From Cyathus striatus (lineage: Eukaryota; Basidiomycota; Agaricomycetes; Agaricales; Nidulariaceae), in assembly GCA_025738555.1 (NCBI GenBank), contig JAOVFP010000005.1, positions 1-64,000 on the forward strand: 64,000 nucleotides of DNA, written 5' to 3'. Shown piece by piece: positions 1 to 64,000 of the stretch (positions are counted from its first letter, which is position 1; the number at the start of each line of letters is the position of its first letter). A program made the position numbers and the translations under genes. Under the pieces are notes generated by a model. That model was not told where the DNA came from. It worked only from the letters and a program-made list of their open reading frames with translations, and did no database searches.

Positions 1-447
1 TTTAATGTCATACAAGATTTTGTGATGCTGTGAAAGTTAGGTGCATTTTGAGAATTATTATGCATGGAGTGCTTGTAATCACATAAAAATTTCTATAGTG
101 TACATTTACATTGTAATACATAACATAGAGGAAGTTTTTTTTGTGTAGGATGCCTGTACATCGAGAATTGGTTAAGTGTACAGATGAGAAGGGGCTGTAC
201 AACTGAGTGATCAAACCCTGTAACAGGTTTGCACAGGTCTGCCCTGGTCTGCCGACATCCGTTGACTAGATGTGAAAAAGTCTATAGCCCTATCAGTAAC
301 CATGACGTGCCGCCCTAGTGCATGACATTAAGCGATGTCAAGTTTTGACAGGTTTGCTATATAACAGGATGCCTAGGAACGATCCACCTTTTGTTTTTCT
401 CCCGTTCCTCCCTCTCCTCCCTTTCTAACTTTCTTTGGGAGATTGGT
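1..447. other. Upstream flank of the split membrane gene
   Basis: I see no convincing gene here. An ATG at 369 opens a peptide that looks like a signal sequence (MPRNDPPFVFLPFLPLLPF) but stops at 426-428, in a different frame from the membrane-protein exon that follows. It could be a frameshifted signal peptide of that gene or chance. The short word caggt(c/t)tg recurs around 224-250. Confidence 0.3.
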
Positions 448-574
448 ATGCAAAATAAGACTATCCTACCTAACGATACAAGTGTTCAATTTGATGGAAA
501 GGGATGGGTATCTACAGAGTTGTGTGCATTTATGACCTGCTCTGCCGGGGACTCTGTATCATTTACGTTTACAG
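448..574 (+). CDS. Exon 1 of the split membrane gene
   Basis: This block encodes NKTILPNDTSVQFDGKGW and then AGDSVSFTFTG, the first beta-strand half of the extracellular domain. The frame is open upstream to 349, but the first ATG is at 448. The coding sequence ends with ACA G at 571-574, followed by a GTATAA donor at 575. Without splicing the frame stops at TGA 601-603. The single leftover G pairs with GG at 12019-12020 to give the Gly codon of FTFTG|TAIYF. Confidence 0.6.
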
Positions 575-603
575 GTATAACCCTCTGTTTATATACACTA
601 TGA

Positions 604-965
604 GTCATTAGGGAAAGCCGAATTTCATAATTTAGTATAATTTAGTATAATTTTTGATAGTTGACTAGATATGCATGTTTAACACAAATTATTCAAAATT
701 TAAATAGATTTTACACCTGACTTTTAAATGTTGCAAGTTTTGCTAAATGTATGGGAAATTTTGAAAATTTTCGCATAATTTAAATGGATTTTATGCATTT
801 ATATTACATACATGAGATATGGCACTATCATACCATAATCTGATAAAGGTGTGCATCTGTGAAAGAATTAACATAAAACACATTACATTTATCCAATACA
901 TTGCTACTGGACCAAATTTAGGGAAAAGATGAGCACTTCTATGAATGTTAGCCACAGAAATAATA
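604..965. other. AT-rich stretch without a gene
   Basis: There are no coding signals. Repeated words such as aatttagtataattt occur near 638-655. The 3' end of the minus-strand Plavaka remnant begins just to the right. Confidence 0.4.
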
Positions 966-2755
966 CTACATAGTGGCCCACCAGATCAGTCTTTAGCAGG
1001 AGTAATCTTGTACAATAGATGCTTGGGATCAGGTTCATGTGAGAATTTTATGAACCATTCAATGTAAGCTAGATGCTCTGGTACTTCAGCAGTAGATGTA
1101 AACAAATAACTTCTTGTTGTTTCTGTTAGAGAAAAAATAAGTCTTACTCGCCCAATATGGTAACCTAAAAATTCTAATGTAGTATCCTTTTATATTGCAG
1201 TAATAAAATTCATACCATCTGTACCAGTATTGATTCCAGTTCCATCATTAATATATGCTGTATCAAAGTGACCAGGAATGATTTGATGCTTTTTATTCAC
1301 ATATTGAGGACATGCATGAATAGAGTCTGCAGTGTAGATTTGATTTTCAAAAGGATCTTTGTGAGTAAATTTTATGTAGTGCCATATTTGGAACTTCTGT
1401 GTAGGTAAATGTACATCCCAAAGATCATGTTCAAGCTGAGCAATTGAATCAAGCCCAGGATTATTGGTTATTGTAACAAATTGAGCACCATATTCCTGAG
1501 TAATTTTATCAATTGTAACTGTATGACAACTTGGGTGAACAACATGATCAAGTTCAAGACCCAGGAGGTTGCCATATTTTTTTATCAACTTGTGGGCACC
1601 CAGTAAGCTGCCAAGTAATATACTGTTCATGACGGTGGATCTTCTCTTTTCTGGATAGCCAGGTGTCATTTGTGCAAACTCATCCTTACAATTTGTAGCA
1701 CAATATGCATTTTTGGCAAGGTCAATATGAAGTCTCTCAGTATATTCAGTATTGAAATTGTCAGTTGTGCCATACAGTTTAATAAGTCTCTTATAATGAC
1801 TCATGAAATGAAGTTTTGGAAGGTTAAATGTTAGTGACAGACAAGCAAAATGCTCAAAGTCAAACTCAAACAACAAAGAAAGGAAAGCAAAGTGAATCTT
1901 ATTGCAAGTCTGGAATAAACTAGCACAAGAATAAAGAAGAACTAATTAAAATGACCATATTAATAGTAATGTCCTCAAGGTAATCACATGTATCTACTGC
2001 CTACACTACAACACATGTTACTGTGCTTCTACTATGCAAATTCATGTACTACATGTGTTAAGAGTACATAAAAGGCATGGCTGAACTGTGCACTGTGCCC
2101 ATAGTTTTGATGAATGTCGCATGTTGATATGCATGGTCTTCACATTGTTATGTCACATGACTGATCACGTGATGATAAGATAAGATATGAGCGGATTAGA
2201 TAAGATAATGAGCGAAATCCTAACATTAAAGTTTCATGTATACCAAGATCAACAAATATTGATTTGTTTCTATGGAATTGACTTAGAGCATAATCAAGAA
2301 GAAGTGTATCATCTGTATGAATTGAATATTGTGCAAGAAAAACAAAATCAAGAATGGCTCGAACAGCACAGATAAGATGGGTAGATGAGAGACCATCAGG
2401 GAGTGGAATATCAATAACAAGTCCAACTAAGATACAAGCCATTTGACTGTGTTCCTGACCTGTTACATGTAATAGTGAGCTGATTCCTTTCATAAACAGA
2501 TGAATATTATGATTTGGAGGAAGTCATTGACAGCATGCATTAATTTCAGCTGAACCACATGCAGCTATTATCCATGAAATAAGATGTTTTACAATACCCT
2601 GATATAGCTGGTGAAGAATATCTGGAGTAATAGACTGATATATATTAACATATGGTAAGTTTTTCCAAAATGGTTCAGCTACAGGTTTGATTCCTGCCTC
2701 TTTGCAAACTTGTAAAAATCCAGCAGGATCAGTATCAAATGACGACAGAGCATTT
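966..2755 (-). mobile_element. Plavaka-family transposase remnant, 5'-truncated and interrupted
   Basis: Read on the minus strand, the translation follows the C-terminal half of Plavaka transposases (CACTA-related, common in Agaricomycetes). At about 2755-2500 it reads CKEAGIKPVAEPFWKNLPYV and ITPDILHQLYQGIVKHLISW. From 2493 it reads GISSLLHVTGQEHSQM and then LDFVFLAQYSIHT. At about 1825-1190 it reads FNLPKLHFMSHYKRLIKLYG and TEYTERLHIDLAKNAY. At about 1160-966 it reads LGYHIGRVRLIFSLTET and PEHLAYIEWF, ending with a TGA near 981. The N-terminal half is missing upstream of about 2755. Frameshifts, stops (for example near 1190) and a 398-bp MITE at 1828-2225 make it inactive. Family assignment rests on recognised conserved blocks, not on a database search. 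Confidence 0.85.
1828..2225 (-). mobile_element. 398-bp MITE inserted in Plavaka, flanked by TTAA
   Basis: The ends are TGTTAGTGAC... and ...ATCCTAACA, giving a short TGTTAG terminal inverted repeat. TTAA lies on each side (1824-1827 and 2226-2229). Removing the element plus one TTAA restores the Plavaka frame (GIHE-T-FNLPKLH). A TTAA duplication is typical of piggyBac-type insertion, but the ends are not piggyBac-like, so the superfamily is open. A second copy in the opposite orientation lies at 3403-3779. Confidence 0.7.
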
Positions 2756-2776
2756 ATTACACTGCATGCATGCCTT

Positions 2777-2983
2777 GATATTTCAATGTGAAATAGCTTT
2801 GAAATATCGTGGAAATATTTCTTATATTACATCATTATTTCACTTTGTAATACTCTTACAATTCATATATGATATTTCTCACATATTTGAAAGTCATGAT
2901 AACAAAGAAATATTGAAACCCAGATCCCCATTTTATTTGAAATCCTTTATTCAATATTTCAAAGGTTTTTCACATATGAAATA
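2777..2983. mobile_element. Small inverted-repeat element, about 207 bp
   Basis: Arms of about 33 bp are imperfect inverse complements: gatatttcaatgtgaaatag at the left and the complement of tttcaaaggtttttcacata at the right. The element lies where Plavaka homology stops, so it marks or caused the truncation. I could not fix a target duplication. Confidence 0.5.
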
Positions 2984-2986
2984 ACA

Positions 2987-3403
2987 AAGAAATATTTATT
3001 TGTCACACTGGGTAATCACAATGAGCTTTGTCTACCATTGTCTCATCTTTGTGACATATGTCACAAGGTTCTTATCTAAGAGATCTTAGCAAGATCTTAG
3101 TGGCATTGTGACATATGTCACATTTGTCACACTGGGATAACTGTGATGACTGTGACGACTGCGACATGTGTGACAAGTGTGACAAGTGTGACACCTGTGA
3201 CGACTGTGACGATTGCAGCAAGTGTAACAATGGTGACACTGTGACACTGTTGGACAAATGTGATAATCATGATATATGTCACAATGCCACTAAGATCTTG
3301 CTAAGATCTCTTAGATAAGAACCTTGTGACATATGTCACAAAGATGAGACAATGGTAGACAAAGCTCATTGTGATTACCCAGTGTGACAAATAAATATTT
3401 CTT
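2987..3403. mobile_element. Palindromic MITE with 134-bp arms and a 9-bp tandem core
   Basis: The left arm (2987-3120) and right arm (3270-3403) are near-perfect reverse complements, beginning AAGAAATATTTATTTGTCAC. The core (3121-3269) is a degenerate 9-bp tandem repeat of the type TGTGACnAC. A single strand could fold into a very long hairpin. Short ORFs across the core encode Cys-Asp repeats only because the repeat unit is three codons long. No clear target duplication was found. Confidence 0.75.
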
Positions 3404-3779
3404 GTTAGGATTTCGCTCCTTATCTTATCTAATCCGCTCATATCTTATCTTATCATCACGTGATCAGTCATGTGACATAACAATGCGGAGACCATGCATA
3501 TCAACATGTGATATTCATCAAGACTACAGGCACAGTGCACAGTTTGGCCATGCCTTTTACATACTTTTAACACATGTAGTACATGAGTTTGCACAGTAGA
3601 AGTACAGTAACATGCATTGTAGTGTAGGCAATAGATACATGTGATTACCTTGAGGACATTACTATTAATATGGTCATTTTAATTAGTTTTTCTCTATTCT
3701 TGTGCTAGTTTATTCCAGACTTGCAATAAGATTCACTTTTGAGTTTGACTTCGAGCATTTTACTTGTCTGTCGCTAACA
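3403..3779 (+). mobile_element. Second copy of the TGTTAG-ended MITE
   Basis: This is the reverse-complement homologue of 1828-2225, starting TGTTAGGATTTCGCTCC and ending TGTCTGTCGCTAACA. Shared internal words include TAATCCGCTCATATCTTATC and CATCACGTGATCAGTCATGT. Here it abuts the palindromic MITE, and no TTAA flank is preserved. Confidence 0.75.
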
Positions 3780-4271
3780 AAAGCACAAGAATCCACCTCG
3801 TTTCTCGACCTCAAACTCTCTCCTGCCAACCCCCAGCAAAACTTTTCTCTTTACATCATTTCCTGTTCTTTGGACCTTTGGATCCTTAGACATACACCCC
3901 ATTTGATAGTCTTGTTCATTGTGCTTGGACACATGAGAGGATAGTGTAATGTTGAGCCTGACACTTCCTAATTACCGAACATCTTAGGCCCTCTGCCTTG
4001 AGTTTGGCACGGCACCAGTGACTGGGGAGGTTACCACATGTTGCCTCAGCTGGTACTATCTGCAAATTGGTGTGTGTGAGACTTAGGATGTCTCACTAGT
4101 CTCTGAGCCCCTTCAAAAGCATCTGATACCTAATCTTTCATTCTGGCACCTATCACCCATTCCCAAACCCTCCATACACTCCATTCCCAATCCTATCATA
4201 TTCCATCATTCTCTGTATCAATCTATACTCCTTGATCACACCCCACCCCTTACACTCGTAATTTGAGAGCC
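3780..4271 (+). other. Leader region of the gypsy element, possible 5' LTR
   Basis: The stretch from about 3949 (tgtaatgttgagcctgac) to about 4260 begins with TG and precedes gag, as an LTR plus primer-binding region would. No matching 3' LTR exists in the window, so this cannot be confirmed. Nothing else is recognised. Confidence 0.3.
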
Positions 4272-5787
4272 ATGTCAGTAGACTCCAACAACTCAGATTT
4301 CGATCCTAACATCTATCCTTCACTTGCTCAAACCCTTCTCTACCCTCTACCCACACCTTGACCTATAATCCCCATTCCTCACATCCTTACTATTGTCACC
4401 AAAGCAGGACACAATGATAGAGTAAGAATCAGCACCCCCACCGAATACCAACCCCTGTAGAAAGAGACTTCTACTCTCCATCAGGATATGAGACCCTTCT
4501 TAACACCATACATAATGACAGACAAGATCTTCCCACTCCCACCTACCCCAACTTCAATCTATAATGGAACCTGAACATCTTGCACCACCAGCTTGACCAA
4601 CAGCCCCATCACCATTACAACCCTTTGGGATAATTGATCCCAAAGGAAACCTGCAATTTCCCCCATCATGACCCCCATCACCACCACCTAACCCTCCAAA
4701 TCCATCAGTAGAAAGAGGAATTTTTGGATTACATGCACCTATAATGGAAACTGCCAAAGCCACTTCTATAATGGCTAGGAGACAAAGAGATGCAGTAACG
4801 GATAGAGCTCTCAAGATTGAGAAGCCTGAGAAATTCATAGGAGATTGTAAACATGCAAGAGCTTGGATGAGATCATTAGAATCATACTTCACCAGATCTC
4901 AAGTAAATCCCCTCAAACATGAAATAAAGATAAGGTTCATGCTGAGCCTTATAGATGGATCTAAGAATCAGATGGCATTGGCCTGGGTTGATCGTATAAT
5001 GATCATTATGGAACAACCAAGTGGGAAAACTTTCGAAAATATTGAGGACGACTTTTTACATTACTTCAGAGTATATTCAGAAATGCAGGATGCTCAGGAT
5101 GAACTCAACAACTGTTATCAAGGACGATGGACAGTTGAAGAATTCACAATTAAATTCGCAGCTATTGCTGGATGAACAGGATACAATGACGCCGCCATCA
5201 TTAGAAAGTATAAGGATAAATTGGATCCTAGAATACTTGAAATGATTGTCATGCATGGAACTCCAGATAACTTACGATTATGGTATGAAACTGCACAGGA
5301 AATTGATTGAGAACACAGGAACATTTATAGGAACAAAAACCCCCAACAACCATTTAACTCTGGACAAAATCAGAACTTCGGACAATGACAAGGCATGCAG
5401 AATACCCAACAGGGCAGACCATGACCAAATCAGTTCCAACCTCCAAACCAAGGACCCTGATTCCCCTAGAATCAGGCACCTCCACCCAACCAAGCCAATC
5501 TCACGGTATTGCAAGGAGGAGATCGCATGAATATTGATGCCTTGAAACATGAAGGATAATGTTTTTACTGTAAGGAAAAAGGACACATGGCTAACACATG
5601 CCCTAAGAAACAGAACTGAGGCCCCTATGTACAACATAGTAACAATATGGACAATTCTTATGTAAATAATTCTGTACCAGTAGTATCTACCAGTAGCATT
5701 GTAGAATTACCAGATATCACTAAATTATCAGAGGAGCAATGTGCATTACTAATGACTCAATTGGGTTTTCCCCAAGGCCAGCAGTGA
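4272..5787 (+). pseudogene. Ty3/gypsy gag remnant
   Basis: The clear gag frame runs from about 4690 through 4744 to TGA 5785-5787. The capsid-like part reads EKPEKFIGDCKHARAWMRSL..., then DDFLHYFRVYSEMQDAQDEL and NCYQGRWTVEEFTIKFAAIA. It is followed by a Gln/Pro/Asn-rich linker and a CCHC zinc knuckle (CFYCKEKGHMANTC) near 5556-5600. Several in-frame TGA, TAG and TAA codons interrupt it (for example 5173-5175). Most sit where Arg or Gln is expected, consistent with C-to-T change. The frame stays constant apart from these stops, so decay was mainly by point mutation. The N-terminus upstream of about 4690 is poorly preserved; an ATG at 4272 in another frame may be the original start. It would package retrotransposon RNA. 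Confidence 0.85.
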
Positions 5788-8195
5788 GTGTGAACTCGCC
5801 AGCCTCAAATTATGTACTTTATAATGTAGCTGTACCTATGATAGATCTGGAATCAGAATTTGTATTGCTTCAAAAGGAACAATCTAAGCACATTTTCCCT
5901 AATCAGGAAGTAAAACCTAGAAACGTGTATTGGATCGCATGGAGATTAAAAGACCAAACCCTGGAACTTGCCTTGGCCTCTCTTAGTATTTGGACACACT
6001 CGAAATGGAAACTTGAAGTAATTCCAAAGATGGTTAAAGAACTGAATGATCTCTTAGATCAGGATGTAATTAAAGCATTAGAAGAACTCAAAGGACCCAA
6101 AAAGTTCATTCGAGGATCTAAAGGAAATCAAATGGATCTTGATCTAATGATTACTACTTTGGATACTCAATGAACTTATGGACTTAAAGCATTACTCGAG
6201 AGCAGAAGTACAGAAACTTATATTGATCGGAAGTTTGTAGAAAACAACTGTATTACAACTAAAAAATTCCCATGTCCAACTCCTGTTTATAATGCTGATG
6301 GAACCTTAAATAGTGATGGAGCAATTACAGATTATGTTGAACTCTGAGTCCAACTCGGAAGACATGTAGAAATTCTTCAATTTGCTGTCTCAAATTTAGG
6401 AAAAGCATCTATGTTTATTGGTTATGATTGGTTAAAAATTCATAATCCAGAAATAGATTGGAAGGAAGGATCAATTAAATTTACACATTGTCCAATGGAA
6501 TGTACTCTGCTGATCAATACTATGAATCCTGAAGAAGACAAATCAGATTTAGATCAACCAATAAATCTAGAAACTGATGATCAAATCATTGCAATTAATC
6601 TGTTCGAACAAATTGAACTATGGACCTTTCAAACAACTGCTTCGAAAATTGCTGAAGCTCAAAATCAGCAAAAACCTAAGAAGCATTGGAAGGAGACTAT
6701 CCCAATGTATTACCACAAATTTGAAAAAGTATTTGCAAAGGAATCTTTTGATAAACTTCCACCATGTAGACTATGGGACCATGCCATTTAATTATTACCA
6801 GGAGCAATGTCATTTGATTGTAAAATTTATTCTCTAAATTTAGATGAACAAAAACAATTAGATGAATTCCTTGATGAAAATCTAAATTCAAGGTGTATCC
6901 AACCTTCGAAATCACCTTGGGCATCACCATTCTTTTTTATTAAAAAGAAAGATGGTTCACTTTGACCAATCCATGATTATCAAAAGTTAAATAAAATGAC
7001 GGTTAAAAATAGATATCCATTACCATTGATTCAAGAACTTATAGATAAACTTAAAAAGGCATGATACTTCACAAAATTAGATATTTGATGGGGTTATAAT
7101 AATGTTTGAATCAAAGAAGGTGATGAACAATACACAGCCTTTAGAACCAACCATGGATTATTTGAACCTTTAGTCATGTTCTTCAGACTTACAAACTCTC
7201 CGGCCATGTTCCAAACCATGATGAATGATATTTTCAGAATGGAGATAAATGAAGGAACAGTAATCATTTACATGGATAATATCTTAATATTCACGGAAAC
7301 TCTAGAAGAACATCAAAAGATGGTAAAACATGTTCTTAGGAAATTAGAAGAACATGAATTATATCTTAAACCAGAAAAATGTTTCTTCAAAAAGGCAGAA
7401 GTCGAATATCTTGGTCTTATTATTTCCAAAAATTCTGTACACATAGATTCAGAAAAGGTTAAAGCAGTCATAGATTGGCCAGTACCAAATAATAAATGAG
7501 AGCTTCAACAATTTCTGGGTTTTATTAATTTCTATCAATGATTCATTCAAGGATTTGCTAAAATAGCAAAACCCCTTCATGAACTCACAGGTAAAAATGA
7601 ATGGAAATGGGAATTAGACCAGGCACTTGCATTTTTGCAACTTAAGGATCAAATAATCTCAGCACCGATTTTAGCCATGCCAAATGATGACGGAAAATAT
7701 AAAGTTGAAGCTGATTCCTCTGATTTTGCAAATGGAGCTATTCTTTCCCAACAACAACCAGATGGAAAATGGAAACCAATCACATTTTTATCACATGCCC
7801 TGAGTCCAATAGAGAGGAATTACGAAATCTATGATAAGGAAATGCTTGCTATCATGAGAGCTTTAGATATGTGGCGACAATATATTTTAGGAGCAAAGCA
7901 AATCTTCGAAATCTGGACAGATCATAAGAATTTACAGTACTTCAGAAAACTGCAAAAGTTAAATAGAAGACAGGCTTGATGGAATACCGAATTACAGGAA
8001 TTTCATTATACATTACACCATAAACCTGGAAACCAAATGACAAAAGCGGATTTATTATCATGAAGGGCTGGACATGATCAAGGAGATTTAGACAATGAGG
8101 ATCTTATATTACTCAAACCTGAACATTTCAGACAAACCTATGAAGTCCATGGAGAAGATGAAGAAATCATGGAACAAATTCATGTGCTTTCACTT
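5724..8195 (+). pseudogene. Ty3/gypsy pol remnant: protease, reverse transcriptase, RNase H; integrase missing
   Basis: Pol lies in the -1 frame relative to gag and overlaps it by about 64 nt (5724-5787). Protease near 6180-6500: the usual DSG active site reads ESR (LLESRST), so it is dead; GYDWLKIHNPEIDW follows. Reverse transcriptase 6800-7450: ASPFFFIKKKDGSL, FTKLDI and a catalytic box reading YMDN instead of YMDD, with the second Asp lost. RNase H 7560-8000: VEADSSDFANGAILSQ, YEIYDKEMLAIMRALDMW and WTDHKNLQYF keep the acidic residues. About ten in-frame stops occur, nearly all TGA at expected Arg positions (6171, 7497, 7977). Homology ends at about 8195, before any HHCC or DDE integrase, and no 3' LTR follows. 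Confidence 0.9.
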
Positions 8196-8939
8196 GTTTG
8201 GTTATGCAGGTCCATATTGGTCCATGCACATGTGGGAATTTGCTGTATGTGTGTAAACACTATTGCTTTCCATGCCCCAATTTTTCAACACTTCACCCAC
8301 AGTATTACGCTTCCCCACCACACCCCCTTAACTTTCTTTCTCTACTATCACCTATTTTACTATTACTGCCCATATATAATGCCCTCAAAGCCCACCAAGC
8401 TGAAGGTTCAACCAGCCACTCACAAAACTACAGTGAATACTCAAAGCAGGGCAAAGGAAGCAGCATCACAGCATGTTTCCGAAGGCCAAGGTACATCAAT
8501 CACTGCTTTAAATACATTGATACAGTTGAACTTGTCTTAACCCATAGGGGTCTGTGGACATAAAAACCTATGGGTTACTCTGGGTTATGGGCTGCTACGA
8601 TACAGAGCTGCTTATGTAATATGACTTCTGCTATATACAAAGATTGATTACATAATTAAAATTGCTACTTATGGAATTGTGTGATTCACACCCAAAGCTT
8701 GCAAGGCTATGCTCAACCTCTCTGGTATAGGGTGCAGTGACATTCAAGAGGTACTTTGACCTTTACAGGGTCCGCCTCATGACTTTGAGAGGGGTTTAAA
8801 TCATACTAGTGATAGCACAACGATAGAAATGTGCTGGGGTACTGTACAGTGTCAGCACAGAATAGAATGTAGCTACTTTCATATATTTGGTAGAAACCAC
8901 TTACTATTACGCCTGGCTACATTAAATATAAATATCAAA
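8196..8939 (+). other. Unassigned stretch with a short ORF (8379-8540)
   Basis: A 53-codon ORF starts MPSKPTKLKVQPATHKTT and stops at TAA 8538-8540. Its basic, Lys/Thr-rich start after a pyrimidine-rich leader could be the beginning of another retroelement or gene, but I cannot assign it. A small dyad aacccatagg...cctatgggtt lies at about 8538-8577. Nothing else is seen. Confidence 0.25.
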
Positions 8940-9349
8940 TGGGTGACTCTCCATAACGTCTGGAATGGTTTCTAGAGCCAGATTTCGATTCAGACTCGTT
9001 GAGCCGAGATGCCGTTGCTAAGGTTCATGAATAAGCGAAACTTTCATACTCAGCAAGACGAGGCCACCTGGTTCCAAACTTTGTTGTAGACATCGCATTT
9101 TTGCCTCTCAGACGACTTTCGACTCAATTTTACCATCCGCAGCGACTTGGAAATACATTTTTTTTCCCCCTCCACTTTTAGATACGCTCTAGAAGCGCTC
9201 TCAAACAACTTTCACCTCAATTTTACTGTCTGCAGTGGCTTCTTTCCAGATGCGTGACCACATTTTCAAACTCCACTCTTTGGAGCTTTCTGTCAGGAAC
9301 ATGTCTGCAACAGTGTCTGAAATTTCAGACTGTTATGGAGAGTCACCCA
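8940..9349. mobile_element. 410-bp MITE with TGGGTGACTCTCCATAAC termini
   Basis: The left end (8940-8957) and right end (9332-9349) are perfect 18-bp inverted repeats, extended by imperfect pairing (gtctggaat / atttcagac). The interior contains related direct words such as ctcaattttac and ctttc(g/a)(a/c)ctcaatttta. A target duplication is not obvious (flanks atatcaaa / ataaaatg), so the superfamily is unknown. Confidence 0.7.
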
Positions 9350-9544
9350 ATAAAATGATAGATATTGATTGGATAGTGATAGAAATGCAATGTAAGCGTT
9401 TCAGACACTGATGGACCTGACCCAAAGCCTGACCTAAAGCGTGACACGGAAGCATAAATTATGTCATATTTCCTTTTTAGGACGCAAGTATGGGTTACAG
9501 ATCTCTCTCAAACCTATAGTCTATAGCGACCAGCGTCACCAGTT

Positions 9545-11498
9545 ATGAATTTGAAAAGCAAGAAAGTTAAACGTAAGTTAGATTTCTGTAATTTTCTCAT
9601 TATATCGCTTACATGCTATATTGTAGCTATGAGTACTCAATCATTGCGACCTCCAAAGCTCCCAGTCATTCTTTCCGATTCGGACACGTCATCTCTTGAG
9701 AAGACTCACACACACTCCAATGCCCTGACTGATGGCAACGAGTCCGATGACCTGGAAGGGATAGATGCTGTGGGATTGAAACGAAAGCCCCTGGCGGAGG
9801 TACGTGCTATTTGCTTCATATATTGTGTATACTGATAATACTTTCGTTTATGTTCATTTTAGCGTGCTTTATGGGGTACTTGTAAGCCCAAAAGCGCAGT
9901 CAACGTGGCCAAAAGCTTAGACGATGACTACGAGGACACAAGTATTTACCAGCCAACAACAGTCGATATGAACGCCTACAACGCCACCAACAACGCCATC
10001 GACAACACTCATATGGACATAGACAAGGACGAGGATGTGGGGTGGTATATGGACAAGGACTTCGATGCCAGTAACGGTGATAACACTGATGCTGAGCTTG
10101 CGGTAAATGAAGAGGATAATGAAATAGAAAGTAGTAGGGTACAGGTGCTTCGAAAATCTAAGGTACGCATGCATCATTTGGAACTATACTACACAAATCC
10201 ACTAACATTTTCATCTAGAGTCGTGCTGATGCACATCGTGCAGAAGTACCCACTTGGGACAGTACTCCTCTGAAACCCCGTCGTATGAATAGTTCAGTGA
10301 GTCTTATCATGTATAGTCAATGGTTTATGTTTCAATCTCATTCTCTGTTGTTTCATTTAGATTTCAAATAAACGTACTAAGGCTAGTAAGCGGCACCGTG
10401 ACTCTGTGGTTGGAGACGATACTGTGTTTCATGCGACACACACTCGCCAACGTAACAAGGGGTGGCATGAAAGTGCACATTACATGCCGCCCTTTCCTGG
10501 CCGAGTATATTTAAAGCTAATGGATCAGCCTACTATTCTTCAGACAACGATTAGATCATCGATTCAGGAGGTTGTCGGTGATACACTCTTCAAGAACGTG
10601 TTTCCCAGCTTGGATGATAGCTACAAACCCTTCCGTAAAGTGCTCCGTGCTACTGCTCTACAACTGAAGTACTCCCATCTTGCTCATCGTTTTACAAAGG
10701 ACCCTGATTTCGGCAAGCAGTGTGCTTGCTTAGTATGTATATCACTATTTCGGCTCTTGTTCCTACTTATGCCTTTTACAGATTGCACAGCACTTGGCTG
10801 ACAATCGCGGAAAATTGAAGAACATGGCCGATGATAAGGTTCTTGCTATCTATGGACTCGAAAAATTGAACTATGACGAGTGCCGAAAATCTGTTCATGA
10901 TCTATTAAAGCAAACCTCATACATATATGCGAGAAAATCGGTGTGTGTTTTTATTAATTCATTTCGCATTTTCTGCTTATAATGTAATAATAGACTGGTG
11001 AGATCGACGGTAGAAAGCCATTCCAACACCCCGTTATTATCTCGCTACCGCGAGACGGGATCTTCCAGGCAAAACAAAAACTTCTTATTGCCGATCATGT
11101 ACATCGGTTCAAGTCCACGGTTACGGATAGTGTTGGGAAGAATGAGCTCGAAATTCCGGCTGCGATGCTCACTCTTATTGCAACAACGGTACAACTTATC
11201 TAGAGTTCAATTTTTGTATTATATTTACTATTCCTTTAGGTATACGCATGCCTTAGAGATTGGAAAACCGGAGAGCTAAACTCACGCAGTGATTTTAATG
11301 CGGACTTTCTCACCGACATATATAAGGACCATATCGTATTCCTAGGCGATATCCTTAGTGGAAGCAAAGCTAAGTATCACCATATGATGCACAACCTCTA
11401 TGTTATCTCTGCATATATCATTTTACTACCTACCCTGTCTTATTGCTTATATATTTCTATTGCAGTACACGCACAAAAAGCTCCCTTCCAGCCTCTAA
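9545..11498 (+). CDS. DUF6532-like protein, complete nine-exon gene
   Basis: Exons 9545-9572, 9627-9799, 9863-10162, 10219-10296, 10361-10732, 10782-10940, 10994-11188, 11240-11401 and 11466-11498 total 1500 nt (499 residues plus stop). All introns are 49-64 bp with GT...AG ends, and phase is kept throughout. The start ATG 9545 could be replaced by ATG 9629. Residues 1-180 are low-complexity and acidic (LSDSDTSSLEK, DMDIDKDEDVG). A basic patch SNKRTKASKRHRD follows, which may be a nuclear signal. The C-terminal 300 residues resemble the Agaricomycete domain DUF6532: QPTILQTTIRSSIQEVVGD, then IISLPRDGIFQAKQKLL, EIPAAMLTLIATTVYACLRD and DFLTDIYKDHIVFLGDIL. The function of this family is not known. 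The gene has no stops or frameshifts, unlike its transposon neighbours, and lies inside the putative giant intron of another gene on the same strand. Confidence 0.85.
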
Positions 11499-11998
11499 CA
11501 ACGCTATAAGTCTCTTGAATTTTGATGAGATGGAGGAGTAATTAGTATTTGGACTTCGTAATAATGCACCAACTATAATCAGTTTTAGTTATAGGCTATC
11601 TTGCTACTTGGACTTCATATTTTAGTTAATTCTACTTCATATCAACCATGGACTTACAGATTAATATTCTCACTACACAATATATTGATTTAATGTTTCT
11701 ACTTTGTGTGAATTTGAATCCACCCTGTACACTCTAGAGTGCTGAATCAATGATGAATATAGCATGTAAATTTTCGAAAATTATACGAAAATTTTAGCAA
11801 ATCCTCAATAGTCTAGCTTAATACTCGCGGGTTAATAGGCCAAGTTCTTTTTTAAGAGAATGGGAATAATCCATATAATCACAGTCATGCATTTAATATT
11901 GTTAATTTTTGCTTTATTTTGAAAATCGGAGTAAATTGCTGAGGATTGTGCAATATTATACTAAGTTATACATGTTGGATTTTCCTGATGGACAAAGT
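11499..11998. other. Intergenic or intronic, no gene seen
   Basis: This is the 3' flank of the DUF6532 gene and is AT-rich. I see no transposon ends. The candidate branch point of the giant intron begins at 11999. Confidence 0.4.
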
Positions 11999-12018
11999 CT
12001 GACGGTAGTTCAACACAG

Positions 12019-12478
12019 GGACAGCGATTTATTTTCTGTCTGGTCTTTCAAACGGAACTGTACAGATTGTATTGGATAAAAATGAAACGATAATACAAAT
12101 GTCACTACCTTTAGGTTTTCCCAATTCGACTTGCACACAAAATATACTTTTTTATGATGATAATATGGAGAATACCTCGCACTCTATAAAGGCCGATGTT
12201 ATGGGGGGCAGTAGTGGTTCTGATAGTTGTCTCTCATTCACGGGATTCATGTATGTCATGAACTGCTGTGTACTTCCATATTTTCAATAAACTCACATTC
12301 ATTATCCTAGTGTAACGACAGAGGATTCTAACAGAATATCCACAAGTACACCGTCATCCAGCTCACTAGCACTACTTCCCAACTCCAGTAGTAGTACCTC
12401 ATCTCCGACTGATACCCACGGGTTAAGTACAGGAGTAATCACTGGTATCGTCATTGGTGCCATAGCTGCTGTACTTAT
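12019..12478 (+). CDS. Exon 2 and the first part of exon 3 of the split membrane gene
   Basis: Exon 2 (12019-12250) encodes TAIYFLSGLSNGTVQIVLDK and NSTCTQNILFYDDNMENTSH, ending in an LSFTGF strand. Intron 2 (12251-12310, 60 bp) runs from GTATGT to TCCTAG, in phase 2. Exon 3 (from 12311) encodes VTTEDSNRISTSTPSSSS, a Ser/Thr stalk, then the helix GVITGIVIGAIAAVL up to 12478. It breaks exactly where a MITE starts. Reading on into the MITE adds VEQAFRLRYKNRHITISIT and a TAA at 12537-12539. Confidence 0.8.
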
Positions 12479-13035
12479 TGTAGAGCAGGCGTTTCGCCTG
12501 CGCTACAAAAATCGACATATTACAATTTCTATTACGTAATCAGCTGATGCGTTGATCGACGCGTTCGTTCGCGTTCGCGCGCGTTATCTTTATCATCTTC
12601 CCTCCAACGCCGACACTACTGCTTCATCCCCAGCGCCACAATTACTCAACAGGTTTAAAGATCATCAGTACTGCGCGCTACCAAGAGTCACCAAATACCG
12701 CAGTTCACCTTACCAGTGGCCGTGTCATCGCCTCTAGTCTCTCCCCTCAAGTTTTTATTTTATAAATTTTCTTTCAATTCATTGGTATGCTTTATGTTTC
12801 AAGCCTTTCCTTTTTCTTCCAATAATCTACCATTAATTTCCGTTTTATTCCAACCATTCCTCATTAAGTAGTCTCCTTATTCATATTTTCTTTAAATATC
12901 ATGTATCTATCTCACCCCAATCCAGTTTACATTTGCCCCCTTCCCGACACCTTAGAACACCCAAGGTCGAACGGATGTTTACCGACTCGCTTACTAATTT
13001 CTTTGTTTAGGCATTAGCACCCCTTACACCTCTAC
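12479..13035 (+). mobile_element. 557-bp MITE inserted in the transmembrane exon
   Basis: The ends are TGTAGAG... and ...CTCTAC, flanked by the duplicated host sequence ACTTAT (12473-12478 and 13036-13041). Deleting the element plus one ACTTAT restores an uninterrupted frame (AAVLI|IFGGVAF). Its left end is a strong dyad, GCAGGCG-TTT-CGCCTGC (12486-12502), extended by GTAG/CTAC. A diverged reverse-orientation relative forms the interior of element B at about 20010-20520: shared words include TATGTAATCAGCT / TACGTAATCAGCT, ccctccaac and accttagaacaccca. Confidence 0.85.
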
Positions 13036-13041
13036 ACTTAT

Positions 13042-13261
13042 AATATTTGGTGGTGTTGCGTTCCTCTGTCGTCGGAACAGGCCAACTACTAAATTGGTCA
13101 ATATCTTCGGAAATAGTACCGTCAATCATGTTGGAGGAAACCAAACCAACATGTCTACTGCTGATCATATTGAAAACTGGGACTCATACAATCAACAACA
13201 TTCTCTTAACTTTAATTCGCGTAATGCTGGACCTGTGCCTGTACACCCATACCGGAATTAG
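13042..13261 (+). CDS. 3' part of exon 3 of the split membrane gene: cytoplasmic tail
   Basis: This block completes the helix (IFGGVAFL), then CRRNRPTTKLVNIFGNSTVN, VGGNQTNMSTADHIENW and a His/Asn/Gly-rich end, stopping at TAG 13259-13261. It has no start of its own, and its frame matches the sequence before the MITE once one ACTTAT is removed. Confidence 0.8.
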
Positions 13262-15175
13262 ATGCTGTTCTGTTCATTAGTTGTATAATTACTTAATGTT
13301 ATGAGGTATTTATTATGTTTACATGAATGTTCTGAGAGATTTCTCACCAGACTGAGATTTTATTACCCAAAACTCGATAGAGATAGGTATAAGTAATGAC
13401 TATACTGTGCAATGAAACTCCGGCTATCATTCAAAGGCCATACCTTCGCCTATAATGACATCTATCGCATTTAAGTAATGATCTGTGTTCATCTGTATCA
13501 AACCCCTAGCAACATCAGGAAAAACCCACACTCCTAATTAGGTATCAGTGAGTGACATGAGTCCGGTTATCGCTCATGGTCATCAAGGAGATGTAATTCG
13601 GAGTAATTATACATAGATTCTTTATTGAACAATTCAGTTATACATAATTATACATTGATTATACTTTATTCTAACTTGTCTCTTCATGTAATATATTTTA
13701 TGTTCACTATACTGAATGCAGCATCATCATTTTTACTTCAATCATACTTACAATGTAATTATTTACCACTTGAAGCCGAACACACTGCGGTAGTATATAC
13801 ATACACTCCATTCAAGTATTCTTATACTGCACGCAGAAGTAGAACATAAGTACATTGAACATACAATCCTCAAAATTGGAAAGATCCGAGTTTCCTTTAA
13901 AACATTCGTGATTCAGTGATCTGGAAACTGAACTTACTATAATTATGAGCACCACTTCATCATTGAATACGCGTTTTCATCGGAATAAAAATATAAAGTC
14001 TTGGGCTGGGTCGAGATTTGAGTCTCGCTGGAGTCTCAATTGAGTCTGGTTGAGTCCAAGTCGAGTCCATCAACACTGGCAAGTCATTTTAAACTCCGCA
14101 TGGCTCTCGGTACGTTCTATTCCGTCGTTCTAAATCCAAGTCATTCCACAACTTTAACCCTCTTCAACCGCTTCCATGACAATCTCCCCAGCCCCCACCC
14201 TCCCCCACCTCCCACTCAACATTTTCTCAAAACTCCATCCCTCCCATCCCTCGCCGTATTTGCCACTGCCCTTCCAATTAACATCATGTCTCCGTGCTTG
14301 CATCGTCGTTCAAGATGCCAGCTTTATTTCTCTAAATGTGCGTTCAGCATCTTCCAATGTCTACTAACATGGCTATGTCACTTTATTTAATAGTTAGTGA
14401 CACAAACTGAATGGAATGCAGATTCGTTGTCTCGTTCCAGGTGAATCTATTCCACTCATCTCTCATCTTTGAATGCTCTATTAATGCTGTGTTTAGCTCG
14501 AGCCTATGGTTGTGGCTGGTTGAAATAGGATGTAATGTACGCAGACTAGAGGTGACTCCAAATATATTGTTTCAGTTGTTGAGATATGGGTACTAACCGG
14601 ATCTCTAACAGGTAATATGGCACTTTTGCTGCTTGAACGAGGGCAGTACTGGTTGCCAGCTATCGTAGTATTGTTACCAAGGTGTGTTCCCTGCTTGTTA
14701 TGTGTATGGCTGCGGAATGGCTAATTAAAATTCACACAGTCTATCAAACTGTCTCTATACTGCTGCTTGTAGAGCAGTCGACATATGATATTGGATGTTG
14801 ATACAGGATAATGTGTCGCTGGCGTGATGAGAAGGACTTGTAGTGAACACGGGGTAGACATTCAGTCCAGGGTATGAGTATGGTTGGTGGTCTTGAAGTA
14901 AAAATAGAGTAGTAATAGCATATCCGCTATGTATATAATAATTTTTATATGATAGAATACATTTTGCTCTTGTGCTAAAATAAAATCTCTTGATTTCGAA
15001 TAGGTATAATGTTGGATAGCATATCTTGAAAATGCCATAATTACCGCTCATATCTTCCTAATTTTACCATTTTCACGGAGGACAAGTCCAAATTCAGAAG
15101 AATTTCACCGATTCTACCTATTCTCCCCGTGATGGGTAATTCTACCAATTATGTTGAATTCATACTAAATTCTCC
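13262..15175. other. About 1.9 kb without a recognisable gene
   Basis: The stretch is AT-rich. At 14005-14070 a sequence starts gggctgggtcgagatttgag and runs into short repeats of gagtc(t/c); it resembles the GGAGTCC minisatellites at 53.3 and 54.7 kb and could be an element end. Small ORFs here show no family features. 15050-15175 is rich in attctacc / attctcc words. Confidence 0.35.
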
Positions 15176-15457
15176 CTAATTATACAGAATTCTCACTTTG
15201 TGTTTTTCCTGATGAAGGGTCATTGGAAAGTATGCTTTGATCTCCTCGACACTATGTTCCACCATATACTCTTCATATATCTCCTGTGTCACGCAAGGTA
15301 CGACCTTCCGCAAATTCGGAAATAGGTGACCAGTAAAAAGCTGATCTAAGATAACAGGTTCCGAGTCGACAGCTTTGGAGCCGATGAACTTTAACTCAAA
15401 GTCAACTGTTAACAAGCAAATCAATACAACGTTGTGTCCAAACATTAGTGTAGCCAT
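15176..15457 (-). CDS. Unrecognised 93-codon ORF, possibly a gene fragment
   Basis: ATG at 15457 opens MATLMFGHNVVLICLLTVDF, a hydrophobic start. A charged part follows (SEPVILDQLFTGHLFPNLRK, EIYEEYMVEHSVEEIKAYF) that looks like real protein rather than repeat translation. I do not recognise a family. No intron or upstream exon could be added with confidence. Confidence 0.3.
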   Translation of the reverse strand: MATLMFGHNVVLICLLTVDFELKFIGSKAVDSEPVILDQLFTGHLFPNLRKVVPCVTQEIYEEYMVEHSVEEIKAYFPMTLHQEKHKVRILYN

Positions 15458-15599
15458 CCAAACCTAACAAAGTCAAGCAAAATGATTAACCAATCACCCG
15501 AAGGCCGAGTGATCATCCTCCCGAGTCTCGTTTAGACTTAACGCTTCCAGGCGCTAACCGGATATATCGGATGATTAAGTCTTAACACAGTGCCCGGAA

Positions 15600-15840
15600 A
15601 GTGCCAACAAATATGTAAGTACTTTAATAGTGCAGAGAACCATTAACAAGCGCAAAGGTCTAGTATAAAAGTAAAAAATAAGTAACTATAACAGTGAAGC
15701 CAAGGTGGCAAAGAGACGGGTAAGTAGCAATACATTAGTATATCAGTTAGTACACGCACCTGTCATAAGCTTTCGGCTGATGTATAACGCGCGAAAGCTG
15801 GGTATAAAAATGTTTGATCTTCATTTTTGTACTTAATAGC
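15600..15840 (+). repeat. First unit of a tandem duplication carrying a truncated tRNA-Asp
   Basis: This unit and 15841-16112 are diverged tandem copies about 250 bp apart; both contain aaggtctagtataaaa, ggtgaagc-like and gagac(g/c)ggtaagtag words. The first unit carries tagtatatcagttagtacac and cacctgtcat (about 15729-15804), then an intron-like insert. The T-arm is missing: ctgggt runs into ataaaaatg, so this is a dead tRNA copy. Confidence 0.6.
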
Positions 15841-16008
15841 AAGTGTCAGTTGATCGAAGTAATTAGTGTGATAGAACACTAGCGGTGTAGGCCGGTGGCA
15901 AGCTCAAAGGTCTAGTATAAAATTTAAATTTAGGTGCAATAACGGTGAAGCTAATGTGAGGAAGAGACCGGTAAGTAGAAATAGGTAGAGTTGTCGTAGG
16001 TTTACAAC

Positions 16009-16112
16009 TCTTTGTTAGTATATCGGTTAGTACACGCGCCTGTCATGGAATAATCAGCGGATTCTGATGATTTGTATCGTGCGAAAGCTGGGTTCGACTC
16101 CCAGTCAGAGGG
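16009..16112 (+). tRNA. tRNA-Asp(GTC) with a 32-nt intron
   Basis: The acceptor TCTTTGT (16009-16015) pairs with TCAGAGG (16105-16111) at 6 of 7 positions, with a T-T at the base. The D-arm reads TAGTATATCGGTTAGTAC. The anticodon stem CGCGC/GTGCG holds the loop CTGTCAC with anticodon GTC at 16042-16044. The intron 16046-16077 starts one base 3' of the anticodon, the canonical place. The T-arm is CTGGG-TTCGACT-CCCAG. The A box and B box (GGTTCGACTCC) are intact, so RNA polymerase III transcription is plausible. The sequence after it (ctcgttttgcata...ctttatgtatgtc, 16133-16170) recurs after another tRNA fragment at 19.0 kb, so a tRNA-derived SINE head is the alternative. Confidence 0.7.
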
Positions 16113-16502
16113 ATTCTGTGATCTATTTCTATTCTCGTTTTGCATACATAATTTAAGGCCTTTATGTATGTCTTTAGAGCTGCATCTCGTTAAATGTTGA
16201 AGCAAGCAATGAAGAGTGTTGAAAGGCGGGCTGCCTGTCATTGAGAAGAGACTCGGAGAGCATTTTAATGATCTACCAGGCATCCTATTGCATGTATATA
16301 TTACAACCGTACCGGAATGCACTATTCCGACCTGGTCTATGGTCCTATTCTGTACTCTTAAGAATTTCAATAGATCTTTTTATTCCATCCAATCTTTCGT
16401 TCGCACTTCAAACAACCCTTGTCACTCGCTCCGGAGTCTACTCTGTACGTTTCGTGTTTAAGCATCGAAGCGTGTGATGTCATAGATTGACACCTCCCAA
16501 TA

Positions 16503-17803
16503 GGGCTACTAGATTTTGACATTGCCCGTATTTTTACGTTGCCAGTGAGGCAACGTCACGCAATGCCAGCAACGTCACGGCAACGCCAGGCAACGTCACA
16601 TCAGCCTGTGATCAATCACACCCTCGCTAATCAATTCTCCCGCCCTTCCCTTTGCATTTTCACACGCATATCACCATTGCCCGCCTCCCACTCATTATTT
16701 CCCACACCTCCGCTCTCACTTTTTATACTTTTATTACATTTCCCTTAATCAAAAACAGAGTCTACTATTTATAATACAACATATTATTACCTATTTCACC
16801 AAGGATGGAACATATTACAGTAGAAGATTATTTAAAACTGTCTCTGATTCACATGTTGAATAGCTTTATCCCCTTCATTAAATAGTGAAATATTGTTTAG
16901 TACATATATCATAATATATATTGGATAATGCAAAAATAATCGAAGAAAATGATAAAGAATTGACCTAGAAAATAAGACAATACTTGCTCACTGTTGAGCA
17001 TGATGACAAGTGTGATGTGTTGCCGCGGTGATGAGGAAGGGTACTTGATGGAGTGATAGATGGGATCAATATTGTGTACAAATATAAATGGGAAGCGGAG
17101 GGCGCGGGAAACATTGAACCTCCAGCAATGCCAAAGGCAATGTCAAGCAATGCCACAGCAATGTCATGGCAATGCCATTCAGCAACATCACAGCAACGTC
17201 ATGCAACGTCACAGCAATGCCAGGCAACGTCCGAGCAATGCCAGCAATGCCAAGCGACATCAAATCTTGGATTGGCAACGTCAATTCTCAAATGGCAACG
17301 CCAGGCAACGTCAAAATCCTATTTTCAACAATTTCTACAACTGGTATAAAAACGAGTAGAGTCCATTTATCTCTACCAAATATTTACTTTTATTTCTATA
17401 TATCATGTATTTACAACATACAAGCTGTCTAGAGTAGAAATGTTGTGTACAAAGAAAAAAAATACTTATTTTCAACTTATTTCACTGTGAGATTGTAAGT
17501 TATACCCTGTTATACATGGCTCATATTTCTCATTAAGTGCTAATATATATTATATGAATGTAAGGTACATTTATCTTGTGAACTCCTACTAATTTATTGT
17601 ATTTATTACTAACTAAGCGTGTACACAAGTGGGGCTCAAACACAAGACCTCAGCAAGCAACACCACTGCAATGCCAAGCAATGCCAAGCAATGCCAAGCA
17701 ATGCCAAAATTAAATCGGCAACGCCAGGCAACATCAATGCAATGCCTGGCAACGTCAATTTGGGCAATGTCAAAAACTGGGCAACATCAAAATCTGTAGG
17801 CCC
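16503..17803 (+). mobile_element. Element A: 1301-bp MULE-type TIR element with amplified TIR word
   Basis: The termini are inverted repeats of 25 bp: left GGGCTACTAGATTTTGACAT, right (complement) GGGCCTACAGATTTTGATGT. A perfect 9-bp target duplication CTCCCAATA lies at 16494-16502 and 17804-17812. A 9-bp duplication is the signature of Mutator-like elements. Near both ends, and again at 17110-17330 and 17640-17760, the word gcaa(c/t)g(t/c)ca is tandemly amplified; it is the same word as in the TIR (gacattgccc). The centre (about 16625-17110) is a copy of module X, found elsewhere in other termini. No transposase is encoded. Confidence 0.9.
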
Positions 17804-17812
17804 CTCCCAATA

Positions 17813-19005
17813 TGCTTCTCCTACTTCCTTCTTTATGTGAGAGACTTTGATTTGAGTAGGAATGGGGGTCTTGAATTGTTTTTGAACGCAAGTTTGACAC
17901 GAGTTGAACGTAAGTCTTTCGTGGAGAGTTCAGTGTAGGCGTTTGGTGCTAACTAGTAACAAGAGCAAATAACTGATGTTCAGCTGTTGGCACAGTCTCA
18001 ACTAAGTCTTTGCCCACCAACTCAAGTTGGTACTGCCCAACCACTCTGCCCTTCCCGCTGCACTCCCCGGCCTTGCCAGTCCAAGAATCTGTACATTCTC
18101 ACATGTAACGATGGTATCATGTGTTAATGTTCCTGCTTGAACTCAAGGAACTAGGTTCCTCATAGTCGAGACAGTTGACCATACGGCACCCACTGTGACA
18201 AAGCACAACTTGTGCATGAAGTACGTGTGTCCCGCAGCATACAGGTGGCCTAGATATTTTTGCTCACAATACCAAACGCTACACCATTGAAAGCTCAGAC
18301 ATTCCTACACAGAATGAGAGCATGAGGTTGAGATGATAGGGAGATCTACATCTGATGGAGTGTTAGGCAGACCGCATACGTCCTCACATCCTCATACCCA
18401 TCTTTTCACTTACTCTCAATTTCAACAAAGACTCTACATTCGTCTCAAATCCCCTCCTCTCACTATCGCAACTCAATTACTACGACACCTTCATGTGCTA
18501 GAATCCAGCACGCACTGGCACATTCATGCTCTTTGGCCATGCACTCCATTTCACCTCGTCAGAAACACCTTCAATCTCGATTTTTTGTGCCATGTGGCAC
18601 CCATCCTCCTGTAGCTACCCTACTGGGCCATATATTGACAGGGAGTTGAGGTAGTCGCCCTTTGCCAACATGGACATGCTGCTATTGCATAGCTTCTCCA
18701 GCTCAGAGGGAATATAACTCCCCTATATGTCATTCTTGCATCTTCTTCTCAACGAAGGATCTTCAATTACACTTTGTACCATACTGTATAATTCAGTATG
18801 GTAGTGTCGCATCCCTGATCCTCGATCTCACTAACAAACGATAACTGCAGAGATCCCATCCGAGTTAACTTCTTCAAGTTCTATCTCCTATGCTGGCACA
18901 GCACTGCAATGAATGATTAAGCATAGGTATAGGAAAGATAAAGTGTCCTTCATTCAGTCAATGAGCATTTAACATTCATAATAATATCAAACGAAACGAA
19001 CCAAT
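17813..19005. other. About 1.2 kb without a recognisable gene
   Basis: Several short ORFs (for example 18333-18614) show no family features. I see no transposon ends. Confidence 0.3.
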
Positions 19006-19130
19006 GGTGTCGCACGAAAGCTGGGTTTGACTCCGAGACACAGATTCCGGCATTCGTGATTGAGCAATTGGATTTTTGTTCTCGTTTTGCAGACTTAATG
19101 TAAGGTCTTTATGTATGTCATAATAATTGA
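19006..19130 (+). repeat. tRNA-Asp 3' half with SINE-like tail
   Basis: The segment gtcgcacgaaagctgggtttg followed by actccgaga corresponds to the 3' half of the tRNA at 16.0 kb. It is followed by the same type of tail (gttctcgttttgcagactta, then ctttatgtatgtca). The 5' half is absent, as in a 5'-truncated retroposed copy. Confidence 0.55.
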
Positions 19131-19422
19131 ATGTTCTAGTTGAAGGATTAGAGAAAGTAGCAGTTTATAGTAATTATGATGGTACCTGAGCTAAGTCTTG
19201 TGAAGAAAACCATGCCCCAACCTCCAAACCATGCAACTGCTCTCCAATAGTAGACGTGGAATCCCTTGCTGCAAGTGCAGGACTAGATAACCCAGACCTC
19301 GATCCAACTCCCACAGATGATATAATAGGTGATGGACACAGAGAAGGCAGAATAAAGTCATTGTTGTCAGAGGATATAGATGAGTCCATTAACAAAGATA
19401 TCAATCGGAGCTGGTCCAGATG
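19131..19422 (-). other. Short unassigned ORF region
   Basis: A minus-strand ORF (19437-19174) runs into the left end of the CACTA-like MITE, so it cannot be an intact native gene. Its Ser-rich translation is not recognised. Confidence 0.25.
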
Positions 19423-19425
19423 ATG

Positions 19426-19822
19426 CACCTCAGACAAGGGTGGATCGGATCACTGTAAATATGGTACAACCCGATTTACTTAAAAATTAGAATAGTTATT
19501 AAAATATGTTATCTGACCGATGTGTGAGCAAATCTAAAATATGTGCAAGAATAGGAAAACTGACCAATCCATGCAACATATTTACAATAAGATCTGTGAC
19601 CTCATCTGTTCCTAGGCCAATCGGAAAATTTTCGGAGGCTCGGTTCACATTGCACACAGGTAAAATCAGCACGAAACAATTGGAATAATAAGCAGATGTA
19701 TTACCCAATTTAGAATTTTCTAATGCATCTGACACATTACATATTTTATGGCATATTCTAATTGTTACAAAAATCGGGATGTACCATATTTACATGAACC
19801 TGATTTAGGCCTGTCTGAGGTG
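19426..19822. mobile_element. CACTA-like MITE copy 1 (397 bp)
   Basis: The left end CACCTCAGACAAGGG and right end (complement) CACCTCAGACAGGCC form the inverted repeat. A second inner pair surrounds the motif tgtaaatatggtacaaccc / gatgtaccatatttaca. The 3-bp target duplication is ATG (19423-19425 and 19823-19825). CAC termini with 3-bp duplications fit the CACTA superfamily, to which the Plavaka transposase seen at 1-2.8 kb is related. It is homologous end to end with 42013-42409 and 55878-56271. Confidence 0.9.
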
Positions 19823-19883
19823 ATGGTACATACGAAAGCCTGCTGCCAATCCAAAATTTGAAAATTGCACTGTGCTGCACCAG

Positions 19884-21194
19884 GGCTACTAGATTTTGAC
19901 GTTGCCCAGATTTTGATGTTGCCAGTGAGGCAATGTCAAATCTCGCGTGGCAATGTCACGCAACGCCAGGCAACGTCACAGGCAACGCCAATGCAGTGCA
20001 AGGCCCAAGAATGCGTTGATGCCTAAATAAAAAAATCATAAGCAAGTCTGCTGAACATCTGTTCGACCTGGGTGTTCTAAGGTGTTGAGAAAGGGGGAGA
20101 ATATTTTCACTGAATTCAGAGGAGTAGTGGATACATGGATTTTAAATAAAATTTAAATAAAGAGAGTACCTAATGAGGAATAGTTGAATAAAGCGGAAAT
20201 TAATAGTGTTGAGGTTGTAGATTATTGAAAGAAAAAGGGAAAGTTGGAAACATAAAGCATACCAATGAATTGAAAGAAAATTTGTAAGATAAAAACTTCA
20301 GGAGAGGGACTTGGGGTGGTGACATGGCCTTTGGTAAAGCAAATTATTGTATTCAGCGGGTCTTGGTAGTGTGAAATACCAACAATCTTGAGTTACTCTT
20401 GAGTAATTGCAGCATTGAGGCGATGTACAAGTGTGTCTGTGTTGGAGGGAGAAAGTGAGAGAATGCGTGAACAGTGCATCGGCATGTACATTAGCTGATT
20501 ACATAATGAAAATAATGTTCGCCCTCCAGCAATGTCAAAGGCAACATCAAGCAATGTCACAGGCAACGTCCAGCAATGTCATGGCAATGCCATCCAGCAA
20601 TATCACAGCAATGTCACAGCAACATCAGGCAGCGTCTGGCAACGTCTGGCAACGCCAGCAACATCAAGCAACATCACAGCAACGTCAATTCTCAGATTGG
20701 CAACACCAGGCAATGTCAGGCAATGTCACAGGCAACGTCAAAATCCTTATTTTCAGATTTCTGTAACATGTATAAAAATGAGTAGAGTGCATGTATCTCT
20801 ACCAATCTCTATTTGTTATTAGTATATATCATAAATTTACAAAACTACTAGCCAGCTAAAATCTAAATAGTATTAGAAATATTGTACACAAGTGACAAAA
20901 TATATGTATTTCACTGTGGGAATGTAAGTATTATTTGTTATACCCTCTCCCCACCCCCCCATCCAGTGCTAATATATATTATTAAAATGAAAGAACATCC
21001 ATCTTATGCAATCCTACTTATTTACTGTATTTATTACTAACTACACAACTGGGACTTGAACACAGGACCTCAGCACTAATATATGTAGCAACATCAAAAA
21101 TAAATAAGCAACATCACACAATGTCACACGCAACGCCAGGCAATGTCACTTTTGGCAATATCAAATCTAGGGCAACGTCAAAATCTGTAGGCCC
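19884..21194 (+). mobile_element. Element B: 1311-bp MULE-type element, same termini as A, different cargo
   Basis: The terminal inverted repeats match element A (GGGCTACTAGATTTTGACGT at the left). A perfect 9-bp target duplication GCTGCACCA lies at 19875-19883 and 21195-21203. Subterminal gcaa(c/t)gtca arrays lie at 19910-20000, 20520-20750 and 21085-21180. The right halves of A and B are homologous (tataaaa(a/c)gagtagagt followed by atttatctctacc-type sequence). The central cargo (about 20010-20520) is unrelated to that of A. It is a reversed, diverged copy of the MITE that interrupts the membrane gene at 12.5 kb. No transposase is encoded. Confidence 0.9.
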
Positions 21195-21203
21195 GCTGCA
21201 CCA

Positions 21204-22340
21204 TATGTATACCCTAATCAGGCGAGCTGGGGCCCGGCTATGGTGTGATTCCCCCTCCTTCATCCTTAATTTTATGTTTGATCCATGTGATACTTCCATT
21301 GCTGATGTGGTATATCCAACACTACCTTGAGTGAGAAAGGACTGTCACAGAGAAGCTGTGAGAGTGTGTGAGGCTGATGTTGCCATGGGAAAATGAACTG
21401 AATTCACTGGCCATTCCCAATGATCCGAGCCATTGATTCACATGATGGTTTGGTTCTATCCAGTGCCGATTCGGCACTAGTAACATCTTCAACATACAGT
21501 TTGCGACAGGCAAACCCCACTAATTTTTTGAGTGAACTTGAGCGATTTTTTCGGCAATGACAAATAAGTTTTAGACTCCGAAAACCGTCAGAATAGCATA
21601 GTTAGGATGTATTAGTTAAGATTCCACGAGCTGATTTTTCAATTTTCAATTTTCTCAAGGACATTGGCCTTTTGCGGAGGGGGATGAGGAGAATCTTAGT
21701 GATCGCCTTAGTGGTAGGGTTAGAGAAGTGGTTATATTTAGGAACAGCATCCTAGTTGTTGGTAAACATCTGGTTGTGTTTTGTTTACATGATAAGTACT
21801 ATGGAAGTTTGTTAGCCAGGAGCCTAGGTCGAGTTCAGAGGGGTAGACATACCGATTAGAATGACATGCAGAGCCCTGTAGGAAGAAAAAATGATAGTGT
21901 GGGTTCATGAGAAGAGGCACACTGTGTTGGCAGGTGGGAAAGGAGGCCAAGAGTGTGAAGTCGCATTCATTGACGGAGTTCCAGTTGCTGCAAACATTTT
22001 AGGTGTGACATGTGACTGGATTGGTTGGGTTGGAAGAAGGGGGGATGTATACCAATGAGAAAGTTGTATCTTTCCCAGTGGAGAAGTAGATCCAGTGGGC
22101 ACAGGGGATAAAAAGATGGTAACTGTCTGTTGTACATAGGCAGTTGGGTTGCATCAGATGTGCTAGATGTGCTATGCAAAGGTTCTTTTGCCATTCGAAA
22201 CTAACATTGGCAAATACAGTAGGGACTAATGAAAGTAAGTAACTTCGATTTTGCCCTTGGGACAATGTGTAACACAGTACTTCAAGACATGACATGATAG
22301 CAGTAAAGCAGAAGGTAATTGGTATACACTGACGACATTA
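21204..22340. other. About 1.1 kb without a recognisable gene
   Basis: The segment about 21960-22110 (ggattggttgggttggaaga, then aggggggatgtataccaatg) is repeated in diverged form at about 46470-46560. Other short ORFs have no support. Confidence 0.35.
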
Positions 22341-23373
22341 TACATCGTGGTATGTCATATAAATTCTGCGATCCTCAAGGTGAATTTTTATTGTAGGTTT
22401 CTTGTGTACTTCATTCTCATCCGATTATTGTGTTGCTTGATTGATGTCAACCTCTCCACTCATTGTTTCCCACCCCCCCACTTATCATTTATGATGGATG
22501 CCAGCCCTCCCGCTCATCATTTCCCACGCCTCTGCTTATCATGTTCAATTCCTACTCACTGCTTCCAGCCCCTCTCTCTCAAAAATTCCCACGGTATTTC
22601 CTTCACCAAATACTCGCCCTCAACATTTCCCACGCATTTTGGCATTGCTCATCATCGCTTATGATTTCCCACACTTCATCATTTCATCAATTTGTCATTT
22701 CCCGCCCTCCGCTTTCATTTTCCCACGCACATATTGCTAGTTTATTGCACTTTCTCTTAAATTTATAATCATTTGAAAGTACCTATGCTTCATGAATTAT
22801 AATTGTAGCATTCATTGTACAGAATTATTAATTATTCCACAGTAAAAATTTAAATTATTTCATATTTTCATAAGATTACCCTTTCATATAGCACCTAAAG
22901 TATAGTCTACTGTATAGAGAAGAATATATAACAGATATTACAAAAAGATTCAAGAGAAAGTAGTAAATACTGAGCTAAAAATGCGAAATTACTTGCTCGC
23001 TGTTGAGCATGATGATGAGGAAGGGTGCCCATCAACAAATCACCCATCAATTATGTGCAGCGGCCTTGAGGAAGTGAGTTTGATGCCATTGATGGATGCC
23101 ATTGGCAACTGCAAACATGGACAAAGATGAGAAGAAGCGTGGGAAATCTTGAACAAGGCAGAGTGTTGAAGGAAACAGTGGACAGGGGGCGGGACAGAGG
23201 GAAGATAGGGATAATGGTGCAGAGTACAAGTGTTTATTGAACACTTACCTTTATGGACTTATTTTCTTTTTAGTAACTTGAATGTGATTTGAATTGTCAC
23301 TCAAACTGTCACTTGAGTGCAACTCGAATTCACTCGAACAAAATTGTCGTCGACTGGAATTCTTGTAAGCCCC
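22341..23373 (+). repeat. Module X copy plus the right end of a D-type element
   Basis: The left part holds repeated (t)ttcccac(g)cctc words and the right part their complement (gcgtgggaaa, ggggcgggaca), so the module is a foldback with minisatellite arms. The core contains acttgctcgctgttgagcat and gatgatgaggaagggtgccc, shared with 32.6 kb, 16.99 kb and, reversed, 62.0 kb. It ends in an array of cacttgagtgcaactcg words and the terminus GGAATTCTTGTAAGCCC (to about 23373), the same right end as element D. The left terminus was not found. Confidence 0.75.
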
Positions 23374-23399
23374 TATAAAATGACTGCATTATTGTTGAG

Positions 23400-25610
23400 T
23401 CACGTGACGAGTTTTAAGTAATACTTATGTATTTAGAATAGAAATTCCAAATATTATAATAATACTCAAATCCCAAGGTGGAAGTTCAGTAAGTTCGAGG
23501 GGCGCAATGATTTCTATTCCAAATTTAGAACAAGTTATTTTTAGATCGAATGAACTCAGGCTATTTTCGGTACGCGTCAAGGTATTCAGATTTCAAAGTA
23601 TTCAGATATCAATTCAAACAAGAAACTCTGTACGTATTTCTCAATGTCTAAATGTCTCGTAAATATGTCTGATTCTCGTCTGTATCTTGTCTGTACCGCC
23701 CTATCCGTGGGGGGAAGAATGCCTGGCAGTTCCTGCCTTATTTCTTCCCTCTTCCCCTACTATATACATTTTCTACCCTACTGACTTACAAATTGCGTAG
23801 TAATAAAATCTTATCTGTTCTCCGGTATTTCCCCGGTTCATTTGTAAGGTAACGCGTTGTCAACGCTGTAGAGCAGGTGTTCCGCCTGCATGGTGGAATC
23901 AATGTATTAACGAGTTCTGCAGACGCGTCTTAGTCACGTGACTAACTACGTAATCGAACCTCGAATGCGTACACGTCGCCAACTATCGTTCACCTCCGTC
24001 TGCACAATACCCCCTCGACGCTCTCGAAATCGGACCGACTTCTCCTCAACGCCGGACGAACTATCATGCTAACGAGCAACCAAAGCACTCGGTTATGGAC
24101 ACGCGAAGCTAGGGACAGCGGAACTCGCTCACAAACTGAAGATCTCGACATTGGCAAAACATATCACCTTCGTTTATCCAACATTGCTACATGTTCTACT
24201 TCTCCTCATATCACATTTCTCTTCTCTTCACATTCTAGATACAAACCTCCCTTGCTAGTTCTCCTTGAAACACTTGTCTAGTCACTCTTGGCCTTAGGAA
24301 AATTTATCCGCTCTTTTAGGTACAATTCTCTACCATTTTTCTTATATAAACGGTGTATCTACCTCTTTAGTAATTCAGTGAACTTCACCCCATCGTTCAA
24401 GCTCTCTCTCTGCCTCTCTTTTCATGTCTCCTTGTCGTCTCTATCGTTCTCTATCGTCTTCTCTCGCTCTCGGCTCTTACAGCAAGTTCACTCACTCAGA
24501 AACACTCAAGAACTTCGTCTCGAAGTTCTGACTCTTGTTGCGTCGTCGTACTTCTCGTTTACGTCGCTAAGTCCCTCCCTTTCTCAACCTTAGAACCTTA
24601 ACGTTGGACGGACGCGCCAACGGCTCGCATTCCTTTGATTAGGAACCTTCAACCGCCCATTTCCCTCTTCAACGCCCAGACGGCGGTCAGCCAATTGTGT
24701 GCATGACCCAACGCGCTCCCATTCTGCAACGCGCGCTCGTTTGAGCGTTCTAAATCGGGTAATCAGCCGATGCGGCAGCGCCAGCTGCTCGTATCAATTT
24801 CATTTACTTCGGCCTAACGGATCGGTTCCCCACTTCCGCGTGAACTCCTGACCGTTGGGGTACTGTCCCTACCTGTATGGATGCAACGGTCACGCATAAC
24901 ACTGACCCCGTTGTGTTGCTAAAACAGCATTTGGTCACGCATAACGGTGGCCCCGTTGCTTAGCAGGATGCGTGACAGGTTGATGAATAGATCAAAAAGT
25001 AAGCTTTTTACCCTAAAATTCCCCCGTCAGGTTGCTAATTCTGTAAATTGTCACGCAAAATCTGGCACTCGTTGCTTAGCTCGCGCCAAATTTTTGTGTC
25101 ACGCTTCAAAACCCCGTTGCATCCATACAGGTAGGGACAGTACTTGCTCTCTTTCCTTTCTTGCTTCCCTTCCCCCTTTCTCGCGCTCTCCCTCTCCCAG
25201 TCTCGCTGTCTCGTTGTCTTATTGTCTCAGTCCCTCATCGTCGTCACTCAAGCTCGCTAATCTCGTGTCTCGTGTCTCATGGTCTGGGTTGCTTACGGTC
25301 TTGGTAAGTTCGTGTTTTGTCTGGATCCATTACTTTGTAACTCGTGCTGACTTTGTCATGGTCATATAGTCTTTTCTGGGCATCGTAATACTCATGTTTA
25401 GGCTACAACGTCATTTGTAAAAGGTAAAGTATTGTGTATTTATTTGTTTTAAAGGGTGTAAAACCAGTACTGAGGTGGAGTCGTGTTTTAATAGGTGTAT
25501 TTGTTTTTATTCCCTTAGTGATTTATGGGAGGTGGCGCGGGAACTCAGCCCCTCCCCGCTGTTTCCTCACTCTACATGCCCGGTACTGGTATCTCGAAAT
25601 CGAGATATAA
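23400..25610 (+). repeat. Repeat module Y, copy 1 (contains nested insertions)
   Basis: The start and end align with 30530-31650. Shared words include gggggaagaatgcctg, actatatac and aagttcgaggg near the left, and tactgaggtggagt, ttatgggaggtggc / ttatgggaggcaac and ctcagcccctccc / ctcagtccctccc near the right. This copy is about 1 kb longer. The extra DNA includes a dyad gagcaggtgttccgcctgc at 23873-23892 and the TA-flanked MITE at 24863-25140. Short ORFs (24066-24593, 24947-25369) fall in it, but I see no conserved protein. Whether Y is a retroelement remnant or a non-coding unit is open. Confidence 0.6.
24863..25140. mobile_element. 278-bp Tc1/mariner-type MITE
   Basis: The 27-bp termini are near-perfect inverted repeats beginning CTGTCCCTACCTGTATGGAT and continuing into gcaacggt. 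TA lies on each side (24861-24862 and 25141-25142). The interior contains several gtcacgca(t/a)aa and ccgttgc words related to the end of the TIR. The size, TA duplication and termini fit a Stowaway-like element mobilised by a Tc1/mariner transposase. Confidence 0.85.
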
Positions 25611-26473
25611 CGAAATTAAAATTGGGTACATTGTTTTTGTTTACATGCGTATCAATTATTAAGGTTCGATACTTATTCAAATCAAGCATTAATAGTGGAG
25701 AAGTTAACTGGTGTGATGCTTTTTTCGATGGGAGTTCAATTCTCTTGTACGTAGTATGAGGTATCTGATTTTGTAGAGTTTAAAACAGTCAGCTAGACCA
25801 ATTTATTACTGGGAGTTGATTTCGGTTGATATCATTACATGAACAAACTCAAAGCAGCGGAAAATTTCAAAGGGCACAGTTGTATAGCATACTGTTTCTG
25901 GTTCTGAGAGTTCAATCTCCTCATAATGCATTCTGGCTCTCAGTAGTGAACCTTTGCTAAGGTTCACCTACCCCAGTTCCCAAGGCACTTGAAAGAAGCG
26001 GTAAATTACTCGATTTCAACTTAAATACTAATGTTAGTGTTGTTGAAAGAGTCTGGAAGACGGTGAGAGAGTGGTAGAAATAGATCGTTTCGTTAAAAGG
26101 GGAAGTGTACATATGGGTGGATTTGGATAGATTGTGTGGGTGTAGCTGAGAAAGAGAGAGTATCTCATGTGGTGGACGAAGAGGTATTGGCGTATAGGCA
26201 GAGCTGAGTCTGTTGCGCTGACCATTCGTGCTGTGGATGAGAGAGTCGGTGGTGACGCTGGTGTAGTTCCGGGGGAAGCTATTGCTGAAGCAGAACCCGG
26301 GTGTACATCACCCGGGTTATGGTGTGACCTTTCAGCAATGTCAATATCCCGAAGGTCGGAGTGCCGATTGAGTGATGCGCTTCCTATTCGTTGTTTTAGT
26401 CACATTATTATGCATACTTTTTATAAGATATCGGACCAAGAAGCTTTGGCTGACGGTGTCAGCCAAGCTACAC
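25611..26473. other. No gene seen; two perfect hairpins
   Basis: AACCCGGGTG-TACAT-CACCCGGGTT at 26294-26318 is a perfect 10-bp stem. GCTTTGGCTGAC-GGT-GTCAGCCAAGC at 26443-26468 is an 11-12-bp stem. They resemble the GC-rich dyads at 12486 and 23877 and may be a dispersed hairpin repeat or transposon end structures. ORFs across them are not supported. Confidence 0.5.
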
Positions 26474-26740
26474 GCGGGTGGATTAAGTAAGGAAAATTAC
26501 ATAATCCTCGCACCTCACTTTGCTCGCAAAAGTTGACCATTCAGGAAGTTTCTTGCAGATCTTTTCAATAAAAATTGCTTATGGTAGGATATATAAATGT
26601 ACATATTATACTGATGTACTTAGAATCAGTTGAAACATTAGGAGGTACAGCAAAAAATTACAGAACAAGTTGCCTTCACCGTGAGCGTATCGATTGCATA
26701 ATATTCTTCGTTTAATCCAGCCATGTGTAAATGTGGTTAG
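26474..26740. repeat. Segmental repeat, copy 1 (second copy at 38581-38830)
   Basis: About 260 bp aligns with 38581-38830: attacataatcctc(g/a)cacct, gaagtttcttgcagatcttt and acagaacaagttgccttcac. It lies next to the heptahelical gene and appears to have been copied as part of a larger segment. Confidence 0.7.
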
Positions 26741-27004
26741 TCTCCCGAATCGATTACATAGCCGCTGCGGTTCAAATGTACCTCTGGTAGGAAAAATGTG
26801 TAACATGATAATTGAGAATGAATATGACAGGGGATTTAACAAGTACTAGACTTTAAAATCAGTTCAATGTTCCTGTTCTTCTGGTTATAATTGTATCAAA
26901 TGTAAGTGTAAGTCTGTAATGGCACAAATTACGTAGGTTGTGGCCATATAAATTTATATTTGGGACTAGCAGTAATTGGAGTGGAAAATTATTGGAAGTG
27001 TACA

Positions 27005-28162
27005 TTAAGCCGTTATTTTGCCCACATTTTTGCCAGCAGAAAATCTGACGGTTCCCATTTCTACAACTGTTTTTGAGTCATATGTCTTTCCTTGCATGAC
27101 CCGATATATAAGAAGGACTGGAGTAATAGCCTAATTCCTGACAATAAGAATTGCCATATGGTGTAATAAATAAAATTCTGACCTGTAGTTGTCCAACAAT
27201 TTGATACATAACAGAACTAGAAGGAGAGTAACTGTAATTATAGTTTGCGAGTGTGGATGATTCCAATGGTAGAATTGTTGCTAGTAATGCCACTTGACCA
27301 ATGCCAAGAAGAGCCTGGGACTCCACTAGCATGGTGGTGACATTAATATATTCGTTCCCGTGTTGTGTTCCTAACGCCTTTCGAATTCTATAGCGAAATA
27401 ATAGCAGTCTTCCCACAATTAAAGATGTCAACAGCACGTTCTGGGACAGAGCGAATGCTTCAAATACTAGTAAATAAATAACTGGAAACAGGGCATTCGT
27501 GATGACCTGCAGCATGCCGAAAGCTAATTCAAGAGAACATATGTATCCCATTCCGATTAATAATATAGTGGTTGATTTGAGTATCAAAGGCTTACCTATG
27601 GATCCCATTAGAAGCAACAACGAAAATCCAAGTATAATCCATTTAAATAGCCTGAAGTCATGATATACCGCTAGAAAGCGCCAGATCTAATAGGTATTAT
27701 GTTTATGCAAATAAAAATGCTGAAAATGAAGTGCTATACCATGATTACATCGACTGCCCAGGCTGAAAACATAAAACCAGCGGCAAACATATACCCTGTC
27801 ACAGTGTTTGAGTTTTGTAGGCCTGAGGGAAGGACTGGTGCAAAGAAATCGCAACTCTGGGATAGGGTTACGACAGCGTCATTTATGGCTCCAGTGACAC
27901 TAAAGGTACTCGAAATAAATGCCAGGATGACATATATCGAAAGTATCCATTCACGCTTCCTGAGTGTCTTTTTCTTCGCGAGGTGAGTTAATACCAGGTG
28001 TAGGTATCCCAATACCACCACTACATTTATGGAGTACACCCCGAAAGTGAATATTGCCTTGTACATAGATATACGGCCGCTTTCTAGAATAATATCCATA
28101 CACCACAGAATATCACCGATATCAGGGGAGAGAGATCGATAACGAGAAAGTGAACCACTCAT
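27005..28162 (-). CDS. Heptahelical membrane protein, intact four-exon gene
   Basis: Exons on the minus strand are 28162-27740, 27686-27596, 27523-27183 and 27130-27005 (981 nt, 326 residues plus stop). The introns of 53, 72 and 52 bp have GT...AG ends and phases 0, 1 and 0. Hydrophobic segments, each a likely helix, include INVVVVLGYLHLVLTHL, WILSIYVILAFISSTF, FMFSAWAVDVIM, WIILGFSLLLLMGSI, ALFPVIYLLVFEAFALSQNV and ESQALLGIGQVALLATILPL. The motif IWRFLAVY after helix 3 and NVLLTSLIVGRLLLFRYRIR resemble the large Agaricomycete family of seven-helix proteins of unknown function. The tail ends AGKNVGKITA. No stops or frameshifts are present, in contrast to the two copies at 47.7 and 52.1 kb. 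Plasma-membrane location is inferred. Confidence 0.8.
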
Positions 28163-30361
28163 TCTGTAAGTGGAGAGATCGATAATGAGAAAGCTAGGAT
28201 CGATACATGCAACTTAAATAGTAAAATTCTTGTTAGGAGCGATCACAACGGTGCTTGCTTTCTGTAAGCTAGGAGTGTAATTAAGCAAAGATTGATTCGC
28301 ACTGCACTGTAACAACATCCATAGCCATCTCGGGTCGTGATATATTAAATTGTGCATTCTGTGGTCTACTTGCTCTCCAGAAGTATCAAAATCAGATTGA
28401 TATGAAATCTTATTATCAAAATGGTTCTTATCTTCTTGCACCGACGCGTATGGTTAATGAATAACAGCGCCAACACGAGTTGATGATCTTTGCAGTAATT
28501 ATGGCTTCTCTCAGAGCATCTTTATCTTGATAAAAATCGATTAGATATACGTATAATTGACATCATTCCCAGTATCCGAGTTGATTTCGAAGTTTCAAGC
28601 ATCCAATAGGTTCAAATGATTGATAGACCTCAATGTCATTTCTTTCAATAGGCAGTGGCATTTAATGTGAAAAGGCATCGTACTCCTTTGCTTTCAAGGG
28701 CTCTTGTTGTATACTGATAGGTAGCTAACAATAAGTATGTAGTTAAGTCTTGGTTAAGTCACTTCGCAAACACAGTATGGTGAGAAGCTAAGGAATTCAC
28801 TAAGTCATTACCTTGCTTGTCAAGGTTTCTCCCAGGTGAAAATAGGTTCCACTTTTCGACCTGCACATGATATTTCCCATGTTTGCAATCTAGCACTTGC
28901 ACGCTCCCTTCAATGTGCCTTCCTTTGTTTCTTTTCGTATGCTCTTCTCTACTGCGCGTGATGTCTTTTTTTTGGCACCTCTTCACACAATAGGATTTGC
29001 CAGGCTGTATGTTGAGCAGGACTCCAGCACTTCATGTCGATTCTGGCAGCTAGGTCATTCCCTGAGCAGGACTTCGGCAGGAGCCTGCACAAAACTTGAA
29101 GGATCGTGTGGCACCACAGGTTCTGAGCTAGTTGACGTATTCTGGGGGTCTTTGCTCGCGTCGGTGAGAATGAAGAGATCGAAGTTGGTTCTCTTTTCAA
29201 ATTTAAACCATACGAAAGTAAATTGATGTCATAGGAACTCGCAAAATACTCTCCAGTTCCTGTTCTCAATGGGCTTTCATCACTCTGGCATCCCACGCAA
29301 TTCCTCGCAGGTCTCCCAATACTCCATGAACATACTCACTTATTTCAACCACCCGGTTCAACAGCACCATTGGAAGATGACATGCATATAAAGTTCAAAC
29401 CTTTACCTGAACTCTTGGAGATTCTGCAAATGTCCTTCATGTTATGCTCGTCACATATCCTCAACTTGGGCATCAGCTTAGAGGAGCTAGCCCAGAAGAG
29501 TACAGAGCACCTGCTCCAGTTTGGGATCGCATTGTTTACCATCTCATGATTCAACAGGCTGCTTAGTTGGCGATTCTCGCTGGGCCTCCAAACAACTGCC
29601 GGGGTATTTTCATTTGCCTTATTTTAATCCTCACTCTCACAACCTGCTCTTTCAGACTTATGAACTTCATATACAAAATATATATGACTTTTAATCTAGT
29701 GCATCAATCCCTATGTTTTTAAATTTGTATTATTAATAAATGTTGTTAATTCTCTTACATTTTGTACTATTAATTCTACCTGAATTTTACTCTCCTTCTC
29801 CAACTAGACAAGCAAGGTCTCAGCCAACACAGTCAGCAATTCCTAGTTCTAAACACTGTGCAATGTTGTACCCATTGTTCTGGTCATGTGATAAGTTGAT
29901 GTGTGCCATGTCCCCATAAGTAAATAAATAAATAAATCAATAAGGCTGACAAGCGGCTCGGCCTGCTACCTAACACAACCTGATTCTCTCCAATAAACAT
30001 ATAATATATCATTTATATATGTAGTTAGACCTGTTGAAAGTGCACAAGCAGGTGTATCACTGAAAGTTTATTGAATGGGACATCACATAAACTTATTCTT
30101 AATGGTCCCAGAAACTCCAGTCATCCTCAGGACCTGCAGGTGTTACTTAAAAATAACTTCACCATCATCTTGGCTCAATTTCCAAAGCCCACAAGCTACA
30201 ATCAGTATAAATTGGCCAGACAATATGTGGGATCACATAGAGTTCACAAGAGCAGATCCATACTATTACAGTGCCATCAGTCACTTCTCAACATCTGATT
30301 TGGCAGAGAGTCATCAATTTTTGCCAAACTTGAACTACATTTCAGCAACTTATTTAATTGT
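28163..30361. other. About 2.2 kb upstream of the heptahelical gene, no assigned gene
   Basis: Segments here recur elsewhere: about 28283-28310 and 28490-28610 match the two flanks of the CACTA-like MITE at 55.85/56.28 kb, and 28621-28710 matches 48470-48545. Minus-strand ORFs between 29554 and 28759 could be fragments of one decayed gene (SPTRAKTPRIRQLAQNLW, GKYHVQVEKWNLFSPGR), but I recognise no family. 29640-30060 is AT-rich. Confidence 0.35.
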
Positions 30362-30370
30362 CACGAAATT

Positions 30371-32996
30371 GGGCCTACAGGAATTCCAGTTGAGTGTCAC
30401 TCAAATGTTACTCAAACATTACTCAAATTGTCACTTGAAGTATTACTCGACTTTCACTCGATTTTTGCACACTTAAGTATCTTGCTTAATTTCAGTGACC
30501 TAACTACATGATTTATGTACTTGTTTGCTACTCCAGTTGATAAATAGCTATCTTACTATTGATGTACTTAGCACGCGAGTTTAGAACACTTTAATTATAC
30601 TTAGAATAGTTTTACTTATTCCGATAATTTATATTCTAAGTTTCCTGTGCACGAAGATTTTGTAAGTTCGAGGGCGCGTGGATTTCAATTCTTTCAAAGT
30701 CAAACTAAATTTAGAATATGATCGTTCTATTTTTAAAACATGGTGGGACTTTGATGATTTAATTATGGCTGTCAAGCTTTAATTCAGATCGAGTATAATT
30801 CAACAGTTCAGGTGCAATTCAATTCGGTACGTCAAAACTATATACTATTTCTGGTACTTCTGTCTGATACACTGCCCTGTCTGTGGGGGGGAAGAATGCC
30901 TGTGCAGTTCCTGGTGTTTCTTTCCCCCCTCACTCCTCTATATACAATTGCTCATGCACTTATTTACAGTTCTCTATCTACAGGATTTTCTAATCATATG
31001 GCATCTTTATTCTAGGTCTGTGGTGAATCAGCACGGAGCATCGGCCCATGCATATGCAGCCAATCGTATGGCACTCACATGGTCCTTATCTATTGTGTTA
31101 TTGCAACAGTGCACGCGCACGCGGGCACTTCCATCAGCGCCTTCCTAATTCGGAAACCGTGGTGTTGATGTGTGATCTATCTCCGTTTCACTTGTCCTGC
31201 CACTCTTCTTGATAGCTCTACATTCCGTCATCGCTGCACCTGCTTCTTTCATGCATTATACACCACATGTGATTGAATTTCGGTTGTATCAGTATCCTAC
31301 TTTCCGTGGTATACAGATACCGGGTCTAAAGTTCAAGTACGTTGTCATAGTATTGTTTCCATTCTTTTTCCTTTGTTCTGAGTACATGTCATTTGGGTTT
31401 TCTAGGGTCTCGTCTGTTACTTAGGATCAACTGTAGCACGTCGGTTTTATGAATAAAATAAGTATAGTATTTGTTAAAGGTTTTTAATTTGGTTACTGAG
31501 GTGGAGTATTGTGTATAATAGTTTTTATAGGCTTTTATATCCCTTGATAGTTTATGGGAGGCAACACGGGACCTCAGTCCCTCCCCTTGGTGTCTGACTC
31601 GACGCCTCAGTCCAGGATTTCACAAATTGAGATGTAGAAATGAAATAAAGTATGTGCTTTCAGTTTTCCTGTGTATCACTATTATGTACCTAATGAACAA
31701 TATATTAAACTGAAAAACTAAGTAAAATGCACAAGAAATAAGCTAGTAATGATATAATATTTTTCTCACTGTTGCATATGTCACTCATATGTCACTCAAA
31801 TTTCACTCAAATTTTGAATTGTCACTTGATTGTAACTTGAATGCTACTTGAACACTACTAGAATTTTTACTTGAGTGAAATTGTTGTCACTCGAAAAAAT
31901 ATCACTTGAATCTTACTTGAATGTAACTTGAATGCTACTTGAATGCAACTTGAATCTTACTTGAATGCAACTCAACCTTCACTTGAATTTTCACTTGAAT
32001 GTAACTTGATTGTCACATGAATTTACTAACTTAACTCACTCAATTTTATGTCAATAAATTTAATTGTACTTCTTGTGTACTTCACTCTCATTTGCCCTCC
32101 CACTCATTGTTTCCCATGCCTCCACTTATTGTATTCAATTCCCACTCACCACTTCCCACCCCTCCTCTCTCAAAATTCCCACAGTATTTCCTTCACCAAA
32201 TACTTGCCCTTAACATTTCCCATGCATTTTCGCATTGCCTGCTGTCAATTATGATTTCCCATGCTTCATCATTTCATCAATTTGTCATGTCCCACCCTCC
32301 GCTTTCATCTTCCCATGCACATATTGCTAATTTATTGCACTTTCTCTTAAATTTATAATCATTCAAAAGTATCTATGCTTCATGAATTATAATTGTAGCA
32401 TTCATTGTACAAAAGTATTAATTATTCCACAGTAAAAAATTGAATAATTCCGCATTTTAATAAGATTACCTTTTCATACAACATCTAAGGTACAGTCTAA
32501 TGTATAAAGAAGAGGATATAACAGATATTACAAAAAGATTCAAGAGAAAATAGTAAATATTGAGCTAGAAAATGCGAAATTACTTGCTCGCTGTTGAGCA
32601 TGATGATGAGGAAGGGTGCCCATCAACAGATCACCCATCAATTATATGTGGCGGCCTTGAGGATGTGAGTTTGATGCCATTGATGGATGTCAATGACAGC
32701 AGTTGCAAACATGGACAAAGGTGAGAAGAAGCATGTGAAAAATTGAACAAGGTGGAATGTTGAAGGAAAAAGCAGGCGGGGGGTGGGACAGTGGGGAGAC
32801 AGTGATAGTAATGTAGAGTTTAAGTATTTATTAAACACTCACCTATACAGACTTATTTTTTTAATAACTTGAATGTGATTTGAATTGTTACTTGAATTGT
32901 CACTTGAGTGCAACTCAAATGCTACTTGATTGCAACTCAAATGCAACTCAAACTCACTTGAACAAAATTGTTATCAACTGGAATTCTTGTAAGCCC
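30371..32996 (+). mobile_element. Element D: 2.6-kb GGGC-ended TIR element carrying modules Y and X
   Basis: The left end GGGCCTACAGGAATTCCAGT and the complement of the right end (GGGCTTACAAGAATTCCAGT) form the TIR. The flanks CACGAAATT (30362-30370) and CACAGAATC (32997-33005) match at 6 of 9 positions, a possible decayed 9-bp duplication. Inside both ends the words gtcactcaaa and acttgaatg are amplified (30390-30470, 31780-32040 and 32870-32970, spacing about 10-11 bp), matching the TIR tail ttgagtgtcactcaaatg. The interior carries module Y (30530-31650) and module X (32090-32840). No transposase is seen. Confidence 0.75.
30530..31650 (+). repeat. Repeat module Y, copy 2
   Basis: This is homologous to both ends of 23400-25610 but shorter, without the nested MITE. 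The order here is Y then X, whereas near 22.3-25.6 kb it is X then Y. Short ORFs are not conserved between the copies. Confidence 0.65.
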
Positions 32997-33005
32997 CACA
33001 GAATC

Positions 33006-33924
33006 ATGTTTAATGGTGATATATAGACTAGTTCTATCTTTACTGTGCTTTCCAAGTCAATCAGACAAAAAAAATTTCTTCAGCCCCAGAAAAAGTGAAA
33101 CAAGACATATTACATAATATTTTATATACTATATATAGTAATATTATTATGTAATATATGCAAACATTCTCATGCTAAAGCAACTCTAAGATCCTCTCTT
33201 GAACCTCTACTGTGGCAGCTACATACCTTAAATGGCAATAATCCATTTAACTACCCATTCTGAGTGAAGATACCACTATTTCATGATGTTTCATTAGTAT
33301 TTTAACCTAGTACATCTGGAAATAACTGTGATTGACCCCCAATTTTTTTCGGTCAGCCATAGAAAACTGAAACACCATGGGAAAAAGCGGGATGACATCG
33401 TAAATCACATTTTTAAGGTGGGTTTCCTTCCCAAAAAAATATCAAAAAAATGTACAAAAATTTTATTGACTGAAAACAGGATGTGTAAGGGAGGTGCCCA
33501 TTGGCACTGTGTGTTCTGGTGAGGAGACATTTTGTCATCAAAGGATAGTCCTGAATGTCTGGTTGACAATTGGTTGATGATGCACCAAACACAGTAAGCA
33601 TGTAGAAGCTCCAAGCAGTTAGGATATGGGAATGACCAATATTTCAAGCTTACATGTGGTTGCCAAAATAATGGCAATCATACATTTTTCCTACTGAAAA
33701 TGCGAGGTGTTCTCACATTAATTATCATGTAGCACACTACACTCTGTGCAGACCACCTTGAAATTCTGTATATATACTTACCATGATGTATACTACTGGA
33801 ATGAAACTTTATAACATAATGGACTTATTTAATGGCATGATATACACAATCTAATTCACCAGCTATATTTGTGTTATACAATATACAAATTAGCCTACAG
33901 AAGTTGTTCTTGTTGATATTTCTA
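33006..33924. other. About 0.9 kb without a gene
   Basis: This is AT-rich sequence with an atatactatatatagta dyad near 33122-33150. ORFs on both strands at 33328-33677 overlap each other and are not supported. Confidence 0.35.
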
Positions 33925-33932
33925 TATGATAT

Positions 33933-34603
33933 TAGTGATGAGCAGGGGTATATCTCTGGGTATCTGAGCTGTACCCTTACCCTTACCTTCCAAATACCCC
34001 TACCCTTGCTAAGGGTAGGGTATCTGTGAAGGGTCCAAGGGGTACAGACTCTTACCTATACCCCCAGGGTATCAGGTGAGGGTACAGTCTGAATGATCAC
34101 TGATATACTGTACTCATCAAATCAATTCACTAGTCACATATCACAAGCCCCTTCTGATGTGACAAAATTTGGTGCTGTGTCACATGTCATTTTAAAAAAT
34201 GATGAAAGTTCAATTTATTTTGGTTTTGCAAGCAACTACATAAGTTTTACAACATTGCATAGGTGCTTGGTAAGTAATACCTTCATTAGCCACTACTTAC
34301 ATCCCACAAATGGTTTCATTACTTGTCTTCTTCAAATATATAGTGCTTTTATAAAGTTCACTTTCCATAAATATTTAGAGAATGACATGTATCTAAATAT
34401 ATATTAAACTCAGTGTTTTAAATATGTTAAAGTAGTAGAACCATGTTTATTTAGTATTCTCAGTATATACATTAATAATACCCCTGGACCCTTGCCAGAG
34501 GTAGGGGTATTTTCATTTCTGAAAAATCTGGACCTTTACTCCTACCCCCCTTGGACTCTACCCATGGACCCCCAGGGTATGCTGTACCCCTTGCTCATCA
34601 CTA
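33933..34603. mobile_element. hAT-type MITE, 671 bp
   Basis: The left end TAGTGATGAGCAGGGGTA and right end (complement) TAGTGATGAGCAAGGGGTA are inverted repeats. A perfect 8-bp target duplication TATGATAT lies at 33925-33932 and 34604-34611. TAGnG termini with 8-bp duplications define the hAT superfamily. Subterminal regions hold repeated taccctnaccc / gggtanggggta words on both sides. The interior is AT-rich and non-coding. Confidence 0.92.
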
Positions 34604-34611
34604 TATGATAT

Positions 34612-37604
34612 CTTGAACATATGATGCACTATATATGTAGTATAAAAAATTTAAATATCAAAAGATACAGGCAATTGTATACTGAGATACTTATAATGAT
34701 ATTTATGTGAGCCTTCTTAATTGTTAAACCTGAGAAATTGCATATTTAACTGTTATATAGACTAATGTAGCACTACAGAAATTCCTGAGGATATGTAGAA
34801 CACATGCATCAGAATAGTACTGTACACACAGTATGATATTTACTAGTAGGAGATGAAACACATATATCAATTATATGTGATCAAAATTATTACTCTTGTT
34901 TTCAGTACAATAATAAAGCAACCTTTAAATTGTCTGGATATTATATTAGGTAGTATACAAGTTATGTCTTGAGAAATTTAAATTTTGAACAGCTCTGTAG
35001 CTCTCAAAGTGCTCTGCTGGTCAATGAATCATTTCCCTTAAAAAAATGCAGCTTCATAGAAAAATTGCTTATAATATGCCACCAAGATATTAAGTTCAAT
35101 CCTAACTTTACATACATGTAGTTCACACTATTTAAAATGTATAATCAAATTTTTGAGGTATTCCAAGCTGTGTGTAATGTGCTACAACCCAGGCCACTCA
35201 GTGATGCAAGAAACCATTCTCAATATGTGTGGGAATTGTTGTTGGTTGCCATCATTTTTGGCAACCATGTGTATTTAAACTCCAGTTGATAGGAGGTGTT
35301 CACTTTGCAAAAATGAGTTTTCATTGCCCTACATAACCCTACTACCTTAAAGGTAGCAGGAATAAGGCCATCAAGCAGCAAAGCCCACTACCCTCTGTTT
35401 ATCTGGTTTACAGATCTCAAGCTTTGAACAAAAAAAACATTATTACTGTAACATTGATAAGCTGTTGTGTAGGAGTAAGTTGGATTACTCATGAAAACTG
35501 AGCATGCTTCTATTTCGATTTTATCCCCTCATATTTCTCTTATCTATTCTCTCACATTCACTATGGAAGAAATATATATGTTCACTGTTCAATAGCCATG
35601 GATGAGTGTTGAGATATCAGAGCATATATTCAAATAGATCAGCTAGATATCCTAGTAAGCTAAGCCATCCAGAGACCCAGAGCCAAAGTCAAGATTGCTG
35701 AACAAGAGAAGAGATGAGAGGTTGTCAGGGAGAGTACACTCTTTTTCAAAACTGTCAGTCATGACCCCAATGAATAGCAGAGATTAAACATGTGAGGATA
35801 GACAAAGAGCCTAGGGGGGTACATGGAGAGTGTGCATTGATAATGAGGCAGGGGGTCCTGGGGGAGAGAGAAGTTCAAGATGATATGCCTGATGAATGAG
35901 TGTGAATAAGTGTATAGAGAAGTAAGGCTGACAAGCAGCATTGCCCACTATCTCATGACTTGGATTGAGTAGCAGAACTGATAATATATTACACATAGTA
36001 GTACATGGTACTAAGTTAGAATGATTGAGATGTTGCATAGTACATTGTGGTAAAACAATGTAAAATAGAGCAAAAAGAACATTTATCTTTTCTTTTATAG
36101 ATGAAAAACTACTGGAGAAGGTGCATTATAGTGTACCATGAGATTGAGGTCTATGTACAATAGAGAATCACATATCAAGTAGTGTATGGACACATGACCT
36201 GAATACATTATACAGAAGCTGAACCAGAGCATATGATACCTGGAGTACTGTTGATGTTGGATAGCCTTCAGAATTTCTGACAGAAATGTTGTAGAAATAG
36301 ATGTTGTGAATGCCTAACTACAGGCAATTCAAATTCCCCAATACCTAGAAGACTTTAATCATCCCAACAGAAATAACACATACAAGACAACATACAGTAT
36401 CAGACTTAAATGTCATAGTGCTGTTAAAAATTTTAAAGTAGACCCTGTTAATATTGCTTGTGCTGGGTGCACTGCCACAAGATGCAGCTGTAATAGATCT
36501 ATAGCAGCTCTGAATTTGCACAACTTATTTGAAGTTATTAGCTATTATATTCTAGTACATGACATTGCTGATGGATGCAACACTATGAGTAGATCCACCT
36601 TGGTAGATCCTGATGTCAACAGCTTTTGATGAATTAATCAGTGCCTTTAATATAGATGTTCATAAATGAGCACTTGATAGTGTACACCTGATACATCACC
36701 CATTGCAATTGCATACAGAACCTGATTTATTATTATTGTTAATAGCAAGTGTTGTGGATACATCAAGTATTGCAATTACATGACACTACCTGCAAGTAAA
36801 CCAACCTCTCAGCACTCCTCAGTCCTTCAATCTCAAGATTCATTTTTCAGGATGATGAGCTTTGAGCAGGCTACTGCCTGATGCTACAAAATTGAGATAA
36901 ATTTTTATGTATTCATTCACCATCACTGTATTGATCTACACAAAGCATACATACTTATTTATAAACAATATTATGAGTATATTTCACTTTGTATGTCTTT
37001 CTTTTTCTACACTGCATGCTTCTTAGTGTCAATCTTATCTATGACTAATGAATTGATTGTCCATAGCTAATCAGTGAATATAAAATGCCATGTTTAATAA
37101 TTAACATCACCTAATGCAACAATCTCCTATTACAACAAAATATTTTGTGCTTCTAGGTAGTAGGTGATACACTTATGTTATTGAAGCAATAGAATAGTGG
37201 AATCAATTGTAGCATTGTGCCAGGATCCAATGTTCTATGGTATGCACTGACAACATGTTCCCATGAATGCATGCTGGTGCATCCATAACATAGGGAGGCT
37301 TCAGAGGTGCAATAACATAGCAATTTGAAGAAGATATCTCAGCTAAACAAGTGAAATACAAAATGAATTATTTACTATTATACTCTATAGGCTATAGTAT
37401 GTCCTTACATATCTATATTTCAACAACATTGAGTTTTGGTCTGATGAAAACCTGCAAGACTAAGAAATTCTATAGATTGTAAGATAGCATTCCATGTGGT
37501 TTGAATAGCAATACCATGTAAGTACCCTAAATAATACTGACTTCATTTATATTATTTCATTTATAAGCATCTGAGCTGGTAGTATATAATACTATAATAT
37601 GTAT
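34612..37604. other. About 3 kb of AT-rich DNA without a recognisable gene
   Basis: No conserved coding sequence or transposon termini were found. The phrase aaggc(t/c)(g/a)(a/t)caagcagc occurs at about 35364 and 35926, and aaggctgacaagcggc at 29942, so a short dispersed repeat is likely. Confidence 0.35.
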
Positions 37605-38160
37605 GGGCACATAGAAAATTTTATGCACACACAAAAGTGAGTGTGGTTGAGTGTGCCATACTCAAAGCCAAATTTTCACACTCAATAAGTGAGCATGTCA
37701 TGCTCAAGGTATTTATATTAGTTCTAAATGACCCATTTGTGAGTCAAACAGAATGTAAATCAAATGTACATACTAGTTTTGTATGACTGTGTCTTATTGT
37801 AACTGTGAGTGAGGTTTTTAATCAAGATATGAAGTCAAATGTTGAAGAATAATATTTATATTTCATGCTCATATTACACTCAAGATGTTATTTCACACAC
37901 ACAGGGTCAAGAATTCACACTCAGGGTTGACATCTCATGCACAGGGTCTGAGTTTTCACACTCAAGATCTATCAACTCATACTCAAAGTCTTTATTTCAT
38001 GCTCACTAAGAAATTAAGTGCTACATTTATATTTTGACTTCACTTACATGTGGGAGGAAAAGTAAGTACTGTTAAGTACAATAAACATGGCCACACTTCA
38101 ATGTGGGTGTGAATATTGATACTTATACATGAGCATGAGTATGTATTCACTTCACACTCC
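37605..38160 (+). mobile_element. Truncated relative of element C
   Basis: The left end GGGCACATAGAAAATTTTAT continues gcacacacaaaagtgagtgt, matching the left TIR of element C at 48951. Internal words (gggtctgagttttcacactc, gacttcacttacatgtggga) match 49250-49430. The large tandem array and the right terminus are missing. Confidence 0.75.
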
Positions 38161-39848
38161 AGAATTCTGGTGAAGTAAGTGAGTAAATAGGAGGGGCAGG
38201 AAATGGGCAGGAAATGGGCAGAACCTGCATCATACCAATGCACCCTGCCAGTGAAATCATTCAATTAATCTTTACTTCTAGCAGTGCTTTGGTGGCCTTG
38301 TGTAGTCTCTATTGATTAGCCTTCTTATGTAAGATGTAAGAAGTTCCTGTCTATCTGGGGCCAACTTGTAAATTACAATAATGATACATCAGGTCTGTAT
38401 TGCAATTGCAAGAGTGTGATGTATCAAAACAACAGTATCACCTGAACCAAGTACCATGATATTGATAGTTAGCATGTTGTACTCACAGAATCAGTGCTAT
38501 GAGCAGACTTTCTCAGGCTACCTACTGAAAGGCCATGTGATCCAGTGCAGGGAGTGCCAGTTACTATACACACAGCTGGATTAGATAATAAAATTACATA
38601 ATCCTCACACCTCACTTCACTCACAAAAAGTTGACCATTCAGGAAGTTTCTTGCAGATCTTTTCAATATAAATTGTTTATAGTAAGATATATAAATGTAT
38701 ATATTATACTGATGTAATCAGAATCAGTTGAAATATTGGGAGGTACAGAAAAAGATTACAGAACAAGTTGCCTTCACCATGAGCATATTGATTGCATAAT
38801 GTTCTTCATTTAATTCAGCCATGTGTAGTATCATCAGCCTCAGGCTTGAATGTGATCAATTGTTCTGATTCATGATCTTGGTATCTCTGATTGTTACATA
38901 TGCAGAGTTTTTACACTCAAATCTGTCAGTATTCATGGGGGTGACACCCTGAGTGCACATTAGCAAATTGTCTTCAATATCTGTACAAGGTCACTTATGT
39001 CCTTTGCAATCACATCAAGAGTAAGAGTATCATAGCTAGTGTATACTTATGTATTAATATATACTGTACCATTACAACCAAGTGTTCAGTCATGTGTCAC
39101 AAAGGGCAGTGAACTTGAACAGATCCCATGTTTGTCACATGCCACAGAGCTACTGTTATATACTGGCTGACTGTACACTGAATCTTAAATTTGTTATAAA
39201 ATTACTAAAAATATATTATGAGCTTAAATATGTTGACAGACACAAGGTATAAAGTGTAAACAATTTATTTCTCCACTCTTATGGCATTCTGATATATTTT
39301 GAAAGAGTAACTTATGTTTTACTGATTTCGACGTGCAATCTAGCATCACCACCCAGTTGTACAGCATTACATTTTTATGACAAATCTAAGCAATGTCAGG
39401 TGAAAGTGCTATACATAATCCCAATTAGCATTTTTCAAGGCTATCAAAATTCAAAAAACACACAAAATCTAACATTGTAGTAGAACCATATATCCTAATG
39501 CCAATATGAATGTATGATGTGATAGAATAGATTTATAGCTATATATGCATCTAATTTTTATAAATTTTAATGCAATGTTAGCAGAGAAATGTGCTACTGT
39601 ACAAGTAACTAATGGTGTACAACCAGCTGGTAAATAACAGTGCTTGAACAGAGGTACAACAAGACTTAAAAAACAGCTGTTAAATTCCTAAATTTGCTCT
39701 AAATTTCTAAAATTTTATCACAGGCCATGAAGATATATATAAAAAGTATATAATTAATGTTCTTCATACATTTTAGAAGAGTACAATTTTTTTTCTTATT
39801 CCTCTGACCACATCCCAGCTCTCCAGAAAGCTCAAGCCTACCCATATG
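38161..39848. other. About 1.7 kb without a gene; holds a segmental repeat
   Basis: 38581-38830 is the second copy of the 26474-26740 repeat. The rest is AT-rich and shows no recognised feature. Confidence 0.4.
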
Positions 39849-40175
39849 TCAAACCTTATACTTTGACTTGCCATCATTGTCAAGAACCAGTTCTTTATTT
39901 CTTATATTAGACTCCAAATAGTCCATAATGGTCTTGAGAGGTATTGCAGAATCTAAGATGAAGCTTTCTGCAGAGATAAATGCACAATCCTTCAAAATTA
40001 AATCTTCATTGGCATCAGCAACCACAGCATTCTGGGGAGTGAGCTTTGGGTCTCCTGATGCACAGGTTTTCATAAGCTCAGCATTAAATTGAGAATCAGT
40101 GTCATCAAGATTGTGCAAGATATCTTCACAAACTGGCCCTTCTCTCCATCCACACCAGATTACTGTGAGGCTCAA
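39849..40175 (-). CDS. Unrecognised 108-codon ORF
   Basis: The translation (EDILHNLDDTDSQFNAELMK, DANEDLILKDCAFISAESFI) has balanced composition and could be a fragment of a real gene. It belongs to no family I know, and no upstream exon was identified. It is not derived from any repeat listed here. Confidence 0.3.
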   Translation of the reverse strand: MSLTVIWCGWREGPVCEDILHNLDDTDSQFNAELMKTCASGDPKLTPQNAVVADANEDLILKDCAFISAESFILDSAIPLKTIMDYLESNIRNKELVLDNDGKSKYKV

Positions 40176-42009
40176 GCCTAGTCACCCTAACCCACCTATC
40201 CCATATCTTGGATCCCACTTCATTCTCTATATGACACCCTCAGCAACAAATACCATGAATACTGTGCATACTATTGAAAATCTGTTCTTTATTGCACTGA
40301 GTCTTCTTCTGCAGAAAATAAGTAATCCCATTCAATAATGCAACTGCATGTCATTCAACAGCTGCTACTGCTCAATCCAAGGGGAATATTTGTGCATTGC
40401 TCTACTACACCACACAAATATGTGCCAGTCTTCCACTGTCTCTGTAAATTCATTTTCCTGTTTTGCCTCCCCATCTCAATATCGACAATTTACTATCCAC
40501 CCATTCCTTCAACAATAACTACATCCCTTTTCATTACCTGCTCTTCCATCATCTCATCTCACCACAACATACTGCTGTCTTCACATCTTCTTTTGCCTTC
40601 ATCTACCATGCTTGATAGAAGGAAGGGATATTGCAACAGTGATAGACAATGCTGACAGCAGGTGAAAACAGGAGGAGCTGGGGGGGGAGCTGGATGGGAA
40701 GTTTCAGAGAATGCTCTAGTGTACTTGATCCACAGCCAACTGCTAGGGCTTCCAAGGTGTAAACCTACAAATGACAAAGAACTACTCATTCACATCCCAT
40801 GGGAAGCAACATAGCAAATGTGTCCCCACATACATCCCACTCTACCTCCACTTCCCCCAAATGTCACACCTTCCTGCTGCAAGGCTCTCCATTGTATCCT
40901 TCCTTTTTCACCTCCCCCATAACAATGCCCACCTCAAATGACTCTCCTTCATATCATATTCCACACAGCTGTCCTGAACCCCTCACCTGTCTATACTCTT
41001 CACAACTGTAAGCTACATGTTTCACTTCCACCTCTCCAAGGAGCCCTCAAAGAACCCACCCTCTTTAACTCCTTGTCATTACAAGCACCATGTTTGATGT
41101 TGGCTAAAAATGATATTAGGGTCATTCTGGACTGGTGAGATACTGAGAGCTTGTGATAGTACTTTGGAATGGCCAGGGCCATGTAAGGCAGATCAAGTTG
41201 GATGCATCAACTTGATATCCACATAAGTACACAGAAGCCAATGAAAGAAAACAAAAAAAAACACAAGCAAAAAAACTACAACTCCCCCCAGTACATCACC
41301 CACTCTCCTCATCCCCATCCCCTCCTAAATCAGAAACAACCATTCCTCTCCAAATCCTCCTTTGGCACCAACTGCACCAAGTGAATCCATGTTCTCACCC
41401 TGAGTAATATTCACATGCTCTACCTGCCTTAAAACCTTCTCCAGCTTCAACACAGTCTTCATTCTCAATATTGTAGAGATTGTGCTTTTCATAGTCACAC
41501 AAGACATGAGAGCCATATGAAGCACATTGATCTGGATGAATTAGTCTCATATCAATGTAAGTACACAACAACCAATGAAAGAGAAGGCAAAATAACACAC
41601 ATGTAAAACATTAGCAATGCCACTGGCATATCACAAACCAGAACATACAACACCCACCTATCCACACACTACACAGCAGTAAACTACAACATCAATGTCA
41701 TCCTCACTCGTCCTCTCCACCACCATTCCCCAGAAACCCTTCACAGGTCCCATCCTCATCAACACTTTTCCAACTTCAACACAAGAGTCTTCATAACCAT
41801 CTTCAATTAGTGCACTGATGAGAATGGCTAAGTATGTAGAACTATAGGGGACAGTTATTATAGGTTGTAGTAGGATGTGAGGGGTGTGTCTTCGATCGTG
41901 TGGGTTTTAGAGCACCTGATGGTGTAGATGTAATATATTATGTACAGTAATTAGAACTTGGACATGATGTATGGACATGGTAAATTACAACAGAAAAAGT
42001 AATACAAGA
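40176..42009. other. About 1.8 kb, C/T-rich, with a repeated segment
   Basis: The segments 41195-41420 and 41535-41830 are diverged tandem copies, and a third copy lies at about 45935-46190. Shared features are (a/t)taagtacaca, caatgaaag and tccatgttctcacc(c/t)tgagta. They may be a promoter or transposon fragment. No gene is recognised. Confidence 0.4.
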
Positions 42010-42012
42010 TAA

Positions 42013-42409
42013 CACCTCAGACAAGGTCAAATCGGGGTAAGGTAAATATAGTACAAACAGATTTTGTTAACAATTAGAATGATGATCAAAATTTGTTATT
42101 ATGCCAGATTTAAGTCCATATTGTAAGTTGGAATGAATGTTTGCTCCATGTCCCAATTTTTCAAACCGATTATGAATATGCCACAGTCCCATATCCATTG
42201 TTAGCCAATCAGAAAATTTTCAATAAGGATATTTGCATGTCACATACTTTGATTCCATTTTATTATCTGTACAATAAACCAATCCATGTTCCCTTTCTGA
42301 AATTGTTTATAAATATATATGGCAAATATATTTGGTGACATATTCTAAATTTTAACTAAATATGTTTGTACTGTATTTACCCTTCCCTGATTTTACCCTG
42401 TCTGAGGTG
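42013..42409. mobile_element. CACTA-like MITE copy 2 (397 bp)
   Basis: Its termini CACCTCAGACAAGG and CCCTGTCTGAGGTG match copies 1 and 3. The 3-bp target duplication is TAA (42010-42012 and 42410-42412). The interior is more diverged than in the other two copies. Confidence 0.9.
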
Positions 42410-42412
42410 TAA

Positions 42413-43399
42413 TGTATTGAAATTACAACTTTGGACTACTCAATAAATGTACTGACATCTAGGGTGCATATACTATAATACTGTTGTAGATCTCATCAAC
42501 ACACTTTGAGCACAATGGTGTTACGTACCAATTCTTTTCCTGCTTAGAAGTGGTTGCAAAGATGCCCAGAGGGCATGGGAAAACTATAACAGAAACCCAA
42601 AGTGAGTATGGGTATGGGAATGGGAGTGGGAGTGTGGAAGTGAACTGTGGCTTCAGCATATGTGCTGCGCATCCTGGATATCCCCAGGGAGTGGTTCGTA
42701 TTTCACAACAGACAATTTCCAATGTAAGGAAACATACCAGAGTATGTGAGGTGCTTTGCCACTACACTAGGCAGTGGGAGAGAAACCCAAAGGAAAACCC
42801 GGAGCAGGTTTCAGAACTTAAAGTAGGAAGAAAGTGTACAGAGTTGATATGAATACTGAAGACTACCTAGTACATTAGAAAGACTATTTATATGTACTAG
42901 TAAGATGTAGGTATGAATCTGGAGACAGAATGCTAAGTGTAAATAAATGAAATAAAGACTGGGCAAAGAGGAGTAGTGGTGCAAATGACACACTCAGAAT
43001 GAAGAATAAGAAACTAAACTACATTGACCATAATGAAGTGTACAAGTGAGAATGGAAGAGAGGAGTAATGGTATAATGATGCAGTGAGGCTGTCATAAGA
43101 GAAACTATGTATCCGAAGTATCTGATAGAAAACCCAATGGGTTCCGGGTATGTTCCCATGCAGGAACATCGGAAAGTGTAAACCCGTGGCAGGTACATTC
43201 TGGGAATGGAACAGGTGTATTGGAAGGTCATGTGGGAGTGTTCGGTAATGTCGGCACAATGTATCTGGACATGGATATAACAGATGGCTGGAATGGTAAT
43301 ACTGACACTTTCCAAATTCAGATACTTACTATGCATGAATTTGTTTCACCATGGAGATATGATGTCAGGGTGCTTCCAAAGTGTTTTATGTCAACATTA
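42413..43399. other. About 1 kb without a recognisable gene
   Basis: ORFs on both strands overlap and show no family features. A short stretch of gggtatgggaatgggagtgg lies near 42609-42635. Confidence 0.3.
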
Positions 43400-44261
43400 A
43401 GAGTCAGTTCGGCAAAATAATACGAGATGTCTTCTCATTTTGATGAGAATACAATCAAAGTCCCAGGCCCCATATCTAGTAAAGCTCCACTTGGCTCCAC
43501 TGCCAACTAATTTGTGGTGCCAATTCTTCTGCCTATCGTTTAGCATGCATATTCGACTTCCATATGTTGTGCTTAATAATAAGCATGTTTTCTTTTATTT
43601 TTACCTCACCTATGTTTGTTTCTCCTCAAAAAAATTATTTCAATGATTAGGATATGATATTGCTAGATAATGTGATATGGCTGAATATAAGTATGTGTAA
43701 AATAATAATATTGTGACCCCAGAGTCTAAAATATTTTCATTGCTGTTTGACTATCCTTTTATCATGAATACCTATTTCAGTGCCTACTCAAAGATCCTAT
43801 TAACTTGGATTCAGAATGCAACACTAACTACCCACATATGTGCAATGATAGACTGATAGTAGGCAGGAGGAAGGAATTGGGAAGCGAAGCACTGTCAATT
43901 GGCACCACAAATCAGTTGGTGGTGCAGCTTTACTAGATACTGAAATAAATATTTGTAATAAAAGGATAGTCAAACAACAATGAAAATATTTTAGACTCTG
44001 GGGTAGCAATATTATTATTTTACACATACTTATATTCAGCCATATCACATTATCTAGCAATATCATATCCTAATCATTGAAACAATTTTTTTGAGGAGAA
44101 ACAAACATAGGTGAGGTAAAAATAAAAGAAAATGTGCTTATTATTAAGCACAACATACAGAAGTTGAATATGTGTGCTAAATGATAGGCAGAAGAAGGGA
44201 CTTTGACTGTATTCTCATCAAAATGAGAAAACATCTTGTATTATTTTGCCAAACTGACTCT
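43400..44261. mobile_element. 862-bp foldback element with long arms
   Basis: The arms of about 340-390 bp are inverse complements: AGAGTCAGTTCGGCAAAATAA at the left and the complement of ttattttgccaaactgactct at the right. Pairing continues through ttttgatgagaatacaatca, taataataagcatgttttct and gattaggatatgatattgct, with few mismatches. The spacer is about 43790-43925. A clear target duplication was not found. Read-through transcription would give a long double-stranded RNA. Confidence 0.8.
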
Positions 44262-47200
44262 AATGAATTGTGTGTTGCAATCTGCTTCTTTTTTGCATCT
44301 TTCGAAGCCTTGTGCTTCATATATCATATTGCATGTTTTCAGTATGTTCTCCCTTATGTTTTTTATATGTTTTCCGCATTTCCATAATTTTCACAAATAT
44401 TTCTACCTTGTGAAAACTGAACAGGCCACTTTCATGCTACATTCCTAGTGTATATTTTTTCTATGTTTTCCAATATCTGACATATCCATAACAGTAGTAT
44501 AATGTGAACACCTACATACACAATCTGTTAGTCTCAACTCTCGATCTAAAAATGTCTGCAGGGGAACATGCCTGAACACCTCTGTACCAGTGCTGTTCAT
44601 CAGCATGTCATAGGTGCCTGGCTAGGTCTGAGATCCAGCATTCCTGGCAGGCTGATTCAGCAGTTCCCATTTCCATGTGTCAAAGCGTGTGGCATCATAC
44701 TTTCATATGGAGCACCTCACTTGCAGACAGGTTTTATTGTACTTTGCTATCTTCCCATATGGACATGTTCTTGATGTTCATATGCATGTTAATCTGTGAT
44801 TTACCCTGGTCCATCCCAGACTCTCATAGCTAGTCTAAAATGTCTACTTTACAGCTTGGCTAATGTGCAATTACTGCTTTTGTATTAACTATATAGTTCC
44901 TCTAGTTGTAGTTTTGTAGGATATTTAATAGGTAGAGTTAAGTAGTAGGAGGGCAGTTTCCTGTGCCCCAAGAAATACCAGCTAGTATCATGTGTTAGTA
45001 TTTGTGTGAGCAATTGAGATTCTAAGTGCAATGAGAAGTGTGAAGTCATAAGCCCATGCTAAGTCCGAGATTAAGGAACATGCATCAAAACACACACCAA
45101 AGTGCTAAGCCATATTCCTTCTTGAATGTTGGTCTTCAACACCATTTCTACACCTTACTTTTCCCAGAAGCACCTTGCATCCAAGTCTTACCCACCAAGC
45201 ACTTTCTTAGTGAGTGTACATGGTGTGAGTTTTATTATTAATATTTACATTTACACTACATTGTGCTAAACTAGGTACTATAGATCGCAACTATTTCATA
45301 TGACTAGATGATGTCCAATTCAGTTGACAAAGACATTTGTGAGTGCTTATAAGCTTCAAATATCAATGGATTCATACTTCAATATGCATCTTTAGTTTAC
45401 ATACAAGCATACAATCAGATTCTGCACCTGGTTTTCCATGGAAGTGATCTTTTACATAAATAGAAACAAAAAACAAATGGTACTAGTAAGTATTCTAAGC
45501 TAATTACACACATGTAGATATTTTATACATATTACATTGTCAGAATTGGATATTCTCATGTACATTTCTTCATAATAATGCACAAGGAACCTATTTTTAT
45601 GCAGATGGTTGTGGCCATTAGTCAATGTGTGAAGGTTTAGATTGATATCGGAATGCAGCCCCCATTAATTAATTTTATTGAGATGATTGATTAAATGAAA
45701 GAAGTATGCATTGGAAGTTGATGGCAGGATGATGGCGGGATGCAGGTGAACCTCATTGTCTGACTACTAGGGTGCCATGGACTGCCTCATGTATCAGCTA
45801 CCCTAGAGACATGAGAATGAGCCCTTCCTATCTGGTAAACCTATGGTAATTTACAGCAGGCATACATTATGATGTATTATAAACTACTGCAGATAATATA
45901 TAGATTTTACAGTATTGCCTGGTTTGAGGTGTATTGAGTTGAATGCATTGACCTGGTATCTAAATAAGCACACAAAAACCAAACCAAAAGAAAGAGAAGA
46001 GAAATGCACAAATCAAAAGATCCACAATGTCCCTGGAACATTACCCACACACCTCATTCCCTTCCAAACCCAAAACAACAGCCTTCTCCAAATCTTCCCC
46101 CTTCAATGCCAAATGTAACAGACAACTCCATGTTCTCACCTTGAGTAGGTACATAGCCCCCTCGCCCAATGTCCCTCTGGAATGTTCCAGATCCTGCAGA
46201 GAATGATACCTGTGGAACAAATCAATGAGTGCATTCACTATTCGCAGAGGGGGAGGTGGAAAATAATACTCTGGATGTTTGTTAGCTTGGTTCAAATTCG
46301 AAAGGGAGAGGACATACCAATGGAAGAGACATGCAGGACATTATGAGATGAAAAATGACGCATGGATTCAGCATTGGGGAGAGGTATGTTGTATCAGTGG
46401 GCAGGAAGTGAAGCTATACTAGGTTGCAGAGTCAGAAGTTGCCTTGTGTGTGAATGATCTGGCGTGATGCATGATGGTGGATTGGTTGGGTTTATTTGAT
46501 TGGAAGAAGGGGGAATGCATACCAATGGGAAATATAAATGTTTACCAATGCAGCAAGGTGAAGCATGGAGCAGTGGGTAAGAACTTAGAAGATGCTTGGA
46601 CATGTTACTATCATGCTCAGGGTGTTGCAAACTTTTTTGAGGATCCCTTCAGATTTCCTCATTATTGCTTGTATCCACTTCAAATTTTGCAAATTGATAG
46701 GTATATATCTAAATGTTCTTACTTTCAAATTATATATAAAACACCTACTGGAAGACATTATATGAAGTGCAAAGTGAGGCCTAGTCCAAAATCAGAGAAT
46801 TGCAAACTTTTGTCACACTATGTCACAGCGTGGTGATGAGATTTGTAAGCAAAACCCAGCATTGTCTGCTAACTGTCAGTTAGGTCATTCCTTCGAAGAC
46901 CCTTTGATCGTGATGGATCTTCAAGCAGAGATTGGAATTCAATGTGTCTTGAGAGCAGATGTCACGCTCCACATCTTCAAATACAATATCTTTACTTCCT
47001 CCTACTCAATTTACATTCTGTCTTTTACAACATAATCTATCATATAGTAGTAACATTTTTACCAACTTATCTTTCTTTAGAGTAAGTATATCAGATACTA
47101 GAAACTAAACAGTACAATTTTTGTGTTTTGCAAGATGTAAGTAGTATTCTGTATTTATGAAAAATTGCAATATCCTCTCGTATTTTGCAGATTTGAGTAG

Positions 47201-47671
47201 ATGAGACATATTGCTTCCAATTCTGAGAGTTTTTGAGGAAAGTGTGTGAAGGATATGGGTCAAAAAATGCGAGTTTGCATTACTATGTCACCTTGCATGC
47301 TGATGATCATGATAGTAGATGTGGCTATGCAAGGGTTCTATTGCCATTGGAAAACAACAATAACAGATATGGTTTGGGCAGAGGAACAATTGATGCAACA
47401 TCTTTCTCCAGGCTCCCTCGATTAAATATGGTTCATGCATACCTCTCTTGGGAAGACAATATATAACATGATAATTGAGAAAGAATATGATAGGGGATTT
47501 AACTAATAATAGACTTAAAATTAGTCCAATGTTCCTGTTCCCCTGGTTATAATTGTATCAAATATAGTGTAAGTGTAAGTCTGTAATGGCACAATTTACA
47601 TAGGTTGTGGCCATATAGATTTATTATGTGAACTCGCAGTAATTTCAGTGAACAATTAATGGAAGTTCACA
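44262..47671. other. About 3.4 kb without an assigned gene
   Basis: 45935-46190 is the third copy of the repeat at 41.2/41.5 kb. 46470-46560 repeats part of 22.0 kb. The ORF 46471-46836 begins inside that repeat, and its remaining translation is unrecognised. 47440-47671 resembles the 3' flank of the heptahelical gene (acatgataattgaga(a/g)(a/t)gaatatga). Confidence 0.35.
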
Positions 47672-48456
47672 TTAAGCTGCTATTTTGCACATATCATTAC
47701 CAGCAGAAAATATGACAGTTCCCATTTCTACAACTGTTTTAGAGTCATATGTTCTTCCTTGCATGACTTGATATATAAGAAGAACCAGATTGAGAACCTA
47801 ATTACTGACAGTAAGAATTGCCATATGGTGTAATAAATAAAATTCTGACCTGTAGTTGTCCAACAATTTGATATGTAACAAAACTGGAAGGAGTGTTACT
47901 GGTATTATATTCTGTGAGAGTGGGTGAGTACAATAGTAGAATAGTTGCTAGTAATGCCACTTGACCAATGCAAAGAAGATCCTGTGACTACACTAGTATG
48001 GTGGTGACATTAATATATTCATTCCCGTGTTGTGTTCCTAACACTTTTCAAACTCTATAGCGAAACAATAGCAGTCTTCCCACAATTAAAGATGTCAACA
48101 GCACATTCTGGGACAGAGCAAATCCTTCCAACACTAGTAAATAAATAGCTGGATCCATGGAAGTCATGATGACCTGTAGCATTCCGAAAACTAATTCAAG
48201 AGAACATTGGAGTAACATTCCGATTAATAGTAAAGTGGGTTATTTTAGCATCAAAGACTTGCCTATGGATCCCATTAGAAGCAACAACGAAAATCCAAGT
48301 ATAATCCATTTAAATATCTTGAAGTCATGATACACCATTAGAAAGCACCAGATCTAGTAATAGGTATTATGTTTGTCCAAAAATAGAAATGCTAAAAATG
48401 AGTGCTATACCATAATTACATCAACTGCCCAGGCCGAAAACATAAAACCAGCAGAA
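47672..48456 (-). pseudogene. Heptahelical gene copy B, dead and 5'-truncated
   Basis: This aligns with exons 2-4 and the end of exon 1 of the intact copy at 27005-28162. There are in-frame stops (TAG where the intact copy has VESQALL, TGA in the RIRKALG region), and the intron 2 donor GTAAGC reads GGCAAG. Homology to exon 1 stops near 48456 and jumps directly to sequence matching 28621-28710, so about 860 bp including most of exon 1 has been deleted. Confidence 0.8.
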
Positions 48457-48950
48457 AAATAGATAGACCTCAAATCTGTTTCTTTCAATAGGCAGTGGCA
48501 TTTAATATGAAAAGGCATCATACTTCTTGAATTTCAAGGACTTGTTTCAGGCTCTCTGATTTACACCATCTAAGAGCCTTTGTGTGTCAGCATATTAAAA
48601 CATTCATTTCTAAGATCAAAGCTTTGATTGCTTGAGAAGCTGTACCAGCATCATCTGTCCATCTCCAGAACAATAGCCTGCAACCTGGGTATGTTCATAT
48701 CTCTTTCAGTATATATCAGAAGCATTGATATCAATGACAAGTTAATAGTAAAGATCTGATATAAAAACAGCCCACATAATGAAATGTCGGAAAATGAGTA
48801 TTAGTAGCAGTTTATTAGCTTTATATTTACAAGGTGAAGAAGGGAAGAAAAGAGGAACAGGAATAAATATTTTGGGAAAATTTATGGAAGTAGGATATCC
48901 ATTGTGTGGATATCCAAGCCAAACCCACAGCAGAGTCATACTTACTATCT
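48457..48950. other. Flank of copy B, no gene
   Basis: 48470-48545 matches 28621-28710. The rest is AT-rich up to the left end of element C. Confidence 0.4.
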
Positions 48951-51118
48951 GGGCACATAGAAAATTCCGGGCACACACAAAAGTGAGTGTGATTGAGTGT
49001 GTCATGCTCAAGGTATTTATTTTAGCTCTAAATGGCCCATTTATGGGTCAAAAGAGCGTAAATCAAATGTACATACTAGTGTTGTATGGCTGTTTCATAT
49101 TGTGAATGTGAGTGATGTTTCTAATCAAGATATGAAGTCAAATCTTGAAGAATAATATTTATACTTCACACTCATGTTCACACTCGAGGTGTGAGCATGG
49201 ATTGAATGTGCACATACACATCACACTCAAGATTTTACTTCACACTCAGGGTCAACATCTCATGCACAGGGTCCATACATTCATGCACAGGGTCTGAGTT
49301 TTCACACTCAAGGTCATCAACTCACACTCAAGGTCTGTCAACTCACACTCAAAGTTTTTACTTCATGCTCACAAAAAAATTATATGTTACATTTATATTT
49401 TGGCTTCACTTACATGTGGGAGGAAAAGTAAGTTGCAAGTGTAATATATGTGAGCATGAATAGGAATACCAATCACACTCAGACATTGAGCATGAGTTTA
49501 TTACTTGTGAGTGTGAATATGAATACCAATTATGCTCATGCTCAAGTTAAAGGACATTGAGTGTGAGTGTAATATTTGTGAGCATGAATAGGAATACCAA
49601 TCACATTCATGCTCAAGTTAAAGGACATTGAGCATGAGTGTAATACTTGTGAGTGTGAATAGGAATACCACACTCATGCTCAAGTTAAAGGACATTGAGT
49701 GTGAGTGTAATACTTGTGAGCATGAATAAGAATACCAATTATACTCATGCTCAAGTTGAATGCAAGTGTAATATTTGTGAGCATGAGTAAGAATACTAAT
49801 CACGCTCACACTCAAGTTAAAGGACATTGAGTGTGAGTGTAATACTTGTGAGCATGAATATGAATACCACACTCACACTCAAGTTAAATGACATTTAGCA
49901 TGAGTGTAATACTTGTGAGCATGAATAGGAATACCACACTCACGCTCAAGTTAAAGGATATTTAGTGTGAGTGTAATACTTGTGAGCATGAATATGAATA
50001 CCACACTCACACTCAAGTAAAATGACATTTAGCATGAGTGTAATACTTGTGAGCATGAATAGGAATACCACACTCACGCTCAAGTTAAAGGATATTTAGT
50101 GTGAGTGTAATACTTGTGAGCATGAATAGGAATACCAATTATACTCACACTCAAGTTGAATGCAAGTGTAATATTTGTGAGCATGAGTAAGAATACCAAT
50201 CACACTCATGCTCAAGTGAAATATAAGTGTAATATTTGTGAGCATGAATAAAAATGCCAATCACACTCACACTCAAGTTAAAGGACATTGAGTGCAAGTG
50301 TAAATAAGTATTATAAATGTGATAGAATACCTATCATGCTCATGCTCAAATCAAAGGGCATTGAGCATGAGTGTAAATATCATACTAACATGCAGTTATA
50401 CAATGCAAATATGTGTGATAGGTAGTAATCTATCCTGTATTGCTCCCTGCTTCGTTGTGAATTTCCCTGCTTTGTTATTAAGCCCCCTTCCTTGTTCTGA
50501 AGTTCCCTACATCGCTGTAAAGCCCCATTCTTTGTTTTGAATTTCCCATGGTCTCTGCTTCACTGTGAATCCCCCTGCCTTGTTCTGAATTTTCCTGCTT
50601 CATTGTAAAGCTTCCTGTAAATTTCTGAGCCCCCTGCTTCATTATAAACTTCCCCTGTTTCTACTGTTCAATATATACCATTCTCTAGCTCTATAAATTT
50701 TTAACTGTTAGTCTGAATTACTACTACACTCTCTGAGTCATTTTTTTAACTTGTAGATCATATGTACACTCTCTGAATCATTTATATACACTGTAAGTCA
50801 TATCTAAACACTCTGGATCATTGGTATACATTTTAAATCAATATACACTCATAAAGAAGACAATAACAATCAAATATATATAAAACCCACTGGTGTTCTT
50901 CAATTATTACATTACAGTGCTTAGTATATACTAAATTGTATTAAAAACATGCTTTACTATGCCAATTATTCAGTATGTAGTTGATATAAGACAGCCAGTT
51001 GGCTCACACTCATATAAGGATTATTCACACACAGGGTTGAATTTTCATGCTCAATAGGTGAGCATGCATGCTCAACTCACACTCACTTTTGTGCATGCCT
51101 GGAATTTTCTTGCTGCCC
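48951..51118 (+). mobile_element. Element C: 2.2-kb GGGC-ended TIR element with a satellite
   Basis: The left terminus GGGCACATAGAAAATTCC and the complement of the right terminus (GGGCAGCAAGAAAATTCC) begin a TIR of about 47 bp. It continues ggca..cacaaaagtgagtgtga. The flanks TTACTATCT (48942-48950) and TTACTACCC (51119-51127) match at 7 of 9 positions, consistent with a decayed 9-bp MULE-type duplication. The inner part of the TIR (gagtgtgagtg) is the word amplified in the array at 49430-50390. The right third (50400-51050) is unrelated and partly pyrimidine-rich. No transposase is present. Partial relatives start at 37605 and 59641. Confidence 0.85.
49430..50390 (+). repeat. Hairpin-forming satellite inside element C, unit about 58-71 bp
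   Basis: About 14 degenerate units of the form gagtgtgagtgtaatacttg - tgagcatgaataggaatacc - aatcacactcatgctcaagtt - aaaggacatt. Each unit contains an inverse pair, cttgtgagcatga and tcatgctcaag, so each can fold separately. Shorter units lack aaaggacatt. Variation alternates between gagtgtga and gagcatga forms. Confidence 0.85.
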
Positions 51119-51127
51119 TTACTACCC

Positions 51128-52111
51128 ACCTCCCTTTATAGAAAGACATGCATGTGAGCTCGTAATTCACTGACTATTCAATACACACAATGTAAATTAC
51201 ATGATGTATCAGTTCACACTTGGATTTTTCTTCGTGCTGATGAACTGGGTTTTGACAAAGGGAAGACTTGGGGAAAACTTAGACAAGACAAATCAATTAT
51301 GGCGCACGATCACATGCACAACCAAATTTCTGCTGGCAACATCAAGCTCGATGTCAATGATGATCCTCCTCGCCATTCCACCATCTACAATATCCCCTTT
51401 GATGCTTCGCTAAAGCAGTTCTTGATTTCACCCTATCATTCAATCTCAGTGAAACCAACAAACATTGCAACTGTTTGCCCACTTGAAACCTTGCAACCAC
51501 AACTTACCATATCAGAAGGCAATGCCACCTCATGACTTCAGAATGAGAACACCCCAAGCTCGATACTACTCTCCCCTGTGTTCAGGTACATCTTGCCCTT
51601 TCATCTAAGAGCCTTATAGGACTAATTGATCACTTAGCTGTCAGTGTTAGACCTCCTCCACTATCTTCAAACATGACATTGAAAGCTCTACTACTGATTC
51701 TCTTGCACACCAGTCCAAACCCCTCACTGCATCCCCCATAAATGCATAAGTGCTCTGCAGCATAGCTGGATCATGTCGTCCCCTCCATGAACATGAATTC
51801 TGGGTTAGTGACCTAGACAGCTGGAGAAAGAGGAGAGAGTATTGTGTCAGACGTGTCACATGTGAGATGTGGCTAGGCAAGGGTTCTGTTGCTGTTTGAA
51901 AACAACAATAACAAGTATGTTTTGGCTGGGGGAACAATGGATGCAACATTCTCCCTTGACTACATGTAGTTCATGCATTTCTCTCCTGGGAAGAAAATAT
52001 ATACATGATAATTGAGCATGAATATGATAGGGAATTTAATAAGTACTGGACTTTAAAATCAGTTAGTTTGAACTCACAGTAATGTGCAGTAGAATTAATT
52101 GGAAGTGAACA
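51128..52111. other. About 1 kb with a repeat shared with 57.7-58.1 kb
   Basis: 51300-51800 aligns with about 57710-58090: gatgatcctcctcgccattc / gacaattctcctcgtcattc, and caccagtccaaacccctcac / caccaatccagaccctcact. A 78-codon ORF (51299-51535) lies in it, but the corresponding frame at 57.7 kb is not open. The origin is unknown. 51950-52060 matches the 3' flank of the heptahelical gene. Confidence 0.45.
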
Positions 52112-53208
52112 TTAAGCTGTCATTTCATGCACATTATTACTGGCAGTAAATCTGAGGGTTCCCATTTCTACAACTGTTTTTAAGTCATATGTCTTTCCTT
52201 GCATGACACAATTTATAAGGACTGGAGTAAGAACCTAAGTACTGGCAGTAAGAATTACTATATAGTATAATAAATACCATTCTCACCTGTAGTTGTCCCA
52301 CAATTTGATACATAACAACACTGGAAGGAGAGTTACTGGTACAATCTATTCCGAGTGCGGAGAATCCAGGTGATTGCAATGGTAGAATTGTTGCTAGTAA
52401 TGCCACTTGACCAATGCCAAGAAGAGCCTGGGACTCTACTAGCATGGTGGTGACATTAACATATTCTTTCCCATGTTGTGTTCCTAATGCATTTCAAATT
52501 CTATAGTGAAACAATAGCAATCTTTCCACAATTAAAGATGTCAACAGCACATTTTGGGACAGAGCAAATGCTTCCAATGCTAGTAAATAAATAGCTGGAT
52601 TTATGGAAGTCATGATGACCTGCAGCATTCTGAAAGCTAACTCAAGAGAATATAGGTATCACACATACCCATTAATGATAAGGTGGTGTATTTGAATATC
52701 AAAGACTTACCTATGGATCCCATTAGAAGCAACAATGAAAATCCAAGTATAATCCATTTCAATAGCCTAAAGTCATGATATACTGCCAGAAAGCACCGTT
52801 TATGCATATAAGATTGCTGAAAATGAAGTGCTATACCATGATTACATTGACTGCCCAGGCTGAAAACATAAAACCAACAGTGAACACATACCCTGTCACA
52901 ATATCGCAATCCAGTACAGCTTCTCTTATAGCTCCAGTGACACAAAAAGTACTTGAAATAAATGCCAGGATGACATATATTGAAAGTATCCATTCCCGTC
53001 TCCTGAGTGGTTTTTTCTTAGTGAGGTGAGTTGATACCAGGTGTAGGTATCCTAATGCCACTGTTACATTTATGCGATATATTGGAAAAGAGAATATAGC
53101 TGTGTATACAGGGGCTTCTGTTGATATATTATATAGATATGCCTGATTTATAGGGATGTCCAGGTCCTCAGTGGAGTTAGAGCAATAAGGAGCAAGCAAG
53201 CTGCTCAT
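52112..53208 (-). pseudogene. Heptahelical gene copy C, dead
   Basis: Exon 1 (53208 to about 52833) is open and close to the intact copy (INVTVALGYLHLVSTHL, WILSIYVILAFISSTF), with a different N-terminus. The intron 1 acceptor and the first codons of exon 2 (IWR) are deleted by about 18 bp, and using the next AG leads to a quick TGA. Exon 3 has a TGA where the intact copy has Arg (RIR to RI-stop), a CGA-to-TGA type change. The last exon has also drifted. All three copies of the family lie on the minus strand. Confidence 0.8.
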
Positions 53209-53334
53209 TCTGTAAGTGGGGAGAGGGTGATAAAGAGAAAACTAGCATCATTTCCTGCAAGCTAAGTAGTGAACTTATTTTTTGGAATGAGCAGTGCATA
53301 CCTTCTGTCAGCTAGAAGTCTAATCAAGCAAAAG

Positions 53335-53480
53335 ATTCAGTACTTTATGCTCTCCCCCCAGTCCATCTGGACTCAATATAGTCCAGATATTCTGGGTGGA
53401 GTCCTGATGGAGTCCAGTGGAGTCTGGTGGAGTCCAGCAGAGTCCTGGTGGAGTCCTGATGGAGTCCTGAAGGACTTTGT
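53335..53480 (+). repeat. GGAGTCC minisatellite, left block
   Basis: Repeats of ggagtcc(a/t) with 6-12-bp spacing, including ctggactcaatatagtccag. The same word returns at 54670-54800 (aggagtcctgttgagtccag) and 55798-55815. The region 53335-54810 may therefore be one element with GGAGTCC-rich ends, but I could not define exact termini. Confidence 0.6.
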
Positions 53481-53629
53481 GTTCAGTAAGTCCCCCATTA
53501 CTAGTTATATATTTAAAGTGAAATTAAAGTGAAAAGAGTGATATAAATTATGAAAATTCACACAAAGATTATGAGAAAAATAAATTTATTGCATTTAACT
53601 TACATTTTCTATTTATTTTGTAGTATATA

Positions 53630-54390
53630 GTCCTCCTCAGCTGTTGCCTGCCCCTGCCCTTGTTTTCCCACGCTCCGCCCTGCGCTCTCATCACTCCCAC
53701 CCTTGTTCTCAGTGCGACGCCCCCTCTCCTCATTGCACCCCCCCTCTCATCTACATGGTGTCCTCCCTTCCTGGTCACGACACACCCCCTTCCTGGTCTC
53801 AACATGCCTGACTTCTCATAGACATGGCACTCCACCTCAATGCGCCCCCTACCCTCTTGACATGTGCACCTACTTCTCAACATGTCCCCCTCCCTCTCAA
53901 CATGTCCCCTTCCTCATTGATGTGGCACACTCCTGGTCTCAACACATTCCCCTCCCTCTCGACGCACCCCCCTCCCTCTCAACACACCCCCCTCCCTCTC
54001 GATGCATCCCCCTCCAACTTGAAACATCCTCCTCATTGACGTGGCGCACTCCTGGTCTTGACACATCCTCCTCCCTCTCGATGTGCCCCCTCCTCATTGA
54101 CATGGTGCTCACTCCTCCATACCCCTGTGTCATATAGCTCCTCCCCCCTCCTTGTTGCACCCCCTCTCCCCCTTGCACTCTCCCCCTCATTGTGCCTCCT
54201 CTCTCACCCCCCATGTCCCCATGTTTCCTCCCTTGTCATTGTCCATCCCCTGTTGTTGTCATCACCCATGCATCATTGTTGTTCCCTTGTCATATTGTTG
54301 TCGTTGTGAAGGAGGGGGAGTGCAGGAGAAGAGGGGAGGGAGGGGGAGTGCAGGAGGGGAGAGGAGTAGGAGAGTGAGAGGGAAGGAGTG
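53630..54390 (+). repeat. C-rich pyrimidine satellite followed by a purine tract
   Basis: 53640-54240 is strongly pyrimidine-biased, with units such as ccccctccctctcgacgcac and ccccctccctctcaacacac repeated at about 20-23 bp between 53880 and 54080. 54308-54390 is purine-rich (ggagggggagtgcaggagaa). The overlapping long ORFs are a by-product of low complexity. Such strand asymmetry can favour triplex DNA. Confidence 0.7.
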
Positions 54391-54664
54391 AATGTCATCT
54401 TGACCATCATGACGTGGCCAAGACGGGAGTTGCTGAATGTGTATGGTGCGCACATGTGAGCGCCCTACATATTTTGTAATATGCTTTTTATTTGTAATGC
54501 CTTTGTAGTGTATTGGTTGCGTGCATAAGTGCTTGAACTTGTGATTATGTAATACTTGAATTGGCACGAGTTCAAACTGCACTGTGGACAATGTATGTAT
54601 TTATTTTTGATACAGCACTAGTACTTATTGTAATATTAATTAATATAAAGTAAATGTAATCTAG

Positions 54665-54810
54665 CTATTCCAACATTCCGGCAGGAGTCCTGTTGAGTCC
54701 AGTCAGACTCCGTAAGGATTTAGTCCACTGGAATTCCTGTTGAACTAGCCGGACTCCCGCCATTCAATGGATTCCGGGTGGACTCCTGGTGGACTCGAGA
54801 CGGTGAGGAA
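54665..54810 (+). repeat. GGAGTCC minisatellite, right block
   Basis: The sequence caggagtcctgttgagtcca is followed by ccggactcccgccattcaat and gtggactcctggtggactcg. It is the counterpart of the block at 53335-53480. Confidence 0.55.
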
Positions 54811-55874
54811 GAATTTGTAGAGTAGTGGGGAGGTACCAGGTCGTCTGTGTGAGAAGGGCATCAGTAAAACATGAGAAGCCAAAATCCGATGTGATCCATC
54901 AGACCACATGAGGTCGGGACAAACGGGTTTAAGTCTCCCGAGATCTGAGCAAGCGAGCGAGGGACACCAGGATGATGCTTGCAGGAAGGGGAAAGGAATG
55001 AGAAAAAAGAGAAAATATGATACAAATGAAAATGGAATCGAACACGATTCTGGTGAGCTTAAGAATACGGAGGAGATGATTCCCGAGTAAAAGTAAGGTG
55101 TCTTTCTCTTCCCTTCGTGAGGGGGATTAAATACAAAAGTCAACATGGTCTGTGCAACACGTACTCATGCATCACAGACCCCAAAGTGAGTACTCAAGTG
55201 ACAAGAAGAAGAACAACACGATCAAAGTGTCAATTTCGTACGTACAAAGCGAGACACTTTGCCAGTATAAACCAAAAACGGAAAGGCGGAGCTCAAGGTC
55301 GAGGCGCTGTCCTGAGTGCTTGGGACTATTTGTGTCGTCGCGTCTGCTCCTCCTGCACAGAGTGGTCCCCAGCACCTCAGTCGCAGCTCTTGCCTTCAAA
55401 CTCGTATTCCCGCATCCGGTTGCCCTGGCTCTGTACAAAGAAGGGTGAATAATAAAATAAGGGTAATATAGATTAGTAATAAGAGTGGAATCGTAAAGTA
55501 ATGATACCATATGACCAGGACCAAAACCCATTCACGAACAAAAAGCTTTCTTTGGCAAGTTTTCTCTTGCTGGACTGTATTATTTACCAAAAATCGTTCT
55601 ATCAAAAGAAATCAAAACTGTCAGCAATTGCAAACATCAAACTCAATCACCCCTTCTCAAGCCTTTCATCATATTCCCAACATGAAACTGTAATATTGTG
55701 ATTATCTGTGTGTAGGGTACCAAACCCTACCACAACGGACTTGAACAGGACCAGATTTGACAAAAATGGCTGGACTTGCCGCCAAAACACATTCAGCCAA
55801 AGTCCAGCAGGAGTCCGGATGGAATGGGGGGGCGAGCATAAAGACCTCAAAAGATTCATTACCACTGCACTGTA
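54811..55874. other. About 1 kb without a recognisable gene
   Basis: ORFs on both strands overlap and show no conserved motif. 55849-55877 matches 28283-28310, a segmental repeat, just before the next MITE. Confidence 0.35.
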
Positions 55875-55877
55875 ACA

Positions 55878-56271
55878 CACTTCAGACAAGGGTGAATCGG
55901 ATCGTTGTAAATATGGTACAACCCAATGTATGTAACAATTAGAATATTTATTTAAATATATCAAGTGTCCGATTTTTGTGCAAATTTTGAATATGCACAG
56001 CAATAGGATAATTGTCTGATCCATGCAAGATACTTACAATAAGATTCATGATCCCATCTGTTCTAGGCCAATCGGAAATTTTTCGGAGGCTAGGTTCATG
56101 TCACATATTTAAATTTGGCACGAAACAATTGGAACAATAGACAGATTTATTACTTGTTTTAAAATTTCCTAATGCATCTGACACCTCACATACTTTACAG
56201 CATATTCTAATTATTAAGGAAATCGGGGTGTACCATATTTACACTGTCCCGATTTAGGCCTGTCTGAGGTG
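55878..56271. mobile_element. CACTA-like MITE copy 3 (394 bp)
   Basis: The termini are CACTTCAGACAAGG and GGCCTGTCTGAGGTG. The 3-bp target duplication is ACA (55875-55877 and 56272-56274). It is closest to copy 1 (tgtaaatatggtacaaccc and ggccaatcggaaa are shared). Its flanks match segments at 28.3 and 28.5 kb. Confidence 0.9.
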
Positions 56272-56306
56272 ACAGTAACTATAGCTTCTCTCAGAATATC
56301 TTTGTT

Positions 56307-57032
56307 ATGATAACAATCGATCAGATAGTATCCAAATTACTTAGTATTGGAGTTTTGAGCATCCAACAGCCTGGCGCCATCGATCGATATACCATGATGG
56401 AGGAGCTAACTCGGAACATTCTTTGTACCGATGAACTGGGATCTGACAAAAAGGATTGGGGTGCTTATAAATATTGTTCAGGCCTTTGTTTTAATCCATA
56501 TGCACCCTTGGGTAAATTGAACGAGGTAAATCGGCAGAAAGAGAGCAACAAGCGGGCAAAAGAAAGCCATAAAGAGGCAGTAATCATCGAGACAGGAAAG
56601 AACCTTATTGTTGACAGATTCATGAGTGATACCCTGGGAGAGAAAGAACTTAACCGGCAGTTTGATTATCATAGAGCAGAAGAGAACAACTTGAAGAAGC
56701 TGGTTTTAACAAATGGTGAGAACGAATCAATTCCTTTTAAGTCTCACATGCGGAGCCAAGAAATCCGGCGAGAAGCATTGAAGAATGCAGTAGAGAGATA
56801 CCTTGTCAGACAGAGTAACAGAAATGAAGTTGCTGTTGCAGCAATTGGTGAGCCTGAACAGATAAATAACGATGACATCTTCTATGAATCAGATTACTGG
56901 ATCATTTCAACCGATTGTTCGGTCACGCGTCACACCCTGTCTCTGAACAGAACAATTTTGAGAAATGTCACGCGTCCCAAAGAGCATCGAACAAAGGTTC
57001 AGAGAAACAAAAAATCGTTTTTCCATTATTAG
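56307..57032 (+). CDS. Unrecognised 241-residue ORF
   Basis: The ATG at 56307 opens one of the longest ORFs in the window. The protein is hydrophilic and charged, with no membrane segment: KKDWGAYKYCSGLCFNPYAP, then a Lys/Glu-rich region (NRQKESNKRAKESHKEAVII, LVLTNGENESIPFKSHMRSQ) that may be helical, and a basic C-terminus. I recognise no family. The first 25 codons lie in a segment repeated at about 28490-28610, so the true start may be a later Met (the MM of DRYTMMEEL). It could be a transposon-encoded accessory protein or a native gene truncated by the neighbouring MITE. Confidence 0.4.
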   Translation: MITIDQIVSKLLSIGVLSIQQPGAIDRYTMMEELTRNILCTDELGSDKKDWGAYKYCSGLCFNPYAPLGKLNEVNRQKESNKRAKESHKEAVIIETGKNLIVDRFMSDTLGEKELNRQFDYHRAEENNLKKLVLTNGENESIPFKSHMRSQEIRREALKNAVERYLVRQSNRNEVAVAAIGEPEQINNDDIFYESDYWIISTDCSVTRHTLSLNRTILRNVTRPKEHRTKVQRNKKSFFHY

Positions 57033-59640
57033 ATGTATGTACAGTATTTCTAATTTTCCTTGCAAGTTTCTGTTGTGTACATTGTGTTTTAAATTTTTTT
57101 TTCTCCCTCAACCGAAGTTCTAGAGGAGTTTAAGTAAGGCCAAATTTTGTCTTTAATGTAATATTAGGAGCATCCATTGTTATAACATTGTTATTTTTAT
57201 TGGTATTGTGTGTCAATTATAGATATACTAATTTTTGTCCTCACAAGTCCGATAGTTTGATTTTAAAGAGCATGAACAAATTTGAATGATGTCACGCACT
57301 AAAATGGGCCATGAACAGAACAATGAACTGATATTTTTGGTCACACAAAATCTCAGTGAACAATTGGTCAAAATGATCCAGTATTATGATGACACTGCTT
57401 AATTACTTTATAATCCTTACTTGCATTCTAATGTACATGTTAATAAACTAAATAAGTGTATCAAACTGTCGAATTGTAACTGCAGAGACCTCAGAATGGA
57501 GGAGAGACGATTAAATAGGCTGTGGATGACACTGGATATGCAATCGACGTGATGTTGTGATGTGTTCATAATTTTCGTGTTTTGGAGTGGCTGTGCACTT
57601 AGTCAGCAGCCGCGTGGAGATTGCGACTCCCCATTAGCTAATGACGAATCAATCGTTCACAATCACTTGTGAACAACGGATGCGATTCTGCTGGTAACTT
57701 CGTCGGTTGTCGAGCTTATTGCAGACAATGACAATTCTCCTCGTCATTCCTCCATCTACGACACACACCCTTGATGATTCACTCACCATACCAAAACGCA
57801 ATGCCGCCGAGTCAGAGTCACAGTCCTGGAACGAGCACACGCCTAGCTCGATGCCCTCCTCCTGTACATCTAATTTTAGATAAGTCGTCTCCTATCTCCA
57901 CGTAGCCTTATCCGACCAACCTATCCATTAGCTGTTAGATGTCTTCGAACATGGGCGGTGACATCGAAACTTTCCCCGTACCAATGCTGTTGCCCACCAA
58001 TCCAGACCCTCACTGTATCTCCCACGAATGCTCAACAGCACAGCTGGAGCATGACGTCTCCTCCGTGAACACGAATACCGGATATTCTGGCCCTTTTGGC
58101 ATCCTACGCGATCGCCGCCTAAGTCCCCTGTTCCGAATGAAGCAGTATAGCGAGCGCGTCCCTCAGTACGCAGCCCCTCTATTGTCATTCCTCCCTCCTG
58201 AAACACAGCCCTAACTGCTGTCCTCACACACTCTCACATCCTTTCCCACTTCCGCGTCACGCACAACAGCACTCTACATTTCAAAACATCTCTTGTTCAT
58301 ATAATACACGGACTTCATCTCCTCGGCTCCTGCAACCTGTCGCCTAGCCTTTATCGATATCTTATCCTCAACAACAACATCCATGGTCACGTAAGATACC
58401 ACACCGACCATACGTACTGTGACATAGATCGCCTTGTCACGTGTTTGCGCCCGGATGTGGAGTATCTGAGCAGGTACTAGGGACATTGTGGACGGTGGTA
58501 GACGATATCGGTGGCGAGTGGTAGGAGGGTTTGCTTTAGTGCATATGACGATGAACTACGCAGTCGCACCCTTAGTCGAATACCAAGCGAAATAGTAAGT
58601 GTGTCCCCCCACGTCGTATTCTACCCATGTTCCCCCAAACAAGAAAGCACAGCGCTCTCCAATTTCTCTCCCTTCTCAACACAGGTTGAAGACAGGTGAA
58701 CTAACATCCTCAGTCTAGCATCGTCCCCATCGCCTCCCTCAGATCCACTTCTCACATCTCCATGGCCACCCCCCTCCCCCCACAACAACGCTAATGTCAT
58801 ACAATGTCCTCATTGATGTCCCATTCCACTATCTTCTCCCTAACCCCTCAACATAGCCCTATCCTCTTCAATACGTGAAGAAGGCGTGTATATCTATGTT
58901 TCAGCAACGCGAATGCGTCTGTGCAAATTACTCCCAGAGCTTACTAGGATACATAAACGTGAAGTACTTCCAGCTCTTCTCGTAGTTATTATTCTACTCA
59001 GTGTCGCTTTAATGCTCTTACGAATTGCTTGCTAAGTTACTATAGCACACTCGGGGCACGATTGAGCTATATATCTGGGTTCATTCACTTTGTAATTAAG
59101 CTGTTATATATCAGAATATTTCTGATCAACAGACGGTTATAGTTACAACATTCTGGAAACAGTGTTGTTCACCTGACAAATGGCTTGCATAACATGGGAC
59201 TTTGCAAGCTGTAAGTACTGTAGAAATCCTACTCACTCGCTTCCCCATCCGAACAACATTAGAGATATCAACATTGGCCGCACCGACGACATGAGCCTCA
59301 ACAGGGGGAAAGATTCCCCAGTGCCACACGTAAACTTCTCCTTCGAAAGCTAATTCAATTAAAGTTATTCACCATTCATGACCTAATAGTGAACGTAGGG
59401 AAACTAATGGCGCACTCCAAGAAATGAAGTACCCGAAGGAGTGGGCGAGTTGGCCGTCGCCATTGAGCTGAGGAGGGGTAGTGGGGATGGTGTATACGTT
59501 TAGAGGGGAGGTGTCGAGGGGTTATACGCAATAATGCTCATGGCACCTGAAATTGGCGCGGATGTGAGTATGCAGCATAATAGGTATTAGGAAGAAGCAC
59601 GAATATGCCAGAGCGCATTGGTCCCGTAGTCGTCGTAGCG
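57033..59640. other. About 2.6 kb without an assigned gene
   Basis: 57710-58090 is the second copy of the repeat at 51.3-51.8 kb. 58180-58860 is C/T-rich like 40.3-41.1 kb. Short ORFs on both strands have no family features. Confidence 0.35.
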
Positions 59641-59990
59641 GGGCACCAAGAAAATTCCGTGCACGCTCAATTATGAGCGTGAGTTGAGCGTGCACGTTCA
59701 GAGTCTGAGCGTAATAATGGCGACCCTGAGCGTGAAGTATTGTATCTTGAGCGTGAAGAAATGGGCTGCTAACATTTCGAGTTCCTGTCGAGTTTTTCGA
59801 GTTATCAGTTCCACTTTTGAGCTCGCTTACCTTTTTCGAGTCGAAGTTAAGTTACCTCAAGTGGCTATTTTTATATTTCGAGTGGACTTAAGTTCCTCAC
59901 TTTTTTTTTTTTGGAAAAGTCGAGTTCCCTTGAGTAAACTTAAGTTCACCACATCAGGAAAAACCGATCCGGCTGCCAAGCCACACGCCA
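59641..59990 (+). mobile_element. Two stacked GGGC element ends
   Basis: At 59641, GGGCACCAAGAAAATTCCGT followed by gcacgctcaattatgagcgt matches the left TIR of element C. At 59763, GGGCTGCTAACATTTCGAGT starts a different terminus, followed by amplified cgagttcc / cgagt words to 59960. Neither right end could be located, so these are truncated or nested copies. Confidence 0.65.
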
Positions 59991-61550
59991 AGCTCGGTAG
60001 CCAATGTCGATCATCCGCCAAGTAGTACAGCTCTGTACAGATGGCATAGCATGGTATATCATGGGTTGAAGGTGTGTATACTAATATAGCATTGTCATGC
60101 TTTTCTATAGTGTACTATAGGCTACAGAATTTGAGGTGAAGCATGCATAGATATAGATATATTGTGCATTAATCTACTTATCTCTGCATACATTAACCAT
60201 AAAATGGTATGGACTATGTAAGAGCTTTCATAATGTTTGCTTTACCCAGATGAGAATATATTATAGGATATTGTGTAGACCTCTGTCTAACATTGCTTTA
60301 TGGTAGATACATGAATAACTATCTTTAAATCTTGCATGTATGCCTATAATTAATAATAATATGTGCTATGATATGTAGAGTATATGCCATTATAAGTAAG
60401 GGAAGTATATGCAATGGTATTCGCATATATCTCACAAGCATGAGGGAATTGCGAGGGGCGGTGAGGGATGGTGAAGGCCGGACTTCGCATACACATGATG
60501 CGGTGATCGGGATTCGGCTTGTAGTTGTTTATATCACGTGATGTTGTTTGTTTAGTCGTTCCGGCTTCTTCCCTTTCAAAGATTTTCACGTTGCCGTCTT
60601 TTTTCTCTATCTCCTCCTTCCCACTAACCTGTTCAGCATGCCAGCTACAAAGTAACCCATCCCGCCTTCTACCTTTTACCATGCCTGTTATCTATTGCTC
60701 ATCACTGCAGAAGGTGGTCTTATGTATTTGGTAAGTTGTGATTATGACCTTCCCACTGCTCCTAACGATTACTTGTACTACAGTCATGTCTCTGATTCCG
60801 ATTTTTCTCATTCTTGACTTGTAAGGTTTTATCCACTTCATGTAAAACCTTTACTGACTTTAGCTTGCAGGTATCCTGTCCCACCTTTTGTCGCTGCACC
60901 TGGGAACAATCATTTCGTATTGTTGACGAGTCACGTTATCACTTGGTTAGGCTTGGGATATTTGAACAGTTTCTGGTTTCATAGGTCTAACTAAGGTAAG
61001 ACCATGTTATATGTTTGCTACTCAAAGTACTCTGCTAACACAGGTGTCTTAGATATGAGTGAATGATGGATGATTTGGGAGATTTGGGAGCAGCCATATA
61101 TATTTGTTATAAGTGTGGGTGTTGGACACATGAGATATATGTCGTATGAAGGTGGCTGGTTGTGGTAGGTATGGTATGGTACATATTGTGATAAGAGATT
61201 GTTTAATTCATATAATATATATGTTTCCCTATTCCTACCACACCTGATGTTACGCTGTAAGTATAATATTGTTTGAATTAATTGGAATGGATGTATCTAT
61301 TAGAGTAGAAGATCTATTGTCTACATACTCCCTGTAGCTGCAGTAGATGGTGTTTCTATATTTCTATAGTTCTTTTTGAATAGTGCTATCAAGGTTGTGC
61401 TTCTCCTATGTTGAGCTATGTTGAGCTATGGTACAATGGTAAGAGTCTATATGAATCTATCAAAAGGAGACTTTCCCATGTGAGATATTGCTGCTAGCCG
61501 AGCTATGTAGCTCCACATTGCAATGTTTTTTTTCCTGATGCACTTATTAT
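59991..61550 (+). other. About 1.5 kb; weak gene signal at 60.6-60.9 kb
   Basis: A short ORF from ATG 60681 (MPVIYCSSLQKVVLCIW) is followed by a good donor gtaagttg at 60731 and an acceptor actacag near 60783, but the spliced frame stops at once. It could be a non-coding transcript or a decayed first exon. The rest is AT-rich. Confidence 0.25.
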
Positions 61551-61745
61551 TTTTTTGAGTGAAAGTTGAGTTCCTTTGAGTCAAGTTAAGTTACTCACTC
61601 GTGTTTTTTGAGTGAAAGTCAAGTTCCCTCAAGCCAAGTAGAGGGGCTGCTAACATTTTGAGCTCCTGTTAACTTTTTTGAATGGACTTAAGTTCCTCAC
61701 TAAGTTTTTTTTGTGAAAGTTGAGTTCCGAATATTCAAATTTCAA
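61551..61745 (+). repeat. GAGTTCC minisatellite and a GGGC terminus
   Basis: The words aagttgagttcc(t/c)ttgagtc repeat, and at 61644 GGGCTGCTAACATTTTGAGC matches the terminus at 59763. The array therefore surrounds the start of another copy of that element type. Confidence 0.65.
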
Positions 61746-61929
61746 AAGTTCAAGTGTACAGTAAGTATACACTAATCACTACTATAACTACTGCTCTGTT
61801 CCCATACCCCCGCCCACCTAATGTTTTCTACAACTCTGCTCAACAATTCCCATGCACACTGCCCACCTTTATTTACACACATTTGCATGTGTGTTGTACT
61901 ATCCATCACTTACATTTACTCAAATATTT

Positions 61930-62980
61930 ATCACCACGATGTCAACATATGAACACACCATGGGATTGTTGATGGGCATGCTTCCTAGTCATCATCCTTA
62001 ACAGTGAGCAAGTCTTTTCTTAAATTTTTAGCTCAGTTCTTGCTCTTTTTCTTTCAATCTTTTTGCATCATTTAATGTAAGTTGTTATACACATAGTAGA
62101 CCATATTATATTAAGTAATAATGTAAATAAACATATAAAAAATGCGAGTTACATATGTATTTAGTACTTTATAATAATATGTTCCATGCTTTGTACAGTA
62201 GATTATGGGATTTGTTGGAAAAGTGTATTAATTATGTGGGAAAGTAAGAGCGGAGGCATGGGAAACTATGACTAGGAGGGTGGGAGATAATGAACAGAGG
62301 TCAAAATGATAAATGAAAGCGTGGGAAATTTCGAGCGGGGACACGGACAGCAGTGAACAACAGAAGCGGAGGCGTGGGAAGTAGAAGCGGACAGCAATGA
62401 GCATCAGAAGTGAAAAGCAGAGGCGTGGGAAAATATGGGCGGAAGGGCGGGAAAGTGAAAAGAGGTCGGAATGATCAACGAAAGCGTGGGAAAATGTTAG
62501 GCGGGGGTGCGGACAGCAGTGAACAGCAGAAGCGGAGGTGTGGGAAACTATGAGTGGGAGGGCGGGAATGATGAAATGTGCAGGAAATTGCAAGCAGATT
62601 AGAGGAGAAGCAAAAGCGTGGGAAGTGCTGAGCAGGAAGTGGATGGAGTGAACAGCAGAATAATCAAAAGCATGGGAAATCATGAGTGGGAGTGTGGGAT
62701 AGTATGAGTAGAGATCAGAATGATAGCAGAAGTGTGGAAAATTATGAGCAGAGGTGCAGGTGACAATGAGCAGAGCATGGGAAACATTGAGCGTGAAAGT
62801 ATATAGGTACAATATGTTAAGCAGAAGTGTGGGAAATTATGAGTGGAGGTGCAGGCAACAATGAGAATGTGCAACTAATAGGAAATGAATAAACATTGAA
62901 TTATAGGCATGGGAAACAGCGAGCGGGGGGGTGGGAAACAACACAAACTACTGTATAATTATTGTAAGATATTCATTATA
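61930..62980 (-). repeat. Module X in reverse with an amplified arm (minisatellite)
   Basis: 61965-62040 is the reverse complement of the module X core (gttgatgggcatgcttcc, aacagtgagcaagtctttt). 62230-62960 is an array of about 28-31-bp units, gcggaggcgtgggaaa(c)tatgag(c/t)ggg, roughly 20 copies. It is the expanded GTGGGAA arm of module X. A 194-codon minus-strand ORF through it is repeat translation, not a gene. Confidence 0.75.
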
Positions 62981-62989
62981 CAACTTGCT

Positions 62990-63290
62990 TATTTTTTGAG
63001 TAAAAGTTAAGTTCCCTTGAGTAAAGTTAAGTTTCTCACTTATTTTTTTGAGTGAAAGTTAAGTTCCATTGAGTCAAGTTGAGTTCCTCACTTATTTTTT
63101 TTCGAGTAAAAGTTAAGTTCCATCAAACTCCTTGCTTAAGCTAAATTCAAGTGTCAGTCAAGTTCCCATTGAGTTACCTTTGAGTGGTAAATGACAACTC
63201 AACTCCACTTGAATTTGAGTTGAGTTCCATTTGAGTTCCAGTTGAGTTCCAGTTAACTTCCTACTTTAAGTTCCTCAAATTCCATTACAA
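62990..63290 (+). repeat. AAGTTCC / GAGTTCC minisatellite
   Basis: Degenerate repeats of agtgaaagttaagttcc and attgagtcaagttgagttcc, ending in gagttccagttgagttcc. They match the arrays at 59.8 and 61.6 kb, and the same words reappear at 63950-64000 as the window ends. Confidence 0.75.
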
Positions 63291-64000
63291 AAAACCCATA
63301 CTTTATTATCATGCTCATTGTTGTTGCAATCCCTCAGCTCGTTGTTTCCCATGCCCACCCCTGCCGCCATGGATGTGTAAAAATAGTGCCATCACATCAG
63401 CCACCAAATCCCCAATAACTCCACTCACTTCTGATGCATTGATGGTGATTGCATTGTGGTGGAGTGATTCATTTCACTTAGTTAATGTCACTACCTGACT
63501 ATGACAAGGTAACTGCTTCACCCTAGAAAATAGATTATCAGTATGATATAATGAAAAGGAAATACTTAGCAATTCAGGGAGATTAGTAAACTTGTTGTTG
63601 ACCTTCAAAGTTAGCTCAGGACTAGCTGTACAGTTGAAGCATTTAATATACATTAATGTTCACAAAAATATTAAGAGGAGTTGCTCAAGAACTCAACCAG
63701 AAATGAAAATAATGAGTGCTCACTGTTTATGACAATGATGAGGCATATGAATGCGATCAAACATGCCATGGAAAACAACATGCGGCACTTATTGATCAAT
63801 TTGATGGATGCAGAAGCATCAGATCAAATTAATGATCAGCATTCAGGGGCACAGGAAATAATGAGCGCGGAGGCACAATAGTAAGTGAGCACTAATCTAG
63901 TAATCCATAGCAGCATTGGAATGTCTGTGATATACTATACAAATTCAGGTAATTTACATTTCTCAAGTTACAGATGAGTTCCTAAGTTAAGTTCCAGTCA
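63291..64000. other. Window end, no gene recognised
   Basis: 63330-63370 contains cgttgtttcccatgcccacc, a module X arm word. A 66-codon ORF at 63681-63881 has no known features. A gagttcc array starts again at about 63955 and runs out of the window. Confidence 0.35.

Follow-up and report, generated by a model that had tools for sequence, protein, structure and literature searches.

Family-specific words in three same-facing clusters in GGGC-ended, MULE-like transposons, putatively amplified protein-binding sites

What are the GGGC-ended elements that recur in the 64,000 bp of DNA analysed here (the window), and why does each of them repeat a short word? The original prediction saw in them one class of elements that amplify a word of their own terminal repeat into a satellite. 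The GGGC-tipped DNA transposons sort into four families, A/B, C, D and E, and elements A, B, C and D are bounded by GGGC...GCCC in the window. Element A (16503..17803, + strand) is a complete A-family copy of 1301 bp with the tips GGGCTACTAGATTTTGAC / GGGCCTACAGATTTTGAT, flanked at 16494-16502 and 17804-17812 by a 9-bp target site duplication (CTCCCAATA, 9/9), and element B (19883..21194, +; 1312 bp) is a complete copy of a second A subfamily with the duplication GCTGCACCA (9/9). Duplications had been described as perfect in these two and decayed in C and D, which holds: element C (48951..51118, +; 2168 bp) retains 7/9 positions (TTACTATCT/TTACTACCC), and element D (30371..32996, +), which carries an insert of about 1.1 kb at ~30568-31677, retains 6/9. 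A further D-family fragment (22451..23372, +) is the right-hand part of an element, recognised by the tip scan, which places the D right tip at its end, and by 88% identity to the D copy L092 over 893 bp; its left part was not found.

Four additional ends had been proposed, at 37605, 59641, 59763 and 61644. The first belongs to a truncated C-family left end (37605..38140, +), where homology stops at ~38140 and for which the tip scan of the window yielded no partner. A second C-family left end (59641..59762, +) is broken by element E, of which the left end and most of the body lie in the window (59763..64000, +), including an insert of about 1.6 kb at 59953-61540, while the right end lies outside it at C5:64052. 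Past that end the C-type words resume, with eight matches to short C-word forms in the 198 bp directly after E; E (59763 to C5:64052) interrupts the C copy begun at 59641, and no target duplication was seen for this C copy. The fourth site (61644..61668, +) was rejected as an element end: it repeats the E tip internally, as the intact E element L100 also does.

Genome-wide, tip patterns matched 315 (A), 399 (C), 118 (D) and 192 (E) times, and reversed control patterns never did. The tips comprise about 15-20 bp, are similar in outline across families, and their inversion spans about 20 bp or more, in line with the terminal inverted repeats of MULEs. Pairs marked from the tip listings numbered about 30 in A, 23 in D and 25 in C, and the genome copies read comprised 20 A, 9 D (the shorter ones, except L091), 2 C and 3 E loci; among 30 C loci three pairs lay wholly inside, of which L044 (duplication 9/9) and L067 (3/9) entered the element set and L047 (2/9) did not. 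Perfect duplications flanked 31 of 40 elements (27 of 9 bp, four of 10 bp), six more were off by one base and three were worse, in a sample that leans to intact copies because most genome elements were chosen where two good tips face each other. The predicted single class of GGGC-ended elements is borne out, with duplications of 9-10 bp that fall within the 8-11 bp typical of MULEs. These are non-autonomous, cut-and-paste DNA transposons, and from termini and duplications we infer that they belong to the MULE superfamily. Merlin / IS1595 elements produce 8-9-bp duplications; this assignment was rejected given the four perfect 10-bp duplications and the absence of PF12762 (DDE_Tnp_IS1595) matches in the genome.

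An autonomous MULE with the same termini, which the original prediction had pointed to as a test, was not found among the copies read, a set covering a minority of the long copies. A genome search with PF10551 returned no match at the default cut-off and two below it at E 10 (the MULE-like query reached 25.5 bits against a cut-off of 27.6). The domain of the better match occurs at 13 genome loci, itself included, and by eye each of them is more than ~19 kb away from any A, C, D or E end on the lists used (100 ends listed per family, the A list extending to contig C11 and the C list to contig C6). Neither match fell inside the frames listed (up to six per copy) for nine longer copies (L073, L074, L076, L079, L081, L086, L089, L090, L091), five frames of which were run against Pfam, and Pfam on 10 of the 50 window frames gave one weak gag match. 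Frames in L091 resemble a nested tyrosine-recombinase retroelement, the recombinase frame of which gave 636 matches; three of the best 120 name an organism, two being Cyathus striatus sequences (80% identity with 67% of the query covered, and 63% with 80% covered) and one Athelia sp. (49%). As the gene is mobile, this points only weakly to an agaricomycete fungus as host, and a search for COX1 (PF00115) gave no match. L079 contains a helicase-like fragment.

The predicted difference in amplified words between families is supported. Against the mean of five dinucleotide shuffles, the A word occurs 556 times in 22 A interiors (5.0 in shuffles; none in C, D and E), the C word 338 times in C (2.4), the D word 186 times in D (8.0) and the E word at least 42 times in three E elements (0.8). 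Every word is commonest in its own family, with off-diagonal densities of 4.2/kb in C and 1.9/kb in E for the D pattern (9.1/kb in D) and of 1.5/kb in A for the C pattern (24.7/kb in C). The words in A, D and E clusters are 7-9 bp long. Three of the forms first proposed, 'acttgaatg', 'gagtgtgagtg' and 'gcaatgtca', are family-specific but look like CpG-decayed versions, less decayed copies reading ACTCGAATG, GAGCGTG and GCAACGTCA, respectively, and the CpG loss of this genome suggests methylation of repeats.

Inner arrays also share k-mers with their own termini, as anticipated: of the ten commonest interior 7-mers, a mean of 4.55 (A), 4.40 (C), 5.70 (D) and 4.00 (E) recur in the outer 50 bp of the same element, and only 0.20 to 0.47 in those of a random other family. 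That the word always comes from the terminal inverted repeat, however, is too strong. The D word begins just inside the inverted part, which it abuts rather than lies in, and A-type words at L001, L002 and L003 occur without an A tip within the 3 kb examined. In four of five C copies the terminus holds fewer top 7-mers (3 to 6) than random pairs of 50-bp interior stretches (control means 4.6 to 7.4), as it does in winA and in L102. The score is zero for three A copies, with another tandem repeat dominating L076 and L081 and decayed word forms dominating L079.

Tandem arrays were confirmed in the window elements, and their layout separates C from the other families. A, D and E carry one word in three clusters (left, middle and right). 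In element A (+, bounds approximate) the left cluster (16517..16598) starts with an inverted outermost word followed by five forward GCAACGYCA-type words, the middle cluster (17123..17313) holds 14 forward words and is followed by TATAAAA at 17345, and the right cluster (17657..17796) continues with forward words as far as the right tip. The clusters of element B lie at ~19899-19989, ~20528-20745 and ~21087-21185 (TATAAAA at 20771) and those of element D at ~30390-30465, ~31775-32040 and ~32855-32965. In C the word forms a long array, in element C with a 61-67-bp unit from 49482 to ~50376, and also occurs near the ends. The term satellite suits C better than A, D or E, whose clusters are short and for the most part close to an end of their own element, a position tested in A and D: 20 of 26 A clusters lie near an end (strictly 19, as C1:1628315 lies outside the listed end), while for 6/26 A and 3/23 D clusters the lists give no nearby A, D or E end of the kind expected.

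In 19/22 A, 10/10 D and 3/3 E elements (32/35) most words of each of the three zones point in one common direction, whereas in C interiors both strands bear the word (154 vs 184). This bears on a Foldback-type explanation, in which the arrays would act as long inverted repeats, folding back and causing rearrangements. Subterminal arrays beside short tips and 8-10-bp duplications are indeed described for Tm1, Tetris and Muta1 (PMC3169594, PMC4079207, PMC5225508), but past the outermost few words the left and right clusters are direct repeats in A, D and E, which largely refutes folding for these three families. C, with its two-stranded word, is still a candidate for it, but overall we consider the explanation very improbable.

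In their interiors, by a comparison of six sequences, A and E share 64% identity over 386 bp (E 6e-27), A and D 75% over 104 bp (7e-15) and D and E 60% over 871 bp (2e-26), while C matches none of them at E <= 1e-3. A 31-bp core motif (TTGCTCACTGTTGAGCATGATGA...) is present, with up to nine mismatches, in 15/22 A, 10/10 D and 3/3 E elements and in 0/5 C. Within the window it was located in element A (16984..17014, +, 5/31 mismatches), in the D fragment (22993..23023, +, one mismatch), in element D (32584..32614, +, one mismatch) and in element E (61981..62011, -, four mismatches), the latter with a second, weaker copy (63716..63746, +, eight mismatches). By sequence comparison, A, D and E are homologous in the interior and different in the word; C as a relative of the three was rejected. 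That related families carry different words suggests that the words are landing sites of a matching protein.

We favour, as somewhat probable, the reading that these are MULE-like elements whose clusters are amplified putative binding sites for a family-specific, trans-acting protein. Each word would be a site for a DNA-binding protein provided by an autonomous relative, candidates being a helper of VANC type and the DNA-binding domain of the transposase itself; neither this protein nor the relative was found in the copies read. With many sites facing one way, the protein would be concentrated locally, so that a copy might be recognised only by the protein of its own family. Clusters could grow and shrink by slippage and unequal exchange, and a shift in protein specificity could let a new word spread to all three clusters, leaving A, D and E with a common interior and different words. 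In A, the middle cluster stands just ahead of a conserved TATAAAA and could in addition work as an anti-silencing or upstream activating site.

The main competitor takes the clusters to be functionless by-products, neutral minisatellites that arose from a chance seed beside the tip by replication slippage or abortive repair and were copied along. Close copies do vary in word number (37 in L092 and 28 in L094, two D copies 97% identical), and tandem repeats near transposon ends are described elsewhere (PMC4079207, PMC3310237). CpGs in A words decay like the remainder (intact fraction 0.75 vs 0.76 outside words; 7 copies, p = 0.81) and those in D words only slightly less (0.69 vs 0.59; 8 copies, p = 0.039), so that protection of the words is unsupported in A and marginal in D, with no clear sign of it overall. 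Both binding-site creation and slippage had been offered in the original prediction; slippage accounts for changes in copy number, but slippage at one cluster does not explain why three clusters separated by hundreds of bp hold one word in one orientation, for which binding-site amplification does account, or why the word changed in a coordinated way between families with homologous interiors. Moreover, all four families show spacings of about 10-11 or 20-22 bp: among gaps of up to 45 bp between forward words, 295/474 in A fall at 9-12 bp and 97 at 20-22 bp, 202/258 in D at 10-12 bp, 44/52 in C at 21 bp and 16/31 in E at 11 bp. Simple duplication of a unit about 10.5 bp long would produce such a spacing too. 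On balance we regard a by-product origin as rather unlikely.

A purely regulatory role, with transposition relying on the tips alone and the words serving the element's promoter as sites for a transcription factor of host or element, seems quite unlikely. In its favour, TATAAAA starts 39-51 bp past the start of the last middle-cluster word in 22/22 A elements, and the surrounding block stays alike (~70% identical) between the A subfamilies, TATAAAA itself serving as the alignment anchor. But clusters are located at both ends too, no clear coding frame was seen in six longer A copies (longest 103-151 aa, some array-derived), and the arrangement occurs in none of 3 E and, bar one opposite-strand instance, in none of 10 D elements; a promoter link as a general rule was rejected, the arrangement being seen in A only.

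That MULEs can carry subterminal repeats is known; it seems less usual for an element to have three same-facing clusters, and for three homologous families to differ in the cluster word. Among the Muta1-14 MULEs of Aedes aegypti a short tip motif is followed by 9-15-bp subterminal tandem repeats in 10/12 long-TIR families, with 8-9-bp duplications and many non-autonomous copies with other interiors, but these repeats lie within the inverted TIR, unlike the direct A, D and E clusters with their extra middle cluster (PMC5225508). Tm1 of root-knot nematodes resembles the present elements in its 7-bp asymmetric end motifs, variable number of a mostly 14-bp unit and 9-bp duplications, and differs in that the units lie in inverted TIRs and a transposase-bearing copy is known (PMC3169594). 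Rehavkus, whose transposase has a PHD finger, shares the 9-bp duplication and a minisatellite before the 3' TIR, both found here, but is listed from arthropods and annelids, whereas our clusters lie left, middle and right and no transposase was seen in the copies read (PMC6446971). In the Tetris foldback elements of Drosophila virilis internal tandem repeats share sequence with the end domain, duplications measure 8-10 bp and no autonomous copy is reported; its ~220-bp unit, however, sits inside the TIRs and has also grown into separate satellite-like arrays, while A and D arrays are mostly near ends (PMC4079207). An extra internal terminus copy, like the E tip at 61644, is described in a further system, although there the whole long TIR, and not a short word, is duplicated.

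The elements also resemble the VANDAL/VANC system of Arabidopsis, with its anti-silencing VANC proteins that bind the motif and remove methylation (PMC5735166, PMC10398659), in which, as described, a short family-specific motif is dense and in one orientation in non-coding parts, and VANC21 binds its motif in such arrays (PMC5735166). A, D and E show this dense, same-facing, family-specific pattern, while C has both orientations. VANDAL arrays are tandem, expand, contract and diverge together, and related families bear different motifs, as here; the presence of VANC6 motifs in the unrelated element AT9TSD1 counts as a further likeness (PMC5735166, PMC10398659). VANDALs have degenerated TIRs in these accounts, whereas the present elements have clear inverted tips and a fungus-like host. 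An independently arisen fungal counterpart, with a private word in three polar clusters putatively bound by the element's own transposase or anti-silencing helper, families split by element-wide word replacement around a conserved interior core, and word turnover isolating them, is a rather doubtful extension. If the words are indeed protein sites, this genome would offer a natural series for the co-change of transposon and DNA-binding protein specificity.

In the window, which spans the initial 64 kb of C5, one of the genome's 24 contigs, pairing GGGC with GCCC and scoring by tip match and duplication recovered the four elements of the original prediction, A, B, C and D, together with two mixed pairings of an A end with a B end; A and B (both of the A family) have perfect 9-bp target site duplications, while those of C and D are imperfect (7/9 and 6/9). 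At 59763 lies an end of a fourth family, E, with perfect duplications of 9 bp in two copies (L100 and L102) and 10 bp in a third (L101). Position 61644, likewise taken for an element end, is instead an internal tip copy, as L100 shows, and the right end of the window's E lies at C5:64052. C-family sequence flanks this E on both sides, placing it inside a C element, with no target duplication seen there. Its interior (62228-62960) contains a degenerate repeat around 'gcggaggcgtgggaaa', distinct from the terminal word, and similar words occur in A and D interiors. Elsewhere, at 4672-5175, a frame weakly resembles the gag of an LTR retroelement (PF03732 match of 22.9 bits, short of the cut-off of 24.1).

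Across the genome (107.45 Mb, 24 contigs), tip patterns allowing up to two mismatches (three for E) matched 315 times for A, 399 for C, 118 for D and 192 for E; reversed patterns, as control, never matched. We examined 40 elements (22 A, 10 D, 5 C, 3 E, including those of A, C and D in the window), most picked as facing pairs of good tips. GGGC-tipped elements with 9-bp duplications do extend beyond the window, with 27 perfect 9-bp duplications, four perfect 10-bp ones, six with one mismatch and three worse (window C, window D and L067). Duplications of 9-10 bp fit MULEs, for which PMC6446971 gives 8-11 bp. A MULE-like transposase domain was found at 13 loci, L104 (C2:2204040-2204360) and 12 others 50-91% identical to it; six fall within reading frames 282-329 aa long, and in two of these a TGA occurs within the match; none was seen by eye near A, C, D or E ends among the ends listed. 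Two elements contain other sequences: nested in a D element (L091, C11:373805-380070) is a retroelement that we would read as DIRS-like, having frames for a reverse transcriptase and a tyrosine recombinase (weak Pfam matches), and an A element (L079, C3:1718580-1722252) holds at 1747-2106 a helicase-like fragment with Pfam matches below cut-off, either an insertion or a gene capture. Among the listed matches that name an organism, the nested retroelement's recombinase comes nearest to Cyathus striatus, which suggests an agaricomycete fungus as host.

Each family amplifies a different word, as predicted. Measured in 4-kb steps, CpG observed/expected varies between 0.02 and 0.89 within the window, a swing that methylation and mutation of repeats would produce, and our word counts tolerate CpG decay. 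For the A word, 22 A interiors yield 556 occurrences, and the 5 C, 10 D and 3 E interiors yield none; the C, D and E words are each most frequent in their own family, the D pattern spilling somewhat into C and E. CpG is present in the less decayed forms of all four words, which is suggestive only. In a test that presupposes no word, the ten commonest interior 7-mers were looked up in the element's outer 50 bp, where on average 4.55 (A), 4.40 (C), 5.70 (D) and 4.00 (E) were found, versus 0.20-0.47 in those of a random other family. The predicted sharing of array k-mers with the element's own terminal repeat thus stands as family specificity, which the test shows, but not as greater word richness at the terminus than elsewhere in the element, which it does not demonstrate and which is untrue in most C copies. 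Two A elements (L076 and L081) carry another, AGTGTCA-rich tandem repeat, their top 7-mers reaching 30-54 copies.

The arrays are also largely tied to element ends. Triple A words number 580 in the genome (control 0), and the first 100 matches form 26 clusters. An A end lies no more than 5 kb from 20 of these (19 on a strict count), even though only perfectly matching ends among those listed were considered. For paired D words (325; control 4), the first 100 matches form 23 clusters, 15 near a D end and five more near an E end. The association is not absolute, however, as no A tip was found within the 3 kb examined at each of three loci with A-type words: L001 (C1:1610510-1613527, 20 words), L002 (four) and L003 (C4:2480458-2483475, 16). 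L001 and L003 are 92% identical over 1.76 kb, perhaps representing another mobile element that acquired an A array.

Words form left, middle and right clusters in A, D and E, and a long array in C. The A middle zone holds 9 to 19 words in each of 22 copies, and A words are one-directional save for outermost inverted copies at the left (forward:reverse 92:57 left, 285:0 middle, 166:0 right); the corresponding ratios are 61:13, 161:20 and 75:5 in D and 9:0, 46:3 and 15:3 in E, and C words are of mixed orientation. Words most often follow one another at 10-11 or 20-21 bp in A, at 11 bp in D and E and at 21 bp in C. This spacing is close to the helical repeat of DNA, although plain duplication of a unit of such length would equally produce it. 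In all 22 A copies, TATAAAA starts 39-51 bp past the point where the final word of the middle cluster begins (39 or 40 bp in 19), in the window at 17345 and 20771, with a conserved stretch of some 30 bp after it. In an alignment anchored on TATAAAA itself, the block in which it lies is alike between the two main A subfamilies, while its surroundings differ by about 30%. The D and E copies examined lack this arrangement, save one opposite-strand match in D, and its near-fixed placement hints at a promoter in A. Outside the clusters, the interiors of A, D and E show homology and have a core motif in common; since each family's own clusters bracket this shared stretch, one word has apparently replaced another on either side of it. 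Because CGAGT is common to the D and E words, the exchange between them may be smaller than that separating A from both.

The word arrays are perhaps best read as amplified binding sites for a family-specific trans-acting protein, with slippage still needed to supply the copies. Such amplification is consistent with a word private to each family, with its polarity, with the threefold clustering and with the word replacement, and it is from this pattern that we infer the protein. Among the open-literature matches listed, judged by title or start of abstract, no such elements appeared in any agaricomycete; the families may already be catalogued in Repbase or subscription journals. VANC21 demonstrates that arrays of this kind can act as binding sites for a family-specific protein (PMC5735166), and the Muta elements demonstrate that short subterminal repeats are nothing unusual among MULEs (PMC5225508).
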